Shown here: positions 1-64,000 of the stretch, piece by piece
Layout: every line of letters starts with the position of its first letter
Numbering within the stretch: the stretch's first letter is position 1
From: a virus
IMG/VR virus record: IMGVR_UViG_3300033233_000010
Location: 1-64,000 of that record
Length of the DNA stretch: 64,000 nucleotides
Strand: one strand, 5' to 3'
Notes under the pieces: generated by a model
Told to the model about the DNA's origin: nothing
Seen by the model: the letters and a program-made list of their open reading frames with translations, nothing else
Databases searched by the model: none
Program-made: the position numbers and the translations under genes

Positions 1-165
1 CAGCCGAAGTGCGAGACCGTGCTGCCGGGCTGCTCGACGACGGTGACGTGCGACGCGCACGACCCCGACCAGGTCGTCGTCACGACCCACAAGGGTCCGA
101 GGGTCTACAAGAAGCACCACGACTACGACGGGGCCAAGCACCACCTCGACGTGGACGCGGATTGA
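1..165 (+). CDS. 3' end of an unknown protein (partial)
   Basis: The reading frame is open from the window edge to a TGA at 163-165, giving the last 54 residues of a protein whose start lies outside. The visible part has two cysteines near the edge (KCETVLPGCS) and a His/Asp-rich tail (KKHHDYDGAKHHLDVDAD). The next gene starts 3 bases later on the same strand. No family recognised. Confidence 0.6.
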   Translation, partial: QPKCETVLPGCSTTVTCDAHDPDQVVVTTHKGPRVYKKHHDYDGAKHHLDVDAD

Positions 166-168
166 GCC

Positions 169-591
169 GTGGAGCTGATCTTCTCGCTCGCGGCGCTCGC
201 CGCCGCCCTCTCCGCGCTCTACCTCGCACGGAGGAACCGCGCGGCGATGCTCTACCTCGCCAGCGCGGTTGCAGCGCTCTCCGGCTGCGGACCGATCACA
301 CCGCCGTCGACCAACTCGTTCATGGTCGTCTTCCACAACCAGTCCAACTTCCCCCAGGACGTGACGGTGCGGACGTGGGACTCGAACAGCCGGTTCCTCG
401 GCGAGAGCAGGGCCAAGGTCCAGCCTGGCTCCGAACAGACCTTCCGGTTCGGACCGACGCCCGCCGATCTCGTCGAGGTCGACGCCGGCTGGGGTCCGGT
501 TGGATGGAACGGCCCCGACGTAGCCGGCTTCTGGGTCTTCCACGTCGTCTTCCCGTCTGGGTCCACCTGGAAAGAGTTTCCGGTCCAGTAG
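169..591 (+). CDS. Membrane-anchored or lipoprotein-like small protein
   Basis: 140 residues from a GTG start 3 bases after the preceding stop. Residues 1-20 form one hydrophobic segment; after a basic stretch (ARRNRAA) a second one ends in LSGC, which looks like a lipobox. An internal ATG at 247 would place this as an N-terminal lipoprotein signal. The rest is a Gly/Trp/Pro-rich soluble domain ending in KEFPVQ. Its place among small secreted or membrane genes would fit a lysis or envelope role, but no family is recognised. Confidence 0.7.
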   Translation: MELIFSLAALAAALSALYLARRNRAAMLYLASAVAALSGCGPITPPSTNSFMVVFHNQSNFPQDVTVRTWDSNSRFLGESRAKVQPGSEQTFRFGPTPADLVEVDAGWGPVGWNGPDVAGFWVFHVVFPSGSTWKEFPVQ

Positions 592-683
592 TGGCGAGCG
601 CCGTCTGCATCGCGATCGCGAGCCTCGCCCTCGCTTACACCGCGGTCCTTCTGCGTCGCGAGACGCAGGACTGGAGACGGTAA
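591..683 (+). CDS. Very small membrane protein (30 aa)
   Basis: A GTG start overlaps the last base of the preceding TAG stop. The product is almost entirely one hydrophobic helix (VCIAIASLALAYTAVLL) followed by a charged tail RRETQDWRR. The coupled start and the single clear transmembrane segment support it as real. It is too short to assign a family. Confidence 0.5.
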   Translation: MASAVCIAIASLALAYTAVLLRRETQDWRR

Positions 684-684
684 C

Positions 685-1803
685 GTGGATACCGAGCGCG
701 ACCCCATGACGGGGCACTTTCGCGGGCCACCCAGTTCGATGCCGGCCCGTGATCCCGTGACGGGGCACTTCCTGAAACCGGGCCGGACGACGGCACAGCA
801 ACGCGACGGCGCGCTCACGGCGCGCACGGCGAGACTGGAAGAAGAAAACGCTCGCCTCTCGAAGCTCCTCGGACTCGTCGAAGGCTACTCGGCCAACGCT
901 GGCATGCCACCGCGCTGGCTCGCGCCCAGGAAGGACAAGAGCAAGGCTTCCAAGAAGGCGGCGACGGCCTGCCTTCATTTCTCCGACCTCCATCTCGACG
1001 AGGTCGTAGACCCGGCTCAGGTCGGCGGGCTCAACGCCTACAACCGCGAGATCGCCGGCATGAGACTTCGCCGGTGGGCAGACAAGGCGTGCGAGTTGGG
1101 TGATCGGTTCCGGCACGACTGGGACGGCGCGCTCATCTTTTGGGGCGGCGATATGGTCAGCGGAGCGATCCACGACGAGCTTCGCGAAACCAACGCAGAC
1201 TACCTGCCCGGTACGCTCGTCCACTGGGCGCCGCTCATCGCGGGCGCGATTCGCCAGATCGCCGACTTTTACGGCAAGGTCCACATCCCGGCAGTGGTCG
1301 GCAATCACGGACGCCTGACGAAGCTCATGACGGCTAAGGGGCGCGGTCGCAACTCGTGGGACTGGCTCCTCTGCCAGATGGTCCACGCACACCTGATCGG
1401 CGACAAGCGGATCACCTGGGACATCGCCAACGGAAGCTACTTGTTCGTTCCGGTCTACGATCAACACGTCTTCCTGACACACGGCGATGAGGTCAAGGGC
1501 GGGAGCGGTTGGGCGGGCGTTTGGACGCCGCTCGGCATGATCCACCGGCGCGGGATCGAGCTTGGAGCCTCTCACGGCGTCCAGCCAGTTTTCAGCGTCA
1601 TCGGCCACTGGCACCAGCTCGTCATGGCGCACCATCGCGGAATCTCGTGCAACGGCGCGCTCAAGGGCTGGGACGAATACGCGGCATCACTTCGTTTCCG
1701 GCAAGAGCCGGCCATGCAGGGGTGGTGGGTTCACTGCCCCACACGCGGCGTGATCCTCTCCGCGCCGCTGTTCGTGGAAGACCGGCGTCGAGAGGGCTGG
1801 TGA
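685..1803 (+). CDS. Calcineurin-like metallophosphoesterase
   Basis: 372 residues from a GTG start one base after the preceding stop. The metallophosphoesterase metal-site motifs occur in order: SDLHLDE (D101, H103), WGGDMVSG (D156), VVGNHGR (N207-H208), LTHGDE (H266) and GHWHQ (H308, H310). Residues 1-35 hold two near-identical copies of RDPxTGHF, followed by a short predicted coiled coil (about 45-66) and a lysine-rich linker. Such phage enzymes are phosphodiesterases or nucleases of unknown substrate; the Mre11/SbcD-like order makes DNA or a nucleotide plausible but unproven. It lies between membrane or secreted genes and a zinc-knuckle gene. Confidence 0.9.
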   Translation: MDTERDPMTGHFRGPPSSMPARDPVTGHFLKPGRTTAQQRDGALTARTARLEEENARLSKLLGLVEGYSANAGMPPRWLAPRKDKSKASKKAATACLHFSDLHLDEVVDPAQVGGLNAYNREIAGMRLRRWADKACELGDRFRHDWDGALIFWGGDMVSGAIHDELRETNADYLPGTLVHWAPLIAGAIRQIADFYGKVHIPAVVGNHGRLTKLMTAKGRGRNSWDWLLCQMVHAHLIGDKRITWDIANGSYLFVPVYDQHVFLTHGDEVKGGSGWAGVWTPLGMIHRRGIELGASHGVQPVFSVIGHWHQLVMAHHRGISCNGALKGWDEYAASLRFRQEPAMQGWWVHCPTRGVILSAPLFVEDRRREGW

Positions 1804-1806
1804 TCT

Positions 1807-1932
1807 GTGGCCGAGTTGATCTGCAAAATCTGCAAGGGCGAGTTTTCGGACCCCGGGGCCGATCTGGACTGCCCCATCTGCGACGACTGCAAGTTGGAGA
1901 TGCAGCGGGAAGAAGACGAGGCACCACAATGA
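1807..1932 (+). CDS. 41-residue zinc-binding protein
   Basis: GTG start 3 bases after the phosphoesterase stop; its TGA overlaps the next start as ATGA. The sequence has CKIC, then CPIC and a further cysteine (CDDC), the spacing of a small treble-clef or zinc ribbon, followed by an acidic tail. It is one of more than ten tiny CxxC proteins in this window. Function unknown. Confidence 0.65.
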   Translation: MAELICKICKGEFSDPGADLDCPICDDCKLEMQREEDEAPQ

Positions 1933-2306
1933 AGAACAAGCTCGCCGTCCTGGTCTCCGGCCTGTTCGTCGCCGGTGCGGTTGCGCTCGCCGACGACAAC
2001 AAGAAGGCCGACGACAAGAAGCCGGCTCCGAAGAAGGTGGCTCGACCGGAGCTTGAAGACGCGCTCAAGCGCGCCTTCAAGCGCGTCCGCGACATGGACG
2101 AGTACAAGCTCATGCGCTTCCACCTCTGCGTGTCGTCCGACCGCGAGGAGGGCCCCGGGCTCCTGTGCTTCGCCGAGCTGGGCACCGGCGATCTCCTGCT
2201 TGTCCTCGCGTCGAAGGGACAGCCGGAGCTGGACCAGATCATCCTGGTCGAGAAGGCGAACCTCGAACAGCTCGAAGACGCCATCCAGCGCTCCAGGCGC
2301 CGGTGA
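1929..2306 (+). CDS. Secreted small protein with signal peptide
   Basis: 125 residues; ATG overlaps the preceding stop as ATGA. Residues 1-22 (MKNKLAVLVSGLFVAGAVALA) are a clear Sec signal peptide, with cleavage likely before DDNKK. A Lys/Asp/Pro-rich linker leads into an alpha/beta domain with two cysteines (HLCVSSD, LLCFAEL). Export suggests a periplasmic or envelope function, for example in lysis or superinfection exclusion; no family recognised. Confidence 0.75.
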   Translation: MKNKLAVLVSGLFVAGAVALADDNKKADDKKPAPKKVARPELEDALKRAFKRVRDMDEYKLMRFHLCVSSDREEGPGLLCFAELGTGDLLLVLASKGQPELDQIILVEKANLEQLEDAIQRSRRR

Positions 2307-2404
2307 TCGGCTGTACGATTACGATGCCGTGCTGGTGCGCTTGGGGGCTTCTGGCGCTCGCCGGCATCGGCCTCATCGCCTTCATCATCTGGCGATACGT
2401 CTAG
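2303..2404 (+). CDS. Small single-pass membrane protein
   Basis: 33 residues from a GTG that overlaps the preceding TGA as GTGA; an in-frame ATG at 2324 is the alternative. The C-terminal part is one hydrophobic helix (WGLLALAGIGLIAFIIW) ending in RYV. It closes the leftward (+) gene run and overlaps the end of the converging gene by 20 bases. Confidence 0.55.
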   Translation: MIGCTITMPCWCAWGLLALAGIGLIAFIIWRYV

Positions 2405-2543
2405 CGAGCCAGGCGAGAAGCTCGACCACATCGCGCGGCGGGTTCGTGCAGTAGCCGGTCTCAGTCGCCGAGCACTGTCGAATCCAGTAGGGTCCGCGCT
2501 CAGCTGGAATGAAGCGCCGGCAGTTCAAGCAGCGCTCGTTCAC
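2385..2543 (-). CDS. 52-residue cysteine-rich protein
   Basis: GTG start overlaps the stop of the upstream gene as GTGA. Contains CLNC followed by C and C (QCSATETGYC), so a small zinc-binding fold is likely, then an amphipathic helix at the C terminus. It is the last gene of the 8972-2385 minus-strand run. No family recognised. Confidence 0.6.
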   Translation of the reverse strand: MNERCLNCRRFIPAERGPYWIRQCSATETGYCTNPPRDVVELLAWLARRIAR

Positions 2544-3262
2544 GCGTCGCGCTTGGGGCGCTTGGGCGTCGGTTCGAGCCGCCGGACGTTGAGCCAACCG
2601 ACGCGCATCACCCTACCGTTGAACGCCACGCCGCGGTCGAGCAGGGCGCTTCCGGCGAGCTGCACGGTGAACGACTTCCCGATGTCGACCGCGGGCGCGA
2701 TGACAACGGCCTGCTGCCAGCCGTGCTCCTTCTCCCACTCGCGAGCGGTGAAGATCAGGCGCCCGTGGACGTAATCATCCATCTTGAGATACTCGGCGTC
2801 GGGCGGCCAGCTGCCGTCCCACACCGGAACGCCCTCGGCCCAAGCATCCAGGGCGTCGTCGAGCGTTCGATCCCGTTCGTTCGACCGCCACGCGCGCTCC
2901 TCAAGGCCGGGAACCTCGACCACCTCGCCCTTCGTGATGTGCTGGTTCTGCCAATCGCAGCTGCGCTCGAACCGTCTCTTGGCCTTCTGAATCTTCTCCC
3001 ACTCGTCGAGCTTGGCAAGGTAGGCCAGTCGGTCCTGTATCGCCGCCCGGACGACTTCCTTTCCCTTTTGGAACACGAAACGCTCACCGTTCACCCACTC
3101 GACCGTGATGTAGGTCCGGCCATCTTCGCGGTCGCGCTCGACGAAGCGACAGATGCGCCCCGCCCACCTCGGATCGGTGAACCCGTTATTCAGCACGCGC
3201 CAGAACTTCGGCGGGACTTTCTTCTTGCGCTTCGCGTCGGCGGCGAGCCGAACGAGGGTCAC
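2540..3262 (-). CDS. Unknown 240-residue protein
   Basis: GTG start overlaps the preceding stop by GTGA. The protein is soluble and Trp/Arg/Glu-rich (FWRVLNNGFTDPRWAGRICR, VEWVNGERFVFQKGKEVV) and ends in a basic tail RLEPTPKRPKRDA. The central segment DDALDAWAEGVPVWDGSWPP looks like a linker between two small beta-rich parts. Length and coupled position support a real gene; no family recognised. Confidence 0.75.
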   Translation of the reverse strand: MTLVRLAADAKRKKKVPPKFWRVLNNGFTDPRWAGRICRFVERDREDGRTYITVEWVNGERFVFQKGKEVVRAAIQDRLAYLAKLDEWEKIQKAKRRFERSCDWQNQHITKGEVVEVPGLEERAWRSNERDRTLDDALDAWAEGVPVWDGSWPPDAEYLKMDDYVHGRLIFTAREWEKEHGWQQAVVIAPAVDIGKSFTVQLAGSALLDRGVAFNGRVMRVGWLNVRRLEPTPKRPKRDA

Positions 3263-3504
3263 GGCCTCACCTCGATCTTGGCGATCATGTCGACGACGCT
3301 CGGACCTCTGTGGAACGTCCCGCAGGAACACCCGCCGTAGAGCACATCGCATCGGGCGCCCGGCCCCAGGCCCTCGTGCTTCTGCATGAGGTCGATGTCT
3401 AGCGCGCCGTCGTAGAAGCAGCACGCTTTGAGCTGGTCGAACGTGTGGCGATGCCGCTCGGGGTTGGCCTTTATGTCGACGAGGATCTCAGCGCGTCTGC
3501 CCAT
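3259..3504 (-). CDS. Unknown cysteine-containing protein (81 aa)
   Basis: ATG start lies 17 bases inside the upstream gene and the end overlaps the downstream start. The middle carries ACCFYDGALDIDLMQKHEG and a cluster CDVLYGGCSCGTFH, a possible metal site. No recognised domain; tight packing argues for expression with its neighbours. Confidence 0.65.
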   Translation of the reverse strand: MGRRAEILVDIKANPERHRHTFDQLKACCFYDGALDIDLMQKHEGLGPGARCDVLYGGCSCGTFHRGPSVVDMIAKIEVRP

Positions 3505-4051
3505 CGTCGCTCCGCCGCATCCTGGTGTTCGTGTGGAGCACCAAGGCCGGTTCGCCGTATCCGTCGACCGTCACTTCGATCTGGTCATCGTTACTGACAG
3601 CCGCGATGGCGCGGACACCTTCCTCATAGGACGGCGGTGTGGGTCGGAGCCGCCCCACGAGCAGCTTCAGGGCGTCGCGTTCGCCCGCTCTGAGCTTGCG
3701 ACCTTCGCGCAACCGCCGCGAGATCCGCAGCACCCGACTCCGCGCGTCTCCGACGAGCGCATCGAACCGACTGGTCTTCTTGGGAGCGGTCAACCCGTCG
3801 TGGACCAGCGTAGTGGAACGGCTTAGGCCGTCGATCGGGTAGGAGCGCTCAAGGCGCTCGGTTTCCGTTTCGAGACCTCCGCGCGCCACTTCTTTCAGGA
3901 AGGCGTGGGCCGTCTCGACAGAAACCTTGGCCTCCAGCGCCAGCCATCCCGCGAACTTGAGGCTCGCGAGGTCGTCTGCCGGAAAGCCGAGTCCGTCTGT
4001 AACTCGGTCATAGGCACGAGCGAGGCGCCCGCGCTCGGTAGGTTCGGCCAT
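3488..4051 (-). CDS. Unknown protein with 'LREGRKL' helical module
   Basis: 187 residues from an ATG placed 6 bases downstream of a GGGTAGAAC element at 4058-4066, so it probably starts a transcript. The N-terminal half is helical (ARAYDRVTDGLGFPADDLA). Residues ~110-145 contain RRLREGRKLRAGERDALKLL, a module also seen in the proteins at 4071-4391 and 6749-7030. Function unknown. Confidence 0.75.
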   Translation of the reverse strand: MAEPTERGRLARAYDRVTDGLGFPADDLASLKFAGWLALEAKVSVETAHAFLKEVARGGLETETERLERSYPIDGLSRSTTLVHDGLTAPKKTSRFDALVGDARSRVLRISRRLREGRKLRAGERDALKLLVGRLRPTPPSYEEGVRAIAAVSNDDQIEVTVDGYGEPALVLHTNTRMRRSDDGQTR

Positions 4052-4057
4052 ACCTTC

Positions 4058-4066
4058 GTTCTACCC
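4058..4066 (-). promoter_or_regulatory. GGGTAGAAC element before 3488-4051
   Basis: On the minus strand the nonamer GGGTAGAAC ends exactly 6 bases before the ATG at 4051. This is the spacing expected if TAGAAC were a -10 box and transcription started at the start codon. The same nonamer and spacing recur elsewhere in the window. No -35 match is visible. Confidence 0.55.
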
Positions 4067-4070
4067 GACG

Positions 4071-4391
4071 CTACCCTAGCGCCGGCCCGTCGGGCGTTCG
4101 CCCGTTGCGGATCGCGCGCCCCGTGAGGTCGTCGGGGGTGATCTTGCCCGCCGTCTTGAGGAAGGCGACGGTCTCCTCATAGGTCTCGCCGAGGTTCCGG
4201 CTCAGGTCGATGAGGAGCTGCTTCTGGTGAGGCTTGAGCTTCCGACCCTCGCGCAGCCGCTTCGCGACGGTGTTGATGACCGTCGCGAGACCTGCGCAGA
4301 GCTGGTCGCTCACCGTTACCCGACGGCGTCGGATCTCGACGTGCCCGCGCTGGTGCTGTCCGTCGTTGAGAAACCCATCAAGAGCACTCAC
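4071..4391 (-). CDS. Unknown small helical protein
   Basis: GTG start one base after the upstream stop gives 106 residues; a GTG about 25 codons further in (before SDQLCAGLA) is an alternative. Contains AKRLREGRKLKPHQKQLL followed by ETYEETVAFLKTAG, matching the module in the neighbouring 3488-4051 product, so the two are probably paralogues. Function unknown. Confidence 0.6.
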   Translation of the reverse strand: MSALDGFLNDGQHQRGHVEIRRRRVTVSDQLCAGLATVINTVAKRLREGRKLKPHQKQLLIDLSRNLGETYEETVAFLKTAGKITPDDLTGRAIRNGRTPDGPALG

Positions 4392-4392
4392 A

Positions 4393-4623
4393 TCAACCTC
4401 GCTTTGCCTCAGAGGCAGCGACGAGCCGGAGCACCGGATCTGTCTCCGCGTCTCTTACGCACCTCTGGAGCCTGAGCGCCAACCCTTCCACGCGGTCGAT
4501 CGGGATACCAGCCCGGGTAGCGATCATCCTCAAGTAGCGTTCGCGATGTTCGGGCACGAGTTTGCCCTGCTCGGCCATGACCGACTTGAGCGCCTCGTAG
4601 AACCGCGTCAACTCGCCCTTCAC
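4393..4623 (-). CDS. Unknown small helical protein (76 aa)
   Basis: GTG start overlaps the preceding TGA (GTGA). All-helical, with AEQGKLVPEHRERYLRMI resembling the 'GRKL..H...LL' helix pair of the next two genes, so a diverged member of the same family. Function unknown. Confidence 0.65.
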   Translation of the reverse strand: MKGELTRFYEALKSVMAEQGKLVPEHRERYLRMIATRAGIPIDRVEGLALRLQRCVRDAETDPVLRLVAASEAKRG

Positions 4624-4919
4624 GGCGAACCTCCGTCCGTCGGAGCTGCCGACACTCTCTTTCCGCTCGCTGTCGTGCGGTAACTGACGGTTACTACTTC
4701 CTCGATGTCGAGAAAACGACCCTTGATGAGACGGAAGGTATCCACCCGCGAACCGCCGCCCGTCGGGTCTGGGCAGTGCTCGGCGATGTAGTCGAGCGCG
4801 TCCTTCTTCGTGTCGAATACCGCCATACGTTCGACCTTGCCCGCCGCCGCATCGAAGTCGGGTTGCTCCCACCACACGAAGAACTTGCTTCCGTCGGACT
4901 TTAGATTCTTCTTGTTCAC
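4620..4919 (-). CDS. Unknown 99-residue protein
   Basis: ATG start overlaps the upstream HNH gene's stop by 4 bases. N terminus MNKKNLKSDGSKFFVWWEQP is followed by a mixed alpha/beta region (DTKKDALDYIAEHCPDP). It looks like a compact single-domain phage protein of unknown role. Confidence 0.65.
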   Translation of the reverse strand: MNKKNLKSDGSKFFVWWEQPDFDAAAGKVERMAVFDTKKDALDYIAEHCPDPTGGGSRVDTFRLIKGRFLDIEEVVTVSYRTTASGKRVSAAPTDGGSP

Positions 4920-5461
4920 GGCGTTCCTCCGTAGGACGAAAGCGCCGGAAGAACGCCTCCAGACGCCTCGATCAATTCCGCCGCCTTGAGCGGGATAACG
5001 CGCCTGCCGCGGACGTGCTCGTAGCGGACCTGACAGCTCGCACAGAGCACTCGAAACTCAGACAGTGTTTTTTCGCCGCATGCGATAGCCTTCGCGTCGG
5101 ATGGGGTGAGGCCGTTGCGGCGAGCCTTCCTAGCCTTGACCGGCGCATCGTGGCCGTTGATGTGATCGACGGTAAGCACTCGGTAGTCGCGTTCTCCGCA
5201 CCAGGCGCAGACCATACCACCAAGCGAAAGCATGAGTTTGACCCGTGCGCGATGACCTGCGACCCGTCTCCACGCGTTGTGCCAATCGCGGTAACGCGCG
5301 TGATTCTTCTTGGAGCGAGCGCGATTAAGGAGAAGATGGCGCCTACAAAAGCGTTTGCTGCGCGCCGTTCGCTTGCGGTTGCACTTGGCGCACAAACCTT
5401 TCTCTAGGTGTTCTTGTTCCCACCTTCGCCCTCGCTCGGCGATGAGCAACTTGTTGGTCAT
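4916..5461 (-). CDS. HNH-type endonuclease, probably free-standing homing nuclease
   Basis: 181 residues from an ATG that overlaps the upstream stop as ATGA. An N-terminal zinc motif (CAKCNRKR ... FCRRH) is followed by a basic region and an HNH core: CAWC, VDHINGHDAP, then LCASCQ. The arrangement zinc finger, basic linker, CxxC-HxxGH-CxxC is typical of phage HNH homing or DNA-processing nucleases. It sits between two small unknown genes without an obvious duplicated gene end, unlike the other nucleases in this window. Confidence 0.85.
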   Translation of the reverse strand: MTNKLLIAERGRRWEQEHLEKGLCAKCNRKRTARSKRFCRRHLLLNRARSKKNHARYRDWHNAWRRVAGHRARVKLMLSLGGMVCAWCGERDYRVLTVDHINGHDAPVKARKARRNGLTPSDAKAIACGEKTLSEFRVLCASCQVRYEHVRGRRVIPLKAAELIEASGGVLPALSSYGGTP

Positions 5462-5700
5462 CGGCCCTTGTCCTTCGGCTTGTCCGGGTCCAGCGCGGCC
5501 AGCTCCTCGACCACGTCGGGAACGATCTCCTGACCAGGCGGGATGCAGTAAGCGTGCGTTTCGGTGTAACGGCCATCTGCCCGACGGATGAAGAAGCGTT
5601 GCCCCCACACGTAGACCTCGTATGGGATCTGCCAGCGCGGGACGACGAAATCGGCGATCTTCTCGCCGTCGCTCGTATAGAGGGTGACCTTCTCAAACAT
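5458..5700 (-). CDS. Unknown 80-residue protein with VVEELAAL motif
   Basis: Beta-rich (KVTLYTSDGEKIADFVVPRW, YVWGQRFFIRRADGRY) with the recurrent C-terminal peptide DVVEELAALDPD. Overlaps both neighbours. No family recognised beyond the shared motif, which links it to about 18 other small proteins here. Confidence 0.65.
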   Translation of the reverse strand: MFEKVTLYTSDGEKIADFVVPRWQIPYEVYVWGQRFFIRRADGRYTETHAYCIPPGQEIVPDVVEELAALDPDKPKDKGR

Positions 5701-6145
5701 CGTCGAGCCCCGCCAGCCTTTCGATCACGTTGAGCTGCTCAGTCACCATCTTCCTCAACTCGGCCTCGTCGATCGAGAGAGAATTGTCCGGGGAGTTGAG
5801 GCGGAGACCACGCCCTGCTGTGGGAGTTGGACCCGGGAACCCGTCTCGACCGTTGAGCTTCCCCGACGCGATGAGCGCTTTAATCCACTCGACAACGGCT
5901 GAGTTGTCGCGCCTTGCCGCCGCTTCCAGCTCGTCAAGCGTGGGGGGCTGGCGGCAGGAGATGCCCAAAGGCAGCGAGACCGGAGAGATCGTCGCCACAT
6001 CCGTGTTGACTCGCACGAGATACCAGCCGTCGGCAGGCACCACGAACGGCTGGGCGAGCGGCACCTCGGACTTCGAGTCGATTCCGATGCGCTCGATACG
6101 CCTGCCGCAGTTGAGCCACACCCGCCTGCTCTCGGCGCCGCTCAC
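5693..6145 (-). CDS. Unknown 150-residue protein with VIERLAGL motif
   Basis: GTG start overlaps the upstream stop (GTGA). A beta-rich first half (WYLVRVNTDVATISPVSLP) precedes a helical half and ends with EQLNVIERLAGLDDV, the recurrent C-terminal peptide described in the findings. Function unknown. Confidence 0.7.
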   Translation of the reverse strand: MSGAESRRVWLNCGRRIERIGIDSKSEVPLAQPFVVPADGWYLVRVNTDVATISPVSLPLGISCRQPPTLDELEAAARRDNSAVVEWIKALIASGKLNGRDGFPGPTPTAGRGLRLNSPDNSLSIDEAELRKMVTEQLNVIERLAGLDDV

Positions 6146-6738
6146 AGCGCAGCATCGCCTACCGGGTTGATTCGGTGAAGCCCATCTTGGAGCGTCGGCG
6201 TGGGGGGCTGGGCCGACGGCGGTGCGGCCTTCAAGCAGTCCAGCCGACCGTTGCAGATGTCGATGACGCGCGCCAGTTCCGGGAGGCCCCTGAGCGTTGG
6301 AAACATGGCGAGCGCATCGTCCACGGTACAGTTCTTCGGCCCGTTCCGCACAGCGTGGACTGCGAGCCAGACGAGCTTGATCTCACGCAAGGGGACGTTC
6401 GGCCTGAGCGCCCGTTCGAGCGCCAAGATGGTGCCGGCGATCTCGAAGCCGCTGATCTCGCGCTCGGGGTGCATGTCGTACTCGAAGCCGTCAGCCCACG
6501 TCTTCTTCGTCCACTCCTTACCGAGAATCGACCGACCGATCTTGGTGAGCGTGGCCTCCGCCCGACGCCGCAGCTCGGGCGTCAGGGTGCTCCGCTTCAC
6601 CTTGGATGGGTGCAAGTCCTCCGGCCTGAGCCAGCACTGGAGGCCGTCCTGGTTGTCGGGCGTGGCGACTCTCACGAGAACGTGACCGGCAGGCGGCGGC
6701 TCGCCTTCAACGTAGGGGATTCCCTTGATCTCGCTCAT
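6142..6738 (-). CDS. Unknown 198-residue protein
   Basis: The ATG at 6738 is chosen because a GGGTAGAAC element ends 7 bases upstream; an upstream in-frame start at 6762 would place the element inside the gene. N-terminal beta region (GHVLVRVATPDNQDGLQCWL) then helices, with a Pro-rich end (PPSAQPPTPTLQDG). No family recognised. Confidence 0.7.
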   Translation of the reverse strand: MSEIKGIPYVEGEPPPAGHVLVRVATPDNQDGLQCWLRPEDLHPSKVKRSTLTPELRRRAEATLTKIGRSILGKEWTKKTWADGFEYDMHPEREISGFEIAGTILALERALRPNVPLREIKLVWLAVHAVRNGPKNCTVDDALAMFPTLRGLPELARVIDICNGRLDCLKAAPPSAQPPTPTLQDGLHRINPVGDAAL

Positions 6739-6745
6739 GCTGCTC

Positions 6746-6754
6746 GTTCTACCC
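6746..6754 (-). promoter_or_regulatory. GGGTAGAAC element before 6142-6738
   Basis: Minus-strand GGGTAGAAC, 7 bases before the ATG at 6738. It lies at the end of the upstream gene (6749-7030) and overlaps its stop region. Confidence 0.5.
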
Positions 6755-7030
6755 GAGACCAAGTCGGTCTTCGGCGCGCTCGACGAACTTGGTGAGCTGG
6801 GACGGCGAAAGGCCGGCGACGCGCTCGACCTCCCTGTCGATCGTGGGTGAGGCGGCGCTGGCGAGCCAGCGCTTGAACTCCTCGCGGCTCTTGCCGAAGG
6901 CGTAGAAGACCGTGTGGAGAGCCAGCTCTTCCTGCTCGGAGAGCGTGCGGCCTTGCCGGTAGCGCCGCAGAGAGCGCTTGCCGCACTCGACGAGCCCGGC
7001 GGTGTTCACGACCAGTCGCTTCGTGGACAC
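6749..7030 (-). CDS. Unknown 93-residue helical protein
   Basis: GTG start. Contains LRRYRQGRTLSEQEELAL followed by EEFKRWLA, a diverged copy of the helical module in 3488-4051 and 4071-4391, and a C-terminal EVERVAGLSPSQ. The frame is open back to the upstream gene's stop through a Pro/Ala-rich stretch with no ATG or GTG, so the true start is uncertain. Confidence 0.6.
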   Translation of the reverse strand: MSTKRLVVNTAGLVECGKRSLRRYRQGRTLSEQEELALHTVFYAFGKSREEFKRWLASAASPTIDREVERVAGLSPSQLTKFVERAEDRLGLG

Positions 7031-7177
7031 GGCGGTTCCCGGCGTCGCCAGCGTTGCCGGCGGCAGCGCCGGAAGCGGCGCCGGCTCCGGCGTGACTGGT
7101 TGGTTGGGAGTAGCCCCGGTCTCCGGCTCAGCTACCGTCGGCGACGCGGGTGACGAACAAGCCTCGCGGCCTGCCCC

Positions 7178-8425
7178 TCAAGCCGCCTCTTGGACCTCTT
7201 CCTTCGACTCGGTCCACTCGATGCGGACGTAGCCCTGCGGCGTGAACGCGACGGAGGGCTTCTCGCCGAGGTTGTAGCCGAGGAGGGTGAACATGCCGGC
7301 GAGCTGCGGGACGGAGACGGAGATCGACTCCTTGCCGACGCTCTCCGAGTCGAAGTAGCGACCCGCCACCCGATCCTTCGCGAGCGACCACTCGACGGAG
7401 AAGCCAGCCGGACCGCCGCGGATCTCAGCGGCGTCGGGGAGCTTCGCACCAGCCCTCCGCAGAAGGGCGTGGATCTGATGGGGTCCGAGTTCGATCGACT
7501 TGGTCGACAGGACCATAGTGACCTTCTTCCGCTCGACGACGTTCAGGTCGAGGAGCCGGTCTTGGTCGTTGCGGAGCTGCGGCGTGGCGACGGTCACAGG
7601 ATTCTCCTCTCTTGCAGGCGCCGGGTTCGGTCCGGCCTGCGCTGGTGCTTGGACGTTCTGACGGTGGTAGCGGCGGATCACGTTGTTTCCGCCAGGAATC
7701 GAGTTGAAGAGCGGGTAGAGCCACGCCCGGTCCTGCTCGATCACCGAGCGCGGGGTATCGCCCTGGAGCCGCGTCGAGTCGGGGGCGTGCGTGCGATAGA
7801 ACGCGCCCGTGACCTGCTCGAAGAAGTAGACCATGCCGTCGGTCCGCTTCGACTTGATCACGGCGATCCCGTCGTGGATACCCCAGCGACAGTCGCGCTC
7901 CACGGTCGGGAGTCGCAACTCACCAGCCGAGACCTGAGTCATGAGCGTCGTCACACGACGCTTGATCCCAAGCTCCTCTTCGCCGGTGACCACAGTCGGT
8001 GCTGACATGACCACGTCCTCCGCTTCCTCTCGCCCCCTCGACTCGTCATACCCCGGTCTCGGCTGGTCGCCGCGCGGTGCGGCTCCCTCGTCGGGAATTC
8101 GAGGCGGTTGCACCGGCGGCGCGACCCGCGGAGCCGGGGCGTGTAGTTGTCGTGACCCCACGAGCGACCGGAGCCGCCTCTGGGTGCGTGGCGGCGGTGC
8201 CCACTCGTTGCGTTCCCACCCCGAGATGGTGCTCGGGTGGACCTGGAGAATCTCCGCGACCTGCTCGCGGGTCATCTGGGCCACCTCCCGCCACCGCTTC
8301 AGGTCGGCGGGCTGAACGTGCCGCCACCGGTGACGCCGGTGCGGGCGGTGCCGTCGCTCTGGCTGGTCTTCGTGAACCACGATCGAGACCTCCACCACGT
8401 CTTCGCTCCTCGCGTCGGACCCCAA
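7178..8425 (-). CDS. XRE-type HTH protein with long C-terminal region
   Basis: 415 residues if the TTG at 8425 is used; internal GTG codons a few residues in are alternatives. Residues ~40-90 form a helix-turn-helix of the XRE/Cro type (LKRWREVAQMTREQVAEIL then VHPSTISGWERN). A Pro/Arg-rich linker follows, then two alpha/beta segments (MSAPTVVTGEEELGIKRR; TKSIELGPHQIHALLRRAGA). As the first gene after the large intergenic region it could regulate the divergent runs. The C-terminal part is unrecognised, and a fusion of two genes is possible. Confidence 0.75.
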   Translation of the reverse strand: MGSDARSEDVVEVSIVVHEDQPERRHRPHRRHRWRHVQPADLKRWREVAQMTREQVAEILQVHPSTISGWERNEWAPPPRTQRRLRSLVGSRQLHAPAPRVAPPVQPPRIPDEGAAPRGDQPRPGYDESRGREEAEDVVMSAPTVVTGEEELGIKRRVTTLMTQVSAGELRLPTVERDCRWGIHDGIAVIKSKRTDGMVYFFEQVTGAFYRTHAPDSTRLQGDTPRSVIEQDRAWLYPLFNSIPGGNNVIRRYHRQNVQAPAQAGPNPAPAREENPVTVATPQLRNDQDRLLDLNVVERKKVTMVLSTKSIELGPHQIHALLRRAGAKLPDAAEIRGGPAGFSVEWSLAKDRVAGRYFDSESVGKESISVSVPQLAGMFTLLGYNLGEKPSVAFTPQGYVRIEWTESKEEVQEAA

Positions 8426-8428
8426 CGC

Positions 8429-8437
8429 GTTCTACCT
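8429..8437 (-). promoter_or_regulatory. AGGTAGAAC element before 7178-8425
   Basis: Minus-strand AGGTAGAAC lies 3 bases before the TTG at 8425 and further from internal GTG starts. It marks the probable promoter of the XRE-type gene. Confidence 0.45.
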
Positions 8438-8687
8438 CGGCCCGACAGGGCAAGAGGCTCACCCGACCACCAAGAGTCGAGGCCAATAGTTGTAACCTCT
8501 TGGTTGAAATGGAGTTATAGTCGTTGGCGCCCCTCCGAGTCCCGGCCTAAATTCTTCGCCGATGCGGTCTTAGGCGGGCGCGGTCGTGTCCGCGCCGGAG
8601 CTGCGACCCGACCCGTCGTCCACCAGCCTGCGCCGGGGCTTACGCGCTCCTTCCTGGCGAAACAACGCGCGAGAATCGCGGAGCGGC
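8438..8687. other. Region without a clear gene
   Basis: This stretch separates 7178-8425 from 8688-8972. It includes an AT-rich patch at about 8485-8525 that stands out from the GC-rich surroundings. A minus-strand frame ending at 8570 (…KPRRRLVDDGSGRSS…) looks protein-like but has no convincing start after the 8688 stop, so it is not called. Confidence 0.35.
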
Positions 8688-8972
8688 TCAAGACGCCACC
8701 TCACCGACGAGGGCGAGTCCCTCGACCACCGGAACCCCTTCGCAGGAGATCGCGTCGGGCGACGTGTCCGTCTCGGAGCGGGTGTGATCGTCTTGCCACC
8801 GTACCCACACGCGGACCTCCTCCCGAGCTTCACGCTTGCCGGCGAAGAACGCCTCATGGACCACGACCTCGATCCGCGAGACGATGCCGACCCGCGACAT
8901 CCCGTAGAGCGTACGGACGACCGACCCGGCCTCCGCCAACCTGTTGTCACCGAGCTGCGCGTGACGACCCAT
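8688..8972 (-). CDS. Unknown 94-residue protein
   Basis: ATG preceded by a good ribosome-binding site (GAGGAGG, 6 bases upstream). Beta-rich, with IVSRIEVVVHEAFFAGK and VRVWVRWQDDHTRSE. First gene on the minus side of the divergent intergenic region. No family recognised. Confidence 0.6.
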   Translation of the reverse strand: MGRHAQLGDNRLAEAGSVVRTLYGMSRVGIVSRIEVVVHEAFFAGKREAREEVRVWVRWQDDHTRSETDTSPDAISCEGVPVVEGLALVGEVAS

Positions 8973-9313
8973 GACCGCCTCCTCGCCCTACTCCTGTCAG
9001 CCCTAGAACCGCGGTAACCGCCACCAGGCGACAACCTTTTTCAGAATCGTTGTATGGCCTTGAGCGGCATGAACTGTGCCGCTCGACGATCTCGGCGACT
9101 TCTCCACAAAGAACACGCACTCGACCCTACCGCCTTACTCCGCACGGGCTGAATTCGATGACGCCCCTCTAACCGACGACGACTCCGATCCTGACTGGGG
9201 GCGCGGAAACAGTTTTTCCGCCTGACCGGAATACGGGGCCTCGCGAGGTAGCTCGCATGTACATGGGGGTGAGAACCACGAAATCCGGCTACTCTTTGTA
9301 GGCCAGCTCCGAT

Positions 9314-9341
9314 GGCGGTCGCCCAAAGGCGGTCGCCCAAA
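9314..9341. repeat. 14-base tandem repeat, two copies
   Basis: GGCGGTCGCCCAAA occurs twice in immediate succession inside the divergent intergenic region. Perfect identity and noncoding location suggest a protein-binding iteron or operator. Confidence 0.7.
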
Positions 9342-9428
9342 GAATGTGAACGATGACCTGTCCCGCCCCGTGACACCCGCCAGCGATTTTGTTCCCAAGT
9401 CCAAGCCGCCGAGGCGGTCCCGAGCCGA

Positions 9429-9437
9429 GGGTAGAAA
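9429..9437 (+). promoter_or_regulatory. GGGTAGAAA element before 9444
   Basis: Plus-strand GGGTAGAAA ends 6 bases before the ATG at 9444, the first gene of the rightward run. Same spacing as at 4058, 11887 and 35138. No Shine-Dalgarno sequence is visible between it and the start. Confidence 0.55.
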
Positions 9438-9443
9438 GGGCGC

Positions 9444-10148
9444 ATGGACCTCGCCCTTCGCGTCACCCAGGTGATGCACCGCGCCCTCCGGCCTCTATAC
9501 GGCGACGATTTACTCTGGGGCTGGCTCGCCAGGCGCATCAAGCTCGGGTGCGTGAGCCTGGAGCCGGTGGACATCGTCTTCTTCAACGTCGCGGAGCATC
9601 GCGTCCTCGCGCGTGAGGTGCGGAGAAGCATCTTCGTGCTCGCCGCCGACCCCGACTGGCCCAGCACGACTCAGCGCGACTTCCAGAAGGCCGTCGCGGC
9701 GCTCGACGCGTGGTTCGAGACGATCAAGGAGTGGATCAGCCTCCGGTTCTCACAGGACATGGCGAGGGCGATCACGCCGTTCATTCCGCACGGCGTCTAC
9801 ACCGACATCGCGCTCTTTCTCGGGCTACAAGCTCTGGGGAAGCACAAGGGTCGGTTCCTCCGCTTCTCGCGCTCGGACGGTACGCCGATCGACGTGTTCG
9901 ACGACGGCATCTGCATGACGCGCTCGGCGGCGGTCTACTTCCGCAAGGTGCTCGTGAGAACGTGCGTGATCGTCAGCGCGAAGGACCGCGAGCGGCTGAC
10001 CGACACAACACGGCAGGCACTCTGGCGCCGGGTACTCGAGCTGGACGCGTGGCTCGACTCCGAGGGCCTCGGCGCGGACGCTGTCGAGCGGCTCTCTTAC
10101 GCGGACAAGGGAGTGTCCCTCAAGCGCCCGAAGCGGAGGCGGGGATGA
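9444..10148 (+). CDS. Unknown 234-residue protein, first gene of plus run
   Basis: Starts 6 bases after a GGGTAGAAA element. Mixed helical protein with several aromatic segments (DDLLWGWLARRI, ALDAWFETIKEWISLRF) and a C-terminal half (YFRKVLVRTCV ... LELDAWLDSEGL) similar in layout to the downstream product 10145-10558. Ends in a basic tail RPKRRRG. No recognised family. Confidence 0.8.
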   Translation: MDLALRVTQVMHRALRPLYGDDLLWGWLARRIKLGCVSLEPVDIVFFNVAEHRVLAREVRRSIFVLAADPDWPSTTQRDFQKAVAALDAWFETIKEWISLRFSQDMARAITPFIPHGVYTDIALFLGLQALGKHKGRFLRFSRSDGTPIDVFDDGICMTRSAAVYFRKVLVRTCVIVSAKDRERLTDTTRQALWRRVLELDAWLDSEGLGADAVERLSYADKGVSLKRPKRRRG

Positions 10149-10558
10149 GCCTCCGTCACCGACGGTTCGCGCTCTCGCCCAACGCGTGCGACGCGCTGTG
10201 GACCGCGCTCATGCCACTCCTCGAATCGGTGACGGAGCGCTCGCTCGACCGTGCGCGCTTCACGACGCAGGAGTGGATCGACGCGATCCGCCCTCCGGTC
10301 TTCGGCCCGCGCGAGGAGGTCGTCGAGCTGCACCTCGGAGCGGACGCCTACGACAATCTGCTCGCGACGCATCTCTTTCGCGAGACACTCGTGCGCGCGT
10401 ACACGCGCTCCCAGGAGCCGCTCTCCAAGCCGACGAGACGCTTACTCGGACAAGTCCTCTCCGGCGTCGACGAGCTTCTCAACACGCCGGTCGTGGACCG
10501 ACTCGCCCATCTCGTCGAGCTGGACCCTGGTGAGGTTAGACCGTCAGCACCAGACTGA
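10145..10558 (+). CDS. Unknown 137-residue protein with VVDRLAHL motif
   Basis: ATG overlaps the preceding stop (ATGA). The segment LFRETLVRAYTRSQEPL aligns by eye with the C-terminal half of 9444-10148, so the two may be paralogues. The C-terminal region has PVVDRLAHLVELD, the recurrent peptide. Function unknown. Confidence 0.7.
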   Translation: MSLRHRRFALSPNACDALWTALMPLLESVTERSLDRARFTTQEWIDAIRPPVFGPREEVVELHLGADAYDNLLATHLFRETLVRAYTRSQEPLSKPTRRLLGQVLSGVDELLNTPVVDRLAHLVELDPGEVRPSAPD

Positions 10559-10562
10559 GGGC

Positions 10563-10796
10563 GTGAGAGACGGTCAAGCCAAAGTCGGCGACTACGTGGA
10601 GACGATCCACCCGGGCTTCGATGGCCGTCCCGTCGTTGTCGAGGTGCTTGTGGTAATGCCCAGACCGCCTCTCGGCGTACTCGGCGACTGGATCAGAGCC
10701 CGAGACGCTCGCACCGGCACCGTGGCGACCTACGGTCCCCAGGAATTCACCAGGATCGTCCCGCCTGGCGATCTGGATGCCCGTCTCAATGGGTGA
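10563..10796 (+). CDS. Small SH3/KOW-like protein
   Basis: 77 residues from a GTG 4 bases after the preceding stop. It begins AKVGDYVETIHPGFDGRPV, a 'GDxV' beta-strand start like the paralogues at 21343-22663, and is beta-rich throughout (VVVEVLVVMPRP, ARTGTVATYGPQEF). Likely a small beta-barrel of unknown role. Confidence 0.6.
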   Translation: MRDGQAKVGDYVETIHPGFDGRPVVVEVLVVMPRPPLGVLGDWIRARDARTGTVATYGPQEFTRIVPPGDLDARLNG

Positions 10797-10846
10797 CGGG
10801 TGGCCGTCTACGCGGACGGCCTGGTAGAATCCCAAGCGGTGAGCCA

Positions 10847-11650
10847 GTGAGCCTTTTCGACCGCATCATCACCGAGGCGCGGAGCGCGGAGACGTTCAAG
10901 TCGATGCCGGGAACGGACTCGTTCTCCCACACCGACCGCTACCGCGGTGGTCGACGGAACCAATCGCCAGCGAACTGGTTCAAGGGCACGAACAGGCGCT
11001 TTCCGGTGTGGCAGCAACGCGCCTCCGCCGCTGCGACGCTCGGCTCAGCCGAGAGACACCACGGGGTGCAGTTCGCGAAGAAGATCGCCCAAGTCGTCTA
11101 CAAGATGAAGTCGCTCAAGATGTGTCCCTCGGTTCTCCCTCAGTGCCCCCCGAAGCGCAACCACGGTCCGGGCGGGAAGCCCGAGCACACGACCAAGTGC
11201 CACGGGAGCCACTGCGCGGTCACGAAGCAGAAGCCCGACTACCACGGCAAGTACCCGTGGCCCTTCAACGAGAAGGGCAAGACGAAGTGGGACAAGGACT
11301 GGACCTCTCTCGGCTACGCCAAGGGGTCACACAAGGTCGCCTCCCCCAAGAAGAAGAAGGCGCAGCAGGCGGCCAACGAGACGATCGAGCTGACGCGTCG
11401 CCCCATCGCTTCGCTCTTGGAGTTCACGCCCGAGGAGATGGAAAGGGCTGCGAGACGGGCGCGAGTGACGCTCGGCCACTTCAAGCTCGCGAGAAATCCC
11501 GGCATGAAGACGAGTTCGGTCGCGAGCGGGCTGGTTCGTCGGCGTCAGAGAGCGGCACAGCACGGACTACCGGCTGTCCCCCCGTCGGATCAGGCACCGC
11601 CGCGGCTTCACCGTCCTCCCACGCGGCAACCGAAGCCGCCCGCTCCCTGA
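10847..11650 (+). CDS. Unknown protein with SLFDRI head motif and LTRRPIASL
   Basis: The GTG at 10847 gives MSLFDRIITEARSAETF, a start shared with the C39-like protein at 32990-33835; a GGTAGAAT element lies 16 bases upstream. The middle has cysteines and histidines (MCPSVLPQCPPKRNHG, TTKCHGSHCAV) that could bind zinc. LTRRPIASLLEFTPEEMER carries the motif found in virion-cluster proteins. The C terminus is basic and Pro-rich. I infer a possible internal virion protein. Confidence 0.65.
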   Translation: MSLFDRIITEARSAETFKSMPGTDSFSHTDRYRGGRRNQSPANWFKGTNRRFPVWQQRASAAATLGSAERHHGVQFAKKIAQVVYKMKSLKMCPSVLPQCPPKRNHGPGGKPEHTTKCHGSHCAVTKQKPDYHGKYPWPFNEKGKTKWDKDWTSLGYAKGSHKVASPKKKKAQQAANETIELTRRPIASLLEFTPEEMERAARRARVTLGHFKLARNPGMKTSSVASGLVRRRQRAAQHGLPAVPPSDQAPPRLHRPPTRQPKPPAP

Positions 11651-11660
11651 CCGGCGCACG

Positions 11661-11669
11661 GGGTATAAG
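11661..11669 (+). promoter_or_regulatory. GGGTATAAG element before 11677
   Basis: Plus-strand GGGTATAAG ends 7 bases before the ATG at 11677. It is a TATAAG variant of the GGGTAGAAC element. Confidence 0.5.
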
Positions 11670-11676
11670 CCGCAGC

Positions 11677-11856
11677 ATGCCCGACTTCCTCGACGATGAC
11701 CTCACACGCCGCCGCGTACGCTCGCGCGCCGAGTCGCTACGCGTGTGGACCATCTCCGAGCGGAACCGGCTTCGGCGAAACTGGACGATCGCGCTCTTGA
11801 CTGTTCTGGGAGTCGCCCTCATCTTCGTCGCATGGGCGCGCTGCCGGCCAAGCTGA
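11677..11856 (+). CDS. Small C-terminally anchored membrane protein
   Basis: 59 residues: a charged N-terminal half (DDDLTRRRVRSRAESLR) and one transmembrane helix (WTIALLTVLGVALIFVAWA) ending in RCRPS. Preceded by a GGGTATAAG element at leaderless spacing. Function unknown. Confidence 0.65.
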   Translation: MPDFLDDDLTRRRVRSRAESLRVWTISERNRLRRNWTIALLTVLGVALIFVAWARCRPS

Positions 11857-11886
11857 GCGAGTCACTCTCGCAAGTCGACCGGGTGA

Positions 11887-11894
11887 GGTAGAAC
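11887..11894 (+). promoter_or_regulatory. GGTAGAAC element before 11901
   Basis: Plus-strand AGGTAGAAC; the octamer ends 6 bases before the ATG at 11901. No Shine-Dalgarno sequence in the gap. Confidence 0.55.
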
Positions 11895-11900
11895 AGAGAC

Positions 11901-12326
11901 ATGGACCGAGCCCTTATGTCCACCGGACGCGCGGCGCCCTTCGCGGTCGGCGACCGCGTCACCGCGATCACGAAGGACGGAGGCACGACCAAGGTCCGAG
12001 GGACGGTCGCCAAGGCGATCGAACCGCTCCCCGCCGACATCTTCGGCGAGGCTACGTCCGTCTGGGAGTTCGAGGTCGAGTGGGACGACCGGAGCCGCAA
12101 CTTGCTCATCTGCCCAAAGTGCTCTCGCTCGATTCTCACCGCCACAGCCGCAGCCAACGATGACAGCGGCTACTTCGGCATCCGCCGCGGGCAAGCGCAG
12201 GAGTGCTGCGGCGAACGGATGGCGTTCCAGCCGGCGCGTGATAGTCGTGTGAGTGAGTACGAGATCAAGGGGCTCTCAGCGGTCGATCTGATCGCCGGAC
12301 TGGACACTGGAGAGCCACCGGCATGA
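11901..12326 (+). CDS. SH3/KOW-like protein with zinc pair and AVDLIAGL motif
   Basis: 141 residues. FAVGDRVTAITKDGG, VRGTVAKAIE and FEVEWDDRS follow the 'GDRV...RGTV...VxWDD' pattern of the 21343-22663 array. CPKC and C-C-G-E add a zinc site. The C terminus has SAVDLIAGLDTGEPP. Starts at leaderless spacing from its element. Role unknown. Confidence 0.7.
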   Translation: MDRALMSTGRAAPFAVGDRVTAITKDGGTTKVRGTVAKAIEPLPADIFGEATSVWEFEVEWDDRSRNLLICPKCSRSILTATAAANDDSGYFGIRRGQAQECCGERMAFQPARDSRVSEYEIKGLSAVDLIAGLDTGEPPA

Positions 12327-12583
12327 CGCCTGCCGCCCTTCGCAATCTCCGTCTCGGCGATCTCGTCTTCGCCCACGACGAGAAGTTGGGGTGGCGCAAA
12401 GCGACTGTGCTCAACGTCGTCGTCGAACGGGTGTCGAATCCGTCCAAGAAGGTCGTCGCCGGGACGGTCTATGCCGTGTGGGTTCGGATGGAGCACAACG
12501 ACGAGGCGCTCTCGCTCGGTCCGAGCGAGATTCGGGAAGCCGGCATCGTGGACAGCATCGCCTCACTGGAGCGGAAACCGTGA
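12323..12583 (+). CDS. SH3/KOW-like small protein
   Basis: 86 residues, ATGA-coupled to the previous gene. LRLGDLVFAHDEKLGWRKA starts a beta-barrel-like sequence; the end GIVDSIASLERKP is a variant of the recurrent C-terminal peptide. Function unknown. Confidence 0.65.
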   Translation: MTPAALRNLRLGDLVFAHDEKLGWRKATVLNVVVERVSNPSKKVVAGTVYAVWVRMEHNDEALSLGPSEIREAGIVDSIASLERKP

Positions 12584-12840
12584 ACGGTGGAGCCTCGAAT
12601 GGACTGCCCTTCGACTTCTACGCCTCGTGCGGCGAGGTCGCCGTGCGCACGCACACGATCGGCGGCTCGGTGCTCATGGAGTTCACAACCGACCCGGTCG
12701 AGCTTCTCGCCTCGCTGGCCGACCCGAATCGCCTCCCACGACTGTGGGCGCCGACGCCTGAGTCCTTCGATGCGGGGTCGTGGGTCATCATCGACCGTCC
12801 GAGCATCACCGACGAGGGTATAAAGACGGAGACGCGCTGA
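12580..12840 (+). CDS. Unknown 86-residue protein
   Basis: GTG start overlaps the preceding stop (GTGA). Contains GSVLMEFTTDPVELLASLADP, a variant of the recurrent peptide in mid-protein, and ends ITDEGIKTETR. A GGGTATAAA element for the next gene lies inside its 3' end (12816-12824). Confidence 0.6.
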   Translation: MNGGASNGLPFDFYASCGEVAVRTHTIGGSVLMEFTTDPVELLASLADPNRLPRLWAPTPESFDAGSWVIIDRPSITDEGIKTETR

Positions 12841-12854
12841 AACCGAGGTGATCT

Positions 12855-13295
12855 GTGGTCCACATCTTCAACCGATTCGGCCAAGGCGACAAGGTCGACC
12901 TGATCGTCCGCGGCTCGGAGACATTCCGCGGCACGCTTCAGCAGGTCAGCAATCAGGGGATCGCTGGCGGCAAGCTCTCGCTCGGCGTCGGCGCGCAAAA
13001 CGCCTTCCAGAAGGCCAAGGAAGAAGCGCAGGGCAGCAGGCGCCGGGCCGTCATCGACCACATCGTCGACGAGAACGAGATTCGCATCATGCTCTGCGAC
13101 ACGATGGAACTGATGTGGGTTTCGCCGCTCGATCTCGAACCGCTCGACGCCGTGAGCGTTCTCGCCGACACCCTCACGTCCAAGTCGCTCAAGGAGCAGC
13201 TCAACGAGCTGGAGACGGAGGAGAAGGCGCAGAGCGAGGTCCGTCCGCAGGTTCACCCGTTCCAAGACGAGATCGGCGAAGCGGGCGCAAAGTGA
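12855..13295 (+). CDS. Unknown 146-residue protein, Sm/SH3-like N terminus
   Basis: GTG start 14 bases after the previous stop. FNRFGQGDKVDLIVRGSE then FRGTLQQVSNQG resemble a small beta-barrel; the C-terminal half is a charged helix (KSLKEQLNELETEEKAQ). Function unknown. Confidence 0.7.
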   Translation: MVHIFNRFGQGDKVDLIVRGSETFRGTLQQVSNQGIAGGKLSLGVGAQNAFQKAKEEAQGSRRRAVIDHIVDENEIRIMLCDTMELMWVSPLDLEPLDAVSVLADTLTSKSLKEQLNELETEEKAQSEVRPQVHPFQDEIGEAGAK

Positions 13296-13510
13296 CCGTC
13301 AAGACCGACGAGTTTGGCCGCGCGAGCGTCAGGTGCCCCCACTGTCGGTCGGCGATCACCGTGTCGGCGTTCCAGACCAGGATCGGAAGCCACAAGTCGG
13401 CGCTCCGACGCCACACCGACCGGTGCGTCGGGGCGACGCCCGAAGATCGCGCCCACTACCGCAAGCACGGCAGCTGGCCGAACGCCAACCGGAAGAAGGT
13501 CACTCGGTGA
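13292..13510 (+). CDS. Zinc-finger protein (72 aa)
   Basis: GTG overlaps the preceding stop. CPHC, then HKSALRRHTDRC, gives a C2HC-type finger (RCPHCRSAITVSAFQ ... HTDRC). The tail HGSWPNANRKKVTR is basic. It could bind nucleic acid. Confidence 0.7.
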   Translation: MTVKTDEFGRASVRCPHCRSAITVSAFQTRIGSHKSALRRHTDRCVGATPEDRAHYRKHGSWPNANRKKVTR

Positions 13511-14112
13511 ACGCCGATCCCATCAAGCGGGACGACGTTGTCTGGGTCAGGTGGCAGGAGCGTTTCGGCCCCGACTGGAGCCCAACCCAGTCCGTCACGC
13601 ACACGGATCGCCCGGAGGATTGGGTTCGCGGCAAGGTGCTCGAAGTCATCGGCTTCTCCGAGTGGCCGCCGCTCCGCATCGCCATCGGCACCGGTCTTTG
13701 CGAGGACTTCTGGCCCGGCAACTACCACCGGATCGACGAACCGATCAGCCTTCTCGCGCACGCCGACGGCGCGTGCATCTACTGCCTCGGGAACATCCAC
13801 GGGCGTCTCGTCTCGCGCTTCGGCACGATCAAGGCGCGCTGCGAGGTCTGCTATCCGCCGATCTTCGCAACACCGGAGATGTGGACGATCCCGCTGCGGA
13901 ACGTAGCGGTGACGGGGAACACGCTCGCGGTCAAGATGACGTGGACGATGGCTACGACCCAGACTGGCCCGGACCCGCTCCCGTCGTCGCGCCCGTCCCG
14001 TCCGGGCTTTCGGGAGCCGGCTCGGGGACGGTTCCGACCGCCGGTGTCGCCGGGAGAGCGGCAGCAGCGCCTCCATCGGATGCGCGATCATGAGCGTCAT
14101 CCGCAACGATGA
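13507..14112 (+). CDS. Unknown 201-residue protein with CxxC pairs
   Basis: GTG overlaps the preceding stop. The first 140 residues look structured (DDVVWVRWQERFGPDW; CIYCLGNIHGRL; CEVCYPP, a zinc ribbon of two CxxC pairs). The last ~50 residues, Pro/Arg-rich, lie antisense to the XRE gene at 13952-14320, so the real end may be under unusual constraint. Confidence 0.7.
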   Translation: MNADPIKRDDVVWVRWQERFGPDWSPTQSVTHTDRPEDWVRGKVLEVIGFSEWPPLRIAIGTGLCEDFWPGNYHRIDEPISLLAHADGACIYCLGNIHGRLVSRFGTIKARCEVCYPPIFATPEMWTIPLRNVAVTGNTLAVKMTWTMATTQTGPDPLPSSRPSRPGFREPARGRFRPPVSPGERQQRLHRMRDHERHPQR

Positions 14113-14320
14113 CCTGTGAACGCGTCCCATTCGATGCGCGCAGAACTTCGAGAGTGCGCTCGGGCAACGCTTCGAGCAGCGAAAGGACCGCCCGCACCGG
14201 GCCGGGCACCGTCCCGCCGTTCTCCCAACGAATGACGCTGCTTCGGCTTACGCCGAGCATGCTTGCGAGATGGACTTGCGTGAGCCCGGCGCGTTCGCGG
14301 GCCCGCTTTGCCAGGCTCAT
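13952..14320 (-). CDS. XRE-family transcriptional regulator
   Basis: 122 residues. ARERAGLTQVHLASMLGVSRSSVIRWENG is a canonical XRE/Cro helix-turn-helix (about residues 5-45). An Ala/Pro-rich tail (GTVPEPAPESPDG) overlaps the end of the convergent plus-strand gene by about 160 bases. It stands alone on the minus strand, with a GGGTAGAAC element 12 bases upstream and the RNase H gene divergent beside it, so it may control that gene or itself. Confidence 0.85.
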   Translation of the reverse strand: MSLAKRARERAGLTQVHLASMLGVSRSSVIRWENGGTVPGPVRAVLSLLEALPERTLEVLRASNGTRSQVIVADDAHDRASDGGAAAALPATPAVGTVPEPAPESPDGTGATTGAGPGQSGS

Positions 14321-14332
14321 CGGTTACGAGAT

Positions 14333-14341
14333 GTTCTACCC
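14333..14341 (-). promoter_or_regulatory. GGGTAGAAC element before XRE gene
   Basis: Minus-strand GGGTAGAAC, 12 bases before the ATG at 14320. The spacing is longer than at leaderless sites, so a short leader is expected. Confidence 0.5.
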
Positions 14342-14391
14342 TTTGGGCGAGGCGGACGCGCGAGGTATGAGAGGTGACGCAGGAGGGCCCA

Positions 14392-15849
14392 ATGCGTGAC
14401 GCCTACAAAGTCGTCAAGCAGATCGTCGAGTCGACCAACCCGAAGCAGGCCATGATTCCGCATCAGCGCTCGTGGGTCCGGTACCGCGAATCGCGGGCTG
14501 TAACCGGCGATGCGGTCTGGGTCTTTGCCGATGGAAGCTCCACCGGTCGCTTTGGGGCGATTGTTATTCACCCGCAGACCGGGGCAACGCGGCATGCTGG
14601 ATCGGCTCCGCCGACCGCTACGCGCAACATCGCAGCGGAGCTGAACGGAGCGCTCTTAGGACTCGAAGCGGCGGCTACGCTCGCCAACGGTCTCCCGGTC
14701 ATAGTAGTCCAAGACTACATCGGCGTCGCGGCGTGGATTGTCGGCGCTTGGCAGATCCGGCACGAGGAGGTGGCGGACAAGGTGCGTGCGCTCAAGGCGC
14801 TCATCGAACGAAACGGGTTCGACCTTCGGTTGATCCATCACGCCGGGCACCAGACCGATGGGAGCGACTTCACCAAATGGAATGCCGCTGCGGATGCGAT
14901 GTGCGCCCGCTCAGTCGGCCAACGCTTCTCGATGCTGACCGTGGTTGAGCGATGGTCTGAGGTGGTCGGAGGGCACTCCAAAGCGTTCTGCAAGTGCTTG
15001 TGTGATTGCGGAAGCGGAAAGGTGGTTCGCGAAGACGCCTTGATGCGCGGATCGACCAAGAGCTGCGGCTGCGCGACGGTCTCATTTCACCATAAGCTCG
15101 CCGATGGGGAGAGCTATCTCAACTTCCTCGTTCACACCTACACGCGAAACGCGGCGCGAGGCAGACATCGCTTCGACCTATCCCGGGATGAATTCAAGAG
15201 GCTCATCGTCGCACCGTGCGCTTACTGCGGCGCAGCGCCGACCAAGTCCATCCACTACAACTCAGACAGTCGATTCGTTCACCATGGCATCGACCGCGTA
15301 GATTCCGCCGGGGACTACGTCGCCGCAAACTGCGCAACGGCCTGTAAGGACTGCAACCGCTTCAAACGCGATCTTTCGCTAGATGCGTTCTTACGCCACG
15401 CCTTACTCGTGGCGGCACACGGTGGGTTGACCCCACTCGTAGCGGTCTCTCGGCACCCGCCCGCCGCGCACTACTACGCAGCTGAACGCCTGTGGTTGGA
15501 GACGCAGCGAAACGCAACTAATCGTAAACTTGCGTTCTCGCTGTCGCTGGACAGCTTTTACGGGTTGGTCACGGCCCCGTGCGCATACTGCCGCCAGTCG
15601 CCAACGACGTGCGGAGCAGTGCTGCGCTCCACCAAGCGGCTCTCTGAGAGCGCTTTCGAGCACCACGGACTCGACAGAGTCGACCCGGCGCGATCCTACG
15701 AACCCGAGAACTGCGTTCCGTGCTGCAAGACGTGCAATTACGGGAAGCACCGACTCTCTGCCGCGGCCTTTGTCGAGCTTGCGCGCGGAATAGCACGAGC
15801 GGGCGCAAGATCGGCATCACCGAGCGATAACCGGAACGACGCAGGGTAG
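14392..15849 (+). CDS. RNase HI fused to a homing-type HNH endonuclease
   Basis: 485 residues from an ATG with AGGAGG six bases upstream. Residues 40-174 are an RNase HI domain with the four acidic residues in order: D47 (FADGSSTG), E83 (AAELNGALLG), D108 (VQDYIGV) and D168 (NAAADAMC). Directly after the last catalytic helix comes the zinc module common in phage homing nucleases (GQRFSMLTVV ... CKCLCDCGSG ... KSCGC, 176-228), then two tandem endonuclease-like zinc modules, each CAYC ... HGxDRVD ... CxxxCxxCN (about 262-340 and 382-465). RNase H removes RNA from RNA/DNA hybrids; the tail probably cuts DNA. A lone RNase H would end near residue 175. Confidence 0.88.
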   Translation: MRDAYKVVKQIVESTNPKQAMIPHQRSWVRYRESRAVTGDAVWVFADGSSTGRFGAIVIHPQTGATRHAGSAPPTATRNIAAELNGALLGLEAAATLANGLPVIVVQDYIGVAAWIVGAWQIRHEEVADKVRALKALIERNGFDLRLIHHAGHQTDGSDFTKWNAAADAMCARSVGQRFSMLTVVERWSEVVGGHSKAFCKCLCDCGSGKVVREDALMRGSTKSCGCATVSFHHKLADGESYLNFLVHTYTRNAARGRHRFDLSRDEFKRLIVAPCAYCGAAPTKSIHYNSDSRFVHHGIDRVDSAGDYVAANCATACKDCNRFKRDLSLDAFLRHALLVAAHGGLTPLVAVSRHPPAAHYYAAERLWLETQRNATNRKLAFSLSLDSFYGLVTAPCAYCRQSPTTCGAVLRSTKRLSESAFEHHGLDRVDPARSYEPENCVPCCKTCNYGKHRLSAAAFVELARGIARAGARSASPSDNRNDAG

Positions 15850-15870
15850 AAGGATGCGCAGGAGACCCAG

Positions 15871-16422
15871 ATGAAGCTCGACATGACTGGGCCGTGTTCG
15901 TCGTGCCCCTTCCGTTCCGACAAGCTGTTCTTCCTCGGGCCAGAGCGGGCGCGCGAGATCGCCGATGCGCTCCTCGCCGACAAGACCTTCGCGTGCCACA
16001 AGACGGTCCAGTACGACCGGCAGGAGCGCGAGGATGGCGAGCCGGAAGACGACCGAGTTGACCGCAGCAATCCGTGTCTCGTCGACCTCGACAAGCTGTG
16101 GGGCCGTGACGCTCGAACGGCGCCGCCCGACCCGAAGGAGCAGCACTGCGCCGGGGCCATGATCATCCTCGAAAAACTCGACCGCCCGAACCAGTGGATG
16201 CGGATCGGCGAGCGGCTCGGGATGTACGATCGCCGGAAGCTCGACATGAAAGCCCCCGTCTTCGACGACTTCGACGGATTCGTCGAGTCGATGGAGGCGC
16301 TCGAAGGTAGAGGGTCAGCATGCCGTCGGAGAGCCACTGCCCGCGCTGCGGAGAAGGTTACGAGCAGGGCTACTGCCCGACGCCGGACTGCGACCGGGAA
16401 AGGGCGGAAGAGGTCGAGGTGA
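15871..16422 (+). CDS. Cys/His-rich protein of the phage 'CPFR' type (DUF6283-like)
   Basis: 183 residues; a GGGTAGAAG element overlaps the upstream stop and GGAGA precedes the ATG. The N-terminal pattern CSSCPFRSD, ACHKT and HCAGAM matches a phage family with conserved CxxCPxR, CH and CAG motifs, thought to bind a metal or iron-sulfur cluster. The last ~35 residues, Arg/Ala-rich, overlap the next gene in another frame and are probably not conserved. Confidence 0.7.
   Translation: MKLDMTGPCSSCPFRSDKLFFLGPERAREIADALLADKTFACHKTVQYDRQEREDGEPEDDRVDRSNPCLVDLDKLWGRDARTAPPDPKEQHCAGAMIILEKLDRPNQWMRIGERLGMYDRRKLDMKAPVFDDFDGFVESMEALEGRGSACRRRATARAAEKVTSRATARRRTATGKGRKRSR
16306..16313 (+). promoter_or_regulatory. 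GGTAGAGG element before 16320
   Basis: A variant of the GGGTAGAAC element ending 6 bases before the ATG at 16320, inside the 3' part of the upstream gene. Confidence 0.35.
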
Positions 16423-16853
16423 GCCGGGAGACGATCTTCACGCTCGACCCCTCGAATCACGACGACGTGATGCGGTATACCCGCGACACGTCGGAGCCGT
16501 TCTTTGTGAACGGCTTACGCTGCGAACCGGGCGAGGAGTTCGTGCCGCATTTCGGTGATAAAGTGGCCGTCGTGATCGCCAACGTCGTTGACGAGATCGC
16601 CAAGCTCGACGAGCCGGCGCAGGCCACCGCGCCCCCAGAGCCCTTCGTTGTTGTTCCCTGCGTGAGCCCGAGACACCGTCGGATCAACGACATCCTCATC
16701 GTCGACCCGGCGTGCGGGACATGCCTCGGTCTCGGGATCGTCCGGGTCATGCGAGAGCACATCCCCGTCGTGCATCGCCGTGGCTCGGACTGGGTCCGCG
16801 GTGACGATGCCGTCTCCAGGCTCGCAGACCTCGACGGCCCACCGACTTCGTAA
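16320..16853 (+). CDS. Zinc-ribbon protein with two VVDEIAKL-type motifs
   Basis: 177 residues. N-terminal zinc ribbon (CPRCGEGYEQGYCPTPDC), then a beta-rich domain (FFVNGLRCEPGEEFVPHFGD) ending in NVVDEIAKLDEP; a second cysteine motif CGTCLGLG and a C-terminal DAVSRLADLDGPP. The duplicated layout of domain plus recurrent peptide suggests two repeats. It overlaps the previous gene by about 100 bases in a different frame. Confidence 0.75.
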   Translation: MPSESHCPRCGEGYEQGYCPTPDCDRERAEEVEVSRETIFTLDPSNHDDVMRYTRDTSEPFFVNGLRCEPGEEFVPHFGDKVAVVIANVVDEIAKLDEPAQATAPPEPFVVVPCVSPRHRRINDILIVDPACGTCLGLGIVRVMREHIPVVHRRGSDWVRGDDAVSRLADLDGPPTS

Positions 16854-16926
16854 GGACTGCAACTCCTGTCCGTTCTGGTGTTGGAGTCGTGAAGCACCAG
16901 GGTAGGACGAGAGGCAGGAGAAGACG

Positions 16927-17217
16927 ATGCGCGAGCCCGATTGGAAGCTCAGGTTGGAGTTCATCGGCGAGAACGCTGACAATCTGTCAGGCAGGTCGGC
17001 AAAGTTTTGGCAGGCCGAAACTTACGGACGCGAGTTCGTCCGTAGGTGGGGGAAGATCGGCGCCGGGGGCCAGACCATGCGCGAGTCCTTCGGCTCGTCC
17101 TACGAGGCGAAGTCAGCCGCGCTCAGGATGGTCGAGGAGAAGCGCAAGAAGGGCTACGTCAAGGAGGTCGACATCATCTCCCTGATCGGGTCGCTCGTGA
17201 AGGACGAGGTGGCGTAG
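16927..17217 (+). CDS. Stand-alone WGR domain protein
   Basis: 96 residues, SD GCAGGAGAAG upstream. The sequence KFWQAETYGREFVRRWGKIG followed by GGQTMRESF and a helix (YEAKSAALRMVEEKRKKGY) is a complete WGR domain, known from PARP1-type proteins and some bacterial DNA-binding proteins, where it contacts DNA or RNA ends. Here nothing else is attached. It heads a run of small coupled genes to 18991. Role in the phage unknown. Confidence 0.88.
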   Translation: MREPDWKLRLEFIGENADNLSGRSAKFWQAETYGREFVRRWGKIGAGGQTMRESFGSSYEAKSAALRMVEEKRKKGYVKEVDIISLIGSLVKDEVA

Positions 17218-17219
17218 TC

Positions 17220-17555
17220 ATGCGCGTCATCTGGGAATACAAGCGCGTCGGTGGCCTCACCGAACACACGATCGAAGCCGCGCTTCGGACGTACGGTGAG
17301 GAGGGGTGGGAGCTTGCGGCGTTCGAGCCGGTGCCCCACTACCGCGACCGACCGTCCATGGCTGTCTTCAAGCGCTCTCGCGTCACTCACGACCGACCGC
17401 CTGAGACCGAGGTCACGAAGCTGCTCGGAGAGGTCTCGAAGCTCGCCAGCTTCCTCGCCAAGCGTAACCTCGACGGCAACGAGGAGTACGCGATCGAGGA
17501 AGCCAAGAAGCTCGGGAAGCTCGTGCTGGAGCTGATCGGAGAGAGTGGCCTGTGA
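17220..17555 (+). CDS. DUF4177-like small protein
   Basis: 111 residues. WEYKRVGG ... ALRTYGEEGWELAAFEPV ... MAVFKRS follows the DUF4177 pattern (YKV..., L...G.EGWEL...). A C-terminal helical extension (TKLLGEVSKLASFLAKRN) may be a coiled coil. Function of the family is unknown. Confidence 0.7.
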   Translation: MRVIWEYKRVGGLTEHTIEAALRTYGEEGWELAAFEPVPHYRDRPSMAVFKRSRVTHDRPPETEVTKLLGEVSKLASFLAKRNLDGNEEYAIEEAKKLGKLVLELIGESGL

Positions 17556-17971
17556 AACCGGATCACCCTATGGCGAAGCTCCTCGCCGACCTCAAGGCGG
17601 CGATGGCCGACTCGAAGGCGATCCCCTTCGGCCCCACGGGACACGTCGGGCCGGTGCTCTCCGGGCGGGAGCACCGCACGGACGAGGCGACGCTCCAGAG
17701 GTTCACCGAGATCGTCGAGTGGCTCGCCCAGATGACGTTCGGGCAGAGCGACTGCGACATGCCTTGGGCCGAGGTCCACATCGTCGACCGCACTCGGAAC
17801 GAGAGCCTGCCGTTCACGCCGCTGCCCTACAGCCACAAGACCGAGACGGAGGACGACCACTGGCGGACCGTTCAGCTCGCGCAGATGAACCTCGCCATCG
17901 CGGCGGGCAGGCTGGACACGGCCATGAGGATCTACCAGGACGTGCGGGAGCGCGCGAAGCGGCCCGCATGA
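17552..17971 (+). CDS. Unknown 139-residue protein
   Basis: GTG overlaps the preceding stop. Helical beginning (MAKLLADLKAAMADSKAIP), a middle with HIVDRTRNESLPF, and a C-terminal helix (AIAAGRLDTAMRIYQDVRERAK). No family recognised; coupled to both neighbours. Confidence 0.75.
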   Translation: MKPDHPMAKLLADLKAAMADSKAIPFGPTGHVGPVLSGREHRTDEATLQRFTEIVEWLAQMTFGQSDCDMPWAEVHIVDRTRNESLPFTPLPYSHKTETEDDHWRTVQLAQMNLAIAAGRLDTAMRIYQDVRERAKRPA

Positions 17972-18150
17972 GCCACACCGAGGAGCACGAGAACGAGTGG
18001 GCCTTTCTCGAAAGGCTCGTCCCGTTCCAGGCGGCGCTGGACAACTTGGCCCCGAAGTGCGCGCCCGACATCGCCGAGGCTCTCCGCTCCGGTGACGCTC
18101 TCGCGCTCTACCTCCGAAAGATCGCTGAGCACGAAGGGAGAACGCCGTGA
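17968..18150 (+). CDS. Unknown 60-residue protein
   Basis: ATGA overlap with the previous gene and GTGA overlap with the next. All-helical, acidic start (SHTEEHENEWAFLERLVPF). Function unknown. Confidence 0.65.
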   Translation: MSHTEEHENEWAFLERLVPFQAALDNLAPKCAPDIAEALRSGDALALYLRKIAEHEGRTP

Positions 18151-18359
18151 GCTACCCGGACGATCCCACGCTCGCGTTCAGGAACATCCTCATCGAGTCG
18201 TGTGCCGGCATGGCCGTGGCGATCGGCGTGGCGTTCGTCGCCCTCTTCTACTTCCGGCTGTCGCCCGGTGGCGCGGCTGTTCCGACCGCCATCGTCGCAG
18301 TAGCCGTCATGAATGCGGCACACGACCGACTCAAGGGGAATCGAAAGGACCGGACATGA
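18147..18359 (+). CDS. Small membrane protein, two helices
   Basis: 70 residues. Two hydrophobic segments (AGMAVAIGVAFVALFYF and AAVPTAIVAVAVMNAA) separated by a short turn; cytoplasmic-looking basic tail. Coupled to the HD hydrolase downstream. Confidence 0.7.
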   Translation: MSYPDDPTLAFRNILIESCAGMAVAIGVAFVALFYFRLSPGGAAVPTAIVAVAVMNAAHDRLKGNRKDRT

Positions 18360-18991
18360 TCGAGTTCGACGAGCTGACGGAGCGACTCCTCAACGGCAGC
18401 GACAGCGTGATCGACAAAGCGATCACGCTCGCGACCGTGGCCCACGAGGGGCAGGTCCGCAAGTACACCAACGAGCCCTACATCGAGCACCCCAAGCGCG
18501 TCTCGTGGCGCGTGTCGATGGTGCCCGGCGCTTCGGCTGAGATGATCGCCGCGGCAGTCCTCCACGACACGCTGGAGGACACCGATCTCTCGCCCGAGCA
18601 GATCGAGCGCTACTGCGGCCCGGTCGTGCTCCGCTACGTTGACGGTTGCACCGACAAGTTCGGCCCCGAGGACCACCCCGGGAACCGGAAGGTCAGGAAG
18701 CAGCTCGAAGCGGAGCGGCTCGGGAAGGAGCCGCGCGAGGTCCAGGTGATCAAGCTCGCCGACATCTTCGACAACCTCGTCGGCACCGACCCCAACGACT
18801 CGTTCTCAGAGGTCTTCCTGCGGGAGAAGGTCGCGCTCATGGCGCTCATGGCGCTGATCAGCGGCGCCGATGCGTTGCTCAAGGCCGAGGTCGACGCGGC
18901 TGGCGAGAAGCTCCGCATCGCGTTCGACGCCGCCGCGGCGGTGAAGCTCGCAGCCAAGGCGGCGGCCAGGGCCGCCAAGGGCCCTCAGTGA
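18356..18991 (+). CDS. HD-domain hydrolase of the SpoT/MESH1 type
   Basis: 211 residues; ATGA overlap upstream. The HD metal-binding set is present: H30 (VAHEGQ), H45 (YIEHPKRV), H70-D71 (VLHDTLEDT) and D136 with N140 (KLADIFDNL). This is the pattern of small (p)ppGpp hydrolases, which remove the 3'-pyrophosphate of ppGpp or act on NADPH in MESH1. The lack of a synthetase domain suggests removal of host alarmone or nucleotide clean-up. The C-terminal third is an Ala-rich helix not usual in the family. Confidence 0.88.
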   Translation: MIEFDELTERLLNGSDSVIDKAITLATVAHEGQVRKYTNEPYIEHPKRVSWRVSMVPGASAEMIAAAVLHDTLEDTDLSPEQIERYCGPVVLRYVDGCTDKFGPEDHPGNRKVRKQLEAERLGKEPREVQVIKLADIFDNLVGTDPNDSFSEVFLREKVALMALMALISGADALLKAEVDAAGEKLRIAFDAAAAVKLAAKAAARAAKGPQ

Positions 18992-19164
18992 GCGAGTTCG
19001 GCGTCAACGGCAAGAAGATCGACATGACCTCCTTCCCGGCGTTCGAGAAGGTGGTGACGCACGCGAAGGACTGTCCGACCTGCAAGACAGGCGACGCTAC
19101 GTGCGCCGATGGCGAGAAGCTCTGGGCCGATTACCAGGCGGTCGACAAGAAGGGGAGGGCGTAG
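18988..19164 (+). CDS. Small cysteine-containing protein (58 aa)
   Basis: GTGA overlap with the HD gene. Contains AKDCPTCKTGDATCADG, a CxxC plus further cysteine, probably a zinc site. Function unknown. Confidence 0.6.
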   Translation: MSEFGVNGKKIDMTSFPAFEKVVTHAKDCPTCKTGDATCADGEKLWADYQAVDKKGRA

Positions 19165-19166
19165 TC

Positions 19167-19619
19167 GTGGGCAAGATGAACAAAAAGCTCGGGCACCGTG
19201 TCGGCCACAAGGAGCCCAAGAAGCTCGACGCGCAGGTCACGATCACCCGGCAGACGAACGCCAAGGGCGAGAGCTGCGTCGGGCTCCGCATCGAGGAAGT
19301 GCTCTCGGGGTGCCTCGTCGCCGACGTGACCATGTCGATGGAGCGATTCGCCGAGGCGATCTTCGCGATGGGCAACCAGCCGGCGAAGCTCGTGTTCTTC
19401 GAGGGCGCGGTCGATCGGCTCGGGAAGAAGGGCGAGTCGAAGACGGCCCGGGTGCCGTGCAAGAACGGCCAGCTCCCATCGCCGAAGGATCTCAAGGCGC
19501 TGGAGGTCGACGGCTGGATAGTCAGCGAGGACGCGGAGTACAACCAGCACCGTTTCTCGTCGGAGAAGGGCGTGGGCTCCTACCAAGTCACGCTTCATCG
19601 GTGGGTAGAACAGTGGTAA
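19167..19619 (+). CDS. Unknown 150-residue protein
   Basis: GTG 2 bases after the preceding stop. Mixed alpha/beta: LDAQVTITRQTNAKGE, GLRIEEVLSGCLVADV, SMERFAEAIFAMGNQPAK, ending VTLHRWVEQW. No family recognised. A GGGTAGAAC element for the next gene lies within its last codons. Confidence 0.75.
   Translation: MGKMNKKLGHRVGHKEPKKLDAQVTITRQTNAKGESCVGLRIEEVLSGCLVADVTMSMERFAEAIFAMGNQPAKLVFFEGAVDRLGKKGESKTARVPCKNGQLPSPKDLKALEVDGWIVSEDAEYNQHRFSSEKGVGSYQVTLHRWVEQW
19603..19611 (+). promoter_or_regulatory. GGGTAGAAC element before 19630
   Basis: Plus-strand GGGTAGAAC in the 3' end of the upstream gene, 18 bases before the ATG at 19630. Confidence 0.4.
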
Positions 19620-19629
19620 GGGGGCGTCG

Positions 19630-19977
19630 ATGATCCGCAACGAGCCGACGAACAAGGAGACGACGAAGACGACCTACATCATCGTCCTCTACAAGCAGAT
19701 GAGCTGTGGGCTCGAAGCCTACGGGCTCAGCAGGAGCACGTTCGGAAGGCAGAGGCGTGTGAAGTGGGAGACCTACGCCGGTATGCCGGGACACGAGTTC
19801 GACACGCTCGCCGAGGCGAGGAAGGTCTTCGCCAGGCTCGACCACGTAAGGAAGGGCCGTCGCGCCGCGATCATGGAGCACGTCAAGCTCGCGAGGGAGA
19901 CGTTCGCGGTCGCCCACTCGCGCGGTGATGTGGTCGAGCGGATCGCAACGCTCGCCGTAGGGGCCAACCAAGCATGA
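19630..19977 (+). CDS. Unknown 115-residue protein with VVERIATL motif
   Basis: Starts MIRNEPTNKETTKTTYIIVL; helix-rich C-terminal half (EARKVFARLDHVRKGRR) and end DVVERIATLAVGANQA, a member of the recurrent peptide set. Function unknown. Confidence 0.7.
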   Translation: MIRNEPTNKETTKTTYIIVLYKQMSCGLEAYGLSRSTFGRQRRVKWETYAGMPGHEFDTLAEARKVFARLDHVRKGRRAAIMEHVKLARETFAVAHSRGDVVERIATLAVGANQA

Positions 19978-20354
19978 GCGGTCTGAAACCCAACCGGTGC
20001 GGCGTCTGTGGCTCGACGGGATGGGTCGCACGACCGGTCAGCGGCGGTATGAGCATGGGGCCGTGTACTTGCAAGGGCGGCCAGGCGTTCAAGCCCGAGG
20101 ACTTCGCGTGGTTCATGCACGCCGGAGTAGCGAACGCCCCAGATGGGCTTGGGCGCCTCATCCTCGGAGTCCTCAAGGACGGTCGACAGGTGCTCGGCCA
20201 GGCGTTCTCTCCTGTGGAGCTGCTCGCCGCTGTTCGGACGGGCTCGGGGAAGGCCCCGTCGGACATCCTGCTCTACTGCATGCTCTCGGAGCTGAACCGC
20301 CTCAACCTGCGCGTGGGCGAGCTGGAGAAGAAGCTCGCCGAGGGGAAGCCGTGA
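19974..20354 (+). CDS. Zinc-ribbon protein (126 aa)
   Basis: ATGA overlap. N-terminal CGVCGSTGWV ... GPCTCKGG forms a DnaJ-like or rubredoxin-like zinc ribbon; then a helical domain ending in a leucine-rich coiled coil (LSELNRLNLRVGELEKKL). Function unknown. Confidence 0.75.
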   Translation: MSGLKPNRCGVCGSTGWVARPVSGGMSMGPCTCKGGQAFKPEDFAWFMHAGVANAPDGLGRLILGVLKDGRQVLGQAFSPVELLAAVRTGSGKAPSDILLYCMLSELNRLNLRVGELEKKLAEGKP

Positions 20355-20605
20355 TCTACGAGTCGGCGGCTGGCTCGCGCGTAACCGTCGCGCCCGGCAA
20401 GGGCACCGAAATTCTTCTCGATTGGTTCGAGGAGGAGGTCTGTATCGAGGCCGACCCCCGATTCGAGCCGGATGCGCAAGAACCATGCATCGTCGCAACA
20501 TGCGGCGAAGAGTGTTGCGTCGATCAGCGTGGTGACCCCTACGTATGGGTGATCCCCGTCAAGCCGCTGGTGATCGAGGGGCTAGGTGCGCTCGATGAGA
20601 GCTGA
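20351..20605 (+). CDS. Unknown 84-residue protein
   Basis: GTGA overlap. Beta-rich; cysteine cluster ATCGEECCVDQ; ends LVIEGLGALDES, a divergent form of the recurrent peptide. Function unknown. Confidence 0.65.
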   Translation: MIYESAAGSRVTVAPGKGTEILLDWFEEEVCIEADPRFEPDAQEPCIVATCGEECCVDQRGDPYVWVIPVKPLVIEGLGALDES

Positions 20606-21026
20606 GAAGATCGTGAGCGTCAAGAACGACATCGTCACCAAGCTCGGTTGGCTCGGCGTCTCCGAGGAGGAGCTTCGTCGTCGACTCGTGGCGCAGTTCT
20701 CCTTCAAGGAGAGCGACTGGACGCATCTGCGCTACGGTCGCGCCGATCCGAAGACGAAGCACTACGACGACTACAAGAAGCCGGACCGCGAGGATCTTGC
20801 GACAAAAGTCCACGCCGAGATCGTCCGCATCGGCGCCGCTCGGAAACGACCGAAGATTCTCGTGGGAGCTGTCGTCAAGCGCATCTACGCGACCTACCCG
20901 GCGACGGACGCGTTCAAGAAGATGATGGAGAAGCGGAAGGACGCCGAGGAGGAAGCGCGGCTGGCGCGCAAGTTCCCCGACAACGCTCACGACATCTCGC
21001 GGCATGGCCGGAAGGGTAACCTGTGA
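20595..21026 (+). CDS. Unknown 143-residue basic protein
   Basis: ATG inside the end of the previous gene; a GTG at 20586 is an alternative start. MRAEKIVSVKNDIVTKLGWLG then lysine-rich helices (KKMMEKRKDAEEEARLARK). Could bind nucleic acid; no family recognised. Confidence 0.7.
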   Translation: MRAEKIVSVKNDIVTKLGWLGVSEEELRRRLVAQFSFKESDWTHLRYGRADPKTKHYDDYKKPDREDLATKVHAEIVRIGAARKRPKILVGAVVKRIYATYPATDAFKKMMEKRKDAEEEARLARKFPDNAHDISRHGRKGNL

Positions 21027-21346
21027 CGATCGAGGAGGCGTGCGCGGCGTCGAGCACCGGCATCGCCCACGGCTACGACTCGGACGGCGTCTACCAGTTC
21101 GCCGCGCAGGGGCCGTCGCTCGCCCCGTGGCCGCCGAACCACCGCCAGCCGAAGCACGTCGTCGTGTGGCCCGCGCTGTTGAAGCCCGGACGGCGTCCGA
21201 TCGTCGACGGGTGGACCCCGCACCTCCACCGCAAGCTCTTCCGAGTCATCAAGCCGGAGGTCCGGGCGAAGCTCGACGCACTCGACTGGAGGCCGGCGCA
21301 CCCCGTCGACATCGTCACGGCGCTGGCGAGGGGCAAGCGACGGTGA
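21023..21346 (+). CDS. Unknown 107-residue protein
   Basis: GTGA overlap. Contains GYDSDGVYQFAAQGPS and a basic C-terminal helix (KPEVRAKLDALDW ... ARGKRR). Function unknown. Confidence 0.65.
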   Translation: MTIEEACAASSTGIAHGYDSDGVYQFAAQGPSLAPWPPNHRQPKHVVVWPALLKPGRRPIVDGWTPHLHRKLFRVIKPEVRAKLDALDWRPAHPVDIVTALARGKRR

Positions 21347-21582
21347 CCTACGAGACGGGCGACCGAGTCGAGGGGCTCGACTGGAGTCACAGGGCCAAGT
21401 GGAACGACCGCATCAAGCTACGCGGAACGATCACCGAGGTAGTCTGGTTGTTGCCTGCGTTAGCCGGTGAGGTCCGCTACCGCGTCCTGTGGGACGGCGC
21501 CGGTGTTCCGACAACTCGGGACTTCGACTCGATCCGCCTTCTCGACGCGGTAGAGCGGCTCGCGGAGCTTGGCGATGTTTGA
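21343..21582 (+). CDS. SH3/KOW-like paralogue 1 of array
   Basis: 79 residues. YETGDRVEGLDWSHR, LRGTITEVV, YRVLWDGAG and C-terminal DAVERLAELGDV define the array's pattern: GDRV, RGTI, VxWDD, then the recurrent peptide. Predicted small beta-barrel with a C-terminal helix. First of six adjacent genes of this kind. Confidence 0.75.
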   Translation: MTYETGDRVEGLDWSHRAKWNDRIKLRGTITEVVWLLPALAGEVRYRVLWDGAGVPTTRDFDSIRLLDAVERLAELGDV

Positions 21583-21816
21583 GCCCGGCGATCGCGTCGT
21601 CTTCCCGAGCCGGTGGACGGGCGAGGAGCGCCCGAGGAGTTGGCTCGAATCGGCCAAAGAGGAACCATCGTTAAGGTCGGTCTCGACCCGATCTTCGGCA
21701 ACAAGTTCCACGTCAAGTGGGACGACCCGGTGCTCGTCAGCTTTCCGAGCGACGTGCCCGAGTGGGGCCTTGAGCAGATGCCGGTGGTAGAACGACTGGC
21801 GGAGCTTGACGAGTGA
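21575..21816 (+). pseudogene. SH3/KOW-like paralogue 2, split by a -1 frame change
   Basis: The ATG at 21575 gives MFEPGDRVVFPSRWTGEER, clearly the family N terminus. The rest of the family pattern (ARIGQRGTIVKV, FHVKWDDP, PVVERLAELDE, stop at 21816) is in the -1 frame; the first frame runs on as junk to 21790. A GTG at 21613 could start a shortened 67-residue product in the second frame. No canonical slippery heptamer is visible, so mutation or sequence error is more likely than programmed frameshifting. Confidence 0.6.
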
Positions 21817-22199
21817 CCGCGCCCAAGAAGATCCCGCCCGTTCCGCCGTCGACCACTCCCGGCATCGTCGTCACCGGGTCGAAGCAGTTCAGCAAAGCGT
21901 TCACCGCGCCCGAGATCAAGCCGCCAGTCTTCCACGTCGGCGATCGAGTCCGCGAACGCCAGTGCTGGGCCTACAGCCACAACTACGACATGCCCGAGCG
22001 GTGGCCGGAAGATTCGACGCGCCGCGGCGAGGTGGTCAACGTCGGCAAGACCTACGTGATGAAGCCCGTGCGCCTCATCGACGCAATCTGGGTTCTGTGG
22101 GACGGCGACGACGAGCCGGAGCGGGAGACCGACCTCGGCAACATCGTGGTCCTCAGTCCGATCGACGAGATCGCGAGGCTCGCCGATGAGGATCGGTGA
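21813..22199 (+). CDS. SH3/KOW-like paralogue 3 with N-terminal extension
   Basis: 128 residues; GTGA overlap. A Pro-rich N-terminal tail of about 40 residues precedes FHVGDRVRERQCWAYSHNY, RRGEVVNVGK, IWVLWDGDD and SPIDEIARLADEDR. Same order of motifs as its neighbours. Function unknown. Confidence 0.75.
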   Translation: MTAPKKIPPVPPSTTPGIVVTGSKQFSKAFTAPEIKPPVFHVGDRVRERQCWAYSHNYDMPERWPEDSTRRGEVVNVGKTYVMKPVRLIDAIWVLWDGDDEPERETDLGNIVVLSPIDEIARLADEDR

Positions 22200-22443
22200 C
22201 CGCATCCGGCAACGCGCCGAGTACCAGCGATTCCCTACACGCATGCAGGCCGGTTACCTCGGACGACGTGGAACGATCGTCGTCGTTAACGAGCGTCGCG
22301 TGTTTCGCGCGGAGGGTTTGCTGATTACGTTCACCGTGAAGTGGGATGACGCCGAGGAGGCCGAGGCGGGCGTGCCATACTCCGCGGTGGAGATTCTCGG
22401 CCCCATCGAGCGGATCGCGGAGCTGAACGATGGAAGTCGGTAG
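22186..22443 (+). CDS. SH3/KOW-like paralogue 4
   Basis: 85 residues. MRIGDRIRQRAEYQRF, GRRGTIVVVNERR, FTVKWDDAEE and GPIERIAELNDG show the full pattern. Overlaps the previous gene by 14 bases. Confidence 0.75.
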   Translation: MRIGDRIRQRAEYQRFPTRMQAGYLGRRGTIVVVNERRVFRAEGLLITFTVKWDDAEEAEAGVPYSAVEILGPIERIAELNDGSR

Positions 22444-22663
22444 CCGGGTCGTCGAGCTTCGTCGCTGGCGAGCCTTCGACGCGAAGCTGCGCACCGGCGT
22501 CATCGACGCCGTTCACCATCGGATCGGAGGTCTGACCTTCTTCGAGATCGTGTGGGACGACGGCGAGACCGGATACGGCGAGCGCGGCGTGCCGTCGGGG
22601 TGGGTCGAGCCCCAGGACGCCGTGTCAGCGCTCGCGGAGCTGGCCGATGACGACGCCGGCTGA
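22430..22663 (+). CDS. SH3/KOW-like paralogue 5
   Basis: 77 residues. MEVGSRVVELRRWR, RTGVIDAVHHR, FEIVWDDGE and DAVSALAELADDDAG. Overlaps both neighbours by 14-17 bases. Confidence 0.72.
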   Translation: MEVGSRVVELRRWRAFDAKLRTGVIDAVHHRIGGLTFFEIVWDDGETGYGERGVPSGWVEPQDAVSALAELADDDAG

Positions 22664-23168
22664 GTGGTTTCAAGTCGGGACGGTGGTGATCTACGTCGGG
22701 GGCGAGATCCCGCACGCCATCGGTCGCCGCGGCGTCGTAACCCACGCGCCCAGGCCCGCGCGTCGCAACATGAGCCCGAAGACGCGGTGGCACTGGGTCG
22801 GGATGCGCGTGCGATTCGACGGCGAGTCGGAGGGCATCTTCGCCTGGCCCGATCAATACGAAGTGGTGGGCGCTGTGGATCTTCTGGCTGAGATCGAAAT
22901 TCCGGCGTCAGCTTCCGTCAGGAAGCGCGTTCGTTCAGTTGTGGAGGACTCTGTGCCCGCGACTCAGTGGCTCGACGCGCGCGTTCAGTCGGTGTCGGCG
23001 AAAGGCGTGGAGCCCGGCCACCTCGGGACGGTCGAGGAGGTCGGGCAGGGCGCCAAAGCCGGCTTCGTGTGGGTCCGGTGGGATAGCTCGCCAGCGCGCT
23101 TCCGCGGGAAGGCCACTCGCGTGGATACGGACGCCCCGGAGCTGCTCGATCACCCGAGGATGCCGTAG
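22647..23168 (+). CDS. SH3/KOW-like paralogue 6, two-domain
   Basis: 173 residues, about twice the length of the other array members. First unit: FQVGTVVIYVGG, GRRGVVTHAPR, MRVRFDGES, GAVDLLAEIEIP. Second unit after a linker: LDARVQSVSAKG, GHLGTVEEV, FVWVRWDSS. The second half lacks the C-terminal peptide and ends HPRMP, 19 bases inside the convergent fibre gene. Confidence 0.72.
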   Translation: MTTPAEWFQVGTVVIYVGGEIPHAIGRRGVVTHAPRPARRNMSPKTRWHWVGMRVRFDGESEGIFAWPDQYEVVGAVDLLAEIEIPASASVRKRVRSVVEDSVPATQWLDARVQSVSAKGVEPGHLGTVEEVGQGAKAGFVWVRWDSSPARFRGKATRVDTDAPELLDHPRMP

Positions 23169-25972
23169 AGACGGAGAGCCTCGGTCAGCTCGCGCACCTT
23201 TCGGGCGAGCTGGTAGATGTCGTCTCGGATTGTGCTCGCGTCGTTCGCGTAGATGACGAGATCGGTGAAGTTGGCGACCGTATCGGTCGTACCACCAGCC
23301 GTGACGCTGTTCGTGAGCGTGGCGACCGCCGACCGGACGACCGGCGTCGCTCCCCACCACCCGATCTTGACCGTGCTACCCGATCCGAACTGCATGCCGT
23401 TCGTGGTCCCGATCTTGAACTTGACGGAGGCCGACGTGTCGATGCCGAGCGCGACTTCATTCGCACCGGCAGAGGCGCCGTGGCCGATGGCGATCGCTTC
23501 GTTTCCGGTCGCCGTCGCGCTGTGGCCGAGGACGATGCCGTGGTTTCCACCATCAGTCGTTGAGCAGGCCGTACCGATGGCGATGTTGTAGTCGCCGAGC
23601 GCTTCCGCTCCGTCACCGATTGAAACGTTATCTCGCCCGCCACCGGTGTAACTGCCCGCGACGCAGACCTCGCCGATCGCGACGTTGAAGCGGACGGTAC
23701 CGGCGTCGCCGCCCGCGATGCACTGGTCGCCGATCGCGATGTTGCTCTGCGCCTGGAAGGTGACCGACGCGGTAGACGCGCCTGCGATGCACGTCTCACC
23801 GATGGCGATGTTCTCGCCGTTTGCGGCGTGTGAGCCGACGCCAGCGAGAGAGGAGTCACCGATGGCGATGTTGTCGGTGGGGTTGCCGGTCGAACCAACG
23901 CCCGCCTGGTTGTCGTTGCCGAGCGTGATGTTGTAGCCGCCAGTGGAGGCCCCGCTCGTACCCGAGACGTTGTTCGGGCCGATGGCGACTGAGTCGCGGG
24001 TCCAAGTCGTCGCGTTGAGCCCGACGGAGAGGTCGTGCAGTCGATCTGCGACGGTGTTCAGGCCGAACCGCTCGCTCCCCGAGCCGGCCCCAGGTACCGA
24101 CAGTGTTCCGTCAGCCGCGTTGAAGTAACCGGCTAGAGTACTTACGTCTGATGCGCCTGTGCGACCCGTGTAGAAGCCGATGTTGCCGCCGGTGTTCGCG
24201 GCGAGGCGCCCGTAGCCGCCAGCGAAGTTCAGCGCGCCGCCCGTCCCGGTCCTCGTGTAGCCCACGGCGGCGAGGGTGCGGATCGGCTCGGTTGTTGGCT
24301 GGGTCTGGTAGCGCTCCGGGCCGAGCCCGGAGATAAGCCGGCGGAGCCCGGTGCCCGTGAACGGCTGCGCCTGGCGGTAGACACCCGAGCCTGGCGCGTC
24401 CTCGATGTAGATGAACTGACCACAGGCGTCGGCGTTGGCATCGAACAGGTCGAACAGTGGATACTCGCCCGCCGCGAGCGTGAACGAGCCGGTTGTGCTT
24501 CTGTTCGACTCGCCCACGCCGTCGTAGAAGACGGCGAAGTAGTTGTAGGTGCCCGCCGCCCACGTCGAGGACCCGGGGGTCGAAATCGGCGTAGCGGTCG
24601 GCGTGGCCGGTGTAGTGGTGAACGCGGTAGCGCTGTTCGCCTTCGTGCCGTGGAGTGTCGTGCTGACCGCGCCTCGCGCACGTTCACCGGCCCCGAACCA
24701 CACGTCCGTCGCTGGCTGACGCGGCGATCCGGCGATGAAGGTGAGCGGCTGGTCGATCGGCATCGCACCCACACCGAGGAGAGTCTGCGACATGAAGATG
24801 ATGTCTTCTTGACCGACCAGGTAGCCGAGCCCGCAGAGGTTGTCGCCTTGGAGCCCTTCGAGCCCGCTGCTACCAGCGAGAACGACCTGGCGACCGGCGA
24901 CGCCCCCCTGGCCGCCGACCACTGTCACATCGAATGACGGCTGGACCGTGCTGACCTGGTCGATCGCCATCTGGTAGCCGAACCCGTTGACCCTGTTGCC
25001 GAAGGCATTCACACCGATGCCGACGCCGACGCAGTCCGTGTTGCCGACAGTCGTGCCGACGTTCCCACCAACGCCCATGGAGACGGTGCTCGTGCCGCCG
25101 CCGACGATGGATGACCCGACCACGACGACGAAGGTGTCGGTGACAAGGCCGGCTGAAACACCCTGACCAACAGCAGTGTTGTTGTTGCCGGGGTTCACGA
25201 TGTTCGCACCGATAGACACGGAGTTGTCGCCAGCCGCGCTCGAAGGGCCGATGACGACCGAGTTGAACCCGGAGGTCGACGCGTTGCCGAAGACCGTGCC
25301 GAAGTCGTTCAGCGCGGAGCTTGCTCGACCGACGATGGTCACGCCCTGGAAGTTCCCGTCGGTCGAGCCGCTGCCGAGGACGGTCGAGTCGAGACCGCCG
25401 GCCACGGCTCCGGCTCCGAATCGCTCGCTGTTCGCGCCGCCTCCGGGAACCGAGATGGTTGCTCCGAAGAACCTACCGGCGAGGCCAGTCGCTCCGGCGG
25501 TCATCGTTACCGACAAGCCGTGGCCGCTCGTGGTCGCACCCATCGTGATCGTCTGGCCGGCGCCAGAGCCGGCAGTGACGCTGACCTCGAAGGCGTTGTC
25601 CGCGTTGACACCGGGCTTGTCGATGTGGACCGCACCCGAGTCGGCAGTGATGACGCGACCGGCGCCGCTGCCGCCGAAGTCGTAGGCGCCGTCGAGGGTC
25701 ACGCCGCTGGAAGCCGGCGTCTGCCACGTCGCGTGGGTGGCATCCGTCGAGGTAAGCACCTTGCCCACCGTGGGAGGCGCGGCGCTGGAGACGTTGACCG
25801 GAGCGCCGGTTGTCGCGAGCGCGTTCGCGGTCGAACCGCCGCCTGGCGGAGACGGGGCCCAGGCCGAGCCGTTCCAGATGGGAGCGTCGCCGTTGTTCGC
25901 TCCGCTCTGGTTGAGCTTGTCGAGGGTGATGCTACCGGCTTCGAGCTGGAAGCCTTGGACTTCGGTGGGCAT
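23150..25972 (-). CDS. Large tail-fibre or adhesin-like protein
   Basis: 940 residues. N terminus MPTEVQGFQLEAGSITLDKL resembles the attachment region of phage fibres. Two stretches (about 190-330 and 660-860) carry repeats of the type NxxAIGxxxxA with SVSIG, VVIG, IAIG, the left-handed beta-roll of trimeric autotransporter-like heads. A domain in between includes TYNYFAVFYDGVGESNRS. The C terminus is a coiled-coil helix (IRDDIYQLARKVRELTEAL). Ser/Gly/Ala/Thr-rich, as expected of a surface-exposed trimer. Likely binds the host surface. Isolated from the main tail genes at 52-61 kb. Confidence 0.85.
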   Translation of the reverse strand: MPTEVQGFQLEAGSITLDKLNQSGANNGDAPIWNGSAWAPSPPGGGSTANALATTGAPVNVSSAAPPTVGKVLTSTDATHATWQTPASSGVTLDGAYDFGGSGAGRVITADSGAVHIDKPGVNADNAFEVSVTAGSGAGQTITMGATTSGHGLSVTMTAGATGLAGRFFGATISVPGGGANSERFGAGAVAGGLDSTVLGSGSTDGNFQGVTIVGRASSALNDFGTVFGNASTSGFNSVVIGPSSAAGDNSVSIGANIVNPGNNNTAVGQGVSAGLVTDTFVVVVGSSIVGGGTSTVSMGVGGNVGTTVGNTDCVGVGIGVNAFGNRVNGFGYQMAIDQVSTVQPSFDVTVVGGQGGVAGRQVVLAGSSGLEGLQGDNLCGLGYLVGQEDIIFMSQTLLGVGAMPIDQPLTFIAGSPRQPATDVWFGAGERARGAVSTTLHGTKANSATAFTTTPATPTATPISTPGSSTWAAGTYNYFAVFYDGVGESNRSTTGSFTLAAGEYPLFDLFDANADACGQFIYIEDAPGSGVYRQAQPFTGTGLRRLISGLGPERYQTQPTTEPIRTLAAVGYTRTGTGGALNFAGGYGRLAANTGGNIGFYTGRTGASDVSTLAGYFNAADGTLSVPGAGSGSERFGLNTVADRLHDLSVGLNATTWTRDSVAIGPNNVSGTSGASTGGYNITLGNDNQAGVGSTGNPTDNIAIGDSSLAGVGSHAANGENIAIGETCIAGASTASVTFQAQSNIAIGDQCIAGGDAGTVRFNVAIGEVCVAGSYTGGGRDNVSIGDGAEALGDYNIAIGTACSTTDGGNHGIVLGHSATATGNEAIAIGHGASAGANEVALGIDTSASVKFKIGTTNGMQFGSGSTVKIGWWGATPVVRSAVATLTNSVTAGGTTDTVANFTDLVIYANDASTIRDDIYQLARKVRELTEALRLYGILG

Positions 25973-26036
25973 CGGCTACGCTCCACCGACCACGATACAT
26001 CTCGCCCCTGATGGGCGCTATCGAGGCTCAGGTGGC

Positions 26037-26270
26037 CTAGTCCAATGGGAACTTGCCGGAGCAGCCGAGATGCGCCGCGGCGAATGCCGCACACGACGCG
26101 TCAGCGGCTCCTGGGTTCTCAGGGAATGGCTGAGGCTCGACCATCTCGCACCACGGGCAGAGGAGCCCCCACGAGTTCGTGGCGAAATCGAGGGGTACCC
26201 ATTCGCAGCGCTCGGCTGGGGGCGTAGCCTTGGGCGGCGTGGTGTCGGGTCGATACCTGTGCTTGCCCAC
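26037..26270 (-). CDS. Small zinc-binding protein (77 aa)
   Basis: The GTG at 26270 lies 7 bases after TAGACT of a GGCGTAGACT element. MGKHRYRPDTTPPKATPPAER leads to CPWC and C (DASCAAFAAAHLGC), a CxxC...C...C zinc site. Function unknown. Confidence 0.6.
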   Translation of the reverse strand: MGKHRYRPDTTPPKATPPAERCEWVPLDFATNSWGLLCPWCEMVEPQPFPENPGAADASCAAFAAAHLGCSGKFPLD

Positions 26271-26277
26271 GACAACG

Positions 26278-26287
26278 AGTCTACGCC
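26278..26287 (-). promoter_or_regulatory. GGCGTAGACT element before 26037-26270
   Basis: Minus-strand variant of the GGGTAGAAC element; TAGACT ends 7 bases before the GTG at 26270. Confidence 0.4.
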
Positions 26288-26302
26288 TGGGCCGCTGAAT
26301 CG

Positions 26303-26578
26303 TCAGTTCATCTCGATCCAGTTGTGCCAGATGTAGTTCGAGAGCCGCTTCATGACCACCACGTCGCCGCGCTGACACGCCGGGTTCGCCTTGAAGTGCT
26401 CCCAGACGCCAGCCGCGATCTCCTCGGTGATCTCCGGGTCGATGGACGAGACCCACTTGTGCCAGATGTGGGCGATCATCAGGATGTGCTCGCGCTGGAC
26501 GGCGTTGACCTTGAAGCCCACGGCGGTCTTCTTCTGCGGTTCGGGTTGCTTCGGTGCCTCGAAGTTGAAGCGCTTCAT
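26303..26578 (-). CDS. Unknown 91-residue protein
   Basis: Starts 7 bases after a GGGTAGAAT element. MKRFNFEAPKQPEPQKKTAV, then a helical domain with many Trp/His residues (MIAHIWHKWVSSIDPEI, YIWHNWIEMN). No family recognised. Confidence 0.72.
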   Translation of the reverse strand: MKRFNFEAPKQPEPQKKTAVGFKVNAVQREHILMIAHIWHKWVSSIDPEITEEIAAGVWEHFKANPACQRGDVVVMKRLSNYIWHNWIEMN

Positions 26579-26585
26579 GGTTCGG

Positions 26586-26594
26586 ATTCTACCC
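26586..26594 (-). promoter_or_regulatory. GGGTAGAAT element before 26303-26578
   Basis: Minus-strand GGGTAGAAT, 7 bases before the ATG at 26578; no Shine-Dalgarno sequence in the gap. Confidence 0.55.
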
Positions 26595-26602
26595 CCAGAC
26601 CA

Positions 26603-26914
26603 TTAGAGAAACTCACCGACCCCGATAAACTCGCCGTTGACGGTCACGCCGCAGAAGCCGGCGGGAAGCGGTTTGAGGTCGGCTTCGACCGCGTCCAACC
26701 CTGCGTCGAGCAGATGCCGCAGCACGACCGTGAACGGGAGATCCGAGTTGCCGTTCTCCAGCCCCAGCCGGAGCCGGAACCGCTCGACGCGCTTGCGCAA
26801 CTCGGGCGATACGCCAACGACGAGGTAGGTGTCCTTCGTAGCCACGCGACTCTCCCTCAAAGGCCGTTCTACCCCCGCCTGGTCTCGGGCGGCGGTTACC
26901 GGCTCGGTCGTCAT
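26603..26914 (-). CDS. Unknown protein, ribbon-helix-helix-like
   Basis: Two starts compete: an ATG at 26914 coupled to the upstream stop (ATGA, 103 aa) and a GTG at 26845 that lies 20 bases after a GGGTAGAAC element. From the latter: MATKDTYLVVGVSPELRKRVERF and LPFTVVLRHLLDAGLDAVE, a strand followed by two helices like a MetJ/Arc repressor. The end GFCGVTVNGEFIGVGEFL is beta-rich. Possibly DNA-binding. Confidence 0.6.
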   Translation of the reverse strand: MTTEPVTAARDQAGVERPLRESRVATKDTYLVVGVSPELRKRVERFRLRLGLENGNSDLPFTVVLRHLLDAGLDAVEADLKPLPAGFCGVTVNGEFIGVGEFL

Positions 26915-27111
26915 CGCAGCTCCTCGCCGCAGAAGGGACAGAACCACACCTGAGTCCCGTACTCCCGAGAGCCCCCGCTTCCGCCGAACACGTACCAGAC
27001 CTCTTTGTCGTCATCCCACAGCGGGAGCGACGCGATCGCCGGGCCGTAAAAGAACTCCTCGGCGTCGCAGGACCGGTCGAGCTGGAGACATTCGTGGGTC
27101 TTGGCGCTCAT
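26911..27111 (-). CDS. Small protein with C-terminal CPFC zinc pair
   Basis: 66 residues, ATGA-coupled to the dCTP deaminase stop. Begins [18 protein letters not shown] and ends [12 protein letters not shown], so cysteines at both ends could form one zinc site. Function unknown. Confidence 0.65.
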
Positions 27112-27767
27112 ACCTTCGGGAGAACGACGACCGGGCCTTGCCCTTGGTATTTCCCGGCCTTCCCGGCGTTCTTCTGGGCGTAGCTCAGCTCGCAGGGCTC
27201 GTCGGCCTCGAAGAAGAGAACCTGAGCGATCCCCTCGTTCGCGTAGATGCGCGCCGGAAGCGGCGTCGTGTTGCTGATTTCGATGGTCACGAAGCCCTGC
27301 CACCCCGGCTCCAGAGGCGTTACGTTGCACACGATCCCGCAACGCGCGTAAGTGGACTTGCCCAAAACGATTGCGAGGACGTTCTCGGGGATCTTGAACT
27401 CCTCGACGGAGCGCGCGAGGGCGAACGAGTTGGGCGGGATGCGGACGAAAGTATCGGTCTGCACGTCCTCGAATGCGCGCTCGTCGAGGTTCTTCGGGTC
27501 CACCTCGACGCAGTGGACGTTCTTGAAGACCTTGAACGAGTCGGCGACGCGCATGTCGTAGCCGTAGCTCGACACGCCGAACGAGACGACGCCACGCATG
27601 CCCGCCGACAAGGCAACTGCGCCGCCGTCGGGACGACCACCGACGAGCGTGCCCTTCACAGAGGCGACCGGCACTTCCTTCACGGCCTTCGCCTCGAAGG
27701 GCCAGATCATCTGATGCTCGGCGGCCATCCGCCTGATCCACTTGTCCGACTTGATCGAACCGCTCAT
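27108..27767 (-). CDS. dcd: dCTP deaminase / dUTPase-family enzyme
   Basis: 219 residues, SD GAGGAGAG upstream. Conserved core: [65 protein letters not shown] and the C-terminal GKYQGQGP, as in dCTP deaminases, which convert dCTP to dUTP (some also to dUMP). Active-site Glu is in TIEISN. With ThyX, NrdJ and dNMP kinase elsewhere in the window it completes a route from host ribonucleotides to dTTP. Coupled to small zinc genes on both sides. Confidence 0.92.
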
Positions 27768-28006
27768 GCGCTCTCCTCGTTGCTCGCTAGCTTCTTACCT
27801 CGCCGAGCCGGCGCGGAGTGGAAGATGGTCTTGAGCTGCTTCCGAAGCCGGAGGATCTCGGCGGCGGCTCGGACCGAGAGGCTCCCCGGGCCGGCGAGCG
27901 GCCCGATCATCGCCGCCAGCTCGCGCTCGGTAAGCGGTGCGGCGTGGCTTCCGTTGACATCGGCTATCCTCTCGTGAAACCAGCCGGGCGCCGGGTCACT
28001 TGCCAT
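27764..28006 (-). CDS. Unknown 80-residue protein
   Basis: ATG inside the upstream gene's end; the stop overlaps dcd's start. Helical, with [18 protein letters not shown] and a basic C-terminal half ([14 protein letters not shown]). Function unknown. Confidence 0.65.
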
Positions 28007-28163
28007 GGGCGGCCTCCCGGCAGGCGTCGCATCGCTTGAAGGCGGCACCGGCGAGCCAGCGCCCGCAACACCCGCAATAGTCGGGGTCCTGTTGCTCGGG
28101 CGGAAGGAGCAAGTTCCGGGCGGCAAAGCGGATCGGTTCGGCGTGCCGGCAGAGCTGCTTCAT
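27996..28163 (-). CDS. 55-residue zinc-finger protein
   Basis: A GGGTAGTAT element lies 26 bases upstream. MKQLCRHAEPIRFAARNLLL, then CGCCGRWL and CDACREAA: two CxxC pairs typical of a small zinc ribbon. Overlaps the next gene by 11 bases. Confidence 0.65.
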   Translation of the reverse strand: MKQLCRHAEPIRFAARNLLLPPEQQDPDYCGCCGRWLAGAAFKRCDACREAAHGK

Positions 28164-28189
28164 CTTGGTCTTCGGTCCCCGCTCCGAGA

Positions 28190-28198
28190 ATACTACCC
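28190..28198 (-). promoter_or_regulatory. GGGTAGTAT element before 27996-28163
   Basis: Minus-strand GGGTAGTAT, 26 bases before the ATG at 28163; would start the 28163-25972 gene run including dcd. Confidence 0.4.
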
Positions 28199-28230
28199 GG
28201 CGATTCCGACCTCCGCTTCGGCCCCTCCGC

Positions 28231-29166
28231 TCAGTCGAGAGCGGAGGGCTGAGACCCTACTGCTTCGTTCGCTGATTCCACGAGAATCGTGGTCTGCGGG
28301 TTGACCTGAACGCCGGGGAACGGCGTTGGCGTGCAAGGACACCGCGACGTGAACGGCGAGCAGCCGGCGTTGCAGCGATCGCAGCGCGTTCCGAGACCCA
28401 GGAGATAGCGCCCGGCCCGAGCAAGACGCGGCGTGTCATCGCCAAAGCAACCGATAGCCAGATTGCATCGCTTGCACAGCAGCCCTCGAACGCGCATCGT
28501 CTGGTGATCGTGGTCTACTCCCAACCGCTGCCCCGTTGGACACGTATCTCGACATACGGCGCACAGGCCGCCCTGCCGGTTAAGGATACCGTCGTAGTCA
28601 GCCGGCGTAAGACCGTAGTGGAACCACAATCGTCTTGCGTGCGGGTCGCGCCCACAGCCTCTCGTGTTGAGCTTCGGAACCGCCACGAGACCCGTATCTG
28701 CGGTCTCGGCGTAAGAGACGAGAATGCCTATCCGGTCCACGTCGTCATCAAGTAGCCCGAGCGCCTTGTTGCACACGCGACACAGGAGACCACGTATGAG
28801 CAACGTCTGGTGGTCGTGATCGACGCATAGGGCTGACGCCCCCCGACAGATAGCACACGCTCCATCGTGGGCCGCAACGAGAGCTCCGAACACCGCCTCC
28901 GTCAATCCGTATTGCCGCTTTAGCTGTCCGCGGCGCTTAGTCCTGCGAACCTTGTCGGGATTGGCGCTTTCCCACCGCCGCTTACGCAAACGTCGCTGCT
29001 CGGGTTTGGCGCGGGCGTAACGAGCCGCGCTGCAAGACGAGCACAGGCCGTCGGCAGACCACTTCCTTCGGTCTGGGTGGCAGATCGCCGACAAGAACGG
29101 CGGCGCGTTGCACGAAGCGCGGTGTCGGCGGAGGCAATCGCAAGTCCTGACCTTCGGAGCCGGCAT
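28231..29166 (-). CDS. Endonuclease VII-like (HNH) nuclease with two catalytic modules
   Basis: 311 residues. N-terminal cysteine-rich region (CDCLRRHRASC ... CSSCSAARYAR), then two endonuclease VII-type modules: YGLTEAVFGAL ... CAIC ... VDHDHQT ... RGLLCRVCN, and YGLTPADYDGIL ... CAVC ... VDHDHQT ... RGLLCKRCN. T4 endonuclease VII resolves DNA junctions; stand-alone phage copies are often mobile. The C-terminal ~50 residues (CDRCNAGCSPF ... CPCTPTPFPG) fall outside the nuclease fold and resemble the end of the upstream product 29171-29454. Confidence 0.87.
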   Translation of the reverse strand: MPAPKVRTCDCLRRHRASCNAPPFLSAICHPDRRKWSADGLCSSCSAARYARAKPEQRRLRKRRWESANPDKVRRTKRRGQLKRQYGLTEAVFGALVAAHDGACAICRGASALCVDHDHQTLLIRGLLCRVCNKALGLLDDDVDRIGILVSYAETADTGLVAVPKLNTRGCGRDPHARRLWFHYGLTPADYDGILNRQGGLCAVCRDTCPTGQRLGVDHDHQTMRVRGLLCKRCNLAIGCFGDDTPRLARAGRYLLGLGTRCDRCNAGCSPFTSRCPCTPTPFPGVQVNPQTTILVESANEAVGSQPSALD

Positions 29167-29170
29167 TGGC

Positions 29171-29454
29171 TCAACTCAGCAAAACCGTCGGCCCAGGCTT
29201 CGGTGTGTCGCACGGGCAGGCGAGTGCGAGCGGATTAACGCCGTGGCCGCAGACCGGGCACACCCACCCGCGCATGGGAGGAGTCGGCGGAAACAGTGGC
29301 GTGAGCGGCGGCAGGACGGGCGTGGGAGTGATAGTGATGACGACCGGGGTGACCACGACCGGTGGTCGCATCGGGCAGTTGAGCGCGTGTTCGCCGGCTG
29401 TGCTGGGCGAACAAGAACAGCTGGTGAGCATCGGCATGAGTCCTGTGTCCATCC
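29171..29454 (-). CDS. Proline-rich protein with C-terminal zinc ribbon
   Basis: 93 residues. Ser/Cys start (MLTSCSCSPSTAGEHALNC), a Pro/Thr/Val stretch (RPPVVVTPVVITITPTP) and a terminal CPVCGHGVNPLALACPC. The zinc end resembles the non-catalytic tail of the nuclease that starts 5 bases downstream. Function unknown. Confidence 0.6.
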
Positions 29455-29507
29455 TACTTCTCCGCGAGTAAGGTGTCGCTGCCGAGCCTAAGTCGCGACC
29501 AGTCCAG

Positions 29508-30182
29508 CTACTTTGTATAATCCTCGTGGTGCCCATACGGTTGGCCGTCGCGGTCGGCGAAGACGGTCTTGCCCGTCTCGCGGTTCGTGAGCTTCTGCGT
29601 ACCGCGCATCGGGGCACCGAGACCGACTCCGACCTGGGGGGCGCCTTGCACCTCCAGCGCCTTCGGGACGGGGAGGTCGCCGCGGATCTTGCGGACACGG
29701 CCACAGCCGTTCACGTCCTGGCAGTCGGGGGTCGGGCCCTGGATGCCAGGCACGCCGCCGCACGTCGCGCACTGCATCGCGTCCTGGGGGTCGATCTGTT
29801 GGCCGCCGGGAGCCGCCATCATCGGCTGCGTCGGCGCCGCGTACATCGGCTGCGGAGCCGGCACGAACCCGCCTTCGACTTCCTTGCGCCACCGGACGGA
29901 GATGACGATCTCGGCGTCCTCGGGGATCTCCTGGTTCCGGGCTCGGGCCATTTCGAGCAGTTGGCTCGCGCCGATGATGCGCGTTCCGGGGGCATGAAGG
30001 TCGCCGACGCGGGCGTCTTCGGAGGCCGGGGCCGACACGCAGACGGTCACATCGCGCGGATCGACCGTCGTCTCGGGGCTCTCCGACTCGATCATCTCCG
30101 CGAGGTCGCGCTTGTCGAGCTGGAGCGCGCACTCCTCGACGGTTACGACCTTCTTCTGAGACAGCTTCTTCATGTCGGCCAC
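29508..30182 (-). CDS. Unknown 224-residue protein with zinc motif
   Basis: GTG start; a GGGGTAGACC element lies about 20 bases upstream. N-terminal half mixed alpha/beta (VTVEECALQLDKRDLAEMI; DAEIVISVRWRKEVE), then Pro/Met-rich linker (APQPMYAAPTQPMM) and CATCGG ... DCQDVNGCGRV. A C-terminal tail ends HHEDYTK. Possibly virion-associated; no family recognised. Confidence 0.75.
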   Translation of the reverse strand: MADMKKLSQKKVVTVEECALQLDKRDLAEMIESESPETTVDPRDVTVCVSAPASEDARVGDLHAPGTRIIGASQLLEMARARNQEIPEDAEIVISVRWRKEVEGGFVPAPQPMYAAPTQPMMAAPGGQQIDPQDAMQCATCGGVPGIQGPTPDCQDVNGCGRVRKIRGDLPVPKALEVQGAPQVGVGLGAPMRGTQKLTNRETGKTVFADRDGQPYGHHEDYTK

Positions 30183-30228
30183 TGTACTCTCCTCGCCCGC
30201 GGTCTACCCCGGGGCCGTGTCACGGCGA

Positions 30229-30411
30229 TCAGCGTCCGAGGATCGCTCGCGGTAGTTGGGGGACGGGACGTTGCGTCCCGCCGGTCTGGCTTGCGGGGTT
30301 CGCCGTTCCCATACCCCACGGGAAGGCGTTGGCGTCGTCCTTCTCCACACCATCCTTCTCCACGCCGTTGCGCTGGAGGGACTTGAGAGGTCGTCTCTTG
30401 AGCGGTTTCAC
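30229..30411 (-). CDS. Small basic protein with KRRPLKSL motif
   Basis: 60 residues; GTG overlaps the upstream stop. Starts MKPLKRRPLKSLQRNG, one of the recurrent RRPLxSL motifs, followed by a duplicated GVEKD and a low-complexity tail. The position of the motif at the very N terminus is notable. Confidence 0.6.
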   Translation of the reverse strand: MKPLKRRPLKSLQRNGVEKDGVEKDDANAFPWGMGTANPASQTGGTQRPVPQLPRAILGR

Positions 30412-30683
30412 GCGACCCCCGCGAGCGCCTTCTTGCGCGTCCAGAGCCGATCGGCGTAGGTGGCGATGACGCGGCGCTCGTGGCGCGGAAGGTCGTGGTT
30501 GATCTTGCCCGTCGCCACGAAGTAGAGCGCCTGGGCCGTCGTCTTGCCGTCGCCGAGCACCAGACCGAGTTTGGCTTCGGGGCCGTGCTCGGCGAGCTTG
30601 CGGAGGTGCTTCTCGGTACTCTCGCGAAGTCCGTCCTCTCCGAACAGGACGCGGGCGAAGGCGACGAGATCATCGGCGGTCAT
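30408..30683 (-). CDS. Unknown 91-residue protein
   Basis: Helical: MTADDLVAFARVLFGEDGLR, HLRKLAEHGPEAKLGLVLGD, PRHERRVIATYADRLW. A GGGTAGGAT element lies 18 bases upstream. Function unknown. Confidence 0.7.
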   Translation of the reverse strand: MTADDLVAFARVLFGEDGLRESTEKHLRKLAEHGPEAKLGLVLGDGKTTAQALYFVATGKINHDLPRHERRVIATYADRLWTRKKALAGVA

Positions 30684-30737
30684 GGGTCACTCCGACAGCT
30701 TATCCTACCCGACCGCGAAAGACCCGGCGACGGTTTC

Positions 30738-31133
30738 TCAGAGCCCGAACCGCTTCTTGATCGTCTGAGCGGCGCGGTCGCGAGCCTGCACGGCGTTCGA
30801 GTTGATCGCGACCGGCGGAGGCTTGTCGTAGAGCGCGGCCAGCCGATCGACGATCGAGGTCCCAGCGCCGTGGGCCACACGCTCGGCGAGATCGGCGAGC
30901 GGCGCGTAGACGGCCTCGCCCGTACAGACCAGGCCGACGAGGGTCGAGACGAGCCACGCCAGGAAGTCGTGGTCGTCGAGCACCTTCGAGAGATCCAGAA
31001 CACCCTCGCTGGGGTTCCACAGCTCGGATAGCTTATCCACACAGTCTGAGTCGAGCCCAGCCGCCACCGCGGCGGGTCTGAGTACCCCGTGTTGGAACCA
31101 CCGCGCCGTCTCGGCGTCGAGCTGAAAGCGCAT
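30738..31133 (-). CDS. Unknown 131-residue helical protein with IVDRLAAL motif
   Basis: MRFQLDAETARWFQHGVLRP then helices (DDHDFLAWLVSTLVGLV) and TSIVDRLAALYDKP, the recurrent peptide. Divergent from the plus gene at 31156 with only 22 bases between, so the two promoters overlap. Confidence 0.72.
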   Translation of the reverse strand: MRFQLDAETARWFQHGVLRPAAVAAGLDSDCVDKLSELWNPSEGVLDLSKVLDDHDFLAWLVSTLVGLVCTGEAVYAPLADLAERVAHGAGTSIVDRLAALYDKPPPVAINSNAVQARDRAAQTIKKRFGL

Positions 31134-31155
31134 ACCCGAGAGGATAGTCCAAGCC

Positions 31156-31527
31156 ATGTCGAAGCCCAAGCCCGCGGCGCCACGAGCCGAGTTTTTCGTC
31201 GGCGACGTGCCGCCGCCCATCGTAAAGCAGGTCAAGAAGGCGATCGAGGAGCCCGCCGCGACCGACGACTCGATCGACCTCCCGCGCAACAAGCAGCTCG
31301 TCGTTGCACACGATGTCCCGATGGAGGACGACCCGGGCGCGCTTCTCCGGCAGCTCACCGCCGGGATGCCCCCCGGCGCGATGCGCCCCGATGAGATCGC
31401 GGACGAGGCCAACCGCGCAAGGCACAACGCGCACATCGACCTCCTCCGTATGACCGACGCGGAGCAACGCCGGCAGCGTCGGGCGAAGCTGGCCGAGGAG
31501 CGGGGTAAGCAGAAGCGCAAGAGGTAG
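31156..31527 (+). CDS. Unknown 123-residue protein
   Basis: Starts MSKPKPAAPRAEFFVGDVPPP; the C-terminal half is a long basic helix (ANRARHNAHIDLLRMTDAEQ ... KLAEERGKQKRKR) that may be a coiled coil. Function unknown. Confidence 0.72.
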   Translation: MSKPKPAAPRAEFFVGDVPPPIVKQVKKAIEEPAATDDSIDLPRNKQLVVAHDVPMEDDPGALLRQLTAGMPPGAMRPDEIADEANRARHNAHIDLLRMTDAEQRRQRRAKLAEERGKQKRKR

Positions 31528-31530
31528 TCG

Positions 31531-31743
31531 ATGTTCATCGCGCTCGATCCGGGATCGTTCGCGCTCGGCATCATCGCCGGGTGCGCGTGCTTCATCGCTG
31601 GTTACGGCGCGGCTGGCATTTACTACCGCCGTCGTCCTCCGGCGCTCGATCATCGGTTCATGGAGCACTTCAACAAGCACACGTTCTACTCGGGCGAGGC
31701 GGGACCGACCGAACCGCCGACCACGGAGCACACAGATGAGTGA
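31531..31743 (+). CDS. Small membrane protein (70 aa)
   Basis: One hydrophobic segment near the N terminus (GSFALGIIAGCACFIAGYGAA) followed by YYRRR and a hydrophilic tail. Function unknown. Confidence 0.7.
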   Translation: MFIALDPGSFALGIIAGCACFIAGYGAAGIYYRRRPPALDHRFMEHFNKHTFYSGEAGPTEPPTTEHTDE

Positions 31744-31906
31744 GACGGAAACGAAGGTCCAGCTGTGGAGCACAGTCATCATCGCCAACACAGGTCAAGT
31801 CGTCTCGGGGTGGGATTGGCTCGGCACTATTCACGTCTGCGACGGCCTAATCGTCTACCCCGGCACGACACGGCCCGTCGGAAAGGTCAAACCGCGTGAT
31901 CGCTAA
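31736..31906 (+). CDS. Unknown 56-residue protein
   Basis: ATG overlaps the end of the previous gene by 8 bases. MSETETKVQLWSTVIIANTG, a beta-rich middle (WDWLGTIHVCDGLIVYPG) and a basic end. The coupled start supports it; no family recognised. Confidence 0.6.
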   Translation: MSETETKVQLWSTVIIANTGQVVSGWDWLGTIHVCDGLIVYPGTTRPVGKVKPRDR

Positions 31907-32204
31907 GGTGTGGCGTGGGCTTCACTTTCACAGGTACAAGGACAACCCGATGGAGAAGGCGTTCGCCGCCGCGTTCGAGCAGCTCAACAAGACCGGGCCC
32001 GGCCTACCGCGCGAACCGTTCGTCGACACGCTGCTCAACGAAACCAGCCGGCCAACTCCGTGCTCACGCCGCGACCAGCAGGTCGCCTGCACGCTCGCCC
32101 AGTGGCTCGGTTCGCCTGTCGGCATCGAGTGGGTGATGCGTGTGCTCGCCAAGAACAAGAACAAGATCGGAAGACCGATCCCGGAGGAGTTGACGAGTGG
32201 CTGA
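31896..32204 (+). CDS. Unknown 102-residue protein
   Basis: GTG 11 bases inside the previous gene. Helical middle (MEKAFAAAFEQLNKTGPGLP) and basic tail. Function unknown. Confidence 0.65.
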   Translation: MIAKVWRGLHFHRYKDNPMEKAFAAAFEQLNKTGPGLPREPFVDTLLNETSRPTPCSRRDQQVACTLAQWLGSPVGIEWVMRVLAKNKNKIGRPIPEELTSG

Positions 32205-32514
32205 GACGACGAACGACGACAAGACGGAGGAGGAGAAATTCGCCGCGCTCCAGTGGTTCGACCTCGGACGCGGGGCGGGCAAGGACGAGTTCCTGCGCTG
32301 CCGCCTCCTCCAGCCCGGCTCGACCGGACCGTGGGTCATCGCCACGGTCTGCGAGCGTCGTAACTACTCGACCAAGGCAAAGACGGAGGCGACCAACGAG
32401 ACGGTTGTCGTCGACGCCATCACGCGGTCCATGGTCATCGTCCCGAACGACCCGCGGATGTCGCCTCCGGTCCACCGCCGCGATGCGCGTGTGCTCACCG
32501 AAGGCAAGCCGTGA
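32197..32514 (+). CDS. Unknown 105-residue protein
   Basis: GTG 8 bases inside the previous gene. Acidic N terminus (TTNDDKTEEEKFAALQWFDL), beta-rich middle (GPWVIATVCERRN). Function unknown. Confidence 0.7.
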   Translation: MAETTNDDKTEEEKFAALQWFDLGRGAGKDEFLRCRLLQPGSTGPWVIATVCERRNYSTKAKTEATNETVVVDAITRSMVIVPNDPRMSPPVHRRDARVLTEGKP

Positions 32515-33051
32515 GCGAGCAGGTCAACATCCACGGCAACATCACGTTCTCCGACAACTACGGCAAGCAGTACGAAGTGGTCGCTGAGATCAAAAAGCTC
32601 CGCGCTTCGGTCGAGCTTCTCCTCAAGCTGTCCACTGTCCGACTCGGTTCGGTGAACGTCGATGCGCTGGATGCGCTCAAACTCCACTGGTTCCAGAGCG
32701 TCTTCGGTAACTTCGGCGTCGGATGGAGCGCGTCGCGCGTCATCCTCGGCGCAGCCCGGCTACGACATAGAGCACTTGGAGTCCGGGGTCAAGACGGGGC
32801 TCCCGAACGACCTCACGACACCCGACAACCGGTGGAACTTCGTCAACACGCTCAAGCTCATCATCGCGTCCAAGGTGTTCGAGCCGGCCCCCTTGTCGGT
32901 CGAGAGCCTGATCCGCGCCGTCATCAGTAACACAGCCACGCTCGATCCCATCTCACAGGTAGGCGCGTTGGCAGCTATCTGCCCGGAGATCAAGCCGGAC
33001 GGCGTGCGCCCGGCGGAGTCCCTTGCTCTGGCGTCCCAACTAGCTTCATGA
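32511..33051 (+). pseudogene. Unknown gene apparently split by a +1 frame change
   Basis: GTG at 32511 opens a normal-looking protein (MSEQVNIHGNITFSDNY ... WFQSVFGNFGVGWSASRV) up to about 32750. Beyond this, the protein-like sequence continues in the +1 frame (QPGYDIEHLESGVKTGLP ... SLALASQLAS, stop 33051), while the first frame becomes Arg-rich junk. The second frame has no good start of its own except ATGs at 32662 and 32671 that would encode junk first. One base change near 32745-32757 would restore a ~180-residue protein. Function unknown. Confidence 0.55.
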
Positions 33052-33835
33052 GCCACGGGGCCTTCATCGAGCGTTCGGGGCCGCGGGCGAGTCGCTTGTT
33101 GTGCCACCGGGTTCCGGTCCCGGCGACCGCGTCTCTGGGGTTCATGTTCCCCGGGAGGTCGTTCTTCATCGGCAGCGCGTAGCCCTGGCCGTCTGAGCCG
33201 GGGATCATAGCCGCGTTGGCTCCGATCGCCCGATCGTAGAGGCTCTCCGCCTTGGGCTCGCGTCCGGTTCGTACCTTGACCGCCTGGATCGCCGCCTTCT
33301 TCCCGAGTCCCTTGGCGCCGCGGATGGCGACGGCGAGTCCACGGATGCCGTCGGCGTCGATCCACGCTCGCTTGAAGGTCTCGATCGGAACATGCCCGTA
33401 CTTTGGCGCACGAACCCGCGGGTCCATGAAGTAGACGCTTCCGTTGTCGACCGTGACCACGACGACATAGTGCCCGTAGGCGTGTTTGTCGATGCGCGCG
33501 TTGGCCGAGGGCCTGGCCTGAAATTCGACGATCACCGTCTCGCCGCCCCTGACCCTTCGCCGGAGGTCGTCGATGGTCATGCGCCTGACGAGGTCGGCAC
33601 GAAGCCCGAGGTGTCGCGCCAGAGCAGCCATCGTGGGAGCCTCGGTCCCGCGCTTCCAGTTGGTCCCGAGCGGCTTCATGATCTGGCGCTCGGATTCGGC
33701 GGGAAGCCGCCAGTAGCGGAAGATCGAGAGAAGCGCCGCGGCGCCGCACGAGTAGCTCGTCGACTGGAAGACGTGAGGAACCGAGAGAGCTTCGAGCCCG
33801 CCCGACGCCTCCAACAGTCGATCGAAGAGACTCAC
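32990..33835 (-). CDS. C39-like cysteine peptidase with SLFDRL start
   Basis: 281 residues from a GTG at 33835. N terminus MSLFDRLLEASGGLEAL shares the SLFDR..EA signature with 10847-11650. The peptidase C39-like core follows: catalytic Cys in QSTSYSCGAAALLSIF, His in HAYGHYVVVVTVDNG and Asp in YFMDPR. Such domains cut peptides after double-glycine motifs in bacteriocin exporters; in phage they may process virion proteins or cleave cell-wall peptides. The C-terminal ~100 residues are unrecognised and end PPGARRPA. Overlaps the converging gene by 62 bases. Confidence 0.82.
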   Translation of the reverse strand: MSLFDRLLEASGGLEALSVPHVFQSTSYSCGAAALLSIFRYWRLPAESERQIMKPLGTNWKRGTEAPTMAALARHLGLRADLVRRMTIDDLRRRVRGGETVIVEFQARPSANARIDKHAYGHYVVVVTVDNGSVYFMDPRVRAPKYGHVPIETFKRAWIDADGIRGLAVAIRGAKGLGKKAAIQAVKVRTGREPKAESLYDRAIGANAAMIPGSDGQGYALPMKNDLPGNMNPRDAVAGTGTRWHNKRLARGPERSMKAPWLMKLVGTPEQGTPPGARRPA

Positions 33836-33865
33836 GGGTTCGAGTTTAACGTTTGTCGGCTTTTC

Positions 33866-33875
33866 GGGGTAGAAC
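33866..33875 (+). promoter_or_regulatory. GGGGTAGAAC element before 33897
   Basis: Plus-strand GGGGTAGAAC preceded by an AT-richer patch, 21 bases before the GTG at 33897; a GAGGAGAAA Shine-Dalgarno-like stretch lies between them. Confidence 0.5.
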
Positions 33876-33896
33876 GGAGCGCTTAGAGGAGAAACC

Positions 33897-34280
33897 GTGG
33901 CCGACAAGATGGCGAAGTCCGCGTCAGTAACGACGACAACGACGAAGGTGATCGACACCAAGCCGGCGATGTCCGACGCCGACGCGAAGTGGTTCGAGAG
34001 CCTGAAGGGCGTCCTCCGGCTCTACGAGAACACGCTCGCTTCGAGCGGGGTCATCCGCGCGAAGGCGACCGACGGGTCGGAGCTGACGCGCGTCTCGCGG
34101 CTCGGTCACGCGAGATGGATGCTCGACCAGCTCCTCCAAGGGGTCGAGCCGCGGCACCGCGATCCGCTCGTCGCGCTCGCCCACTTCGGCATGATCCAGG
34201 GGCTCCTCTGGGGCGAGAACGTCTTCCCGATGTCGGCCCTTCACGACCACGCTCGCCAGCTCTACCCCGAAACCAGGTGA
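33897..34280 (+). CDS. Unknown 127-residue helical protein
   Basis: GTG start with GAGGAG upstream. Ser/Thr-rich start (KSASVTTTTTKVIDTKP), then helices (DAKWFESLKGVLRLYENTL, RWMLDQLLQGVEPRHRDPLV). Function unknown. Confidence 0.75.
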   Translation: MADKMAKSASVTTTTTKVIDTKPAMSDADAKWFESLKGVLRLYENTLASSGVIRAKATDGSELTRVSRLGHARWMLDQLLQGVEPRHRDPLVALAHFGMIQGLLWGENVFPMSALHDHARQLYPETR

Positions 34281-34687
34281 ACGCGCATCTCGTTGGGTCA
34301 CGCCCGGTTGTGGGGGCTTCGACGGAGTTCTACATCCGGCTGGACGACGATGACACCGGACGCATCTTCGTCTGCGACGGAAACAAGCAGCGCCTCCCCA
34401 TCGTTCGGGCGGCTGTTGTCGATGGGAATCGCCCGGTGTCGAGCATCGTGCAGAAGCCGCCTGGCGCCCTGGAGACGCGAGCCAACGCCGTCTACGTGAA
34501 CGCCCCGATGGGCGGGGAGACCCTCGTCGTGGTGGTTGGACGCGCACTCTACGATCAGTTCGGGGAAAGTAACGACCCCGACAAGACTTCCGTGTATCTT
34601 ATCTGCCAGTCGATGACCGTCATCGACAGGGTCGGCGAGTTGGCCGAGGGCATGGATCGTCAGCCCGATGCCGAGAGGAAACCGTAG
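34277..34687 (+). CDS. Unknown 136-residue beta-rich protein with VIDRVGEL motif
   Basis: GTGA overlap. Beta-rich (TEFYIRLDDDDTGRIFVCDG, ANAVYVNAPMGGETLVVVV) and C-terminal TVIDRVGELAEGMD, part of the recurrent peptide set. Function unknown. Confidence 0.72.
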   Translation: MNAHLVGSRPVVGASTEFYIRLDDDDTGRIFVCDGNKQRLPIVRAAVVDGNRPVSSIVQKPPGALETRANAVYVNAPMGGETLVVVVGRALYDQFGESNDPDKTSVYLICQSMTVIDRVGELAEGMDRQPDAERKP

Positions 34688-35135
34688 GGACGCCGCAAGG
34701 CCGACCGATCAACCTGATTGGGATGTCTGCATCGCATGGCGACGGATGCTCGTCGCCATGATGAATTCTTCGTGGGACATCGATGTCGCTGTCGAGCCGT
34801 TCCTGCGCAGCACGAGACGGCTCGTCGAGGCGCACTCCGATCCCGATGTCCAGACGGCAGCGCGCAAGCCTCTTCGCGCCGCCTGGATGCTGCTCAAGGC
34901 GAAGCGCTACTACGAGTGCTGCACGGCGGCGCTGGAGTGTCGAGTCCGCATCTTTGGCATCGAGGGGCCCGGTCGCATCGAGGTGGTCGGCCAAGCCCTG
35001 TGTCGAGCCATCCGAGGCGCTTACCCGGCTTCGCCGCCGGGGTTCGAGCGCGTGGGTCGGATGCGGCAGACCGACCGACCCAAGCTCGGCGGCTTCGACT
35101 GGAGTTCCATGCCGACGCCCGATGGAAACGACTGA
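34668..35135 (+). CDS. Unknown 155-residue helical protein
   Basis: ATG inside the previous gene's end. Helical (RRMLVAMMNSSWDIDVAV, ARKPLRAAWMLLKAKRYYE) with cysteines CCTAALEC. Function unknown. Confidence 0.7.
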   Translation: MPRGNRRDAARPTDQPDWDVCIAWRRMLVAMMNSSWDIDVAVEPFLRSTRRLVEAHSDPDVQTAARKPLRAAWMLLKAKRYYECCTAALECRVRIFGIEGPGRIEVVGQALCRAIRGAYPASPPGFERVGRMRQTDRPKLGGFDWSSMPTPDGND

Positions 35136-35137
35136 TC

Positions 35138-35147
35138 GGGGTAGAAC
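35138..35147 (+). promoter_or_regulatory. GGGGTAGAAC element before 35154
   Basis: Plus-strand GGGGTAGAAC ends exactly 6 bases before the GTG at 35154, the same spacing as at 4058, 9429 and 11887. Confidence 0.55.
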
Positions 35148-35153
35148 CCTGGC

Positions 35154-36008
35154 GTGACGGACGCGAAACGACCGCTGCCCTATCTCATCGCGCGCATCGC
35201 CCACGACGGCAGGCCGTGGCCGGATGACGGCACCTTCGATAAGATCGCGGCGTCCAAGGGGGCCATCCTCGGCGATGACGGTTGGTTCACGCGCGGTCGA
35301 CGCCGAGGCCGGTGGTATCTCGACGTGTCGCTGGCGAACTACGCGCCGATCATCGTGGCGCGCGAAAGGCTCAACGACATCCGCGCGCTCGAAGACCTGC
35401 GTTACCGCGCACAAGTCCACGTCGAGAGGGTACTGGAGCCGCTCTATCAGAAGTCCATCGCTCGGCTCCGGGCAGCTGACGACCCGCGGATCGTCCGCGG
35501 CGACAGGATCATGCGGATCGAGTTCACCAAGGACCACGTCTACTCGTCGGAGAGCTTTCCTACCGAGCGGGAGATCAAGGCCCCGGAGAACGCCGGAATC
35601 GTCGACAGGATCAGCGCAATCCCCACCCCGGACCACGAAGACTTCAAGGCCGGAGAGAACTGGCTGTTTCATCAGCGCGGAATCCACGCGGGTCTGTTCC
35701 GCGTGGGTCGCGCGGAGGCGGCGCTTCGCAAGGCGCTCGACCTCTACCGCCTCAAGCACCACCCGAAGGAGATGAGACTCCACTCGGACAGGCGTCCGAC
35801 CTTCGTCTTCATCATCAACGGGCGCTACTACCCGATCGGGCGCGAGGAGTACCAGAAGAACATCGTCATCTGGCCGCAGCTGTCCGACATCGTGGTCAAC
35901 TTAGACAAGGAGAACACGCGTGGCGAAGATCAAAGTAGTGGACGAGCTTCCGCCCGAGGTAGTGGCGATGCTCGCAGCTCTGTACTCGCGAAGCCCGAAG
36001 AGCGTTGA
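35154..36008 (+). CDS. Unknown 284-residue protein
   Basis: GTG at leaderless spacing from its promoter-like element. Mixed alpha/beta protein: WFTRGRRRGRWYLDVSLANY, GDRIMRIEFTKDHVYSSESF, NAGIVDRISAIPTP (a form of the recurrent peptide), HQRGIHAGLFRVGRAEAAL, RRPTFVFIINGRYYPIG. The last ~30 residues overlap the thyX fragment in another frame and look low-complexity. No family recognised. Confidence 0.75.
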   Translation: MTDAKRPLPYLIARIAHDGRPWPDDGTFDKIAASKGAILGDDGWFTRGRRRGRWYLDVSLANYAPIIVARERLNDIRALEDLRYRAQVHVERVLEPLYQKSIARLRAADDPRIVRGDRIMRIEFTKDHVYSSESFPTEREIKAPENAGIVDRISAIPTPDHEDFKAGENWLFHQRGIHAGLFRVGRAEAALRKALDLYRLKHHPKEMRLHSDRRPTFVFIINGRYYPIGREEYQKNIVIWPQLSDIVVNLDKENTRGEDQSSGRASARGSGDARSSVLAKPEER

Positions 36009-36075
36009 CGAGCATCTGGAGCAGGTTCTCAAGCGTGGCCCCGACAAGTTCATGGACGACTACTACGTCGGCTAG
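35920..36075 (+). pseudogene. thyX 5' remnant (51 codons)
   Basis: GTG with AAGGAG upstream encodes MAKIKVVDELPPEVVAMLAA ... DDYYVG and then TAG. It aligns along its whole length with the first ~53 residues of the complete ThyX at 36915 (shared VAMLAAxYSRxPxSV, RGxxKF, YVG) at roughly 50% identity. The match stops at the GGCTA of the conserved YVGYGHKS motif. I read it as the original gene start, cut off when the endonuclease unit inserted. It keeps a ribosome-binding site and could still make a 51-residue peptide. Confidence 0.85.
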
Positions 36076-36112
36076 GCTGGCAGTAGATCGCCTACGCTGT
36101 TAGCCTGTCAAC

Positions 36113-36955
36113 GTGGCCCATCGGATCTTGCCGCAAGAACACGTCCGTCGCGTCATCGAGATACACGGCACGCGTCTTCGTGTCGTAGACCACTACGTCG
36201 ATGCCCACACGAAGATCCGCTACGAGTGCCCGAGGCACGGACGGTTCTGGGCAGCGCCGAAGAACGTAGTCACCAGGCGCTCGGGTTGCCGTCGGTGCTA
36301 CGAAGCGACGGTTGGTCCACGGTGCCGAAAGACCCACGCGGTCTACACCGCGGAGGCGCGTGCCGTCGGGATTCGAGTAATCGACCGCTACGTCACCGCT
36401 CTGACGCCGATCCGACATCGATGCGCTAAGGGTCACACCTGGAGCACGTCACCGAACCAGTTGCTCTCGGGCTATGGATGTCCGCTCTGCGACCGATCTC
36501 AATTCAGGCGCCGCCCAGTTCGAGTCGGGAACCGGGAAGTGATGCTCCAAGGTTCCGAGGGAGTAGCTGTTGCACTCATGCTTGCCGCCGGTGTCGATCC
36601 TGACGACCTGGCGTTCACAACCGCAGAGGGCCGCCCGACGTTCCGATACAGATTCGACGGTCGGGTTCGCGTCTACGTGCCCGATGCCTTTCAGCTTTCG
36701 GTGCGTCAGGTCATCGAGGTAAAAAGCGCGGTAACGCTCGGGCTCTACGACTCGACACTGTTTGCGCAAGTGAAAGCCAAGGCCCGAGCCGTCGTAGCTG
36801 CCGGACTCTCGTATCGGCTGATGGTCATCCACCGGAAGCAAAACATCGACATCGGTTCGAGCTGGTTTCGGTGGTCGTGGCGAACACTTAACACGCGATT
36901 CAGGAGGAAGACCCATGCCCAAGATCGTCGTTCTCGACGGAAACGACGTTCCTAG
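36113..36955 (+). CDS. PD-(D/E)XK homing-type endonuclease with zinc-finger repeats
   Basis: 280 residues. Two treble-clef zinc repeats (YECPRHGRFWAAP ... GCRRC, and HRCAKGHTWSTSP ... GCPLC; DUF723-like modules of homing nucleases) are followed by a nuclease core: SEGVAVALMLAAGVDPDDLA, then VYVPDAFQL and VIEVKS, giving the E...PD...ExK set. The basic C terminus overlaps the thyX start by 41 bases. It lies exactly between the thyX 5' remnant and the complete thyX, so thyX is its likely target. Confidence 0.85.
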   Translation: MAHRILPQEHVRRVIEIHGTRLRVVDHYVDAHTKIRYECPRHGRFWAAPKNVVTRRSGCRRCYEATVGPRCRKTHAVYTAEARAVGIRVIDRYVTALTPIRHRCAKGHTWSTSPNQLLSGYGCPLCDRSQFRRRPVRVGNREVMLQGSEGVAVALMLAAGVDPDDLAFTTAEGRPTFRYRFDGRVRVYVPDAFQLSVRQVIEVKSAVTLGLYDSTLFAQVKAKARAVVAAGLSYRLMVIHRKQNIDIGSSWFRWSWRTLNTRFRRKTHAQDRRSRRKRRS

Positions 36956-38246
36956 CCCGGAAGACGTGGCGATGCTCGCAGCCATGTACTCACGAGATCC
37001 GCGATCGGTGCTCGACCATCTCGTCCAAGTGAAGCAACGCGGCTCGGCGAAGTTCCACGAGCAGTTTTATGTGGGCTACGGTCACAAGAGCATCGGCGAC
37101 TGCGGCTCGACGACGGTCTTCTTCGAGGGTGTCTCGATGTTGGCGGCGAAGGCCGTGCAGGACACCCCGCTGTACAACGGCCAGGAAGCCTCGACACGCT
37201 ACATCGACTTCTCCACACAGCTGATTCTCAACCCGCTCGCAACGCCGGGTGGGAAGGCTGTGCAGGACGCCTGGATGGCGCTCTACGCAGACACCATCGC
37301 GGCGCTCAAACCGCTTCTCGCCGAGCGCTACCCCCGGCAACCAGACCAGAAAGAGTCGGTGTGGACGAAGGCGATCGCCGCCAAAGCGTTCGACATCGGG
37401 CGGTCCCTGATACCAGCCGGCGGAACCACCAACGTCGCGTGGCACGTCAACCTGCGCCAAGCGTACGACCACAGCCGGGAGATGCGGAATCACCCGCTCC
37501 CCGAGATCGCCGGCCTTGGCGTGGGCGGAATCGAATGCCTGAAGGAGAAGTACCCGTCGAGCTTCTCCCACGAGGCGAAGCTCAAGGACGACAAGGCGCG
37601 CGAGAATTACAAGGCGGAGGAGCACTACATCGCGAAGAGCATGACGCGCTTCGCTTACTTCGCCGACACCGACGCCGTAGACGGGTTCTACGCCGACTTC
37701 GGCAAGCTCGACCTCCGCGCGATGGAGCCGCTCGGCGACCTCCTCGCCTCGCGACCGCCGCGGACCGAGCTGCACCAGCGCTTCCGCCAGTACGGGGTGA
37801 TCACGTTCAAGTTTCTCCTCGACTTCGGCAGTTACCGCGACCTCCAGCGGCAGCGGAGCGCTGTGCAGGAGATGCCGCTCCTCTCAATGCGCCACGGCTT
37901 CCACCCGTGGTACATCGAGCAGATGCCGCTCGGAACCGAAGCGCAGATCGCAGCGATCGGCAAGCTGGTCGAGCGGCTCCCAGCCGACGACTTCACCCGC
38001 CAGTACTACGTGCCCATGGGCTTCCGCTGCCCGGTCGTGATGACGTGTCCGCTCCCCTCGGCGGTCTACATCGCCGAGTTGCGAAGCGGGAACACCGTCC
38101 ATCCCACCCTCCGCGTGATCGCGCAGAAGATGGGCGAAGTGCTCAAGAAGACGATCCCCGAGCTGGCGATGCACCACGATATGTCGCCCGACTCGTGGAA
38201 CGTGAGGCGCGGAACGCAGGACATCGTAAAGAAAGCATCGGCGTAG
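36915..38246 (+). CDS. thyX: ThyX-like flavin-dependent thymidylate synthase, extended
   Basis: 443 residues; a strong AGGAGG lies 7 bases before the ATG, inside the endonuclease gene. N-terminal half carries YVGYGHKSIGDCGSTTVFFE and GQEASTRYIDFS (the ExSxRY part of the ThyX signature). The C-terminal half carries FKFLLDFGSYRDLQRQRSA, where the usual RHR is RQR, and YIAELRSGNTVHPTLR. Typical ThyX is 220-250 residues, so this is a two-lobed form. The enzyme would methylate dUMP to dTMP using FAD and methylenetetrahydrofolate. The first ~55 residues appear to have been replaced, see the remnant upstream. Confidence 0.87.
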   Translation: MPKIVVLDGNDVPSPEDVAMLAAMYSRDPRSVLDHLVQVKQRGSAKFHEQFYVGYGHKSIGDCGSTTVFFEGVSMLAAKAVQDTPLYNGQEASTRYIDFSTQLILNPLATPGGKAVQDAWMALYADTIAALKPLLAERYPRQPDQKESVWTKAIAAKAFDIGRSLIPAGGTTNVAWHVNLRQAYDHSREMRNHPLPEIAGLGVGGIECLKEKYPSSFSHEAKLKDDKARENYKAEEHYIAKSMTRFAYFADTDAVDGFYADFGKLDLRAMEPLGDLLASRPPRTELHQRFRQYGVITFKFLLDFGSYRDLQRQRSAVQEMPLLSMRHGFHPWYIEQMPLGTEAQIAAIGKLVERLPADDFTRQYYVPMGFRCPVVMTCPLPSAVYIAELRSGNTVHPTLRVIAQKMGEVLKKTIPELAMHHDMSPDSWNVRRGTQDIVKKASA

Positions 38247-38248
38247 CG

Positions 38249-38554
38249 ATGGCGCCGAAGGTGACTCCCGGCGTCTACCGCCACTACAAGGGGGGCCTCT
38301 ATCGCGTGTTCGGCGTTGCGGACTACACCGGCGAGCACGGCGATGTGTTCCCGAGCGCGCACCACCCGAAGACGGAAGGGTTTCCCGAGGGCGAGAAGCT
38401 CGTGGTCTACATCGGCCTCTACGACAACCCGCGCGGCAACCGCCTTTGCACAAGGCCGGTGCGTGAGTGGGTCGCGAAGCTCGTGCTCACCGCGAAGGAC
38501 GGCTACCCGGGAGGCCGAGTCGTCGAGCAGCGCTACGAGCGGATCGGAGACTAG
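38249..38554 (+). CDS. DUF1653-like protein
   Basis: 101 residues, 2 bases after thyX. TPGVYRHYKGGLYRVFGVAD, KLVVYIGLYDN and RPVREWVAKL match the DUF1653 pattern (PGxYxHxKGxxYxVxGxA ... VVY ... W.RP). Function of the family is unknown; it is common in phages and bacteria. Confidence 0.85.
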   Translation: MAPKVTPGVYRHYKGGLYRVFGVADYTGEHGDVFPSAHHPKTEGFPEGEKLVVYIGLYDNPRGNRLCTRPVREWVAKLVLTAKDGYPGGRVVEQRYERIGD

Positions 38555-39045
38555 GTCTTCGTCAGCGACTTGATCGCGCCCCGCCGGGCAGCTTCCACGC
38601 TCGGCGGGGCCTTGCAGATCGTCTTGGCGAGCGCCGTGTTGGGCATGGGGAAGCGCGGACCCGGCACGAAGACCGGGTTCGGCTCGACCTTCGAGTCGAG
38701 CATGAGGTCGATCTGCACCTCGCGCGGCGGCGTCCCGACCCGTTGAATGAGCCCGGCGCGCTGCAAGCCGGTGAGGATGCCGCCCAGGTCACGCGGGTCG
38801 ACCGTTACGCCAGCGTGCGCGATCACCTCAGCCGAAGTCCAGCCGAACCGCACGAGCTGTGTGTAGGTGACGACAAGCGTCTTCGTGTACTCGCTCTCCT
38901 CGGCCTTGGCGAAGAGGAAGTCACTAGTGACTTGCCACTTGCATTCGGAGCAGGAGAGCTTGGCGCGACGCGCCCACGCCGTCCACAGAGCGACGGGCGG
39001 AATGGTGCGACCGCAGCCCTCACAAGCGAGATTCTTGCCTGACAT
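38551..39045 (-). CDS. Zinc-ribbon plus winged-helix-like protein
   Basis: 164 residues. N-terminal CEGCGRTIPP ... CSECKW zinc ribbon, then a helical region resembling a winged helix (LVVTYTQLVRFGWTSAEVIA, LGGILTGLQRAGLIQRV). Starts 8 bases after GGGTATAAC. May bind DNA; no family recognised. Confidence 0.72.
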   Translation of the reverse strand: MSGKNLACEGCGRTIPPVALWTAWARRAKLSCSECKWQVTSDFLFAKAEESEYTKTLVVTYTQLVRFGWTSAEVIAHAGVTVDPRDLGGILTGLQRAGLIQRVGTPPREVQIDLMLDSKVEPNPVFVPGPRFPMPNTALAKTICKAPPSVEAARRGAIKSLTKT

Positions 39046-39053
39046 CTCAGGGA

Positions 39054-39062
39054 GTTATACCC
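39054..39062 (-). promoter_or_regulatory. GGGTATAAC element before 38551-39045
   Basis: Minus-strand GGGTATAAC ends 8 bases before the ATG at 39045. Confidence 0.5.
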
Positions 39063-39098
39063 GAGGCGCTTTGCATCGGCGAGCTGCCGGCACGGATT

Positions 39099-39512
39099 CT
39101 ACTTCCCGAGCGTGTCGACCATTTTGTCGACGATGGAGCGCGCTTGGAACTTCTCCACGTCGGCGACGACTCGCTGCATCGACCTCACGTAGTTCCCCGA
39201 AGGTGGCCCACCCTGCCACGGATGCAGCCCTTGGCAGACGATGCGGAGTTGTCGCTTGAATGCTTCCAAGAGATCCCTCTGGTCGGGCAAGAGGAGCAAG
39301 GTGCGCGTCTTGCCGATCTTCATCCCGAGGTCGATTGCCTTGGCGAGATCGCGTTCGAGAGGGGTCGCCGGCTTCTCCCCCGGGGTACGCGCTCCGATGC
39401 CGTAGGCGTAGTCAACGAGATACTCCTCGATCACTCGGGCCGTGGGCGTTCGCATCTTGAGCGTGACGCCGTGGGCCTTGGTCGGTCGATCGTCCACCGT
39501 CATCGTCATCAT
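39099..39512 (-). CDS. Unknown 137-residue helical protein
   Basis: Start at one of two adjacent ATGs (39512 or 39509); the latter is 7 bases after an AGGTAGAAC element. Helical throughout (ARVIEEYLVDYAYGIG, LEAFKRQLRIVCQGLHPW), ending SIVDKMVDTLGK, a distant form of the recurrent peptide. Function unknown. Confidence 0.75.
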   Translation of the reverse strand: MMTMTVDDRPTKAHGVTLKMRTPTARVIEEYLVDYAYGIGARTPGEKPATPLERDLAKAIDLGMKIGKTRTLLLLPDQRDLLEAFKRQLRIVCQGLHPWQGGPPSGNYVRSMQRVVADVEKFQARSIVDKMVDTLGK

Positions 39513-39516
39513 CCCT

Positions 39517-39525
39517 GTTCTACCT
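39517..39525 (-). promoter_or_regulatory. AGGTAGAAC element before 39099-39512
   Basis: Minus-strand AGGTAGAAC, 4 or 7 bases before the two candidate ATGs. Confidence 0.5.
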
Positions 39526-39637
39526 CTAACCTCGACAACACCGACGCGCGGTGGGAGTTGCACGGGTCGATGGCGGAGCGACTCCGTAAGTGCTTGTGAA
39601 AGCGCGGGAATGACGGATCTTCGCGATCGTTGGAGTC

Positions 39638-39646
39638 TGGTATACT
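39638..39646 (+). promoter_or_regulatory. Extended -10 promoter-like site
   Basis: TGGTATACT (TGn plus TATACT) on the plus strand, the best sigma70-like extended -10 seen in the noncoding DNA. No good -35 at 17 bases upstream, as is common for extended -10 promoters. It would point a transcript away from the neighbouring gene and antisense to the nrdJ end. Confidence 0.4.
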
Positions 39647-39666
39647 AATCACCGTAAACGCTTGCC

Positions 39667-39678
39667 AAGTAATTACTT
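39667..39678. repeat. 12-base perfect palindrome
   Basis: AAGTAATTACTT, about 20 bases downstream of the extended -10 sequence. Its position suits an operator for a dimeric repressor. Confidence 0.5.
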
Positions 39679-39802
39679 ACGCTGGTCGACTTAAACGCGA
39701 GGAGGCCCAAACCGGTGTAACCACCTGGTCCGAGCCCCTTAGAACACGCGAGCAACGCAGAGTTGCAGCCGGTCAAACACTGCGATTTTGCGCGACTTAC
39801 GA

Positions 39803-39904
39803 CTAGCCGCAGCCCGTCGTCGCACCACACGTCAAGCAGAACGCGCGTGTCAGACTTACGCGCCCCGTTCCACCACACGCCGGGCACTCGTGCTCTGAGC
39901 CCAC
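39803..39904 (-). other. Second copy of the nrdJ C-terminal tail (33 codons)
   Basis: Starting at a GTG 4 bases after the nrdJ stop, this frame encodes GSEHECPACGGTGRVSL ... AFCLTCGATTGCG and TAG. 17 of the last 28 residues equal the true nrdJ end, including the whole AFCLTCGATTGCG, but codons differ and one cysteine has become Arg. It is in a different frame from nrdJ. It is probably the displaced original 3' end of the gene; a free 33-residue peptide is the alternative. Confidence 0.75.
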
Positions 39905-39908
39905 GATG

Positions 39909-42893
39909 CTAGCCGCAACCTGTGGTGGCCCCACAAGTTAGACAAAACGCGCAGGTTGCGGCTCTGATCGTGGGATTGCCGCAGACCCCACACGGCTGGT
40001 CAGCGGAGAGGGAGAGGCGCGCTCCAGGCTTCTCCGCGAGGAGCTGCCGCAGGTTCTCCCGCACCGTGTCGTTCGCGGCCAGGTCCAGCACGTTCGCCAC
40101 CGTGTTGGCGGGGGCGTGATCGCCGTTCTTCGCGGCGAGGCCCACCGGAAGCTCGTAGCGGTCGGTCTTGGGCTTGGCCTCGTCGACCGGGGCGGGCTTG
40201 TGAGCGAGGTCGTCGCGGTTGAGGTAAGTGACGGCGAGCGTACGGAAGATGTAGTCGATGACGCTGAACGATGACTTGATGCGAGCATCGCCTTGGACCG
40301 GCCCCGACGGCTCGAACTTGGTGAAGGTGAACGCCTCGACGTACTCGTCGAGGGGAACGCCGTGCTGGAGCCCGAGCGAAGTGAGGATGGCAACGGTGTC
40401 GAGAAGGCCCTGGATCGTCGACCCGGCCTTCGCCATGTCGATGAACAGCTCGCCGATCTTCCCGTCGTCGTACTCGCCGGTACGAACGTAGACCTTCTGG
40501 CCGCTGATCGTCGCCTCTTGCGTGAAGCCGCGACGGCGCTTGGGGAGCCGCTTGCGCTCGGAGAGAAGCGGCGGGGCGAGGATGGGCGCGGTCGAGCCTG
40601 GAGCCGGCGTGGGCCGGAGGTCAATGGCAATCGCCTTGGTCTTCTCCTTCTTGGAGGTGAGCACCTGGCATCCCTTGGAGCCGTCGCGGTAGACCGCGAG
40701 CGCTTTGACGCCGAGCTTCCACGACTCGATGTAGACCTGTTCGATCTCGTCGACGGTCGCGCTCTCGGGCATGTTGACCGTCTTGCTGATGGCTCCACAG
40801 AGGAAGGGTTGGGCCGCCGCCATCATCTTGACATGCGCCATAGGCGCGATGAAGCGCTGGCCGCGCTCGCCGCACTGAGTCGCGCAGTCGAAGACGGGGA
40901 GGTGCTCGCGCTTGAGCGTACCCGAGCCTTCGATCGTCTCGTGCGCCGCGATGTGGGCTTCGAGCAGCAGGCGCTCGCTGGGCGCGTAGCCCAGCCGCTC
41001 CAGTGCCGGACCAACCGACTGGTTCACGAGCTTCATCGCACCGCCACCGGCCATCGCCTTGTTCTTCACGAGCGCGAAGTCGGGCTCGATACCCGTCGTA
41101 TCGCAGTCCATGAGAAGGCCGATCGTGCCTGTCGGGGCGAGGAGAGTGAGCTGGGCGTTGCGATAGCCCCACATCTCACCCGCCGTGATCGCGCTCTCCC
41201 ACGAACCCTTGGCCGCAGCGGCGATGTGGATGTCGAAGCGGCTCGGCTTCGATTTCTTCCCCTCGGCGGCGTGCATGCGAGCGACGTTGAGCATGTGCGC
41301 CCGGTTGCGCTCGAAAGCCGAGAAGGAGCCCCTCACCGATGCGATCTCAGCCGAACGGTCCCACGCCGTTGCGGCCATGAGCGACGTGATCGACGCGCAG
41401 ATGCCACGACCCTCGTCCGAGTCGTAGGAAACGCCGAGGCGCATGAGCAGCGCGCCGAGGTTCGCGTAGCCGAGCCCGAGCGGACGTAGCTGGTGGCTAT
41501 TCTCGGCGAACGCCTTGGTGGGGTAGCTGGCGTGATCGACGAGGATGTCCATCGCGAGGATGAGCACGCGACAGACGTGCTCGAATCCTGCGATGTCGAA
41601 GGTGCCGTCGGGGAGCAGGAACTTGACGAGGTTGATCGACGACAGGTTGCACGCGCTGTCGTTGACGAAGTGGAACTCGTTACATGGGTTAGCCGCATCG
41701 ATGCGAGCGAAGTCGGGAACGGTGTTCCAGCGGTTGATCGTCGTGTCGAACATCATCCCGGGGTCGGCGCATCGGTGCGCCGCCTCGGCGATCTTCCGCA
41801 TGAGCTTCTTCGCCTTGAGCGTCTTGGCGACCTTGCCCGTGGTACGGTACTTCGTCTGCCAGTCGCCATCGTTGAGGACAGCGTGCATGAAGTCATCGGT
41901 GACGCGAACCGAGTTGTTGGCGTTCTGGCCCGAAACGGTCGCATACGCCTCGCCGTTGAAGTCGGGCGAGTAGCCGGCCTTCACGAGCACGGCGACCTTG
42001 TCCTCCTCGCGCGCCTTCCACTCGATGAATTCCTCGATGTCCGGGTGGTCGGCGTCGAGGCACACCAGCTTGGCCGCGCGGCGTGTCGTACCTCCCGACT
42101 TCACTGAGCCTGCCGCCGCGTCGTAGACCTTGAGGAACGACATGAGGCCCGATGAGGACCCGCCGCCGGACAGCTTCTCGTTCTTGGCGCGGAGCGTGGA
42201 GAAGTTGGCTCCAGCACCCGAACCGTACTTGAAGATCCGCATCTCCTCGGCGATGCCGAGGCCGATCTGCGTGAGGTCGTCCTTCACCGTACGGATGAAG
42301 CACGCGCTCACCTGGGGGCGCGAGAATCCGTCCAGCGTCTCGCTGGCGACGCCGGTCTTGAGGTCAACGGCCCAGTTGCCGGCGGGATCGCCCTTGATGC
42401 CGTAGCTCTCGTGGAGTCCGAGGTTGAACCACACCGGCGAGTTGAAGGCAACGAATTGACGGACGAGGATGTAGCGCAGCTCATCGCGCAGCGCCCTCAC
42501 GTCTTCGTCGGAGACGAGGTAGCCTTGGCTTCTTCCGGCGTTGGCGATCGCGTTGGCGATCCGGTCGATGACCTGTCGTACGCTCCTCTCGGAGCCGGTG
42601 GCAACCGGCTTTCCGCCGTTCAGGTTGGCGAGCCCGTCGACGACCGACTGCGGGACGCCGCCTTTGCGGAAGTACTTGGAGACGAGGATGTCTCCGGCGA
42701 CCTTCGACCAGGCCACCGGGATCTCCACGTCGTCCATCTGGAAGACGACCGACCCGTCGGGGTTGGCGATCTTCGCCGTGCGACGCTCGAACTTGACTTC
42801 CGCGTAAGGGTCGTGCTCGGAAGCGGTGAAGTGACGCTCAACCGAGATGTGACCGCCGACGCGCGTGGCCGGGCCAACCGCCGCGATGCTCAT
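39909..42893 (-). CDS. nrdJ: Class II (B12-dependent) ribonucleoside reductase
   Basis: 994 residues from the ATG at 42893 (GCAGAGG upstream; a GTG at 42965 would add 24). Conserved NrdJ blocks: FNSPVWFNLG, QVSACFI (cysteine of the redox pair), NPCNEFHFVNDSACNLSS (active-site Cys/Glu), PTGTIGLLMDCDTTGIEP. A TSCPD-type domain follows (GELFIDMAKAGSTIQGLLDT) and the end is a zinc-ribbon tail CGVCG ... CLTCGATTGCG. It reduces ribonucleotides to deoxyribonucleotides with adenosylcobalamin and needs no oxygen and no second subunit. The last codons (for example CTA ACT TGT GGG) are less GC-rich than the copy downstream, suggesting that the present tail is foreign. Confidence 0.95.
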   Translation of the reverse strand: MSIAAVGPATRVGGHISVERHFTASEHDPYAEVKFERRTAKIANPDGSVVFQMDDVEIPVAWSKVAGDILVSKYFRKGGVPQSVVDGLANLNGGKPVATGSERSVRQVIDRIANAIANAGRSQGYLVSDEDVRALRDELRYILVRQFVAFNSPVWFNLGLHESYGIKGDPAGNWAVDLKTGVASETLDGFSRPQVSACFIRTVKDDLTQIGLGIAEEMRIFKYGSGAGANFSTLRAKNEKLSGGGSSSGLMSFLKVYDAAAGSVKSGGTTRRAAKLVCLDADHPDIEEFIEWKAREEDKVAVLVKAGYSPDFNGEAYATVSGQNANNSVRVTDDFMHAVLNDGDWQTKYRTTGKVAKTLKAKKLMRKIAEAAHRCADPGMMFDTTINRWNTVPDFARIDAANPCNEFHFVNDSACNLSSINLVKFLLPDGTFDIAGFEHVCRVLILAMDILVDHASYPTKAFAENSHQLRPLGLGYANLGALLMRLGVSYDSDEGRGICASITSLMAATAWDRSAEIASVRGSFSAFERNRAHMLNVARMHAAEGKKSKPSRFDIHIAAAAKGSWESAITAGEMWGYRNAQLTLLAPTGTIGLLMDCDTTGIEPDFALVKNKAMAGGGAMKLVNQSVGPALERLGYAPSERLLLEAHIAAHETIEGSGTLKREHLPVFDCATQCGERGQRFIAPMAHVKMMAAAQPFLCGAISKTVNMPESATVDEIEQVYIESWKLGVKALAVYRDGSKGCQVLTSKKEKTKAIAIDLRPTPAPGSTAPILAPPLLSERKRLPKRRRGFTQEATISGQKVYVRTGEYDDGKIGELFIDMAKAGSTIQGLLDTVAILTSLGLQHGVPLDEYVEAFTFTKFEPSGPVQGDARIKSSFSVIDYIFRTLAVTYLNRDDLAHKPAPVDEAKPKTDRYELPVGLAAKNGDHAPANTVANVLDLAANDTVRENLRQLLAEKPGARLSLSADQPCGVCGNPTIRAATCAFCLTCGATTGCG

Positions 42894-43096
42894 CCTCTGC
42901 TGCCTCTCGTGCGCTGGGTCTTCTACAGGAAATGCGAGGCCCATCCTACCGCGATCATCTGACACGGCCTAGCCCATCTTCGACCGGTTTTCGCTTTTAG
43001 ATTGAGAACATCGCTGATCGAAATGACGCCGTGCGTTTTCCTGCACGGATCACGGGTTAGCGCGATGTTCCAGGGTGCGACGTGAAGCTAGTTGCC
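42894..43096. other. Leader between dNMP kinase and nrdJ
   Basis: About 200 bases without a gene, including a perfect 6-bp hairpin CCGTGC/GCACGG at 43029-43048 with an 8-base loop, and a GGTAGGAT sequence at 42943-42950 about 50 bases before the nrdJ ATG. No T-run follows the hairpin, so it is not a clear terminator. No cobalamin riboswitch box was recognised. Confidence 0.4.
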
Positions 43097-43876
43097 TCAC
43101 CCGGAAGTGAGCAAACCGTCGAAGCGCGCGGCTTCGACCTTGTGCTCCGACATCGTGGCGCAGTCCAGGCACGGCGACATGAGCTGATGCGCGAGCATCT
43201 GGGCGTCGGTCTTGCCCGCGTGGGACCATCGTTGCCGACCACCGCTCGGGCACCGCACGATCCAGCCGTCCTGCGGACGCTTCTCAGTGAGCGCCCAGAG
43301 GTAGATGTAGTCGGCGAGCTGCGGGATCTTCACAGTGAGGTAGTGCTCGCGCGTGCCGTCATTGAGCATGTTCACGTCGAACGTGGAGTCCGGCGCGTCG
43401 GCGATCTTGTCCTCACTCGGATGCCCGCGCTTGATCGGCACGCTCGGGCGCTTCACGCGGATCGCAACGACGAGGGTGTCCTTGGGGACTCGCTGCCGGA
43501 CGGCGACGATCTCCTGATCCGGGTGGCGCCCGTCGGAGATGATCGCGATACGCGCTTGGTTGAGCGCAAAGCGGTCGCAGAAGCGGTCCGACCACACGGT
43601 CGGCCCGAGGCGCTGCCGCGCCTCCTCGCCCTCTTCTTGCATGAGCAGCCGCGGCGTCTTGCTGTAGGCCCCGTTGGCGAGGTCTTCCTTCTCGGCCTGC
43701 GTTCCGTTCAAGATCCGCATGGGGATGCCGGTCTTGAGGTGGACGCACATCTTGAGCGGAGCGGCATAGGAGTCGCGGACCGCGTCGGGCAGCAGCTCCT
43801 TGAGCGCGTCGGCGGTCGTATCCTTTCCAGCGCCGAGGTTACCGCAGACGACGACGACAACGCGGCGGTAGCTCAT
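43097..43876 (-). CDS. Deoxynucleoside monophosphate kinase (T4 gp1-like)
   Basis: 259 residues, ATGA-coupled. Walker A GNLGAGKDTTADAL near the N terminus, then PLKMCVHLKTGIP, TPRLLMQEEGEEARQRLGPT, WSDRFCDRFA and IISDGRHPDQE, the pattern of phage dNMP kinases that phosphorylate dTMP, dGMP and modified dCMP. The C-terminal ~60 residues (GWIVRCPSGGRQRWSHAG ... SPCLDCATMSEHKV) contain CxxC and look like an added zinc module not usual in the family. Upstream of nrdJ, consistent with a DNA-precursor role. Confidence 0.88.
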   Translation of the reverse strand: MSYRRVVVVVCGNLGAGKDTTADALKELLPDAVRDSYAAPLKMCVHLKTGIPMRILNGTQAEKEDLANGAYSKTPRLLMQEEGEEARQRLGPTVWSDRFCDRFALNQARIAIISDGRHPDQEIVAVRQRVPKDTLVVAIRVKRPSVPIKRGHPSEDKIADAPDSTFDVNMLNDGTREHYLTVKIPQLADYIYLWALTEKRPQDGWIVRCPSGGRQRWSHAGKTDAQMLAHQLMSPCLDCATMSEHKVEAARFDGLLTSG

Positions 43877-44163
43877 TTCAGGCTCCCGACACGCGAAGAC
43901 GGCTTGGCCTTGGGCTCCTCGGGTTTGGGCGTTTCCACCGGAGCGGACACCAAGCGTGGCGCTCCGTTGATGTACTCGACCCGAAAGCGACCGACGGCTT
44001 TGGGCAGCTTCGAGCCGCGGCAGGCCGGAACCTTCAGGTAGACGTAGAGCATGGGCGACTCGGCGGTGCCGCCGACACCGATGCACGCCACATCGACGAG
44101 CGGAATCATGGCGAGCTGCGCCCGGAGCTTCTCGATCGCCGCGCTCTCTTCTGTCTTGCTCAC
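43873..44163 (-). CDS. Unknown 96-residue protein
   Basis: GTG start overlapping the upstream stop. A beta-rich core (VACIGVGGTAESPMLYVYLK, GRFRVEYINGAPRLV) and a Pro/Lys-rich tail ending SSRVGSLK. Function unknown. Confidence 0.7.
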   Translation of the reverse strand: MSKTEESAAIEKLRAQLAMIPLVDVACIGVGGTAESPMLYVYLKVPACRGSKLPKAVGRFRVEYINGAPRLVSAPVETPKPEEPKAKPSSRVGSLK

Positions 44164-44543
44164 GCCGTAGCTCTCCTCTTCGGTGGATCTTCGCCTCGCG
44201 AGATCGCTCGGCCCTCGACCATACGCCGAATCTTCTCGGCCTTGGCCGCTTCGCGCTCGGCGTCACGCAGCTTGGACGTTTCGACGATCTTCTCGATGAA
44301 GCAGTTCCAGCTCGCTGGCTCGGCGGTGCCCCAGTTGACCGTGTCCGCGACGCGACCACAGCCGCACGAGCAGCGCAGTGGTCTTCCCTCAGCATCGACT
44401 CCTCGCGGCGCAAAGAGGGGAGGCTCGTTGAAGAACGGCAGGTCGGGCGGCGCCTGGGTGACGGGCTTGGGCCGTTTCGACGCCTTGACCGGCTTGTCGA
44501 GCTTGGCGGTGGCCTCCTTCGCCTTCTTCGGCTTCTGGGTCAT
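44160..44543 (-). CDS. Unknown 127-residue basic protein with CSCGCG
   Basis: Lys/Pro-rich N terminus (KPKKAKEATAKLDKPVK), then LRCSCGCGRVADTVNWG, a compact cysteine knuckle, and a charged helix (LRDAEREAAKAEKIRRMV). Ends KRRATA. Possibly nucleic-acid binding. Confidence 0.7.
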   Translation of the reverse strand: MTQKPKKAKEATAKLDKPVKASKRPKPVTQAPPDLPFFNEPPLFAPRGVDAEGRPLRCSCGCGRVADTVNWGTAEPASWNCFIEKIVETSKLRDAEREAAKAEKIRRMVEGRAISRGEDPPKRRATA

Positions 44544-44773
44544 CACGAGCGTCCTCTCGCGAGGAATCCGACGATGAAGCCGACCGCGAGCGTAAGACCG
44601 ACGAGGCACCCGAGGGCGCCGATGACCAGTGAGCCGTTGCGCGGCGGCTCGGGGTGAGGGCCGGGGGCTGGCGGTGACGTGAGCTTGTGACCGAGCCTGT
44701 GGGCGCAGAACGGGCAGGACTCGCCGAAGCTCGCCACGGGCCGGTCGCTACAGGTCGCGCACCAGATACTCAT
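44543..44773 (-). CDS. Zinc-ribbon membrane protein (76 aa)
   Basis: WCATC ... CPFC zinc ribbon, Pro-rich linker, then one transmembrane helix (GALGCLVGLTLAVGFIVGF) and ARGRS. Starts 7 bases after GGGTAGGAT. Function unknown. Confidence 0.7.
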   Translation of the reverse strand: MSIWCATCSDRPVASFGESCPFCAHRLGHKLTSPPAPGPHPEPPRNGSLVIGALGCLVGLTLAVGFIVGFLARGRS

Positions 44774-44780
44774 GTGCGTC

Positions 44781-44789
44781 ATCCTACCC
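44781..44789 (-). promoter_or_regulatory. GGGTAGGAT element before 44543-44773
   Basis: Minus-strand GGGTAGGAT ending 7 bases before the ATG at 44773. It contains AGGA, so a Shine-Dalgarno role cannot be excluded here. Confidence 0.35.
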
Positions 44790-45287
44790 CTGGCGCGCGT
44801 CATCGGACCCGAGCGACTTGAGGGGCCGGCGCGTGAGCTTCTCCGTCGTCTCCTGGGCCAGTTGGCGAAGCCGCTCGCGCGTGCGCTTGCGCGTCTCGTC
44901 GGCCTGGTGCATGCGCTCGAACTTCTTCTGGGAGAGGTCGGTGATGGTCTGGAATGAGAGCGGAAAGAGCGTGCGCGCCCCCACGGCGCGACCGCCGACG
45001 CCACCCGAGTAGCTCGGGGGCGACTCGACGAGCGGCTTCGTGGCGGAGACCGCGCTGCTCGACTCCGTCTTGGGCTTCTCCTCGGACTGAGGCTTCTGCT
45101 CGATCGTGAAGCCGGTCTTGAGGTTGTACCGGAGATGGCCCTCGCGCATCAGTTCGCCGAGCACGTCGGCGGTCTTGTCGACTGCGCCGAGCGATGCTTC
45201 GGCCACGTCCTTGAGCCGCACGGCGGCGGGCTTCTTGGCCGCGATGGTGTGGACAGCGCGCAGGACGGCTTCTTGTTCCGCGTTCAC
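44784..45287 (-). CDS. Winged-helix-like protein ending in LTRRPLKSLG
   Basis: 167 residues; GTGA overlap. The first ~65 residues look like a winged helix (AVLRAVHTIAAKKPAAVRLK, ADVLGELMREGHLRYNL). A Ser/Pro linker and a basic helix (RKRTRERLRQLAQETTEK) lead to the C-terminal LTRRPLKSLGSDDARQG, the recurrent RRPLxSL motif. Position next to other motif carriers suggests a virion or internal head protein. Confidence 0.7.
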   Translation of the reverse strand: MNAEQEAVLRAVHTIAAKKPAAVRLKDVAEASLGAVDKTADVLGELMREGHLRYNLKTGFTIEQKPQSEEKPKTESSSAVSATKPLVESPPSYSGGVGGRAVGARTLFPLSFQTITDLSQKKFERMHQADETRKRTRERLRQLAQETTEKLTRRPLKSLGSDDARQG

Positions 45288-45610
45288 AGAGACCCCCGAG
45301 CTGCCTCCACGATGCCTTCGAGGAAGGCGAGGGCATGAAGCTGAACCGTACCGTGATCGAGACCGGCGTCTTTGGCGATGGCATCGCAGGCGACCATGAA
45401 CGCCTGCCCGATCGCCTCCGCGCCGTCTTCTTCCTTGAGCTGTGAGGAGACGTAGTCGAACGTCGCTCGCACGACCTCGTCGATCGACTTGCTGTCGGAC
45501 GCGTCGGTCTTGAGCGTACCGGGCTTGGTGGTCGTGACGGCGGGAGCGGGCTCAGCCTTGACCCCGGCGAGAAACGAGTCCAGGTCTTCCGCCAGTCGCT
45601 TGAGGCTCAC
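45284..45610 (-). CDS. Unknown 108-residue helical protein
   Basis: MSLKRLAEDLDSFLAGVKAE start, Pro/Thr linker, then helices (IDEVVRATFDYVSSQLKEED, AIGQAFMVACDAIAKDAG). Its start resembles the amphipathic N-terminal helices of neighbouring proteins. Function unknown. Confidence 0.72.
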   Translation of the reverse strand: MSLKRLAEDLDSFLAGVKAEPAPAVTTTKPGTLKTDASDSKSIDEVVRATFDYVSSQLKEEDGAEAIGQAFMVACDAIAKDAGLDHGTVQLHALAFLEGIVEAARGSL

Positions 45611-45843
45611 AGGGGCGAGCCTCCGGGATTGACGTTGGCATCCTTCGAGTCGACGTAGAAGACGCCGCCCTCGGACGACGGCTTGCCGCCGGTGCGCTTG
45701 ACGGCGAGCCTGCCGCCCGAGACGGACTGGACGTAGCCTTTGTCACCGCCGGTGGTCGTCACGTAGTCGCCGACCTTGGCCTCCGCCAGCGACCGGAACG
45801 TCTCGATCGCCTCACGGAGACCGGGCTTGAGCATCTTGTCCAC
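45607..45843 (-). CDS. Small protein with FRSLAEA helix and SH3-like domain
   Basis: 78 residues; GGAGGATCG upstream of the GTG. N-terminal helix LREAIETFRSLAEAKVG, then a KOW/SH3-like strand set (VGDYVTTTGGDKGYVQSVSG). FRSLxEA recurs at 46616 and in 61736-62473. Possibly an internal virion protein. Confidence 0.7.
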   Translation of the reverse strand: MDKMLKPGLREAIETFRSLAEAKVGDYVTTTGGDKGYVQSVSGGRLAVKRTGGKPSSEGGVFYVDSKDANVNPGGSPL

Positions 45844-45902
45844 GACGATCCTCCGCTGACGGGCCTCGACCTCGGTGAACGACGACTTCGCGTCGGCTTG
45901 GA

Positions 45903-46841
45903 CTACGCCAGGCCGTGCTGCCGGACGAACGCCTGGTCGGCGTCCTCGCCGGGACGGATGCCGTCTTCCTGCTCGAAGCGCACGTCGACCTTCTCGCGAC
46001 CCGACGCGTCGTAGCCGGGGCCGGAGACGCCAGCCGTCGAACGCGTGGCCGCGGCCTTGGCCTCGGCGTCGGCGGGGATCGACGCGGCGTCGCCCTTGTA
46101 GTCCTTGTCGGGCTTGACGTGGTCGTCGAACTTGGACTTCGACGCCGTCTGCGCCTTGCCGTCCGGGGTCTTCTGGTCGGGCGCCGGTGCGGGGATGCCG
46201 GCCTCGGCGACGGGTCGGCGACGCAGGTCACCGACTCGGTCTTGGAGCATCGCCGCGGCGAACTCCAGGTCTTCCTGGTCGTTCTTCGGCGTCGACCGGA
46301 AGTTGTCCTGGCCCTCGTCCTCGCGCTGCTTCCCGCGCTGCTCGTGACGCACGTCCACGCGCTCGCGCCCGGTCGCATCGTAGCCGGGACCCTTCACGCC
46401 AGCCGTCGAGCGAGTAGCCGCGGCCTTCGCCTCGGGATCGCTCGGCTCGCTGACCTTGTCGCGCTTGTAGTCCTGCTGGTCCTTGGGCTCGGTGCCCGTG
46501 AACTTGGACTTCGACGCGGTCTGCTTCCCGCTCGCGACCTGGCCTTGGGGGGCGGGCGCCGGGAGGGCCGCTTCGTTGACCGAGCGGAACCGCTGGATTG
46601 CGTCGTGGAGACTCATCGTGTTCAACTCCTCGCCGAGCGTTTCGCGCCCGTATTCTCGTGGCTTCGTCGGATGCTTGATGGGGACCGTCCGCATCGCACC
46701 CTTGAACCGTCCGTGCCGAGTGGGTTTCGCTCCGCGAATGACCTTCTTGCGGATCTCGCCGAGGAGGCGGTCGACATCGGGGTGGTCCATCTCGGAAAGC
46801 TCCACACGTTTATGGTAACTCGCGGACGGGGTTGGCGTCAC
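45903..46841 (-). CDS. Repeat protein with FRSVNEA and RRRPVAEA motifs
   Basis: 312 residues from a GTG adjacent to the upstream stop; an internal ATG at 46616 gives MSLHDAIQRFRSVNEA. Two internal repeats of ~75 residues follow: each begins with an FRS/RRP...EA element and PAPAP, then TASKSKF, DPEAKAAATRSTAGV, GPGYDAxGRExVDVR. Hydrophilic and low in aromatic residues, probably extended. With its neighbours it may form the head core or a packaged internal protein. Confidence 0.72.
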   Translation of the reverse strand: MTPTPSASYHKRVELSEMDHPDVDRLLGEIRKKVIRGAKPTRHGRFKGAMRTVPIKHPTKPREYGRETLGEELNTMSLHDAIQRFRSVNEAALPAPAPQGQVASGKQTASKSKFTGTEPKDQQDYKRDKVSEPSDPEAKAAATRSTAGVKGPGYDATGRERVDVRHEQRGKQREDEGQDNFRSTPKNDQEDLEFAAAMLQDRVGDLRRRPVAEAGIPAPAPDQKTPDGKAQTASKSKFDDHVKPDKDYKGDAASIPADAEAKAAATRSTAGVSGPGYDASGREKVDVRFEQEDGIRPGEDADQAFVRQHGLA

Positions 46842-47765
46842 CTACTCTCCTGTTCCGGCTGGGCCGGATCGGCGGATGAGCGGTGGAGCAGTCTTCTTGG
46901 ACCTGCGCTTGCCCCCCTCGCTTCGGACATCGACGGCGCGCTGTCCGTTGATGGACCCCATGAAGGGACCAACGGACAACGCGACCGTGGCTTCGGCGAG
47001 AGTGGCGCGAAAGGCTCGGATGACTTCGCGCAGCTGCTCGTAGGTGTGGAGGATCTTGTGCTGAGCGCTCGGCTTGGTTGTGATGAAGCGCTTCCCGGCG
47101 TGCTGGACGACGTGAACGGGTCGACCGATCTGACTGCGGATCTCCTTCGCCTGTCGGAACAGGTGGACCGTGTGGGCGAGCGTCCCAGGCTTGTGCCGTG
47201 TGGAGAGAACTCCGGCGGGTTCGGCGGGAGCGGGCGGCTTGGGCGTCGGCTCCGCGGGCGGTTGAGCGCCGAGCCACGCGAGCTTGGCTCCGAGCGCGGG
47301 CGAAGGCTTGGTCTCGCGAGCGCTCGCGTGCTGCGCGTCGGGTGCAGCGGTCGGGGTCGCCTGGGTGCTTCGTTTGGCGGGTAGCCACGAGTGTGAGGCG
47401 GGGCGCGCGGTCGCTGCCGGCGTAGCGGCGGGCTCGGCTTGGGGAGCATGGCGAGAAGCGGGTGCCCGCGATGTCGACGGCTTGAACGGAGTGTGAGCGT
47501 GGGGCTCCGTAGTCGCGTAGTGGGCGCGCGACTGGGTAGCCGCCTTCGGGTCAACAGCGGGACGTTGGGCGCGCTGCTTCCGCGCGGCGAGAGCCTGAAA
47601 GGCCGGGTGCCTCGGCTGGGGTCGCATCTGCGGTGTCGATGGCGGCGGTCCGCGACGACGCTTCCGCTCGATGGGGAAGTTCTTGGGCATCTCGCGCTGG
47701 GGCGAGACGAGGCCCTTGATGCGCGAGAGTAGGCCCTCGTCGACGATCCGTTCGGACAGGCTCAC
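46842..47765 (-). CDS. Proline/alanine-rich basic protein
   Basis: 307 residues. N-terminal amphipathic helix MSLSERIVDEGLLSRIKGLV resembles the SLFDRI..EA starts; a long Pro/Ala/His/Arg-rich middle; then a helical part (AHTVHLFRQAKEIRSQIG, LREVIRAFRATLAEATV) and basic end. Disordered, probably a virion-internal or structural protein. Confidence 0.68.
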   Translation of the reverse strand: MSLSERIVDEGLLSRIKGLVSPQREMPKNFPIERKRRRGPPPSTPQMRPQPRHPAFQALAARKQRAQRPAVDPKAATQSRAHYATTEPHAHTPFKPSTSRAPASRHAPQAEPAATPAATARPASHSWLPAKRSTQATPTAAPDAQHASARETKPSPALGAKLAWLGAQPPAEPTPKPPAPAEPAGVLSTRHKPGTLAHTVHLFRQAKEIRSQIGRPVHVVQHAGKRFITTKPSAQHKILHTYEQLREVIRAFRATLAEATVALSVGPFMGSINGQRAVDVRSEGGKRRSKKTAPPLIRRSGPAGTGE

Positions 47766-47780
47766 CTTGGCCGGCGTCTC

Positions 47781-48962
47781 CTACTTGTGGTGGAACTTCT
47801 TGAGGGTTTGCGCCAACCTCGCGCGCTTGCCTTCCTTGCCACCCTTCTCGGCGGCGGCGGCGAGCTTCCCGGCTGGGATCTTCTTGCCCTCGGGCACGCC
47901 CATCTGCTTGTGGAGCGCGCCCTTCTTCATGTGCATCGCGGCGATCCACTTCTTCGCCTCGTCGAGCTGCATGCCGGCGGTCCGATCTTCGGCGACCTCG
48001 GCCTGGGCAGACGCGTCGCGAAGCGAAGCGGCGCCGACACGCGCCTCGCGGAGCATGCTCGCGCTCGGCTGGCTCACGCCCTCCTTGACGGTGATGTCGT
48101 CCTTGGCGAGCGGTGCGGTGCCGCCGTTGGCCGAGTTGAACTGGCCGGGCTCGACCTCGGCGGGCGAGCGGAGCTTGCCGCCGAGACCCTTGAGCGCCTT
48201 GCCGATCTTCTCGCCCTTGGGCTTGGGCACCGACTCGCCCTCGACGGCGGGCTCGGCGTCGACGGGCGGAGTCGTCGTCTCGGTCGTCGGCTTCACTCCG
48301 AGGTCGGCTGCGTTGCGGAGCCTGGCCGCGTCGTCGGCGGCGAACTGCGCGATGTCGGCGATCGTGAACGCCGGCTTGTTGCTCACGCCGGTTCCGAGTT
48401 CGAGCGCCGGGTTCGACTCGTGCTGAGTCTTGAGCGACTTTTCCAGCGCAGCGCCGTCGACCAGCATCGGTCGTTCGAGGAACGCCGTGGGGAGGCGCAT
48501 CGCGGCTCCGGCGTTCCCGGACGTGGTCATCTCGGCGACCAGCTTGTCCTTCAGGGCCGGGAGATCCTCGATCGCGATGTTGAGGATCTCACCGGCGACG
48601 AACTGCTTGATCGCCTTGGCGTCATCACCACTGACACCGTACTGGCGCATGTCGGGCACGCGTCCCATGCGCATCGCCACCTCGGCGATGCCCATGACGA
48701 TCGTCGGGTTGAGCCCACGATCCTCGGCGAACTTGTCGATCTCGGTCTTCCGCGAGTGGAGGACCAGCTCGCGCGTGTCGGGCGACATGAGCTTGGCGTC
48801 GCGGCTGAACCCGCCCACCGGCGCTTCGAGCGGCGAGTCTTCGTCCATGCGCATCGCGGCGGGAGAGTTGAGCGCAGCGCCGGGACCGCCGCTACGAACC
48901 CGATGGTTCGCCGGATCGCTCGGGTCCCACTTGTTCTTGCCGTTCTTTCCGTTGGTACTCAT
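47781..48962 (-). CDS. Virion-cluster protein, paralogue A
   Basis: 393 residues. Starts MSTNGKNGKNKWDPSDPANH and shares with the next gene GGPGA, MRLPTAF, ALELGTGVSNKPAFTIADIA, KPKGEKIGKALKGLGGKLRS, EPGQFNSANGGTA and ASLRDAS. A C-terminal lysine-rich segment is unique. The shared blocks show a duplication followed by divergence; ATGA-coupled to paralogue B. Function unknown, likely structural or scaffolding. Confidence 0.72.
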   Translation of the reverse strand: MSTNGKNGKNKWDPSDPANHRVRSGGPGAALNSPAAMRMDEDSPLEAPVGGFSRDAKLMSPDTRELVLHSRKTEIDKFAEDRGLNPTIVMGIAEVAMRMGRVPDMRQYGVSGDDAKAIKQFVAGEILNIAIEDLPALKDKLVAEMTTSGNAGAAMRLPTAFLERPMLVDGAALEKSLKTQHESNPALELGTGVSNKPAFTIADIAQFAADDAARLRNAADLGVKPTTETTTPPVDAEPAVEGESVPKPKGEKIGKALKGLGGKLRSPAEVEPGQFNSANGGTAPLAKDDITVKEGVSQPSASMLREARVGAASLRDASAQAEVAEDRTAGMQLDEAKKWIAAMHMKKGALHKQMGVPEGKKIPAGKLAAAAEKGGKEGKRARLAQTLKKFHHK

Positions 48963-50692
48963 CGTTCTCCTCGTAGTACGGCAGCGCCGACGCCCGATCC
49001 GCGAAGCACCCTAGCGCTGGGGGTGTCCAGGTCTTCCTTCACCGAGATGTCGAAAGCCGGAAGCGTGGCGGTGCCATGCGAGGCGTTGTTGAACTGCCCC
49101 GGCTCCGCTTCGGCTGGCGACCGCAGCTTGTTGCCGAGCCCCCTGAGCACCCGACCGATGCGCTCACCCTTGGGCTTCGGGATTGTGTCCTCGGAGAACA
49201 CGTCGGCGAGCGTGTGGTGCTGCTCGGTGTGCTCCTCGGGGAGTCCGGCGAGCTTGCGACCGTGCTTATGCGCGGCGGCGAACGCCGCATCTCCCTTTGC
49301 CCTGTCGGGGTGCTGGAGGACACTCTTCCAGTCGCCAGCCGCCATGTGCTTGAAGAGGTCGCCGAAGTGGGGATCGTCGTGGGCTTGCTTGGCAAGCTCC
49401 GCGGCTCCGGCTTGGGCGTGCTCGGTGGAAGTACGGTTCTTCGGATCGGACTTCTCCGCCTTCACCTTCGCCATGATCTTGTCCATCATCCCCTGGATCG
49501 GCGACTTCGGCTTGGCCGCGGCCTGCGCCGCCATCTTCGCGTGTTGAGCGGCCAACTTCGCCTCGCGCTCAGCCGCGGCCTTTTCAGCGGCCTCCTTCTT
49601 CGCCTTCTCTTGCCCTTCCTTCTTCGCCTTCTCCTCCGGGGTATCGGGCTGGTCGAGATCGAGCTTGGAGAAGCGCTTCCAGATGTGCGAGTCGACGCCG
49701 GGGGGCACGGGCTTCTCACCGGACTTCGCCGGTTCGGCTGCGGCAGATGCAGCCTTGGGCGCGGGTCCTGCCGTGGGCTCCGGCTTGGCGTCCGCGTTGT
49801 GGATCGGGTGATCAGGCGCGTGCCCCATCGAGCGAGGCACGCCGAAGACCATCTTCCAGCCTTCGGGGAGATGCCCCTTCGTCTTGAGCTGCGCGAGCGC
49901 CGTCGACTGCTCCGACGTGAGCTTCTTGGTGGGGTCGATGTGGTCCGAGTGCGGCGAGCCGGAACCGTAGTGGATGTTCAGGCTGTGACCTGGCTTCACG
50001 TCGAGGTGCCCGATGCCCTTCATCGCGATGGAGTGAAGCACGGGGCCGGGCGTGACCTTGCCCCAGTCGGCCTCGTGCTTCTCCTTGTGGCCCTTCGTCT
50101 GTTGGCTGACCCAGGCTTCGAGATCCTTGTGGACCTTGTGCTGAGGGGACTTGACCGCGTGCTTCGTGTCAGGGTTGCTGCTGCTCGGCTTGCCATGCTT
50201 GACGACGTGATGCACAGCCGCCTTCACCGGCTCCGGCAGATCCTTGAAGTTCTGGTGCTTGGTGAGGTCGTGGATCGTCGGCGTGCCCTCGAAGTTCTCC
50301 ACGACTGGGCGCAGAGCGCGACGGGCGTCCTCGTCGGCGAGCTGGGCGATGTCGGCGATGGTAAGCGCCGGCTTGTCGGACACGCCCGTCCCGAGGGAGA
50401 GCGTGGGGCGCGTGTTCTCGCGCTCGGCGATCTGTCGCTCCAGCTGACCGATGTCGATCATCGCGGGACGGCTCATGATCGCGGAGGCGAGGCGCATCGC
50501 CTGGGGACACGCTGGAGCATCGGCGCCGGAGTCCTCTTGCAACGGGCGGGGCTCCGTCTCGGGCTCCGGCGTCGGCTCCTGCTCCAGCGCCGGGAACATG
50601 GCGGAGGTGAGAGAGGCGCCAGGCCCGCCGTTACGAACCCGGTGATTGGCGGGATCGTTCGGGTCCCACTTCTTCTTGCCGTCCTTGCTCAT
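48959..50692 (-). CDS. Virion-cluster protein, paralogue B with insert
   Basis: 577 residues from the ATG at 50692. Same N- and C-terminal blocks as paralogue A (KKWDPNDPANHRVRNGG; SLGTGVSDKPALTIADIA; KPKGERIGRVLRGLGNKLRS; EPGQFNNASHG). In between is a His/Lys-rich domain absent from A (DLTKHQNFKDLPEPV; SHIWKRFSKLDLDQPDT) and a long charged helix (EKAKKEAAEKAAAEREAKLA). Possibly a scaffold or internal head protein. Confidence 0.72.
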   Translation of the reverse strand: MSKDGKKKWDPNDPANHRVRNGGPGASLTSAMFPALEQEPTPEPETEPRPLQEDSGADAPACPQAMRLASAIMSRPAMIDIGQLERQIAERENTRPTLSLGTGVSDKPALTIADIAQLADEDARRALRPVVENFEGTPTIHDLTKHQNFKDLPEPVKAAVHHVVKHGKPSSSNPDTKHAVKSPQHKVHKDLEAWVSQQTKGHKEKHEADWGKVTPGPVLHSIAMKGIGHLDVKPGHSLNIHYGSGSPHSDHIDPTKKLTSEQSTALAQLKTKGHLPEGWKMVFGVPRSMGHAPDHPIHNADAKPEPTAGPAPKAASAAAEPAKSGEKPVPPGVDSHIWKRFSKLDLDQPDTPEEKAKKEGQEKAKKEAAEKAAAEREAKLAAQHAKMAAQAAAKPKSPIQGMMDKIMAKVKAEKSDPKNRTSTEHAQAGAAELAKQAHDDPHFGDLFKHMAAGDWKSVLQHPDRAKGDAAFAAAHKHGRKLAGLPEEHTEQHHTLADVFSEDTIPKPKGERIGRVLRGLGNKLRSPAEAEPGQFNNASHGTATLPAFDISVKEDLDTPSARVLRGSGVGAAVLRGER

Positions 50693-50809
50693 CGGGGTCC
50701 CTCGGTTGCCGTCTCGGGCTCTAGACGAACTGGAATAGGGTAGCACCTAAGAGTCTACCCCTAAAGCCCGTTCGATGCCTAGCGTCCGCCGACGACCCAT
50801 CGGCCCAGT

Positions 50810-51193
50810 TCAGTTCGGTCCGGTTCCGGCAACGGCCCGAGCCATGTCCTCGCGCGTTCGCTTGCTCGGGCCGAAGTAGAACGCCTTGGCGCCGAACAGA
50901 CGAACGGCGTAGTAGTACCGCCACGCCGCGAACCTGTAGAACAGGCGCTTGAACCAGGTGCTCTGCCTACGCGCGTGTTCAGCCATCGCCTTGTGGAACC
51001 GCCGGTCGGCATCGTAGCGATCACGCTTCGTGCAGCCGAGCCAGTAGTCGAAATCGTGAGTCTCACATGGACAACCGAAAACCAGATCTGGAATTATCCA
51101 TGAGATGCCTCTAGGTCCGCACCCGTTACATACCGCCTTCCGTTCGGCTGGCGTAAGGTCTTCAAACCGTAAGGGACGAGCCGGAGTGGTCAC
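50810..51193 (-). CDS. Phospholipase A2-like phage protein
   Basis: 127 residues from a GTG that overlaps the nuclease stop (GTGA); a TTG at 51217 is less likely. Residues ~20-60 carry NGCGPRGISWIIPDLVFG, CPCETHDFDYWLGC and RYDADRRFHKAM, the CGP, C..HD..Y and AD..F pattern of secreted PLA2 enzymes, with HD as catalytic pair. A basic aromatic C-terminal half follows (FKRLFYRFAAWRYYYAV). The 5' part uses less GC-rich codons than the old 5' end still fused to the nuclease upstream, which suggests it arrived with that nuclease. Confidence 0.75.
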   Translation of the reverse strand: MTTPARPLRFEDLTPAERKAVCNGCGPRGISWIIPDLVFGCPCETHDFDYWLGCTKRDRYDADRRFHKAMAEHARRQSTWFKRLFYRFAAWRYYYAVRLFGAKAFYFGPSKRTREDMARAVAGTGPN

Positions 51194-52032
51194 TTGATTA
51201 CCCTTGCGATCTTCCAACCGTGATGAGCTATCTTACGCCCATGCACAACCTCGTAGAACCCCCATTCACCCATTCCGCGCTCGCGGCAAAAGACCTTGAG
51301 GTTGTCAGTCTCGAAGACAGTCCCGCTCGGATCGGTGATCGTGTAGCGAAACGTGCAGTGCGCCTCGCTGATCTTACGCCGATGTTCGGGCGTCTTTGGT
51401 TTTCCCGTGTGCAGGCAGCGTAGACGCTCGACTTCCTTTAGCGAAAGACGACGACCCAGGTGCGTCGCGCTAATCTTTGCCCGCGCCTCCGGCGAGTGTG
51501 TCTGGCCCCACATCGAGTTCTTCTTGCCGAGCTTGCACACCCGCATCTTCCTGATAGAGGCTGAGCGATGGCGTCTGCCGAAACCGCCGAGACCTCCCGG
51601 TGTGCAGTTGTAACCGTTCTGAATAGATGCCAGCCTGGCGATCCAGTGCCGCTCGGCGGTATCAAGTTCGGCTTGGTTAGAACACGCAGCCACCACTGAC
51701 ACTGTAAACGCGGTCCAACCATACTTGGCTATTGCGCACGCCAGCTTAGGCTGTCTTCGGCAATGACCTCTTCGGTAATTGTCCAGGCGATGCGCTAGAT
51801 CAACCGTCTGCCCGACATAGACACGACCACTCGGGCTACGAAGACAATAGACGACGCCGAAGTGGTCGCACGCAGACTCAAAGACGAAATTCGATACGCT
51901 GCTCTCGATACTCAAACACGGACACCCGAAGATCAGATCGGGGATGATCCACGAGACGCCCTTGGGACCGCAGCCGTTCGAGACAGCTGCGATCTCTTGC
52001 TTGGTCAGGACTTCCCAGGTGATCGAGGTCAC
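51190..52032 (-). CDS. GIY-YIG homing-type endonuclease fused to an old gene start
   Basis: 280 residues. Residues 1-39 (MTSITWEVLTKQEIAAV, NGCGPKGVSWIIPDLIFG, CPC) are a second copy of the start of the PLA2-like gene downstream. In the same frame follow GVVYCLRSPSGRVYVGQT (GIY-YIG motif, with catalytic Arg and Tyr), LDTAERHWIARL and NGYNCTPGG, then NUMOD3-like DNA-binding repeats (NSMWGQTHSPEARAKIS; HTGKPKTPEHRRKISEAH) and a C-terminal HTH-like module. The nuclease unit breaks the old gene between CPC and ETHD. Confidence 0.9.
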   Translation of the reverse strand: MTSITWEVLTKQEIAAVSNGCGPKGVSWIIPDLIFGCPCLSIESSVSNFVFESACDHFGVVYCLRSPSGRVYVGQTVDLAHRLDNYRRGHCRRQPKLACAIAKYGWTAFTVSVVAACSNQAELDTAERHWIARLASIQNGYNCTPGGLGGFGRRHRSASIRKMRVCKLGKKNSMWGQTHSPEARAKISATHLGRRLSLKEVERLRCLHTGKPKTPEHRRKISEAHCTFRYTITDPSGTVFETDNLKVFCRERGMGEWGFYEVVHGRKIAHHGWKIARVIK

Positions 52033-52035
52033 GCG

Positions 52036-52347
52036 CTAGTCCGTGAAGCGGTACGAGAAGCTCTGGTGCCCGGCGTCCTTGACCTTTACGGTGACGGACC
52101 CATCGCCCTTGGTGCCGAAGCTCGGTCCGAGCGTGAGGACGAGTTTGCCGTTGGCGTCGAGCACCCCATCCACCGGAGAAATGTACATGGGCGCTGTGGT
52201 CTCCAGCGTGACCTTCTTGCCCGCCCCCGCCGTGCCGTTCTTGTGCTCGATGGTGAGCTTCTGCAACGAGGACTGATCGCCCTTGACGAGAACGGGTGCG
52301 CCGCTCTCGATGGCGGTGTTGTCTTTCTTGACGACGAAGCCAGCCAT
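52036..52347 (-). CDS. Small Ig-like virion protein, 103 aa
   Basis: Beta-rich: MAGFVVKKDNTAIESGAPVL, KKVTLETTAPMYISPVDG, VLDANGKLVLTLGPSFGTKG, SVTVKVKDAG. DANGKLxxTxGxS is shared with the next upstream gene product, so both carry a related Ig-like module. Likely a head decoration or tail protein. Confidence 0.7.
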   Translation of the reverse strand: MAGFVVKKDNTAIESGAPVLVKGDQSSLQKLTIEHKNGTAGAGKKVTLETTAPMYISPVDGVLDANGKLVLTLGPSFGTKGDGSVTVKVKDAGHQSFSYRFTD

Positions 52348-52359
52348 GATCGTTCCTTC

Positions 52360-52911
52360 CTAGTTCCAGTTCGCGGTGATGTGGCGCTGCGGGAGCTTGT
52401 CCGACGTGATGATGAGATCGCAAGTGCCACGTTCGAGCGAAGATCCGACCGTGAACTCCAGCTTGCCGTTCGCGTCGAACGCGCCACCCGTCTTGCTGAT
52501 CGGCATCCGGGGGGCGATGATCTTCACCACCTCGCCGTGGCCGTCCGAGTCGTTGCCGTTCCCGTCCTTGAACTTGAGCGTGATCGTCGTGGCCGAGTCC
52601 AGGCCCGCGTTCTTGTCGATCGTACCGGGCTCTCCGATGTCCGTGGTCCCGCCGTCGATGGTCACGATGAAGCTCTCCGCGACACGGTCCACGAGCCCAT
52701 CGAGCACGGCCTTCTCGTCCGTGTCGAGGTCACGAACGCCCGTGACGATGACGTTCGTCTCGTCGGAGTTGAAACCGCTCTGGTCCCAGAACGTCGGGAG
52801 CGCCGCTTCGACGAGGGCGGACAGGTGATCGCTCATCTGTCCGGTGAAACCGCCTCCGCAGCCCGGGATGTTGGCAACCGGGTAGACGTACGGTTGAGCG
52901 ACGGTGGTCAT
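52360..52911 (-). CDS. Unknown 183-residue beta-rich protein with Ig-like end
   Basis: SD AAGGAGG directly upstream. N-terminal part QPYVYPVANIPGCGGGFTGQ and helices, then ESFIVTIDGGTTDI and GAFDANGKLEFTVGSSLERG, the module shared with 52036-52347. Probably structural. Confidence 0.7.
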   Translation of the reverse strand: MTTVAQPYVYPVANIPGCGGGFTGQMSDHLSALVEAALPTFWDQSGFNSDETNVIVTGVRDLDTDEKAVLDGLVDRVAESFIVTIDGGTTDIGEPGTIDKNAGLDSATTITLKFKDGNGNDSDGHGEVVKIIAPRMPISKTGGAFDANGKLEFTVGSSLERGTCDLIITSDKLPQRHITANWN

Positions 52912-53052
52912 GGGTCCTCCTTTTCCTTCGAGCGCTCAGCTTGCGCTCGGGCAGAGTCATCTTCGGACCAAGGGTGTCAAACTGCCCATAGAAATCCGAA
53001 GCCAGACCGGTCTTGTCGCTCGCAAGACCTTACGTGGTTCCGAAGATACGAC
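52912..53052. other. Intergenic region with two hairpins
   Basis: 141 bases upstream of 52911. Contains GGTCTTG/CAAGACC (7-bp stem, loop of 7, 53015-53035) and CGAGCG/CGCTCG (near 52930-52950). Neither has a T-run, so they are not typical terminators; a regulatory or processing role is possible. Confidence 0.45.
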
Positions 53053-53586
53053 CTAAGAAGTCATACCGCGCGCGTCGCGCAGCGTGGTGTCGGGAATCGA
53101 AGCGTCAAACTGCGCGAAGTCCCACGTCACCTTCGGGGGAGCGTCCGACGCGAGGATCTCATCCTTGGTCGTGTAGTAGTAAGCGAGGATCGAGTCGATC
53201 CAACCGAGTGCCTTCTCGATGTATGCGGCGCGGTCTGTGTAGCCCTTGGCGAGCGCCTGTGACCAGAGGGCGAGGAGGCTCGCCTGCGACCCCTCATCGT
53301 AGACGCCGAAAATGTACGCCTTGCACGCGGCACGTAGCTCGCCGATCCGGGCCTCGCGTGCTTCGGGGAGAACGTCATGGGCGTCGATGAGGCTTCCGAT
53401 GAGCGCAATCTCATCAGCGGTCGCGTCGTCTGGCAGATGGACGATTGTTCGTGCCTTGTCGTCCACGCCTTCCGGGTCGCCCGAAACGCCAAAGAAGCGA
53501 CCCTTGCCGCCCTTCGCGAGCTGCGCCGCGATCTCCGCGTCGAGCTTCCCCGTGTCGGTGATCTTGGCGAACTTGAGGTCGATCAT
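53053..53586 (-). CDS. Unknown 177-residue protein downstream of fibre gene
   Basis: Starts directly after the fibre stop. Helical C-terminal half (ASLLALWSQALAKGYTDR, YIEKALGWIDSILAYYYTTK) and a first half with KARTIVHLPDDATADEIALI. Position after a fibre gene suggests a fibre-assembly or tip protein. Confidence 0.7.
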   Translation of the reverse strand: MIDLKFAKITDTGKLDAEIAAQLAKGGKGRFFGVSGDPEGVDDKARTIVHLPDDATADEIALIGSLIDAHDVLPEAREARIGELRAACKAYIFGVYDEGSQASLLALWSQALAKGYTDRAAYIEKALGWIDSILAYYYTTKDEILASDAPPKVTWDFAQFDASIPDTTLRDARGMTS

Positions 53587-53587
53587 C

Positions 53588-56500
53588 TTAGGCCACCAGC
53601 TTGAGCAGAATGAGAGACCGGTTAAGCATCGAGCCGGTGCCAGCCGATACGCGCCAGCGTCCTTCTACTGCACCGACTCCAGTTGTCGTAATGACCGCGC
53701 ACGTCATAAACGGGGTGCGGTAGTTCGCGTTGTGCTCGTCTGAGCCCGCTTCCGTTCCCGAAACCTGTGAGCCGTTGAACCAAATGCTCACCGTGCTCAG
53801 AGCCGTGGCTGTCGAGTTGCCGTAACCACCGCGGAAAATCGCCAGCCAGACCCCCGCCGTGGGGGTGTCGGTCATGCTCGTCGCGAGCACGTCCGTCGTG
53901 CTTGCCGTCGTGATCGTGCCTGTGGCAACGACCGGAGTACGGGCGCGAGGCGGAGTCGCCGTCCCTATGGCTCGCCAGCGCGAGGACGTGTTGTCGTAGA
54001 GAAGCACGACGCACGCCGAGGGGGCGAGGTTGATGTCCGCACTGTCGAACGTGAAACGGTTCGCCGCCGTGGACGACGCGCTCTCGTGCAGTAGTGAGAT
54101 GACGAAGCTCCCTGTGTTGACAATGACGAGCATGCGCCCGTCTGCGCCTGTCGCGATGCCCGTAATGTTTCGGGCCGCGTCGGTGTTGATTCGGAGCAGC
54201 ACGACGTTCGAGAGCCCAGTCGGGGAATAGTCGTTCTGGTTCGCCGTGATCTGCGCCGGGGAAAGCGTGCCGTTGAGCGAGAACGCCCCCGAGGCGCGTT
54301 CGACGGTGTTCGAGGCGTTGCGCCACCGCGACGACGTGCCGTCGTAGGCGAGCGTGATCGAGTGCCCAGGGCCGAGCACCACGTCAAGAGAGGCGAACGA
54401 GAAGCGGTTCGCCGCCGTGGACGAAGCCGACTCGTGCGAGAGCGTGATCGGGAATGAGCCCACGTTCTCGATGACGAGAATGCGACCTGTGGCGCCGCCC
54501 TGGAGGCCGGTGACCGTGCGCGCGGCGTCCGAGTTGATGCGCATGGTGTTCGCCGTCGAAAGGCTCGCAGGGTTGTAGTCGTTCTGGTCGGCGGTAATCT
54601 GCGCTGGACTGAGGATACCGGCAAGCGCGAAGGCGATGCTCGATTGTTTGACGGTCGGATTGGCGAATGTTCCCGACAGGTCTCCGCCCGCCGCGCCCGT
54701 TGGAGTGCGCGCGTCGGACAGACGCGCATCGTCACCCTGACAGAACGTGCCAGTAGCCGAGCCGAACGCCGCCAGCGCGTGTACGTGGTCTGCACGAGAC
54801 AGCGAAGTCGATGTTCCCTCAGCGTTAGCTGAGCCAGGCGGGTTTGCTGCCGCCGCTGCGGTAGTAATATCGTGCTTGTGGTCGGCTCTCGCAGGCTCCC
54901 CGCTTGTGCCGATAGCCGCAGCCGCTTTCGTGACGTTGGCTGGCGCGGTGTTCGACTGGTGGGCGTGATCGGATCGGGCAAGCGTCGTCGCGGTTCCTTC
55001 GGCGGATGCGGTAGCCACACCCGTCGCAGCCGGAGCCGCTGTGGTCACATCGTGCTTGTGATCGGCCCTGGCCGGCTCTCCGCTCGTACCAATGGCGGCA
55101 GCGGCCTTGGTTACGTTTGCGGGCGCGGTGTTGGACTGGTGGGCGTGGTCGCTGCGGGCAAGGGTCGAAGCCGTGCCCTCCGCAGAAGCGGTCGCGACGC
55201 CGGTAGCGCCGGGGGCAGCGGTCGCCTGGCGCGAGGCAGAAACAGCACGCCACCTAGTAGAAGTGCTGTCGTAGTGAAGTATGACGCACTCATCGGTCTG
55301 AAGTACTAGGTTGGCGGCGTCGGTAAGCGCGAATCGGTTTGCTGCGGTGGACCCAGCGCCCTCGTCGGTCAGAGTGATGGGAAACGAACCGACGTTATGG
55401 ATCGCGACGACGCGACCAGACGAACCGGTAGTCAGGCCGGTGATGCTGAATCCGGGTGTAGAAGCTGAGAGACGCAAGAACGAGGCGGTGGCAATCCCGG
55501 TGGGGGCGTAGTCGTTCGTGTTGGCTGCAATGGTCGTCGGCGTGATGACTCCGTCGATCGCCAACGTTGCCGCGAAGACGCCTCTGTTGTTGTCCGCGAC
55601 GAGCGCGCCAGCGACACGATAGCCGCCGAACTGCGTGTTGTAGTCCTGCTGCCTGAGACCGCTCGCGGCCCATTGGTTGTCCATGCCATGAACAAAACCT
55701 CTGGCGGCGAGCGTAGCTGCGTAGGTCGCGCCGAGAGACCACTGACCGTCGTCGGCGTGGACCTCCGCGAAAGTGAGCGTCCCATCCTGGTCCTCGATGT
55801 GAAGCAGGATGTCGCCCTCGGCTTCACCAGCCGAAATGAAGACGCCGTTGCCGGATGGGCCGCCTCGAAAGGCCGCAAAGTAACCGGCTGGAATCGGACG
55901 CGTAGCGTCTGCCGGCCCCACACGGAGCCGCGAGCATGCCGAGATGGTGGAGGCTCCGAAAACTCGCCATCGGCTCGACGTGGAGTCGTAACGGATGATG
56001 CAGCCGTCTTCGGGGTTGAGCGTCAGGTCCGTCCCGTCTTGGAGCGAGAAGCGGTTTGCTGCGGTAGATCCCGCACCCTCGTCGGTCAACGTGATGGGAA
56101 ACGAGCCGACGTTGGTCAGAACGAGCAATCGACCGTCTGCGCCGCCCGTGATCCCCGTGATGCTGAACCCAGGTGTCGAGGCGCTAAGACGTAGCGTGTT
56201 CGCCGTGCTCAGGCCAGTCGGGGTGTAGTCGTTCTGGTCAGCGCCGATGGTCGTGGGGGAGATGATGCCGGTGAGCGCGAACGTGGTCGAAGACTGGAGC
56301 ACGAGAGGGCCGGGGTACGTTCCGCCGAGATCCTGCGAGGCTGGTCCCGATGGCGATCCGCCGCTCCCGCCACCTGAGATCGCACGCCAGCGCGAAGTAG
56401 TGCTGTCGTACTGAAGGAGCGCAACCGAATCGGGAGACATGCTCATGTCGGCGGTGAGCGCAAAGCGGTTTGCCGCCGTCGAGCCCGCATCCTCATCCTT

Positions 56501-57424
56501 GAGCGTGATCGCGAACGAGCCGATGTTGTGAACGACCAGAATTCGACCGCTTGCCCCTCCCGCCAGTCCGGTGATATTGAACGCACCCGATGACGTGAGC
56601 CGCAGGACGGCGGCGGTCGAGAGGCTGGCCGGGTTGTAGTCGTTCTGATTCGCACCGATAGAAGCCGGACTGAGCACACCGGTAAGCGCAAAAGCGATAC
56701 TGCTTTGTGCAACTGTGGGGTTAGCGAAGGTTCCGCTGAGATCACCGCCCGCCGCTCCCGTCGGAGTACGCGCATCCGAAAGCCGAGAGTCGGTACCCTG
56801 ACAGACCGTGCTCGTCGTCGTCCCGTATGGGTCGTCTGCTCCGATCGCCCGCCACCGAGCCGACGTGGCGTCGTACTGGAGTGAGATCGTCTTGTTCGGC
56901 GTGAGGATGAAGCTCGCCGCTCCGCGGAGCGAGAATCTATTCGCCGCTGTGCTGTTCGTGTCCGAGTCAGTCAGCGTGATGTTGAACGATCCGACGTTGT
57001 GGACTTGGACCAGCCGTCCGGTTGCGCCTGCCGCGAGGCCCGTAACGTTTACCGCCGTCGAAGCTGCGATGCGGAGAAGCCCGGCGTTGCCGAAGCCAGT
57101 CGGGTTGTAGTTGTTCTGGCTGCTGCCGATCGTGGGCGGCGTGAGCACCACGTTGCCGGCGTTGTTGGCCGCCTCCGTGGGCGGGGTCGGATTGTGCGCG
57201 GCGATAAGACCACCGGCGGGGTTGCTCGTGTCGTTATCGAGCGTCGTCTTATCCCCGGCGGAGAGGGCGCTGACGAAGGTGATCGAGAGCACGTCGCCGT
57301 TGCGCGAGATGTCCTGAAGCGCCGTTGCGATGGAAGACGCTCTGATCTCGATGACGAGATTGTCCTCGAAACATCCGCCGGACGGGAAGTCGGTCGTGAT
57401 CTGATAGGTATAGCTCTGGGCCAC
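53588..57424 (-). CDS. Large modular tail fibre protein
   Basis: 1278 residues; GTG overlaps the preceding stop (TAGTG). Six copies of a ~105-residue module: an ISPxxIxAxQNDYxPxGLS strand, LRLxxS, ITGxxxGxxGR, GSFxITLxxExAxSTAANRF and YDxTSSRWRA. Five DHxH elements (ARSDHAHQS, ARADHKHDV) around 54.8-55.2 kb resemble metal-binding fibre repeats. A separate domain (AGYFAAFRGGPSGNGVFIS) interrupts module 3/4. The end (TAGVWLAIFRGGYGNST; RWRVSAGTGSMLNRSL) looks like a receptor-binding jelly-roll. Confidence 0.87.
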   Translation of the reverse strand: MAQSYTYQITTDFPSGGCFEDNLVIEIRASSIATALQDISRNGDVLSITFVSALSAGDKTTLDNDTSNPAGGLIAAHNPTPPTEAANNAGNVVLTPPTIGSSQNNYNPTGFGNAGLLRIAASTAVNVTGLAAGATGRLVQVHNVGSFNITLTDSDTNSTAANRFSLRGAASFILTPNKTISLQYDATSARWRAIGADDPYGTTTSTVCQGTDSRLSDARTPTGAAGGDLSGTFANPTVAQSSIAFALTGVLSPASIGANQNDYNPASLSTAAVLRLTSSGAFNITGLAGGASGRILVVHNIGSFAITLKDEDAGSTAANRFALTADMSMSPDSVALLQYDSTTSRWRAISGGGSGGSPSGPASQDLGGTYPGPLVLQSSTTFALTGIISPTTIGADQNDYTPTGLSTANTLRLSASTPGFSITGITGGADGRLLVLTNVGSFPITLTDEGAGSTAANRFSLQDGTDLTLNPEDGCIIRYDSTSSRWRVFGASTISACSRLRVGPADATRPIPAGYFAAFRGGPSGNGVFISAGEAEGDILLHIEDQDGTLTFAEVHADDGQWSLGATYAATLAARGFVHGMDNQWAASGLRQQDYNTQFGGYRVAGALVADNNRGVFAATLAIDGVITPTTIAANTNDYAPTGIATASFLRLSASTPGFSITGLTTGSSGRVVAIHNVGSFPITLTDEGAGSTAANRFALTDAANLVLQTDECVILHYDSTSTRWRAVSASRQATAAPGATGVATASAEGTASTLARSDHAHQSNTAPANVTKAAAAIGTSGEPARADHKHDVTTAAPAATGVATASAEGTATTLARSDHAHQSNTAPANVTKAAAAIGTSGEPARADHKHDITTAAAAANPPGSANAEGTSTSLSRADHVHALAAFGSATGTFCQGDDARLSDARTPTGAAGGDLSGTFANPTVKQSSIAFALAGILSPAQITADQNDYNPASLSTANTMRINSDAARTVTGLQGGATGRILVIENVGSFPITLSHESASSTAANRFSFASLDVVLGPGHSITLAYDGTSSRWRNASNTVERASGAFSLNGTLSPAQITANQNDYSPTGLSNVVLLRINTDAARNITGIATGADGRMLVIVNTGSFVISLLHESASSTAANRFTFDSADINLAPSACVVLLYDNTSSRWRAIGTATPPRARTPVVATGTITTASTTDVLATSMTDTPTAGVWLAIFRGGYGNSTATALSTVSIWFNGSQVSGTEAGSDEHNANYRTPFMTCAVITTTGVGAVEGRWRVSAGTGSMLNRSLILLKLVA

Positions 57425-58758
57425 TAGGCTGTGACCTCTTCGACGAGCAGGCTCGCGCTTTCGTCTTCGCGCGTGATCGGCCTTACTTGCCCCGTCCCGG
57501 AACTGACGCGCCATTGAACGACAACGACGTGAGCGCCAGCTGTGAGTCCTGTGAGCTTGAGGCTTACGGCCATGGCCGTGACGCCCGAGCCACCGTTGGA
57601 TTTCGTGCTGCCACCGCGCCGAACGATGCCATCCACGACCACGCGGAAGAAGACGACAGCGTTATTCGTTCCGTTCGATGCGCTTCCAAGCGACTGAACG
57701 ATGAGCGCACCGCCGGTGGTCGTGATGTCGATTCTGAGCACATCCTGCGTCGTCGCAGTAACGTCGGCGACGAGACCGCCGGTGCTCATGGTTCCGGTGC
57801 CACCCGTACAGCCAGTGAATTGATTGCCTCCGCTCGTCCCGGTGTAGGACACGAGTTGCGGGCCGTTACTGGTCGTTATCAGAAGCGTGCCGGCGGCGGC
57901 GAAGCCCGTCGTCGAGGCGACGTTGATGGTTCCAGTAGGCAGCGAGACGCCGTTGGAACCGGCTGCGATCGTCGTTCGGAGTCGGAAGAATACGAGGCCG
58001 CCGGTGCTCATGGTGCCGGTGCCGCCGGTACAACCGGTGAAGGTCGTGGCGCCTGTGCCCGTGTAGGTAACGATCTGCGGACCCGCGCTCGTCAAGACGA
58101 CGATCTGTCCGGCAGCGGCGAAGCCCGTCGTCGAGGCGACGTTGATGGTTCCAGTCGGCAGCGAGACGCCGTTTGAGGCCGCAGCGATGGTTGTGTTCGC
58201 CGCAGGCCACGTCGTCGCGGTCGTGGTCTGATTCGACGTGACTTCCGTCCACTGCGTCTGAACGATTCCACCAGCGCCGGAGGCGCCGCCAGCCGCGCCC
58301 TGAATACGCCAGCGAGATGACGTAGCGTCGTAGGCGAGGGTAACGATGGCACCGCCGACGAGCGTGACGTTGCCACCAGCAAGCGTGAAGCGGTTGGCCG
58401 CGGTCGAGGAAGCAGACTCACTGATGAGCGTGATCGTGTTCGAGTCGATGTTGATGAGCGTGAGAAGGCGCCCGCTCGTTCCTCCAGCGATGCCGGTGAT
58501 GTTGACGGCGACCGAAGACGTGAGTCGAAGTGTTGACGCGGTCGCAAGCCCGGTCGGGCTGTAGTTGTCCTGGTTGGCCGCGAGCGAAGTCGGCGAAATG
58601 ACGCCGGTCAGCGCGAACGTCTCGGAACCGGCAATCGCTTTGAGGAGAGTAGCCCGAACAGCGGGAAGCGTGGGAGTGCCGCCATCGTCCACGAGGGCAA
58701 CGATGTCTCCGATGAAGGTGTTGATCTCTCGGATCTGGTCGGCGGCGATCCCACTCAT
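57424..58758 (-). CDS. Tail fibre protein sharing modules with its neighbour
   Basis: 444 residues. One copy of the QDNYSPTGLATASTLRL ... STAANRF ... YDATSSRWRI module, then two tandem ~65-residue repeats (SLPTGTINVASTTGFAAAG ... TFTGCTGGTGTMSTGG) and a C-terminal domain with VVVQWRVSSGTGQVRPI, which matches the end of the larger fibre (RWRVSAGTG). The two genes probably arose from one fibre by duplication. Confidence 0.82.
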   Translation of the reverse strand: MSGIAADQIREINTFIGDIVALVDDGGTPTLPAVRATLLKAIAGSETFALTGVISPTSLAANQDNYSPTGLATASTLRLTSSVAVNITGIAGGTSGRLLTLINIDSNTITLISESASSTAANRFTLAGGNVTLVGGAIVTLAYDATSSRWRIQGAAGGASGAGGIVQTQWTEVTSNQTTTATTWPAANTTIAAASNGVSLPTGTINVASTTGFAAAGQIVVLTSAGPQIVTYTGTGATTFTGCTGGTGTMSTGGLVFFRLRTTIAAGSNGVSLPTGTINVASTTGFAAAGTLLITTSNGPQLVSYTGTSGGNQFTGCTGGTGTMSTGGLVADVTATTQDVLRIDITTTGGALIVQSLGSASNGTNNAVVFFRVVVDGIVRRGGSTKSNGGSGVTAMAVSLKLTGLTAGAHVVVVQWRVSSGTGQVRPITREDESASLLVEEVTA

Positions 58759-58781
58759 GGACTAATCTCTACGTCTCCGCT

Positions 58782-59879
58782 TTAGGTGAAGGATGCCGGG
58801 CTCTCGATCTGGATGCGGTCGCCCGACTTGACCTTCGTCGTGAAGCTGACCTGCGTCGTGGAGACCCAGGTTACATCCTCACCGGCGCCCTTGGCTTGGA
58901 GAACCCCGTTCCGCCAGATTTTGCAGCGCGAGTCGTCGCGGAACTCGGCAGCTGTGCTTGGTGTGATGGGCGTACCGAAGCTGGCGAACGTCGTGGTGGT
59001 TCCGGTGCCCGAGAACACGCCCGTCTGGACGTTGAACGTCTCTGCCGCCGCCGCCTGGGCTGTGACGTTGAACTGCCGGAAGGGGAGGCGCGTGACGACC
59101 GAAGTGGGGTCGATGATGTCGGGGAGCTGACCACCCGAGAGGAAGGCGCCGCGATCGAGGCCGTAGAAGCTCTGCTGGAACGGAAGTTGGAACTGGTAAG
59201 TTCCGGCGGGCAACGTGACCGCGACGATCGCGTCCGTCGTCGGGTTGATCTTGACGAAGCTGATCTGGAGGTTCTCGCTGGCCGCGGCGGCGATGGCCGT
59301 ACCGTCCGACGTGCCCGTGAGCACCTGGAGCAGACCGAACACGCGCGTGCCACCGTCGAGCGGCGGATCGTTCGTGCTCCCGATGAAGATGTCCACCTCG
59401 TTGAGCACCACAGCTGCCGCCGAAGCAGCCGTGGAGAGTCCGACGCCGAGCGTACCGGCGACGGTGAAGTTGGCCTCGGTCGCGGCGAGGTAGGCGTTGT
59501 TCTGGGTGCTCGACGGCCCGACCGCGATGATGCCCGAACCGCCAGCGACCATCGCGGACGAAACGAGCTTGCCGAGCGCGCCCGCGCCGAGCGTGAAGAC
59601 GTTGTTCGTGTCGCGCGGCGACTTGAACACGAACTTTTTGTCGTGAATTTGGCGCAAACCGAAGTTGTCGAGAGCCGTAGCGATGCTCACGAACCAGTCG
59701 GCGGTCCCAACCTGTGTCTGCGGGTCGATGATGCGCCGGACCTGCGATCGGAGCCCGTTCAGGTCGAACAGGATGTTCTGGTCTGCGGCGGCGGGCGTCT
59801 CCAGACCGGCACCGGGAGGAACGGTGTCGTCGTAGACATCCGAGTTGCGGATCTGTGTTTCTTGGTCGAGAGTGCTCAT
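58782..59879 (-). CDS. Virion structural protein, 365 aa
   Basis: SD AAGGAG upstream. DPQTQVGTADWFVSIATALD, GGSGIIAVGPSSTQNNAYLA, LPAGTYQFQLPFQQSFYG. The last ~60 residues (FRDDSRCKIWRNGVLQAKG; TWVSTTQVSFTTKVKSGDRI) resemble those of 59892-60794 (FKDDGRIEVHLNGQDL; EWVSATQIKMRVKVKNKDT), so both share a C-terminal beta domain. Probably baseplate or tail. Confidence 0.75.
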   Translation of the reverse strand: MSTLDQETQIRNSDVYDDTVPPGAGLETPAAADQNILFDLNGLRSQVRRIIDPQTQVGTADWFVSIATALDNFGLRQIHDKKFVFKSPRDTNNVFTLGAGALGKLVSSAMVAGGSGIIAVGPSSTQNNAYLAATEANFTVAGTLGVGLSTAASAAAVVLNEVDIFIGSTNDPPLDGGTRVFGLLQVLTGTSDGTAIAAAASENLQISFVKINPTTDAIVAVTLPAGTYQFQLPFQQSFYGLDRGAFLSGGQLPDIIDPTSVVTRLPFRQFNVTAQAAAAETFNVQTGVFSGTGTTTTFASFGTPITPSTAAEFRDDSRCKIWRNGVLQAKGAGEDVTWVSTTQVSFTTKVKSGDRIQIESPASFT

Positions 59880-59891
59880 TCAGAGGGCTCC

Positions 59892-60794
59892 TTACGCGGT
59901 CGGGAACGGCGCCCGAACCATGATGGTATCCTTATTCTTGACCTTGACACGCATCTTGATCTGCGTCGCAGAGACCCATTCCGCGATGCCGTTGCCAGAG
60001 CCGTCGCCCTTCGGAAGATCCTGCCCGTTCAGGTGAACTTCGATTCGCCCATCGTCCTTGAAAGCGGCACCCGACGCCGGGAGTGTAACATTCAGATCGC
60101 CAGACACCGGGGCGGGCGAGAACAGACCGCCGCCATAGGCCCCCGTCCGAATGTTGATGGCGGTGTCCGGGACGACCGTCTCGACGAACGGCCCGATGAC
60201 GACTTCGCGCAGCTCGAAGGAGTTGAAGTCGAGAATCGCCTCGTCCGGTCCACCGAGCGTGAGCGTGTTGTTGGGCACGATGATGGTCTTCGTCGGGTCG
60301 ACGACCGGGAAGCCGTCCACTTCGCGCACTTTGACGCCACTGCCGATGACCTCGCCCTCCTCGTCGAGTTCGAGCTGATGAACCCGCGTCTCCAGGTCGT
60401 CGATGATCGGCCCGAGATCGGGGAAGGGCGGCGGCGGGGGCGCGGGAGCTGGGAAGACCTGACCCGACGGCAGGACTGTGCTGCCCTGGCTCTCGAAAGT
60501 CACCTTCTGAACGACCAGCTCAACCGGAGTCGAGGAGAGAACAGCGTCGAGCGCCTGCTGCCGCTGCGCCGGATCGTGGAAGCGGAAGACGACGTGGTCC
60601 TCGCGAACGACCGAGACCTGCCAGTCCTCCACGTCGGGCAGGACGCGTTGAATCGTTTGGGCGAGGATCGTCTTGGGCTTGTCGGCGGCGAACCTATCCG
60701 CACGCTCGAAGTAGATGAACATCGCGTAAATGTAGAATGCCGGACACTCCGCGATGTCCCTCCCGAAAGGCAGGTTATCGTAGAGGTAGCCCAA
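59892..60794 (-). CDS. Virion structural protein, 300 aa
   Basis: TTG start at 60794 or an internal ATG at 60722 (MFIYFERADRF). VEDWQVSVVREDHVVFRFHD, a Pro-rich hinge (FPAPAPPPPPFPD), LETRVHQLELDEEGEVIG, then the C-terminal beta domain shared with 58782-59879. Likely tail or baseplate. Confidence 0.72.
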   Translation of the reverse strand: MGYLYDNLPFGRDIAECPAFYIYAMFIYFERADRFAADKPKTILAQTIQRVLPDVEDWQVSVVREDHVVFRFHDPAQRQQALDAVLSSTPVELVVQKVTFESQGSTVLPSGQVFPAPAPPPPPFPDLGPIIDDLETRVHQLELDEEGEVIGSGVKVREVDGFPVVDPTKTIIVPNNTLTLGGPDEAILDFNSFELREVVIGPFVETVVPDTAINIRTGAYGGGLFSPAPVSGDLNVTLPASGAAFKDDGRIEVHLNGQDLPKGDGSGNGIAEWVSATQIKMRVKVKNKDTIMVRAPFPTA

Positions 60795-60805
60795 GGGAGC
60801 CCATC

Positions 60806-61015
60806 CTACAGTCGCTTGGCGATGCCGTTCATTTCTCCGATGACCTTGTCGAGCTGGCCGACAACGTCACGGAGGTCGGACGGCGTGCCCGTGCTCGCCG
60901 CCCGCTTGAGGTGGGACAGGTGAGTGTTCGCCAACTGTCCGAGGTCGCGGAGACGGACTCCGAGCATCGGGCTGTGCGATTCCGCGAGTCCCGCGATCTC
61001 GTCAAACCGGCTCAT
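60806..61015 (-). CDS. Small helical protein, MSRFDEI start
   Basis: 69 residues; TAGGAG lies 6 bases before the ATG. MSRFDEIAGLAESHSPMLG belongs to the SLFDRI-like starts; the rest is helical (ANTHLSHLKRAAST; LDKVIGEMNGIAKRL). Possibly an internal head protein. Confidence 0.7.
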   Translation of the reverse strand: MSRFDEIAGLAESHSPMLGVRLRDLGQLANTHLSHLKRAASTGTPSDLRDVVGQLDKVIGEMNGIAKRL

Positions 61016-61024
61016 GTCGGACTC

Positions 61025-61297
61025 CTACTTGGTGTTGTGCTGAGCGGGCTTGCCCGTGCGCAGCTGCGCCGCCGAGACCTTGGCCGTGGTCTGGTCGTTG
61101 TCGCCGTACTTCGGGTCCGGCTTCGGACGGTAGCGCGTGTTGGGGTCGTGCTTGCCCGTCGTCGAGGTCGTCTCGGGCGGCGTCTTGCCGTACCACGAGA
61201 CGGTCTCGGGCGTCGACTTGTCCTCCTCGCCGAGCGACAGAAGGGGGCGCCGCGTGAGCGTGATCCCGAGTCCGGCCATCTGGTCGAATGCACCCAT
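61025..61297 (-). CDS. Small protein with MGAFDQM start and LTRRPLLSLG
   Basis: 90 residues; TAGGAG lies 6 bases before the ATG. The N terminus MGAFDQMAGLGITLTRRPLL joins both recurrent motifs within 20 residues. The rest is hydrophilic (TPETVSWYGKTPPETTS; DPKYGDNDQTTAKVSAAQLR). This is the most compact carrier of the motif pair. Confidence 0.7.
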   Translation of the reverse strand: MGAFDQMAGLGITLTRRPLLSLGEEDKSTPETVSWYGKTPPETTSTTGKHDPNTRYRPKPDPKYGDNDQTTAKVSAAQLRTGKPAQHNTK

Positions 61298-61306
61298 GTC
61301 GATCTC

Positions 61307-61669
61307 CTACCCGTTCGGAACGGTGACTTGCCTGAAGTGGGCGTCGAACTCGTTGAACGACGCGATGCCGACGAAGATCGAGCCCCTGGTGAGGATGATC
61401 TTCGAGACGATGTTCAGAACGTCGACCCCATCGTAGAGGTCGATCTTCTTCTTCTCACCGCCGTTCATCGAGGTCGTGTTCCACGGCGATGCGGTCTCGA
61501 CCGCCAGGCTGGTTCGCGCGCTGCGGATCGTGAACGTCGTGTCCTCGTGGCACCCGATATAGAGGACCGGGATGACGGCGAGCGCATCGCGATGCACGAT
61601 CACCAGCTCGTCGTTGGAGGAAACGAGCGGCCAGAAGTCCGTCTTGACTCGGAAGTCGCTCAGTCTCAT
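61307..61669 (-). CDS. Small structural-looking protein, 120 aa
   Basis: TAGGAG 6 bases before the ATG. Beta-rich: MRLSDFRVKTDFWPLVSSND, ELVIVHRDALAVIPVLYIG, VLNIVSKIILTRGSIFVG. Probably a virion component; no family recognised. Confidence 0.7.
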   Translation of the reverse strand: MRLSDFRVKTDFWPLVSSNDELVIVHRDALAVIPVLYIGCHEDTTFTIRSARTSLAVETASPWNTTSMNGGEKKKIDLYDGVDVLNIVSKIILTRGSIFVGIASFNEFDAHFRQVTVPNG

Positions 61670-61735
61670 CGACCGCTCCTACCCATCGGACCCATCTTCG
61701 CAGACGGAGCCCGAGAACGCACGCCAGTTTCGCAC

Positions 61736-62473
61736 CTACACCGCTACCTTACCAGACACTCGGGCGCTTCCGCCCTTCCGTTTGCGGTGCCTGGCGAGCA
61801 GTGCCGAGTACCGATCGTGCGGGGCTCCGGTGATGGGGTGGGCGCCTACCGGCTTGCGATTGGCCGCTTTGCGCGTCGGAGCCACGAACGCCATCTTGGC
61901 CTTCTTGGCGCCGCCGACGCGACTGATGCTCCCGACGCTCGCGAGCGGACGACGGGAGAGGGTCCGGTGACCGCCGGAGGCAACCTTCGGTATGACGGCC
62001 TTCGGCTTGGCGGCTCCCGGCGTGGCGGTTTTCGGCTGGGCGGCCTGGGCGAAGGGATCGACGAGCTTGCGCGTGACGCCCATGGGAGCCGCGGGCGCGG
62101 CGGTCGCTACCGGCTTCTTCGCCTTCGGCTTGCGCGGTTTCCGCAGCTTCTTGGTACGCCCGGTGTCGCCGTGGCAGTGCGCGCCGATGCGTGTCGTGCC
62201 TTTCGGGCACGGCGCGCTGGCGAGCGGACGGCGAGCGAGGCTGGTGACTGGATGGGCGGGAGCCTTCGGAACGGCGAGTGGAGCGGCCTTGGGAGCGGTC
62301 TTCGGAGTGCCCTTCGGCGCTGCTGTGGGAGCCGCTGTGGGAGCCTTTGGAGCGGCCTTCCCACCGACCGGCTTGGCGTACTTCTTGACGATGGCCTGGA
62401 TTCCCTCTCGGGCCCTGGTACCCCACTCGTCGAGCGACCGGAAGGCCGCGATGGCTTCGCTCAGCTCGTCCAA
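61736..62473 (-). CDS. Basic Ala/Lys/Pro-rich protein with three signal motifs
   Basis: 245 residues from a TTG. N-terminal helix LSEAIAAFRSLDEW, a histone-like low-complexity stretch (GKAAPKAPTAAPTAAP; KKLRKPRKPKAKK), and two RRP motifs, SLARRPLASAPC and LSRRPLASVGSI. Highly basic: likely binds DNA inside the head. The motifs may be targeting or cleavage points. Confidence 0.72.
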   Translation of the reverse strand: MDELSEAIAAFRSLDEWGTRAREGIQAIVKKYAKPVGGKAAPKAPTAAPTAAPKGTPKTAPKAAPLAVPKAPAHPVTSLARRPLASAPCPKGTTRIGAHCHGDTGRTKKLRKPRKPKAKKPVATAAPAAPMGVTRKLVDPFAQAAQPKTATPGAAKPKAVIPKVASGGHRTLSRRPLASVGSISRVGGAKKAKMAFVAPTRKAANRKPVGAHPITGAPHDRYSALLARHRKRKGGSARVSGKVAV

Positions 62474-62476
62474 GGC

Positions 62477-62842
62477 TCAGTCTCCAGCGATGACCGATTC
62501 GACCGATGTCGCGTTGGGTCCGGTGGTGATGAAGATCCCGGGGATACCGGAAGTGCTCGACCACTGGCCGTCGCCGGGGCCGAACTTGAAGCCGGCATCG
62601 GTGCTGACACCGATCTTGAGCGTGACCTCTTGGTCGGTCCGAAGGAAGACCCGCTTGGCGAGCGTGACGCCACCCATCGGGAGGGGCACGTTCGTCTGGA
62701 GCCCGGCGATGACCTGCGGCGAGGTCGTGGTGACCTCGGTCACGTCCTTCGAGTCCTGGGTCGTCTTCTTGGTCTCCGAGACGTTCGCGGCGTTGATGAC
62801 CTCGAAGGTCCCCTGCATCTTGACGGTTCTCGTAGCAGCCAT
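62477..62842 (-). CDS. Small virion structural protein, 121 aa
   Basis: Beta-rich: RTVKMQGTFEVINAANVSET, QVIAGLQTNVPLPMGGV, EVTLKIGVSTDAGFKFGPGD. Resembles small tail or head completion proteins in composition; no family recognised. An AGTAGAATC sequence lies about 25 bases upstream. Confidence 0.7.
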   Translation of the reverse strand: MAATRTVKMQGTFEVINAANVSETKKTTQDSKDVTEVTTTSPQVIAGLQTNVPLPMGGVTLAKRVFLRTDQEVTLKIGVSTDAGFKFGPGDGQWSSTSGIPGIFITTGPNATSVESVIAGD

Positions 62843-62899
62843 CGGGCCTCGCTCCCTGCCTTGGGATTCTACTCGTTCGGGTCGAAACTCGAAATGAGC

Positions 62900-63916
62900 T
62901 TACTTGCTCCCGCGTCGGCCCGGCTTCTTGGGCTCGATGGGCGGCTCCGGCTCCGGCTCCAGGGGTTCGTCGAGGATCACGACCACATCGTTGTCCGAAT
63001 CCTCGGCTGCGACCGGCGGCGGCTGCGGCGGCGCTGGCGGAGCCGGAGGCGCTCCGATGCGGTGAACGGTCCTCGGAGCGGGGTCGCGTGGGAAAACAGG
63101 TAGCCCGGTCGCGGGGGCGGCCTCGGCGACGACCACCGGCGCCTTTGGATCTCGGGGGAAGGCGGGGAGCGTCGACGGCGCGGCCTGGATCGCCGGGATC
63201 TTCGGCTCGAACGCCTCGATGATGTAGAGGAGCTTGTTTCCAGCGCGGCCTGGCATCGACGCGGAAACGGCCTTGCCGTTGACCCGGAGCACGAGCTTCT
63301 CGAACGCCTCAGCCGTCGGGAGCCACGAGTTGATACGACCCGCGGGGATGTGCTCGTTCTGCCCGAGCTTCACCTCGATGGCGAGCTGGCCGCCCGGCTT
63401 GAGGAGCTTGAGCGCCACGACGAGCGCCTCAACGGGGAAGACGGCCTCCTCGAAGCACTCCGGCCAGATGACGAGGTCGAAGACCCCGAGCGATTCGAGG
63501 TGCCCTTCGGTGGGCCATCCGCCGAAGCAGCGGGTTCGGTGCTGGTCCGGGATCTCCTCGCTCTCGTTCTTGCGGACGGGGTGGACCTCGTTGAGCACCC
63601 CCGTAACGAGATCGAGACCTGCGCGGAAGCGGGCGCGGGGCTCGATGGAGACGACCTCGGCGACGCCCAAGTCGAGCGCAGCTGCGGGGAGCCCGCCCAG
63701 CCCGGCCCCGATAACAGCCACACGGTGTTCTTCGGCGAAGTCGGCGAGCCCGAGCTTGGCCTTGAGGAGCGCGATGTAGTCGTAGGGGTCGCACGGCCCA
63801 GGCAGCTCCAGCTCGTGCCGGAGGACCGGGATCTTGAACGTCGTCGGATCGCCCGGCGCGAATGCCGATGAGTGCCGGATGCGATCGACAGCCGCGACCA
63901 ACTCGTCGTGTTTCAT
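62900..63916 (-). CDS. SAM-dependent methyltransferase-like protein
   Basis: 338 residues; SD GGAGG. A class I methyltransferase core: AVIGAGLGGLPAAALDLG (SAM-binding GxGxG), VSIEPRARFRAG (acidic end of beta-2), FDLVIWPECFEEA and LLKPGGQLAIEV (motif with PGG). A long Pro/Ala-rich, acidic tail follows (PPAPPAPPQPPPVAAED; EPLEPEPEPPIEPKK). Substrate unknown; protein, cell-wall lipid or nucleic acid are all possible. Confidence 0.82.
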   Translation of the reverse strand: MKHDELVAAVDRIRHSSAFAPGDPTTFKIPVLRHELELPGPCDPYDYIALLKAKLGLADFAEEHRVAVIGAGLGGLPAAALDLGVAEVVSIEPRARFRAGLDLVTGVLNEVHPVRKNESEEIPDQHRTRCFGGWPTEGHLESLGVFDLVIWPECFEEAVFPVEALVVALKLLKPGGQLAIEVKLGQNEHIPAGRINSWLPTAEAFEKLVLRVNGKAVSASMPGRAGNKLLYIIEAFEPKIPAIQAAPSTLPAFPRDPKAPVVVAEAAPATGLPVFPRDPAPRTVHRIGAPPAPPAPPQPPPVAAEDSDNDVVVILDEPLEPEPEPPIEPKKPGRRGSK

Positions 63917-63938
63917 GCGTCCTCCAACCGGCCTATCT

Positions 63939-64000
63939 TACGGGAAAAGCGTCTCGCCGGTCTCGTGGTAGTAGTCGGCGCCGAATCTGTGAAGGGCGCG
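63939..64000 (-). CDS. 3' end of an unknown gene (partial)
   Basis: Minus-strand frame open at the window edge, ending ADYYHETGETLFP and TAA. Too short to assign. Confidence 0.5.

Follow-up and report, generated by a model that had tools for sequence, protein, structure and literature searches.

An in-frame fusion of RNase HI with a zinc-HNH nuclease carrying two HNH modules in a phage genome

A phage reading frame that begins as RNase HI and continues into a homing-type nuclease raises the question of whether the two are truly one gene and, if so, how the nuclease came to stand there and what became of the RNase H. The window analyzed here is the first 64 kb of a virus record of 121,783 bases, and the gene in question lies on its plus strand at 14392..15849, a single ORF of 485 codons plus stop that is continuously open. 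Its ATG at 14392 follows a Shine-Dalgarno sequence, AGGAGG (14381..14386, plus strand), at a distance of 5 nt; an in-frame GTG is also present 18 nt upstream of this ATG. The fusion is bounded by the next gene (15871..16422, plus strand; PHROG 5443, of unknown function), which begins 21 nt after the fusion-gene stop and has a Shine-Dalgarno sequence of its own (AGGAG at 6 nt). The initial annotation had RNase HI reading without a stop into a zinc module and two nuclease modules, and this arrangement was borne out over the whole frame. Likewise, a domain search of the full protein matched PHROG 531, PHROG 374, PF01844, and PHROG 1035 to the respective parts.

The RNase HI domain occupies residues ~40 to 174 (14509..14913, plus strand). 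In profile searches, residues 34 to 176 of the fusion protein matched PHROG 531, "Rnase H" (E value of 3.7e-8), and the RNase H half matched PDB entry 2kq2, an RNase H-related protein (E value of 6e-6). Since the Pfam RVT_3 match to this half remained below the cut-off (E value of 0.0019) and PF00075 had no match to the fusion protein in the profile search, the half is, by its profile matches, a divergent member of the RNase HI family. The sequence was then aligned with 24 relatives to give 25 sequences drawn from bacterial genomes and phages. Twelve positions (D47, G48, N79, E83, D108, Y109, G111, W115, W120, H153, N164, and D168) were invariant in the 24 relatives, and all 12 are kept in the window protein. 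They include the DEDD active site of RNase HI (D47, E83, D108, and D168), by which the domain had been called complete and which is invariant throughout the 25 sequences, as well as the conserved histidine, H153. Because every alignment-invariant residue is kept, the active site appears intact on sequence grounds, and the RNase H half would presumably remove RNA from RNA:DNA hybrids. The RNase Hs of the 2kq2 and Herelleviridae phage type share with it the pattern DGS..N[VI]A.E..DY.G...W..H..N..D, all of the invariants, and the extent of the domain up to the last helix. However, those proteins are stand-alone and end ~10 residues past the last Asp, whereas the window protein continues for 317 residues.

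The usual position of the RNase H end was read from 58 loci of RNase H relatives obtained in a bacterial-genome scan, three of the tails being read by eye. The protein ended no more than 23 residues past the last catalytic Asp in 57 of the 58, mostly at ~10 residues, and the usual tail was ..D-x-LAK-x-A-[LV]-G-I-stop; the lone exception (L074) had 106 further residues. Phage relatives stop alike, with ..VDMLAKKSIGK-stop and ..ADELAKKSIGKG-stop, and the Herelleviridae RNase Hs also end at this point (..KKSIGK-stop). In the window protein, the usual stop site of these relatives corresponds to the junction (14893..14919, plus strand), at which the sequence reads D168-AMCARSVGQRFSMLTVV and the zinc module starts at residue 7 after D168, the last catalytic Asp. 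The segment AMCARSVG that follows D168 stands where an RNase H usually ends, and zinc-HNH proteins ordinarily open with VGQRF..LTV. V175-G176 suits the two patterns alike, that of the RNase H tail (..A[LIV]G) and that of the nuclease beginning ([VIL]G[QK][RK]F). Owing to this Val-Gly overlap, neither half loses anything and no linker is added. Judged by these alignments, the junction is the natural C terminus of the RNase H, a more precise form of the earlier proposal that the nuclease had joined the gene end without disrupting the RNase H. Since the parts are matched by separate profiles within a single frame and join where 57 of the 58 relatives end, the fusion is not a product of chance.

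Residues ~175 to 485 of the fusion protein consist of a Cys-rich zinc module followed by two HNH modules. The zinc module (residues 175 to 235; 14914..15096, plus strand) matched PHROG 374 with an E value of 6e-12. It is predicted to form a small SH3/Tudor-like beta barrel, with a model pLDDT of ~95 over the first 50 residues and Z scores of 4 to 5 to CarD/Tudor domains. HNH module 1 (residues ~243 to 340; 15118..15411, plus strand) matched PF01844 above the cut-off, PHROG 1035, and the structure 4h9d (Z score of 6.8), and HNH module 2 (residues ~367 to 470; 15490..15801, plus strand) matched PHROG 1035 and the structure of PacI, 3ldy. These PHROG and PF01844 matches agree with the original description of a homing-endonuclease-like family joined in frame after the RNase H. 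The paired Cys-x-x-Cys motifs of zinc ligands, the DR.[DN]..[YH]..N motif, and the beta-beta-alpha fold of HNH nucleases were found, the residues being C276/C279, D301-R302, Y309, N313, and C318/C321-N322 in module 1 and C397/C400, D428-R429, Y436, N440, and C445/C448-N449 in module 2. Both modules keep all of the invariants of the aligned relatives. They share 46% identity across 92 residues and pair in a tree of 32 modules (support of 93/84, on long branches); an HNH duplication within the lineage is suggested, with moderate support. The duplicated module had been singled out as unusual. It is indeed uncommon, but tandem HNH modules are rare rather than unique, since they also occur in an unrelated virus (L001), where they fall in another group of the tree, and the same phage has an analogous tandem gene at 28231-29166.

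Modeling of the full chain with AlphaFold without an alignment gave a pLDDT of 34 and was not usable, and a merged alignment mis-aligned the halves. The nuclease half was therefore modeled alone with its alignment, which gave a mean pLDDT of 79.5 and a pTM of 0.45. The sole PDB fold match of this model at an E value of <0.001 was PacI (3ldy), with a Z score of 9.9 over 116 residues around HNH module 2, and PacI was also the only PDB sequence match of the nuclease half (E value of 0.007). PacI is a restriction endonuclease, a homodimer that uses a tyrosine as general base (PMC4081073). It shares with the window protein the fold, the motif DR..D....Y...N....C..CN, and the tyrosine in the general-base position, which is present in both window HNH modules. 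Among 30 modules of the relatives this position holds Tyr in 24 and His in 6 (two of the six read by eye), so that Tyr and His alternate across the zinc-HNH family, with L001, L015, and L107 set against the rest. Unlike the window protein, which carries two HNH modules in one chain, PacI lacks an RNase H, and each of its chains has a single HNH. The two modules could serve as a pseudo-dimer within one chain; at a pTM of 0.45 their mutual placement is not fixed by the model.

The zinc-HNH nuclease family is widespread in phages, where its members are free-standing, usually have a single HNH, and often lie beside replication, tail, or head genes. The phage homing-type endonucleases of PHROG 374, 338, 1035, and 3118 resemble the nuclease half in having a Cys-rich GQRF..LTV..CxCDCG..SCGC segment followed by an HNH of the form CxYC..GIDRxD..Y..N..CCKxCN. 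They differ in being free-standing with, as a rule, a single HNH, whereas the nuclease described here is joined to rnh and carries two HNH modules. The search for a second rnh-nuclease fusion covered 236 phage records and 2 plasmid records, along with the viral loci from two scans and the 58 genomic RNase H loci, and gave none. The rnh-HNH-HNH fusion is thus real and well bounded, and it is the sole one in the searched collections. DNA and protein searches of these collections gave no close phage relative covering the fusion locus, nor did they yield an uninterrupted rnh allele or a homing tract. The relatives of the protein encoded at 58782-59879 (L139, 87%; L140, 76%) share only that region and not the fusion locus, so no empty site can be read there. 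A role of the fusion gene in a defense system was also considered and dropped, PADLOC having given only weak HNH-level matches.

We consider it rather likely that a homing-type nuclease gene became attached to rnh at its 3' end and now relies on the rnh signals for translation, as a fusion in which both halves are active. A zinc-HNH endonuclease gene, its HNH module duplicated, would have joined the exact rnh 3' end in frame, replacing the rnh stop codon, and ribosomes starting at the rnh Shine-Dalgarno sequence would make a single polypeptide. Its intact RNase H half would presumably still strip RNA from RNA:DNA hybrids, and its HNH half would presumably nick or cut DNA at or near rnh alleles without the insert, after which repair would copy the nuclease, along with the rnh sequence beside it, into competing phages. 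Placement exactly at the gene end would protect the function of the host gene, and the fusion probably arose when a selfish gene settled at a useful gene's end and left that gene unbroken. We infer that the fusion is expressed, that each half is active, and that the nuclease homes, with rnh as its target. The homing-type origin is supported by the retained RNase H invariants, by the ending of 57 of 58 relatives at the junction, and by the otherwise free-standing state of the nuclease family. It is also supported by the strong Shine-Dalgarno sequence at the rnh start compared with the weak one at an internal ATG, by the invariants and PacI-like fold of both HNH modules, and by the richness of the phage in other homing-type nuclease genes. 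Phage homing genes are known to cluster near genes for replication, that for RNase H being one of them (PMC10448857). In T4, many homing genes are cassettes that have no promoter of their own and use those upstream, and several overlap the upstream gene (PMC2988022). Counting against this origin are the lack of an uninterrupted allele, a second fusion, or a homing tract in the searched collections and the metagenomic assembly that is the sole source of the junction. The shared composition of the halves also counts against it: GC3 is 0.74 in the rnh half and ~0.72 in the nuclease half, compared with 0.82 (standard deviation of 0.06) in the other ORFs of the window, and with values so nearly equal, composition gives no hint that the halves arrived separately. 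No direct repeats were found flanking the nuclease part of the fusion gene.

The same shared composition, together with the catalytic residues kept in both halves and the one ORF with one strong Shine-Dalgarno sequence, would suit a true bifunctional enzyme in which RNase H and HNH cooperate on one substrate (e.g., R-loops or RNA-primed DNA), so that RNA is removed as DNA is cut. However, one would expect a useful combination to appear more than once, yet no other fused copy turned up in the collections searched, and the junction falls, with no linker, precisely where the RNase H would stop; we regard this reading as unlikely. Joint action of RNase HI with a single-chain, PacI-like HNH pseudo-dimer, for example clearing the RNA of an R-loop and cutting the exposed DNA, seems quite unlikely. 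Another possibility is that two products are made, the full fusion and a free nuclease starting at an in-frame internal ATG (M170; 14899..14901, plus strand), as with the T4 homing genes, whose ORFs overlap upstream ORFs (PMC2988022). M170 is a candidate ancestral or alternative start, lying 6 residues ahead of the first conserved Gly of the nuclease, a distance of ~4 to 13 residues in free-standing relatives. It is preceded, however, only by a weak GGA at 4 nt, compared with AGGAGG at the rnh start, and re-initiation by translational coupling is impossible because the rnh end has no stop codon. A second product of this kind appears improbable.

A group I intron that has the nuclease ORF as its coding part, in a frame open to the 5' exon, is an extremely unlikely reading. 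The contig L020 suggests that the zinc-HNH family does occur in introns in just this way, but at the fusion locus 0 nt separate the RNase H from the zinc module, only 21 nt lie between the nuclease stop and the next gene, and the RNase H is already complete, which leaves no room for an intron. The 21-nt gap region contains no structured RNA (z score of +0.9), and Rfam was empty at both thresholds, a weak point given that Rfam missed L020 too. With neither an intron core nor a 3' exon found at 14392-15849, an intron-encoded homing endonuclease was rejected mainly on anatomy. Loss of a stop or a frame change between adjacent genes, through an assembly chimera or a sequencing error, must be considered for a metagenomic contig whose locus has no second copy. 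Such an error would need to have removed the stop exactly and to have left zero intergenic bases, and the domains abut in frame with a uniform codon composition; this explanation is very unlikely.

If a homing-type gene did join rnh, close parallels are the free-standing T4 mob/seg homing endonucleases and Aeh1 mobE, whose genes likewise depend on the expression signals of genes upstream and either overlap replication genes or split them (PMC2988022). These differ in keeping their own start and the stop of the upstream gene, whereas the window gene encodes one continuous polypeptide. The fusion would then be a clear-cut example of a homing-type gene at the very end of a host gene that survives, one step past the overlapping frames of T4. 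The use of a neighbor's expression by homing-type genes is already known, and the rnh-HNH-HNH fusion adds a variant. A tandem HNH related to the homodimeric PacI also suggests a route from a nicking homing enzyme to a single-chain double-strand cutter.

The phage has at least four further homing-type or related nuclease genes. A 311-amino-acid gene product encoded at 28231-29166 on the minus strand has two tandem endonuclease VII modules (PF02945 matched twice), making this the second tandem-nuclease gene in the phage, of a different family from zinc-HNH. A homing-type gene (36113-36955, plus strand) that shows homology to CapR and contains treble-clef motifs adjoins thyX, its end overlapping the start of the ThyX-like gene (36915-38246). 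A GIY-YIG/NUMOD3 homing endonuclease gene (51190-52032, minus strand) has a low GC3 (0.67 versus 0.82) and looks recently acquired. Elsewhere in the record, at 89271-90158 (L035 5271-6158, minus strand), a zinc module like that of the fusion, with the motif SFGRLMIIGEAG..CLCG..SCGC, is combined in one ORF with a different nuclease-like domain.

L020 is an archaeal-type virus contig with zinc-HNH ORFs in its DNA polymerase D and RecA-like genes. It was considered as a second in-frame fusion, of DNA polymerase D with zinc-HNH, and dropped, because its repeats, together with the RecA-like 3' part that follows the second ORF, point to group I introns. A structured repeat of 133 nt, 86% identical between its two copies (1825-1957 and 3179-3311), follows each of the two zinc-HNH ORFs, and these repeats look like group I intron 3' ends undetected by Rfam. 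The polymerase-to-RecA order may reflect an assembly join at the repeat. In the window itself, a 1,308-amino-acid protein is encoded at 53588-57514 on the minus strand, near a capsid-like gene. Several of its internal segments match one region of a related phage (L146), and the protein seems to be made of repeated domains.

Follow-up and report, generated by a model that had tools for sequence, protein, structure and literature searches.

Nuclease genes flanked by duplicated gene ends in phages: candidate homing elements that carry a replacement end for their target gene

Duplicated gene ends around nucleases in the window

The window is a 64,000-nucleotide stretch of an IMG/VR virus record (121,783 bp in total, GC ∼65%) for which the annotated phage collection gave no DNA-level match. 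At two of its loci, thyX and a gene resembling phospholipase A2 (PLA2-like), an old 5′ fragment is followed by a nuclease gene and then by a complete gene with a diverged 5′ end. The thyX locus comprises the following features.

35920..36075, + strand: old (resident) thyX 5′ end, 51 codons, ending GGCTA/G; matches codons 1-54 of the intact gene at 30/51 positions; GC3 0.78
36113..36955, + strand: nuclease with zinc motifs (treble-clef/CapR) and a catalytic motif of PD-(D/E)XK type; Pfam DUF7487 (2.9e-10), CapR and DUF4379; PHROG endonuclease families
36915..37076, + strand: replacement thyX 5′ end (codons 1-54); GC3 0.72 versus 0.88 in the body; starts inside the nuclease gene
37077..38246, + strand: body of thyX, running from YGHKSIGD... 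at the break as far as the stop; Pfam Thy1 (7.5e-16)

The product of the thyX fragment, MAKIKVVDELPPEVVAMLAALYSRSPKSVDEHLEQVLKRGPDKFMDDYYVG, ends where the intact gene (36915-38246) goes on with YGHKSIGDCG. Both copies read GGCTA at the break; the next base is a G in the fragment, which yields a TAG stop, and a C in the gene. A single nuclease gene lies between fragment and intact gene, and its last 41 nt overlap the thyX start. The residues of its PD-(D/E)XK-type motif are PD190-191 and EVK 202-204, and its relatives are found at locus L007 (63%) and in PaBG (34%); an AlphaFold model built from three sequences (pLDDT 63, the catalytic part being modeled with low confidence) was not good enough for searching folds. 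The gene upstream of the fragment (35154-36008) runs ∼88 nt into it out of frame and then stops, and looks as if its own end had been altered; the nuclease of locus L120 likewise enters an old gene end out of frame.

The PLA2-like locus lies on the opposite strand.

51916..52032, - strand: 39 codons of the old PLA2-like 5′ end, continuing in frame into the nuclease; 67% identity with the new end across 36 aa; GC3 0.79
51190..51915, - strand: GIY-YIG and NUMOD3 nuclease; Pfam GIY-YIG 2.6e-8 and NUMOD3 6.1e-12; PHROG homing endonuclease 3.2e-31
51065..51217, - strand: PLA2-like replacement 5′ end, codons 1-51 counted from TTG 51217; GC3 0.43 versus 0.82 in the body
50810..51064, - strand: PLA2-like body from the break (ETHDFDYW...); weak Pfam Phospholip_A2_3 match (0.00067, below the cut-off)

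The 39 codons of old N-terminus that open the GIY-YIG/NUMOD3 gene end in GCPC, where the intact gene continues with ETHDFDYW, the His-Asp motif of that family. A GTG of the rebuilt gene, at 51193, overlaps the nuclease stop. A relative of the PLA2-like gene, at L051, is contiguous across the break point; single-protein scans for close relatives of ThyX and of the PLA2-like protein found none.

An earlier note on this DNA had singled out these two loci as clear cases in which the break falls at a conserved motif and the rebuilt gene is tightly coupled to the nuclease. Each point stands: the fragments align with the starts of the rebuilt genes, the breaks read YVG/YGHKSIGD and GCPC/ETHDFDYW, and at both loci the nuclease stop overlaps the rebuilt start. 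Its count of three nuclease folds holds only if the HNH_3 nuclease of locus L214, on another contig, is included; within the window the confirmed cases comprise a GIY-YIG nuclease and the PD-(D/E)XK-type motif protein (Pfam DUF7487).

Two further sites had been proposed, a scar at nrdJ and a suggestive case near 29 kb.

39909..40010, - strand: nrdJ C-terminal tail in use (probable replacement end); last 39 codons GC3 0.64 versus 0.91 in the preceding stretch
39806..39904, - strand: left-over second nrdJ tail (scar), with no nuclease between the tails; 52% identical over 33 aa, the last 13 aa identical
28231..29166, - strand: HNH gene of the Endonuclease VII type, in tandem; Pfam Endonuclease_7 6.9e-35; resembles the gene at 29171-29371 at the C-terminus only

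The last 33 codons of nrdJ are duplicated just past its stop, and the two tails share the 13-residue ending AFCLTCGATTGCG with many synonymous differences; a diverged duplicate with the nuclease absent is likely a scar, as suggested. The 29-kb association with a gene end is not established. The likeness between the HNH C-terminus and the Cys-rich tail of the preceding gene has a score reached by 0/2000 shuffles; a codon-usage shift was looked for there and none was found, and such Cys motifs recur. The small Pro/Cys-rich protein (29171-29371) ends GWVCPVCGHGVNPLALACPCDTPKPGPTV and resembles the C-terminus of the HNH protein, GTRCDRCNAGCSPFTSRCPCTPTPFPGV. The original observation is thus partly confirmed: thyX and the PLA2-like gene are solid cases, nrdJ is likely a scar, and the site near 29 kb is unproven.

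Self-comparison of the whole record revealed short non-repetitive gene-end duplications at thyX, the PLA2-like gene and nrdJ only, the remaining matches being paralogous or repeat genes. A tandem paralogous pair of long genes (47781-50746) has three common conserved blocks, among them KDGKKKWDPNDPANHRVRNGGPGA and PKPKGERIGR..LRSPAEAEPGQF, and a long tail-type gene (53588-58761) harbors many ∼100-residue repeats (FALTGVLSPASI..NDYNP..) that are also present in the next gene.

A second thyX element and the codon usage of exchanged ends

An alignment-based scan identified 16 loci related to thyX, the closest of which, L007, has the layout of the window: a fragment, the same nuclease, and thyX from a GTG at 5001 that overlaps the nuclease by 32 nt. 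The two loci are 57% identical in the thyX body, 63% in the nuclease and 69% in the new end. The L007 fragment starts at ∼3878 and ends CVG, followed by GGCTA/AGCTGGTA, while the window junction is GGCTA/GGCTGGCA; since both read GGCTA/RGCTGG, the left boundary of the insert is identical in the two. The other thyX relatives examined (L008-L014) have an uninterrupted gene and no nuclease. Break and nuclease therefore occur together in the thyX family, contrary to one of the two outcomes that the earlier note had named as refuting its proposal, and the nuclease displays the presence or absence at one site of a free-standing homing endonuclease.

The history of the pair can be read in more than one way. 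An insertion of two to three residues, DG.DVP, is present in both new ends and in the L007 fragment and absent from the window fragment, which in this respect resembles L010 and L014. This difference suggests that different resident genes were invaded in the window and in L007, although the ∼36-50 residues compared are not proof, and identities to the more distant relatives sampled do not separate old from new end. By inference, the retention of a fragment over the divergence between window and L007 also favors separate insertions; the L007 fragment has an internal loss of about a dozen codons. Identity of the element parts (63% and 69%) is only a little above that of the body (57%). Recent transfer of the thyX element is therefore not proven, and the pair may descend from one ancestral insertion. 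That nuclease and new end move as a unit is suggested mainly by this pair, because the thyX element is the only one seen in two genomes.

Codon usage independently supports the delimitation of the replaced end in most cases. The GC3 of the new end is below that of the body in 8/8 cases and closer to that of the nuclease in all seven that have one. Old ends of the PLA2-like gene and of thyX in L007 and the window are host-like (GC3 0.78-0.83), the nucleases have values of 0.65-0.70, and the L007 thyX new end has 0.61 versus 0.86 in its body. The best changepoint of the PLA2-like gene (GC3 0.44 to 0.84) lies at codon 55, interval 51-58, for a break at 51, and that of L007 thyX (0.60 to 0.87) at codon 57, interval 46-62, for a break at 54; neither shift was reached in 500 permutations, nor was that of nrdJ (last 200 codons), whose last 39 codons fall from 0.91 to 0.64. 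For thyX in the window the changepoint (0.71 to 0.89) is at codon 56 and was reached in 26/500 permutations. The best changepoint of L112, codon 112, is the break itself, exactly before the duplicated DGPVI, with a wide interval of 45-120, and that of L120 lies 72 codons from the end, compared with 82 duplicated. Some thyX genes that have no nuclease also contain GC3 changepoints, but elsewhere (codons 91-237).

As gene ends vary, binomial p-values overstate the significance of such shifts and were discarded in favor of a comparison with control genes from other viral contigs. Equally large shifts occur in 1 of 804 control genes for PLA2, 8 for L007, 36 for thyX in the window and 11 for nrdJ; the shift is exceeded in 0/804 for L112, 16/740 for L120 and 52/804 for L086, which is marginal, and L214 has no significant GC3 shift by this comparison. 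Between old and new ends the protein is kept and the codons are mostly different. Adjoining the break, the DNA of the two copies differs at 10/24 nt in thyX, 6/24 in L214 and 9/24 in L112, and the rebuilt PLA2 site differs from the native one at only 4/24 nt left of the break.

Recurrence in other viral nuclease loci

Nuclease loci from five collections were examined for nucleases that have a copy of one gene end on each side, and the layout was seen in the phage of the window as well as in at least four further viral contigs. Among 212 viral nuclease loci, four further target genes have it, next to other nucleases; absence of the pattern elsewhere, the other outcome that the earlier note had named as refuting, thus does not hold. 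Two are of the 5′ version. At L214, MSRLFISLIALLLAWPAQAGTRVWLMYG is followed by an HNH_3 nuclease and then by MIKIVTIIFTLLTCTPVLAGTRVWLLYG/WGDN of a hydrolase-like gene; phages searched for an empty-site relative of this gene contained none. At L086, a GIY-YIG nuclease adjoins a LamG tail gene in a region that holds paralogous tail genes. The other two are of the 3′ version, both with GIY-YIG nucleases: at L120, a ∼1000-aa gene with His_Phos and 2′-5′ RNA ligase domains precedes the nuclease and an 82-residue 3′ fragment, 59% identical, and at L112 the order is PhoH, nuclease, then DGPVIPRRRGISVG versus DGPVISRRRGVS. The exchanged end is the 5′ end in thyX and PLA2 of the window, and the 3′ end in L120, L112 and probably nrdJ. 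In these four loci, in L007 and in both window cases the nuclease lies between the hybrid gene and the displaced native end, and its domains belong to homing families (GIY-YIG/NUMOD3, HNH_3, and DUF7487 with PHROG endonuclease matches). Most targets are broken at a motif, as in ThyX, where the aligned relatives have an invariant Y-G-H and following S (YGHxS).

By an adjacency criterion tightened after inspection of the data, a duplicate within 60 nt on both sides is present at 5/212 viral nuclease loci, L007 included, versus 0/331 other genes of the same loci (one-sided Fisher p=0.009), and at 4/184 nuclease loci without the L007 locus family (p=0.016). A looser screen of flanks gave 9/80 nuclease loci versus 8/113 controls, with no excess until adjacency was required. 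The other matches of the strict screen (L082, L177/L178, L233 and L130) proved on inspection to be chance or paralogs. No clear case was present among 38 GIY-YIG loci of bacterial and archaeal genomes, and none among ten annotated phage nuclease loci. A family-independent search of ∼2.1 Mb detected nuclease inserts at thyX, PLA2 and L120, its other matches being repeat or paralogous genes; its filters missed L007. With ∼2% of the sampled viral nuclease loci showing the layout, a figure from a screen that degraded or very short ends escape, most homing nucleases do not behave in this way.

Two other loci deserve mention. At ∼2300-3090 of L311, a Methylobacter contig, direct DNA repeats surround a small NUMOD3-type frame; they match in several frames and on both strands, and are not a protein end. 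In Klebsiella phage vB_Kpn24-P3 (L414, 2040-4634), an NAD-dependent DNA ligase is split by an endonuclease gene without end duplication, which exemplifies the split-gene alternative.

A two-part element and its known counterparts

The reading that we favor, with a probability of roughly three in four, is that a homing nuclease and a replacement end of its target gene travel together as one two-part element. It draws on the layout, the exact junctions, the mosaic of codon usage, the recurrence and the uninterrupted relatives. Cutting, transfer driven by repair (homing) and immunity are the steps that we infer. The element would lie precisely where the target gene is cut, in the manner of an intron, and splicing would not be involved: the carried end joined to the target body would make a complete gene, and the resident end would be left as a fragment. 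The 5′ version has the order old 5′ end, nuclease, new 5′ end and body, and the start of the rebuilt gene is overlapped by the nuclease stop; in the 3′ version, body and new 3′ end come first, then the nuclease and last the old 3′ end.

When phages with and without the element infect the same cell, the nuclease would cleave the allele that lacks the insert, and the element-bearing genome would serve as repair template, with homology arms formed by the body and by the old end together with the DNA upstream of it. Double-strand break repair would have arms on both sides, since the resident end is next to the nuclease and the body next to the new end, and the whole element would be copied because the carried end is diverged and offers little homology. 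That divergence would also split or change the recognition site, so that the rebuilt gene should not be cut; the differences beside the break may protect it in this way. The prediction is that the nuclease cuts the native junction and not the rebuilt one.

The strongest rival, which we consider unlikely, makes the layout a by-product: a free-standing nuclease moved with co-conversion of its flanks, the non-homologous side was joined by chance so that a piece of the resident gene stayed behind, and the new end is simply that of the donor's gene. Foreign codon usage suits a donor gene, flank co-conversion is well known for T4 homing nucleases (PMC2988022), and nucleases lie at exchange boundaries in a 2023 survey (PMC10448857). 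Such a history sits poorly with the absence of a variable donor flank, as no more than 60 nt separate the old end from the nuclease match in 5/5 screened cases, and no more than 41 nt from the gene at thyX in the window, and with a thyX junction identical in two divergent phages.

It is less probable still that a nuclease first split the gene, as mobE did in Aeh1 nrdA, and that the orphan body later gained an end by ordinary recombination with another phage. Split genes with active products are documented (PMC2988022), and a T5-like ligase locus is split without duplication; in the examples read in detail, however, the nuclease overlaps or abuts the new end, and L007 and the window have related nucleases together with related new ends. 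Very improbable, finally, is a nuclease that landed between ordinary tandem paralogs or local duplicates. Paralogous tail genes (L130, L123 and several control loci) do give similar BLAST signals and L086 might belong here, but the fragments stop short at the nuclease, most differences between old and new ends are synonymous, the codon usage of the two ends is different, and no control gene matches at such adjacency.

A recurrent class of nuclease elements that carry gene ends, as the earlier note proposed, is supported by the sequence comparisons. That note's claim of a distinct lifestyle is too strong, since mobile ORFs of fungal mitochondria already behave in this way (PMC3630166). In Allomyces atp6 (Paquin 1994, as cited in PMC3630166), Rhizopus atp9, Mortierella cox2 and Glomus atp6, atp9, cox2 and nad3, such ORFs come with a carboxy-terminal duplication. 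In these fungi too, an endonuclease ORF, of different families, separates the displaced native end from a hybrid gene that carries a foreign end, and the DNA of the ends is diverged and the protein conserved: for atp6, atp9, cox2 and nad3, the inserted C-terminus has 64-81% DNA identity to the native sequence of a relative, and the native end 91-98% (PMC3630166). The fungal cases are C-terminal and mitochondrial, whereas those in phages involve 5′ and 3′ ends and GIY-YIG, HNH_3 and PD-(D/E)XK-type nucleases.

Homing endonucleases also reside in group I introns and inteins, which are likewise inserted inside a conserved motif of an important gene. Unlike them, the phage elements need no splicing and displace the resident end rather than rejoining it. 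No RNA family (Rfam, e.g. group I intron) matched at any locus, and one open frame to one side of the insert holds the complete gene; insertion at a nuclease site rather than an intron is therefore the better description, consistent with the earlier statement that nothing is spliced out. Free-standing phage homing endonuclease genes (T4 Seg/Mob; nuclease 'islands') share the nuclease families, the proximity to important phage genes, the translational overlap and the flank co-conversion, and differ in that they adjoin genes or split them into two polypeptides (PMC2988022, PMC10448857). Reviews of T4-type phages treat free-standing nucleases, co-conversion and split genes, and no description of a carried replacement end with a displaced native end in phages was found in the open-access literature, including the accessible parts of these two sources.

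If correct, the two-part element would be a third way for phage homing nucleases to reside inside essential genes, beside introns or inteins and the splitting of genes. It would also account for some of the mosaic phage enzymes and of the stray gene fragments next to nucleases. A flanking duplicate with a codon shift would be a signature for finding more cases and predicting the target of each nuclease. The evidence tips somewhat towards phages harboring a general class of natural home-and-rescue elements, which would be convergent across at least three nuclease folds and both gene ends, and in which the diverged end would restore and protect the target and provide a standing source of mosaic enzymes. 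These would be the natural counterpart of engineered home-and-rescue or cleave-and-rescue drives, in which a nuclease (PMC7968924, PMC7951863) is likewise linked to a rescue portion of its target whose changed sequence should escape cutting; the synthetic drives are engineered and CRISPR-based, and the phage elements would be their analogue in nature.

Follow-up and report, generated by a model that had tools for sequence, protein, structure and literature searches.

A putative end-replacing homing element at a phospholipase A2-like gene of a phage, and comparable arrangements in other phages

The window analyzed here is a stretch of 64,000 nucleotides (positions 1 to 64,000 of IMG/VR virus record IMGVR_UViG_3300033233_000010) and forms part of a 121,783-base record with phage replication and packaging genes. 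On its minus strand, from 52032 to 50810, lies a phospholipase A2-like (PLA2-like) locus in which one gene start occurs twice, at the head of a nuclease frame and again at the head of the complete gene directly downstream. Why does a nuclease begin with the start of the gene that follows it? Very probably, the locus holds an end-replacing homing element, a mobile unit in which the nuclease is joined by a recoded copy of its target gene's 5′ end that is presumably proof against cleavage.

The open reading frame at 51190-52032 has a GTG start, opens with VTSITWEVLTKQEIAAVSNGCGPKGVSWIIPDLIFGCPC, and then runs in frame into a GIY-YIG/NUMOD3 nuclease (Table 1). The TGA stop of the nuclease overlaps the GTG of the complete PLA2-like gene at 51193, which has its own version of the start, NGCGPRGISWIIPDLVFGCPC, followed by ETHDFDYW; the reading frame caller had placed this start at a TTG at 51217, upstream of the GTG. 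The break falls three residues ahead of the HD pair, and the earlier note on this DNA had likewise put it just before the catalytic HD. Here and at the thyX gene of the same record, a nuclease gene has a complete target gene on one side and, on the other, a displaced fragment corresponding to one end of that gene, a layout like that of the WHO elements.

Table 1. Window positions of the features of the PLA2-like and thyX loci.
Feature	Positions (strand)	Evidence	Remarks
Upstream neighbour of the PLA2-like locus	52036..52347 (-)	Ig-like fold, weak	Ends 3 nt ahead of the old PLA2 start
Displaced old 5′ end of the PLA2-like gene	51916..52032 (-)	24/36 aa identity; native GC3	39 codons, forming the N-terminus of the nuclease frame
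GIY-YIG + NUMOD3 homing-type endonuclease	51190..51915 (-)	Pfam/PHROG matches; GC3	
Nuclease catalytic domain	about 51607-51858 (-)		
NUMOD3	51469-51579 and 51358-51405 (-)		
GTGA overlap of nuclease stop and new PLA2-like start	51190..51193 (-)		AAGGG just before
New, apparently imported 5′ end of the PLA2-like gene	51065..51193 (-)	GC3; change point within 4 codons	43 codons
Native 3′ part of the PLA2-like gene	50810..51064 (-)	GC3 phage-typical; weak PF09056 match	From ETHDFDYW on
Displaced old thyX 5′ end	35920..36075 (+)	57.7% aa identity over 52 residues to the thyX start	Stop directly after the break (YYVG*)
Treble-clef/CapR + DUF7487 nuclease	36113..36955 (+)	Pfam; alignment with PaBG and GR7B nucleases	Conserved PD...EVK residues
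New thyX 5′ end	36915..37076 (+)		Own ATG with AGGAGG; through YVG|YGHKSI
Native remainder of thyX	37077..38246 (+)	GC3 0.884; alignment to other phage ThyX proteins	From conserved YGHKSI

Both nuclease domains score above their Pfam cut-offs: GIY-YIG (PF01541) at E 2.6e-8 and 34.5 bits (cut-off 22.6), and NUMOD3 (PF07460) at E 6e-12 and 45.7 bits (cut-off 20.4). The protein also matches the homing endonuclease family phrog_314 (E 3e-31). The target is less securely named. Its match to PF09056 (E 7e-4, 20.7 bits) lies below the Pfam cut-off of 29.4 and does not place it in the family, although a C-x-x-H-D-F motif backs the weak phospholipase A2 call. The label of the earlier note is accordingly kept at "PLA2-like".

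The two starts are diverged copies of one stretch. By blastp, 24 of 36 residues are identical (67% aa, E 1.6e-16), which confirms the duplication described in the earlier note; judged by this alignment it is far above chance level. Over the same codons DNA identity is 62%, and the same codon is used at only 10 of the 24 identical residues, so the duplication is not recent.

Base composition separates the copies. Ranked against the phage's own coding windows, third-position GC (GC3) is native-looking in the old start (0.795, 31st percentile) and in the 3′ gene body (0.821, 37th percentile); it is foreign-looking in the nuclease body (0.647, 0.3 percentile) and lowest in the new start (0.442, 0.09 percentile). 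This comparison with the phage average, a check proposed with the earlier note, bears out its observation that the old start uses GC-ending codons whereas the downstream copy is richer in A/T-ending ones. The two best GC3 change points fall at codons 36 and 327 of the concatenated frames (log-likelihood gain 10.3), against codons 39 and 323 predicted from the break, with a wide confidence range for the left break.

The same layout recurs once more in this phage. A six-frame self-comparison of the whole 121.8 kb record yielded two nuclease-interrupted 5′ duplications only, the PLA2-like locus and thyX (35920-38246), but the thyX nuclease is PD-(D/E)XK-type rather than GIY-YIG, which supports the earlier view that the arrangement arose twice independently with different nuclease classes. 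The thyX break lies directly ahead of YGHKSI, which other phage ThyX proteins also conserve, and the nuclease end and new start overlap by 41 nt. Composition gives a weak signal here, the new start being mildly atypical (GC3 0.72, 10th percentile). The divergence of the two thyX start copies (dN 0.36, dS 1.49) matches the expectation for two functional gene starts.

Several other features of this phage were recorded along the way. The neighboring minus-strand genes at window 47781-48962 and 48959-50746 resemble each other in diverged segments at either end (63%, 52%, and 79% aa identity) and, from these alignments, look like tandem paralogues. A 491-aa protein at window 14374-15849 has weak to moderate PHROG matches over different stretches to endonuclease VII, several HNH families, and an RNase H family. 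The phage also encodes a CobT-like cobaltochelatase and a porphyrin-biosynthesis-type ATPase (L004:14433-16145 and L004:18116-19387), together with a B12-dependent ribonucleotide reductase (window 39909-42965).

Searches of phage records, IMG/VR, and genome contigs returned neither homologues of the PLA2-like gene nor an empty allele of its locus, and searches of IMG/VR gave no relatives of the PLA2-locus nuclease or of thyX. To see whether the layout represents a class, loci were gathered from IMG/VR by nuclease motif and the DNA before each nuclease was compared with the DNA after it; figures from these pattern scans hold among the matches listed and are not unbiased frequencies. A first sample of 14 phage loci contained no further case, and none of the 112 GIY-YIG/NUMOD3 frames listed had the layout, so that the PLA2-like locus is the single case so far for its nuclease class. 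(Eight aligned GIY-YIG nucleases were too diverse to serve as a scan query.) NUMOD4-HNH frames were more productive: among the 242 listed, at least 10 are 5′-type cases, with at least eight in the first 121 (L153, L155, L180, L196, L206, L220, L253, and L254) and at least two in the second 121 (L312 and L333). Matching cross-locus control pairs numbered 24/14,520 and 32/14,520.

The genes concerned encode a Cas4-type exonuclease, ResIII-type helicases, a Ref-like nuclease, terminase large subunits, an N6/N4 methyltransferase, an SU10-type portal protein, and a ParB-like protein. In the helicases and terminases the break lies just ahead of the nucleotide-binding motif, and in the methyltransferase ahead of the catalytic one. 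Relics usually end at the break or within a few codons of it. Like the PLA2-like locus, L312 has its relic joined in frame to the nuclease, but the old start is unfused and closed by a stop at thyX and at most of the remaining loci. Of eight cases measured, seven have a new start that overlaps the nuclease stop by 4 or 8 nt, and in the eighth a 2-nt gap separates the two. At L206, L253, L254, and L312, the C-terminal WK of the nuclease is written with TGGAAG, which puts a ribosome-binding-site-like GGAAG directly ahead of the overlapping new start.

Comparisons between loci bear on which parts of the arrangement travel together. Identity between L206 and L254 is 0.90 for the nuclease, 0.88 for the new start, 0.71 for the relic, and 0.77 upstream; between L206 and L253 the corresponding values are 0.75, 0.72, 0.78, and 0.89, and between L155 and L180 they are 0.79, 0.78, and 0.58 for nuclease, new start, and relic. 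On these identities the nuclease and the new 5′ end have a common history: similarity in the new start keeps pace with that in the nuclease, and similarity in the relic does not.

Two candidates were set aside. At L091, two HU-like genes surround a nuclease, but both copies are complete. At L177:1565-2723, a repeat of about 130 bases and ~90% identity flanks an HNH gene, and a recent DNA repeat is likelier there than gene-end replacement. Two mirror-image, 3′-type cases were found, L261 and a Roseovarius methyltransferase-like gene. On the minus strand of L261 (complete gene 6074-6952), a Toprim-like gene with a diverged 3′ end is followed by an HNH nuclease and then a displaced 3′ fragment; GC3 is 0.28 in the new end versus 0.52-0.60 in the relic. 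In the Roseovarius MAG OX638333.1, the same NUMOD4-HNH gene has a methyltransferase-like gene on one side and a displaced 3′ fragment on the other at L397, L406, L419, L433, and L439. These five sites occur in one chromosome, clustered near the contig ends and spaced roughly 48 kb or multiples thereof, and perhaps represent a repeated or concatenated prophage.

Empty and occupied alleles can be observed directly in the cas4 gene of mycobacteriophages. L153 is phage Ichabod; it, McGuire, SarFire, Lesedi, DreamCatcher, and AFIS carry a relic, an HNH gene, and cas4 with a new start, and BillKnuckles, Magnar, and Nepal have an uninterrupted cas4 gene. Relics are 93-100% identical to the intact alleles over 45 bases. 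New starts are 67-69% identical to them, the next 42 bases 45-48%, and the remaining gene body 95-99%. Nuclease and new start together make up a 650-base unit that shows 99.7% identity in a comparison of Ichabod, McGuire, and SarFire, and the upstream flanks of the six occupied phages are all different; at an identity of at least 99.4%, the unit is present in 15 records. Nuclease and new 5′ end are a single unit here. Lopton has kept the element, and its relic is not detectable. McGuire gene 72 (L466:875-979), annotated as a separate "exonuclease" gene, is the displaced 5′ relic.

These alleles, together with composition and the thyX locus, support the proposal of the earlier note that the downstream 5′ end is imported and the old start a relic. 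At the PLA2-like locus itself, the replacement start is diverged and compositionally foreign; travel of a new start together with its nuclease is seen for the HNH relatives only.

How might such an element move? The nuclease would recognize a conserved stretch of the intact target, in this phage the PLA2 active-site region or, at thyX, the YGHKSI motif. An empty allele would be cut and then repaired from an element-bearing phage by double-strand-break repair, with the old start serving as the left arm and the gene body as the right. Repair would insert the nuclease gene along with a diverged, recoded copy of the target's 5′ end and would leave the old 5′ end upstream; at the PLA2-like locus this remnant is fused in frame, so the old start codon could drive the nuclease. 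The imported 5′ end would join the old 3′ part to give a full-length gene without splicing, its site altered. In the mycobacteriophages the recoded stretch extends past the break, and both halves of the cleavage site would therefore be altered. That the nuclease of the PLA2-like locus cuts DNA, that the new allele resists it, and that the element moves are inferences from sequence.

Other histories could leave a similar pattern. A tandem duplication of the PLA2 gene, with one copy hit by a nuclease gene, its 3′ half lost, and the copies then diverging, would likewise yield a truncated copy beside a full one. This is improbable at the PLA2-like locus, where the foreign composition covers both nuclease and new start and stops near the break. 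New starts also abut the nuclease stop at all measured loci except thyX, with its longer overlap. For mycobacteriophage cas4 a plain tandem duplication is excluded by the comparison of empty and occupied alleles and by the near-identical unit in different backgrounds, the intact allele matching the relic and not the new start. The polarity might instead be reversed, the downstream start being native and the upstream fragment imported with the nuclease. The absence of an empty allele, and nothing else at this locus, leaves room for that history, which is less probable again: the upstream fragment has native GC3 and follows its operon neighbor by 3 nt, the downstream start looks foreign, and in the mycobacteriophages it is the upstream relic that is native.

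The fused N-terminus could also serve the nuclease, in DNA binding or autoregulation, as a domesticated fusion rather than a relic. The in-frame fusion kept at the PLA2-like locus and L312 fits this idea, but we consider it very improbable given the unfused, stop-terminated old starts at thyX and most other loci. The earlier note had named a conserved N-terminal nuclease part as the finding that would speak against its reading; among 40 listed phage GIY-YIG relatives this N-terminus is absent, almost all alignments beginning after it, and since it matches the target gene it is not a general nuclease domain. Least probable of all is a group I intron or intein, from which the nuclease would be spliced out to join the old start to the 3′ part. 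GIY-YIG nucleases do often reside in introns, yet there is no Rfam match even at E 5, and intein motifs, judged by eye, do not place the locus among inteins. Splicing is also not needed, as the nuclease frame is closed by a stop codon of its own and the gene after it is complete, start included.

A homing element within coding sequence is commonly assumed either to rely on an intron or intein that spares the gene or to split it. Exchanging the end of the gene is a third way, described in yeast in 2020 and, at 3′ ends, in fungal mitochondria. If end-replacing homing is the correct explanation here, the replacement of gene ends would be a general strategy of several nuclease families that affects many target genes. 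It is likely that phages carry a widespread, previously undescribed class of homing elements, drawn from unrelated nuclease families and moving as a nuclease with a recoded start, which swaps the 5′ ends of essential genes at catalytic motifs and so produces mosaic evolution inside single genes, and that a mirror 3′ type also exists in phages. The layout accounts for truncated gene starts annotated as separate genes (e.g., McGuire gene 72) and offers a way for mosaicism within genes to arise exactly at catalytic motifs. A ready test system exists in the mycobacteriophages of M. smegmatis, whose empty and occupied alleles occur naturally.

The closest parallels are found outside phages. In Torulaspora and Lachancea yeasts, WHO elements exchange the 3′ end of FBA1 and thereby render the gene resistant, and cleavage has been measured (Coughlan et al. 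2020, PMC7282813). As is proposed for the phage elements, an endonuclease gene forms a unit with an end of its host gene that resists cleavage; homing swaps this end, the gene stays intact with no need of splicing, and displaced fragments remain behind. In contrast, WHO elements occupy nuclear yeast genes, encode HO/VDE-type nucleases, and lie downstream of the gene whose 3′ end they replace, whereas the phage elements use GIY-YIG, PD-(D/E)XK-type, or HNH nucleases and lie upstream of a replaced 5′ end. The PLA2-like element would work like a WHO element and is not a member of that group, because it pairs a GIY-YIG nuclease with a 5′ end rather than an HO/VDE-related nuclease with a 3′ end. 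Fungal mitochondrial mORFs (Allomyces atp6; Glomus atp6, atp9, cox2, and nad3; PMC3630166) similarly combine an endonuclease ORF with a foreign, diverged host-gene end, a displaced native end, and an expressed hybrid gene; unlike the phage elements, they are mitochondrial, affect C-terminal ends, and mostly encode LAGLIDADG nucleases. Free-standing and intron-borne phage homing endonucleases (T4 seg/mob, I-Tev) share nuclease families and conserved target genes with the present elements, but the outcomes that a keyword search of a T4 review (PMC2988022) brought up are introns, intergenic insertions or free-standing genes, and split genes, with no replaced gene end found there. A recent phage survey (PMC10448857) mentions WHO elements solely in connection with how HO arose. 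Searches of the openly licensed literature found no description of such elements in phages or at 5′ ends, and priority is not certain. What appears new here is the 5′ mirror image of end replacement, in phages and from several nuclease families.
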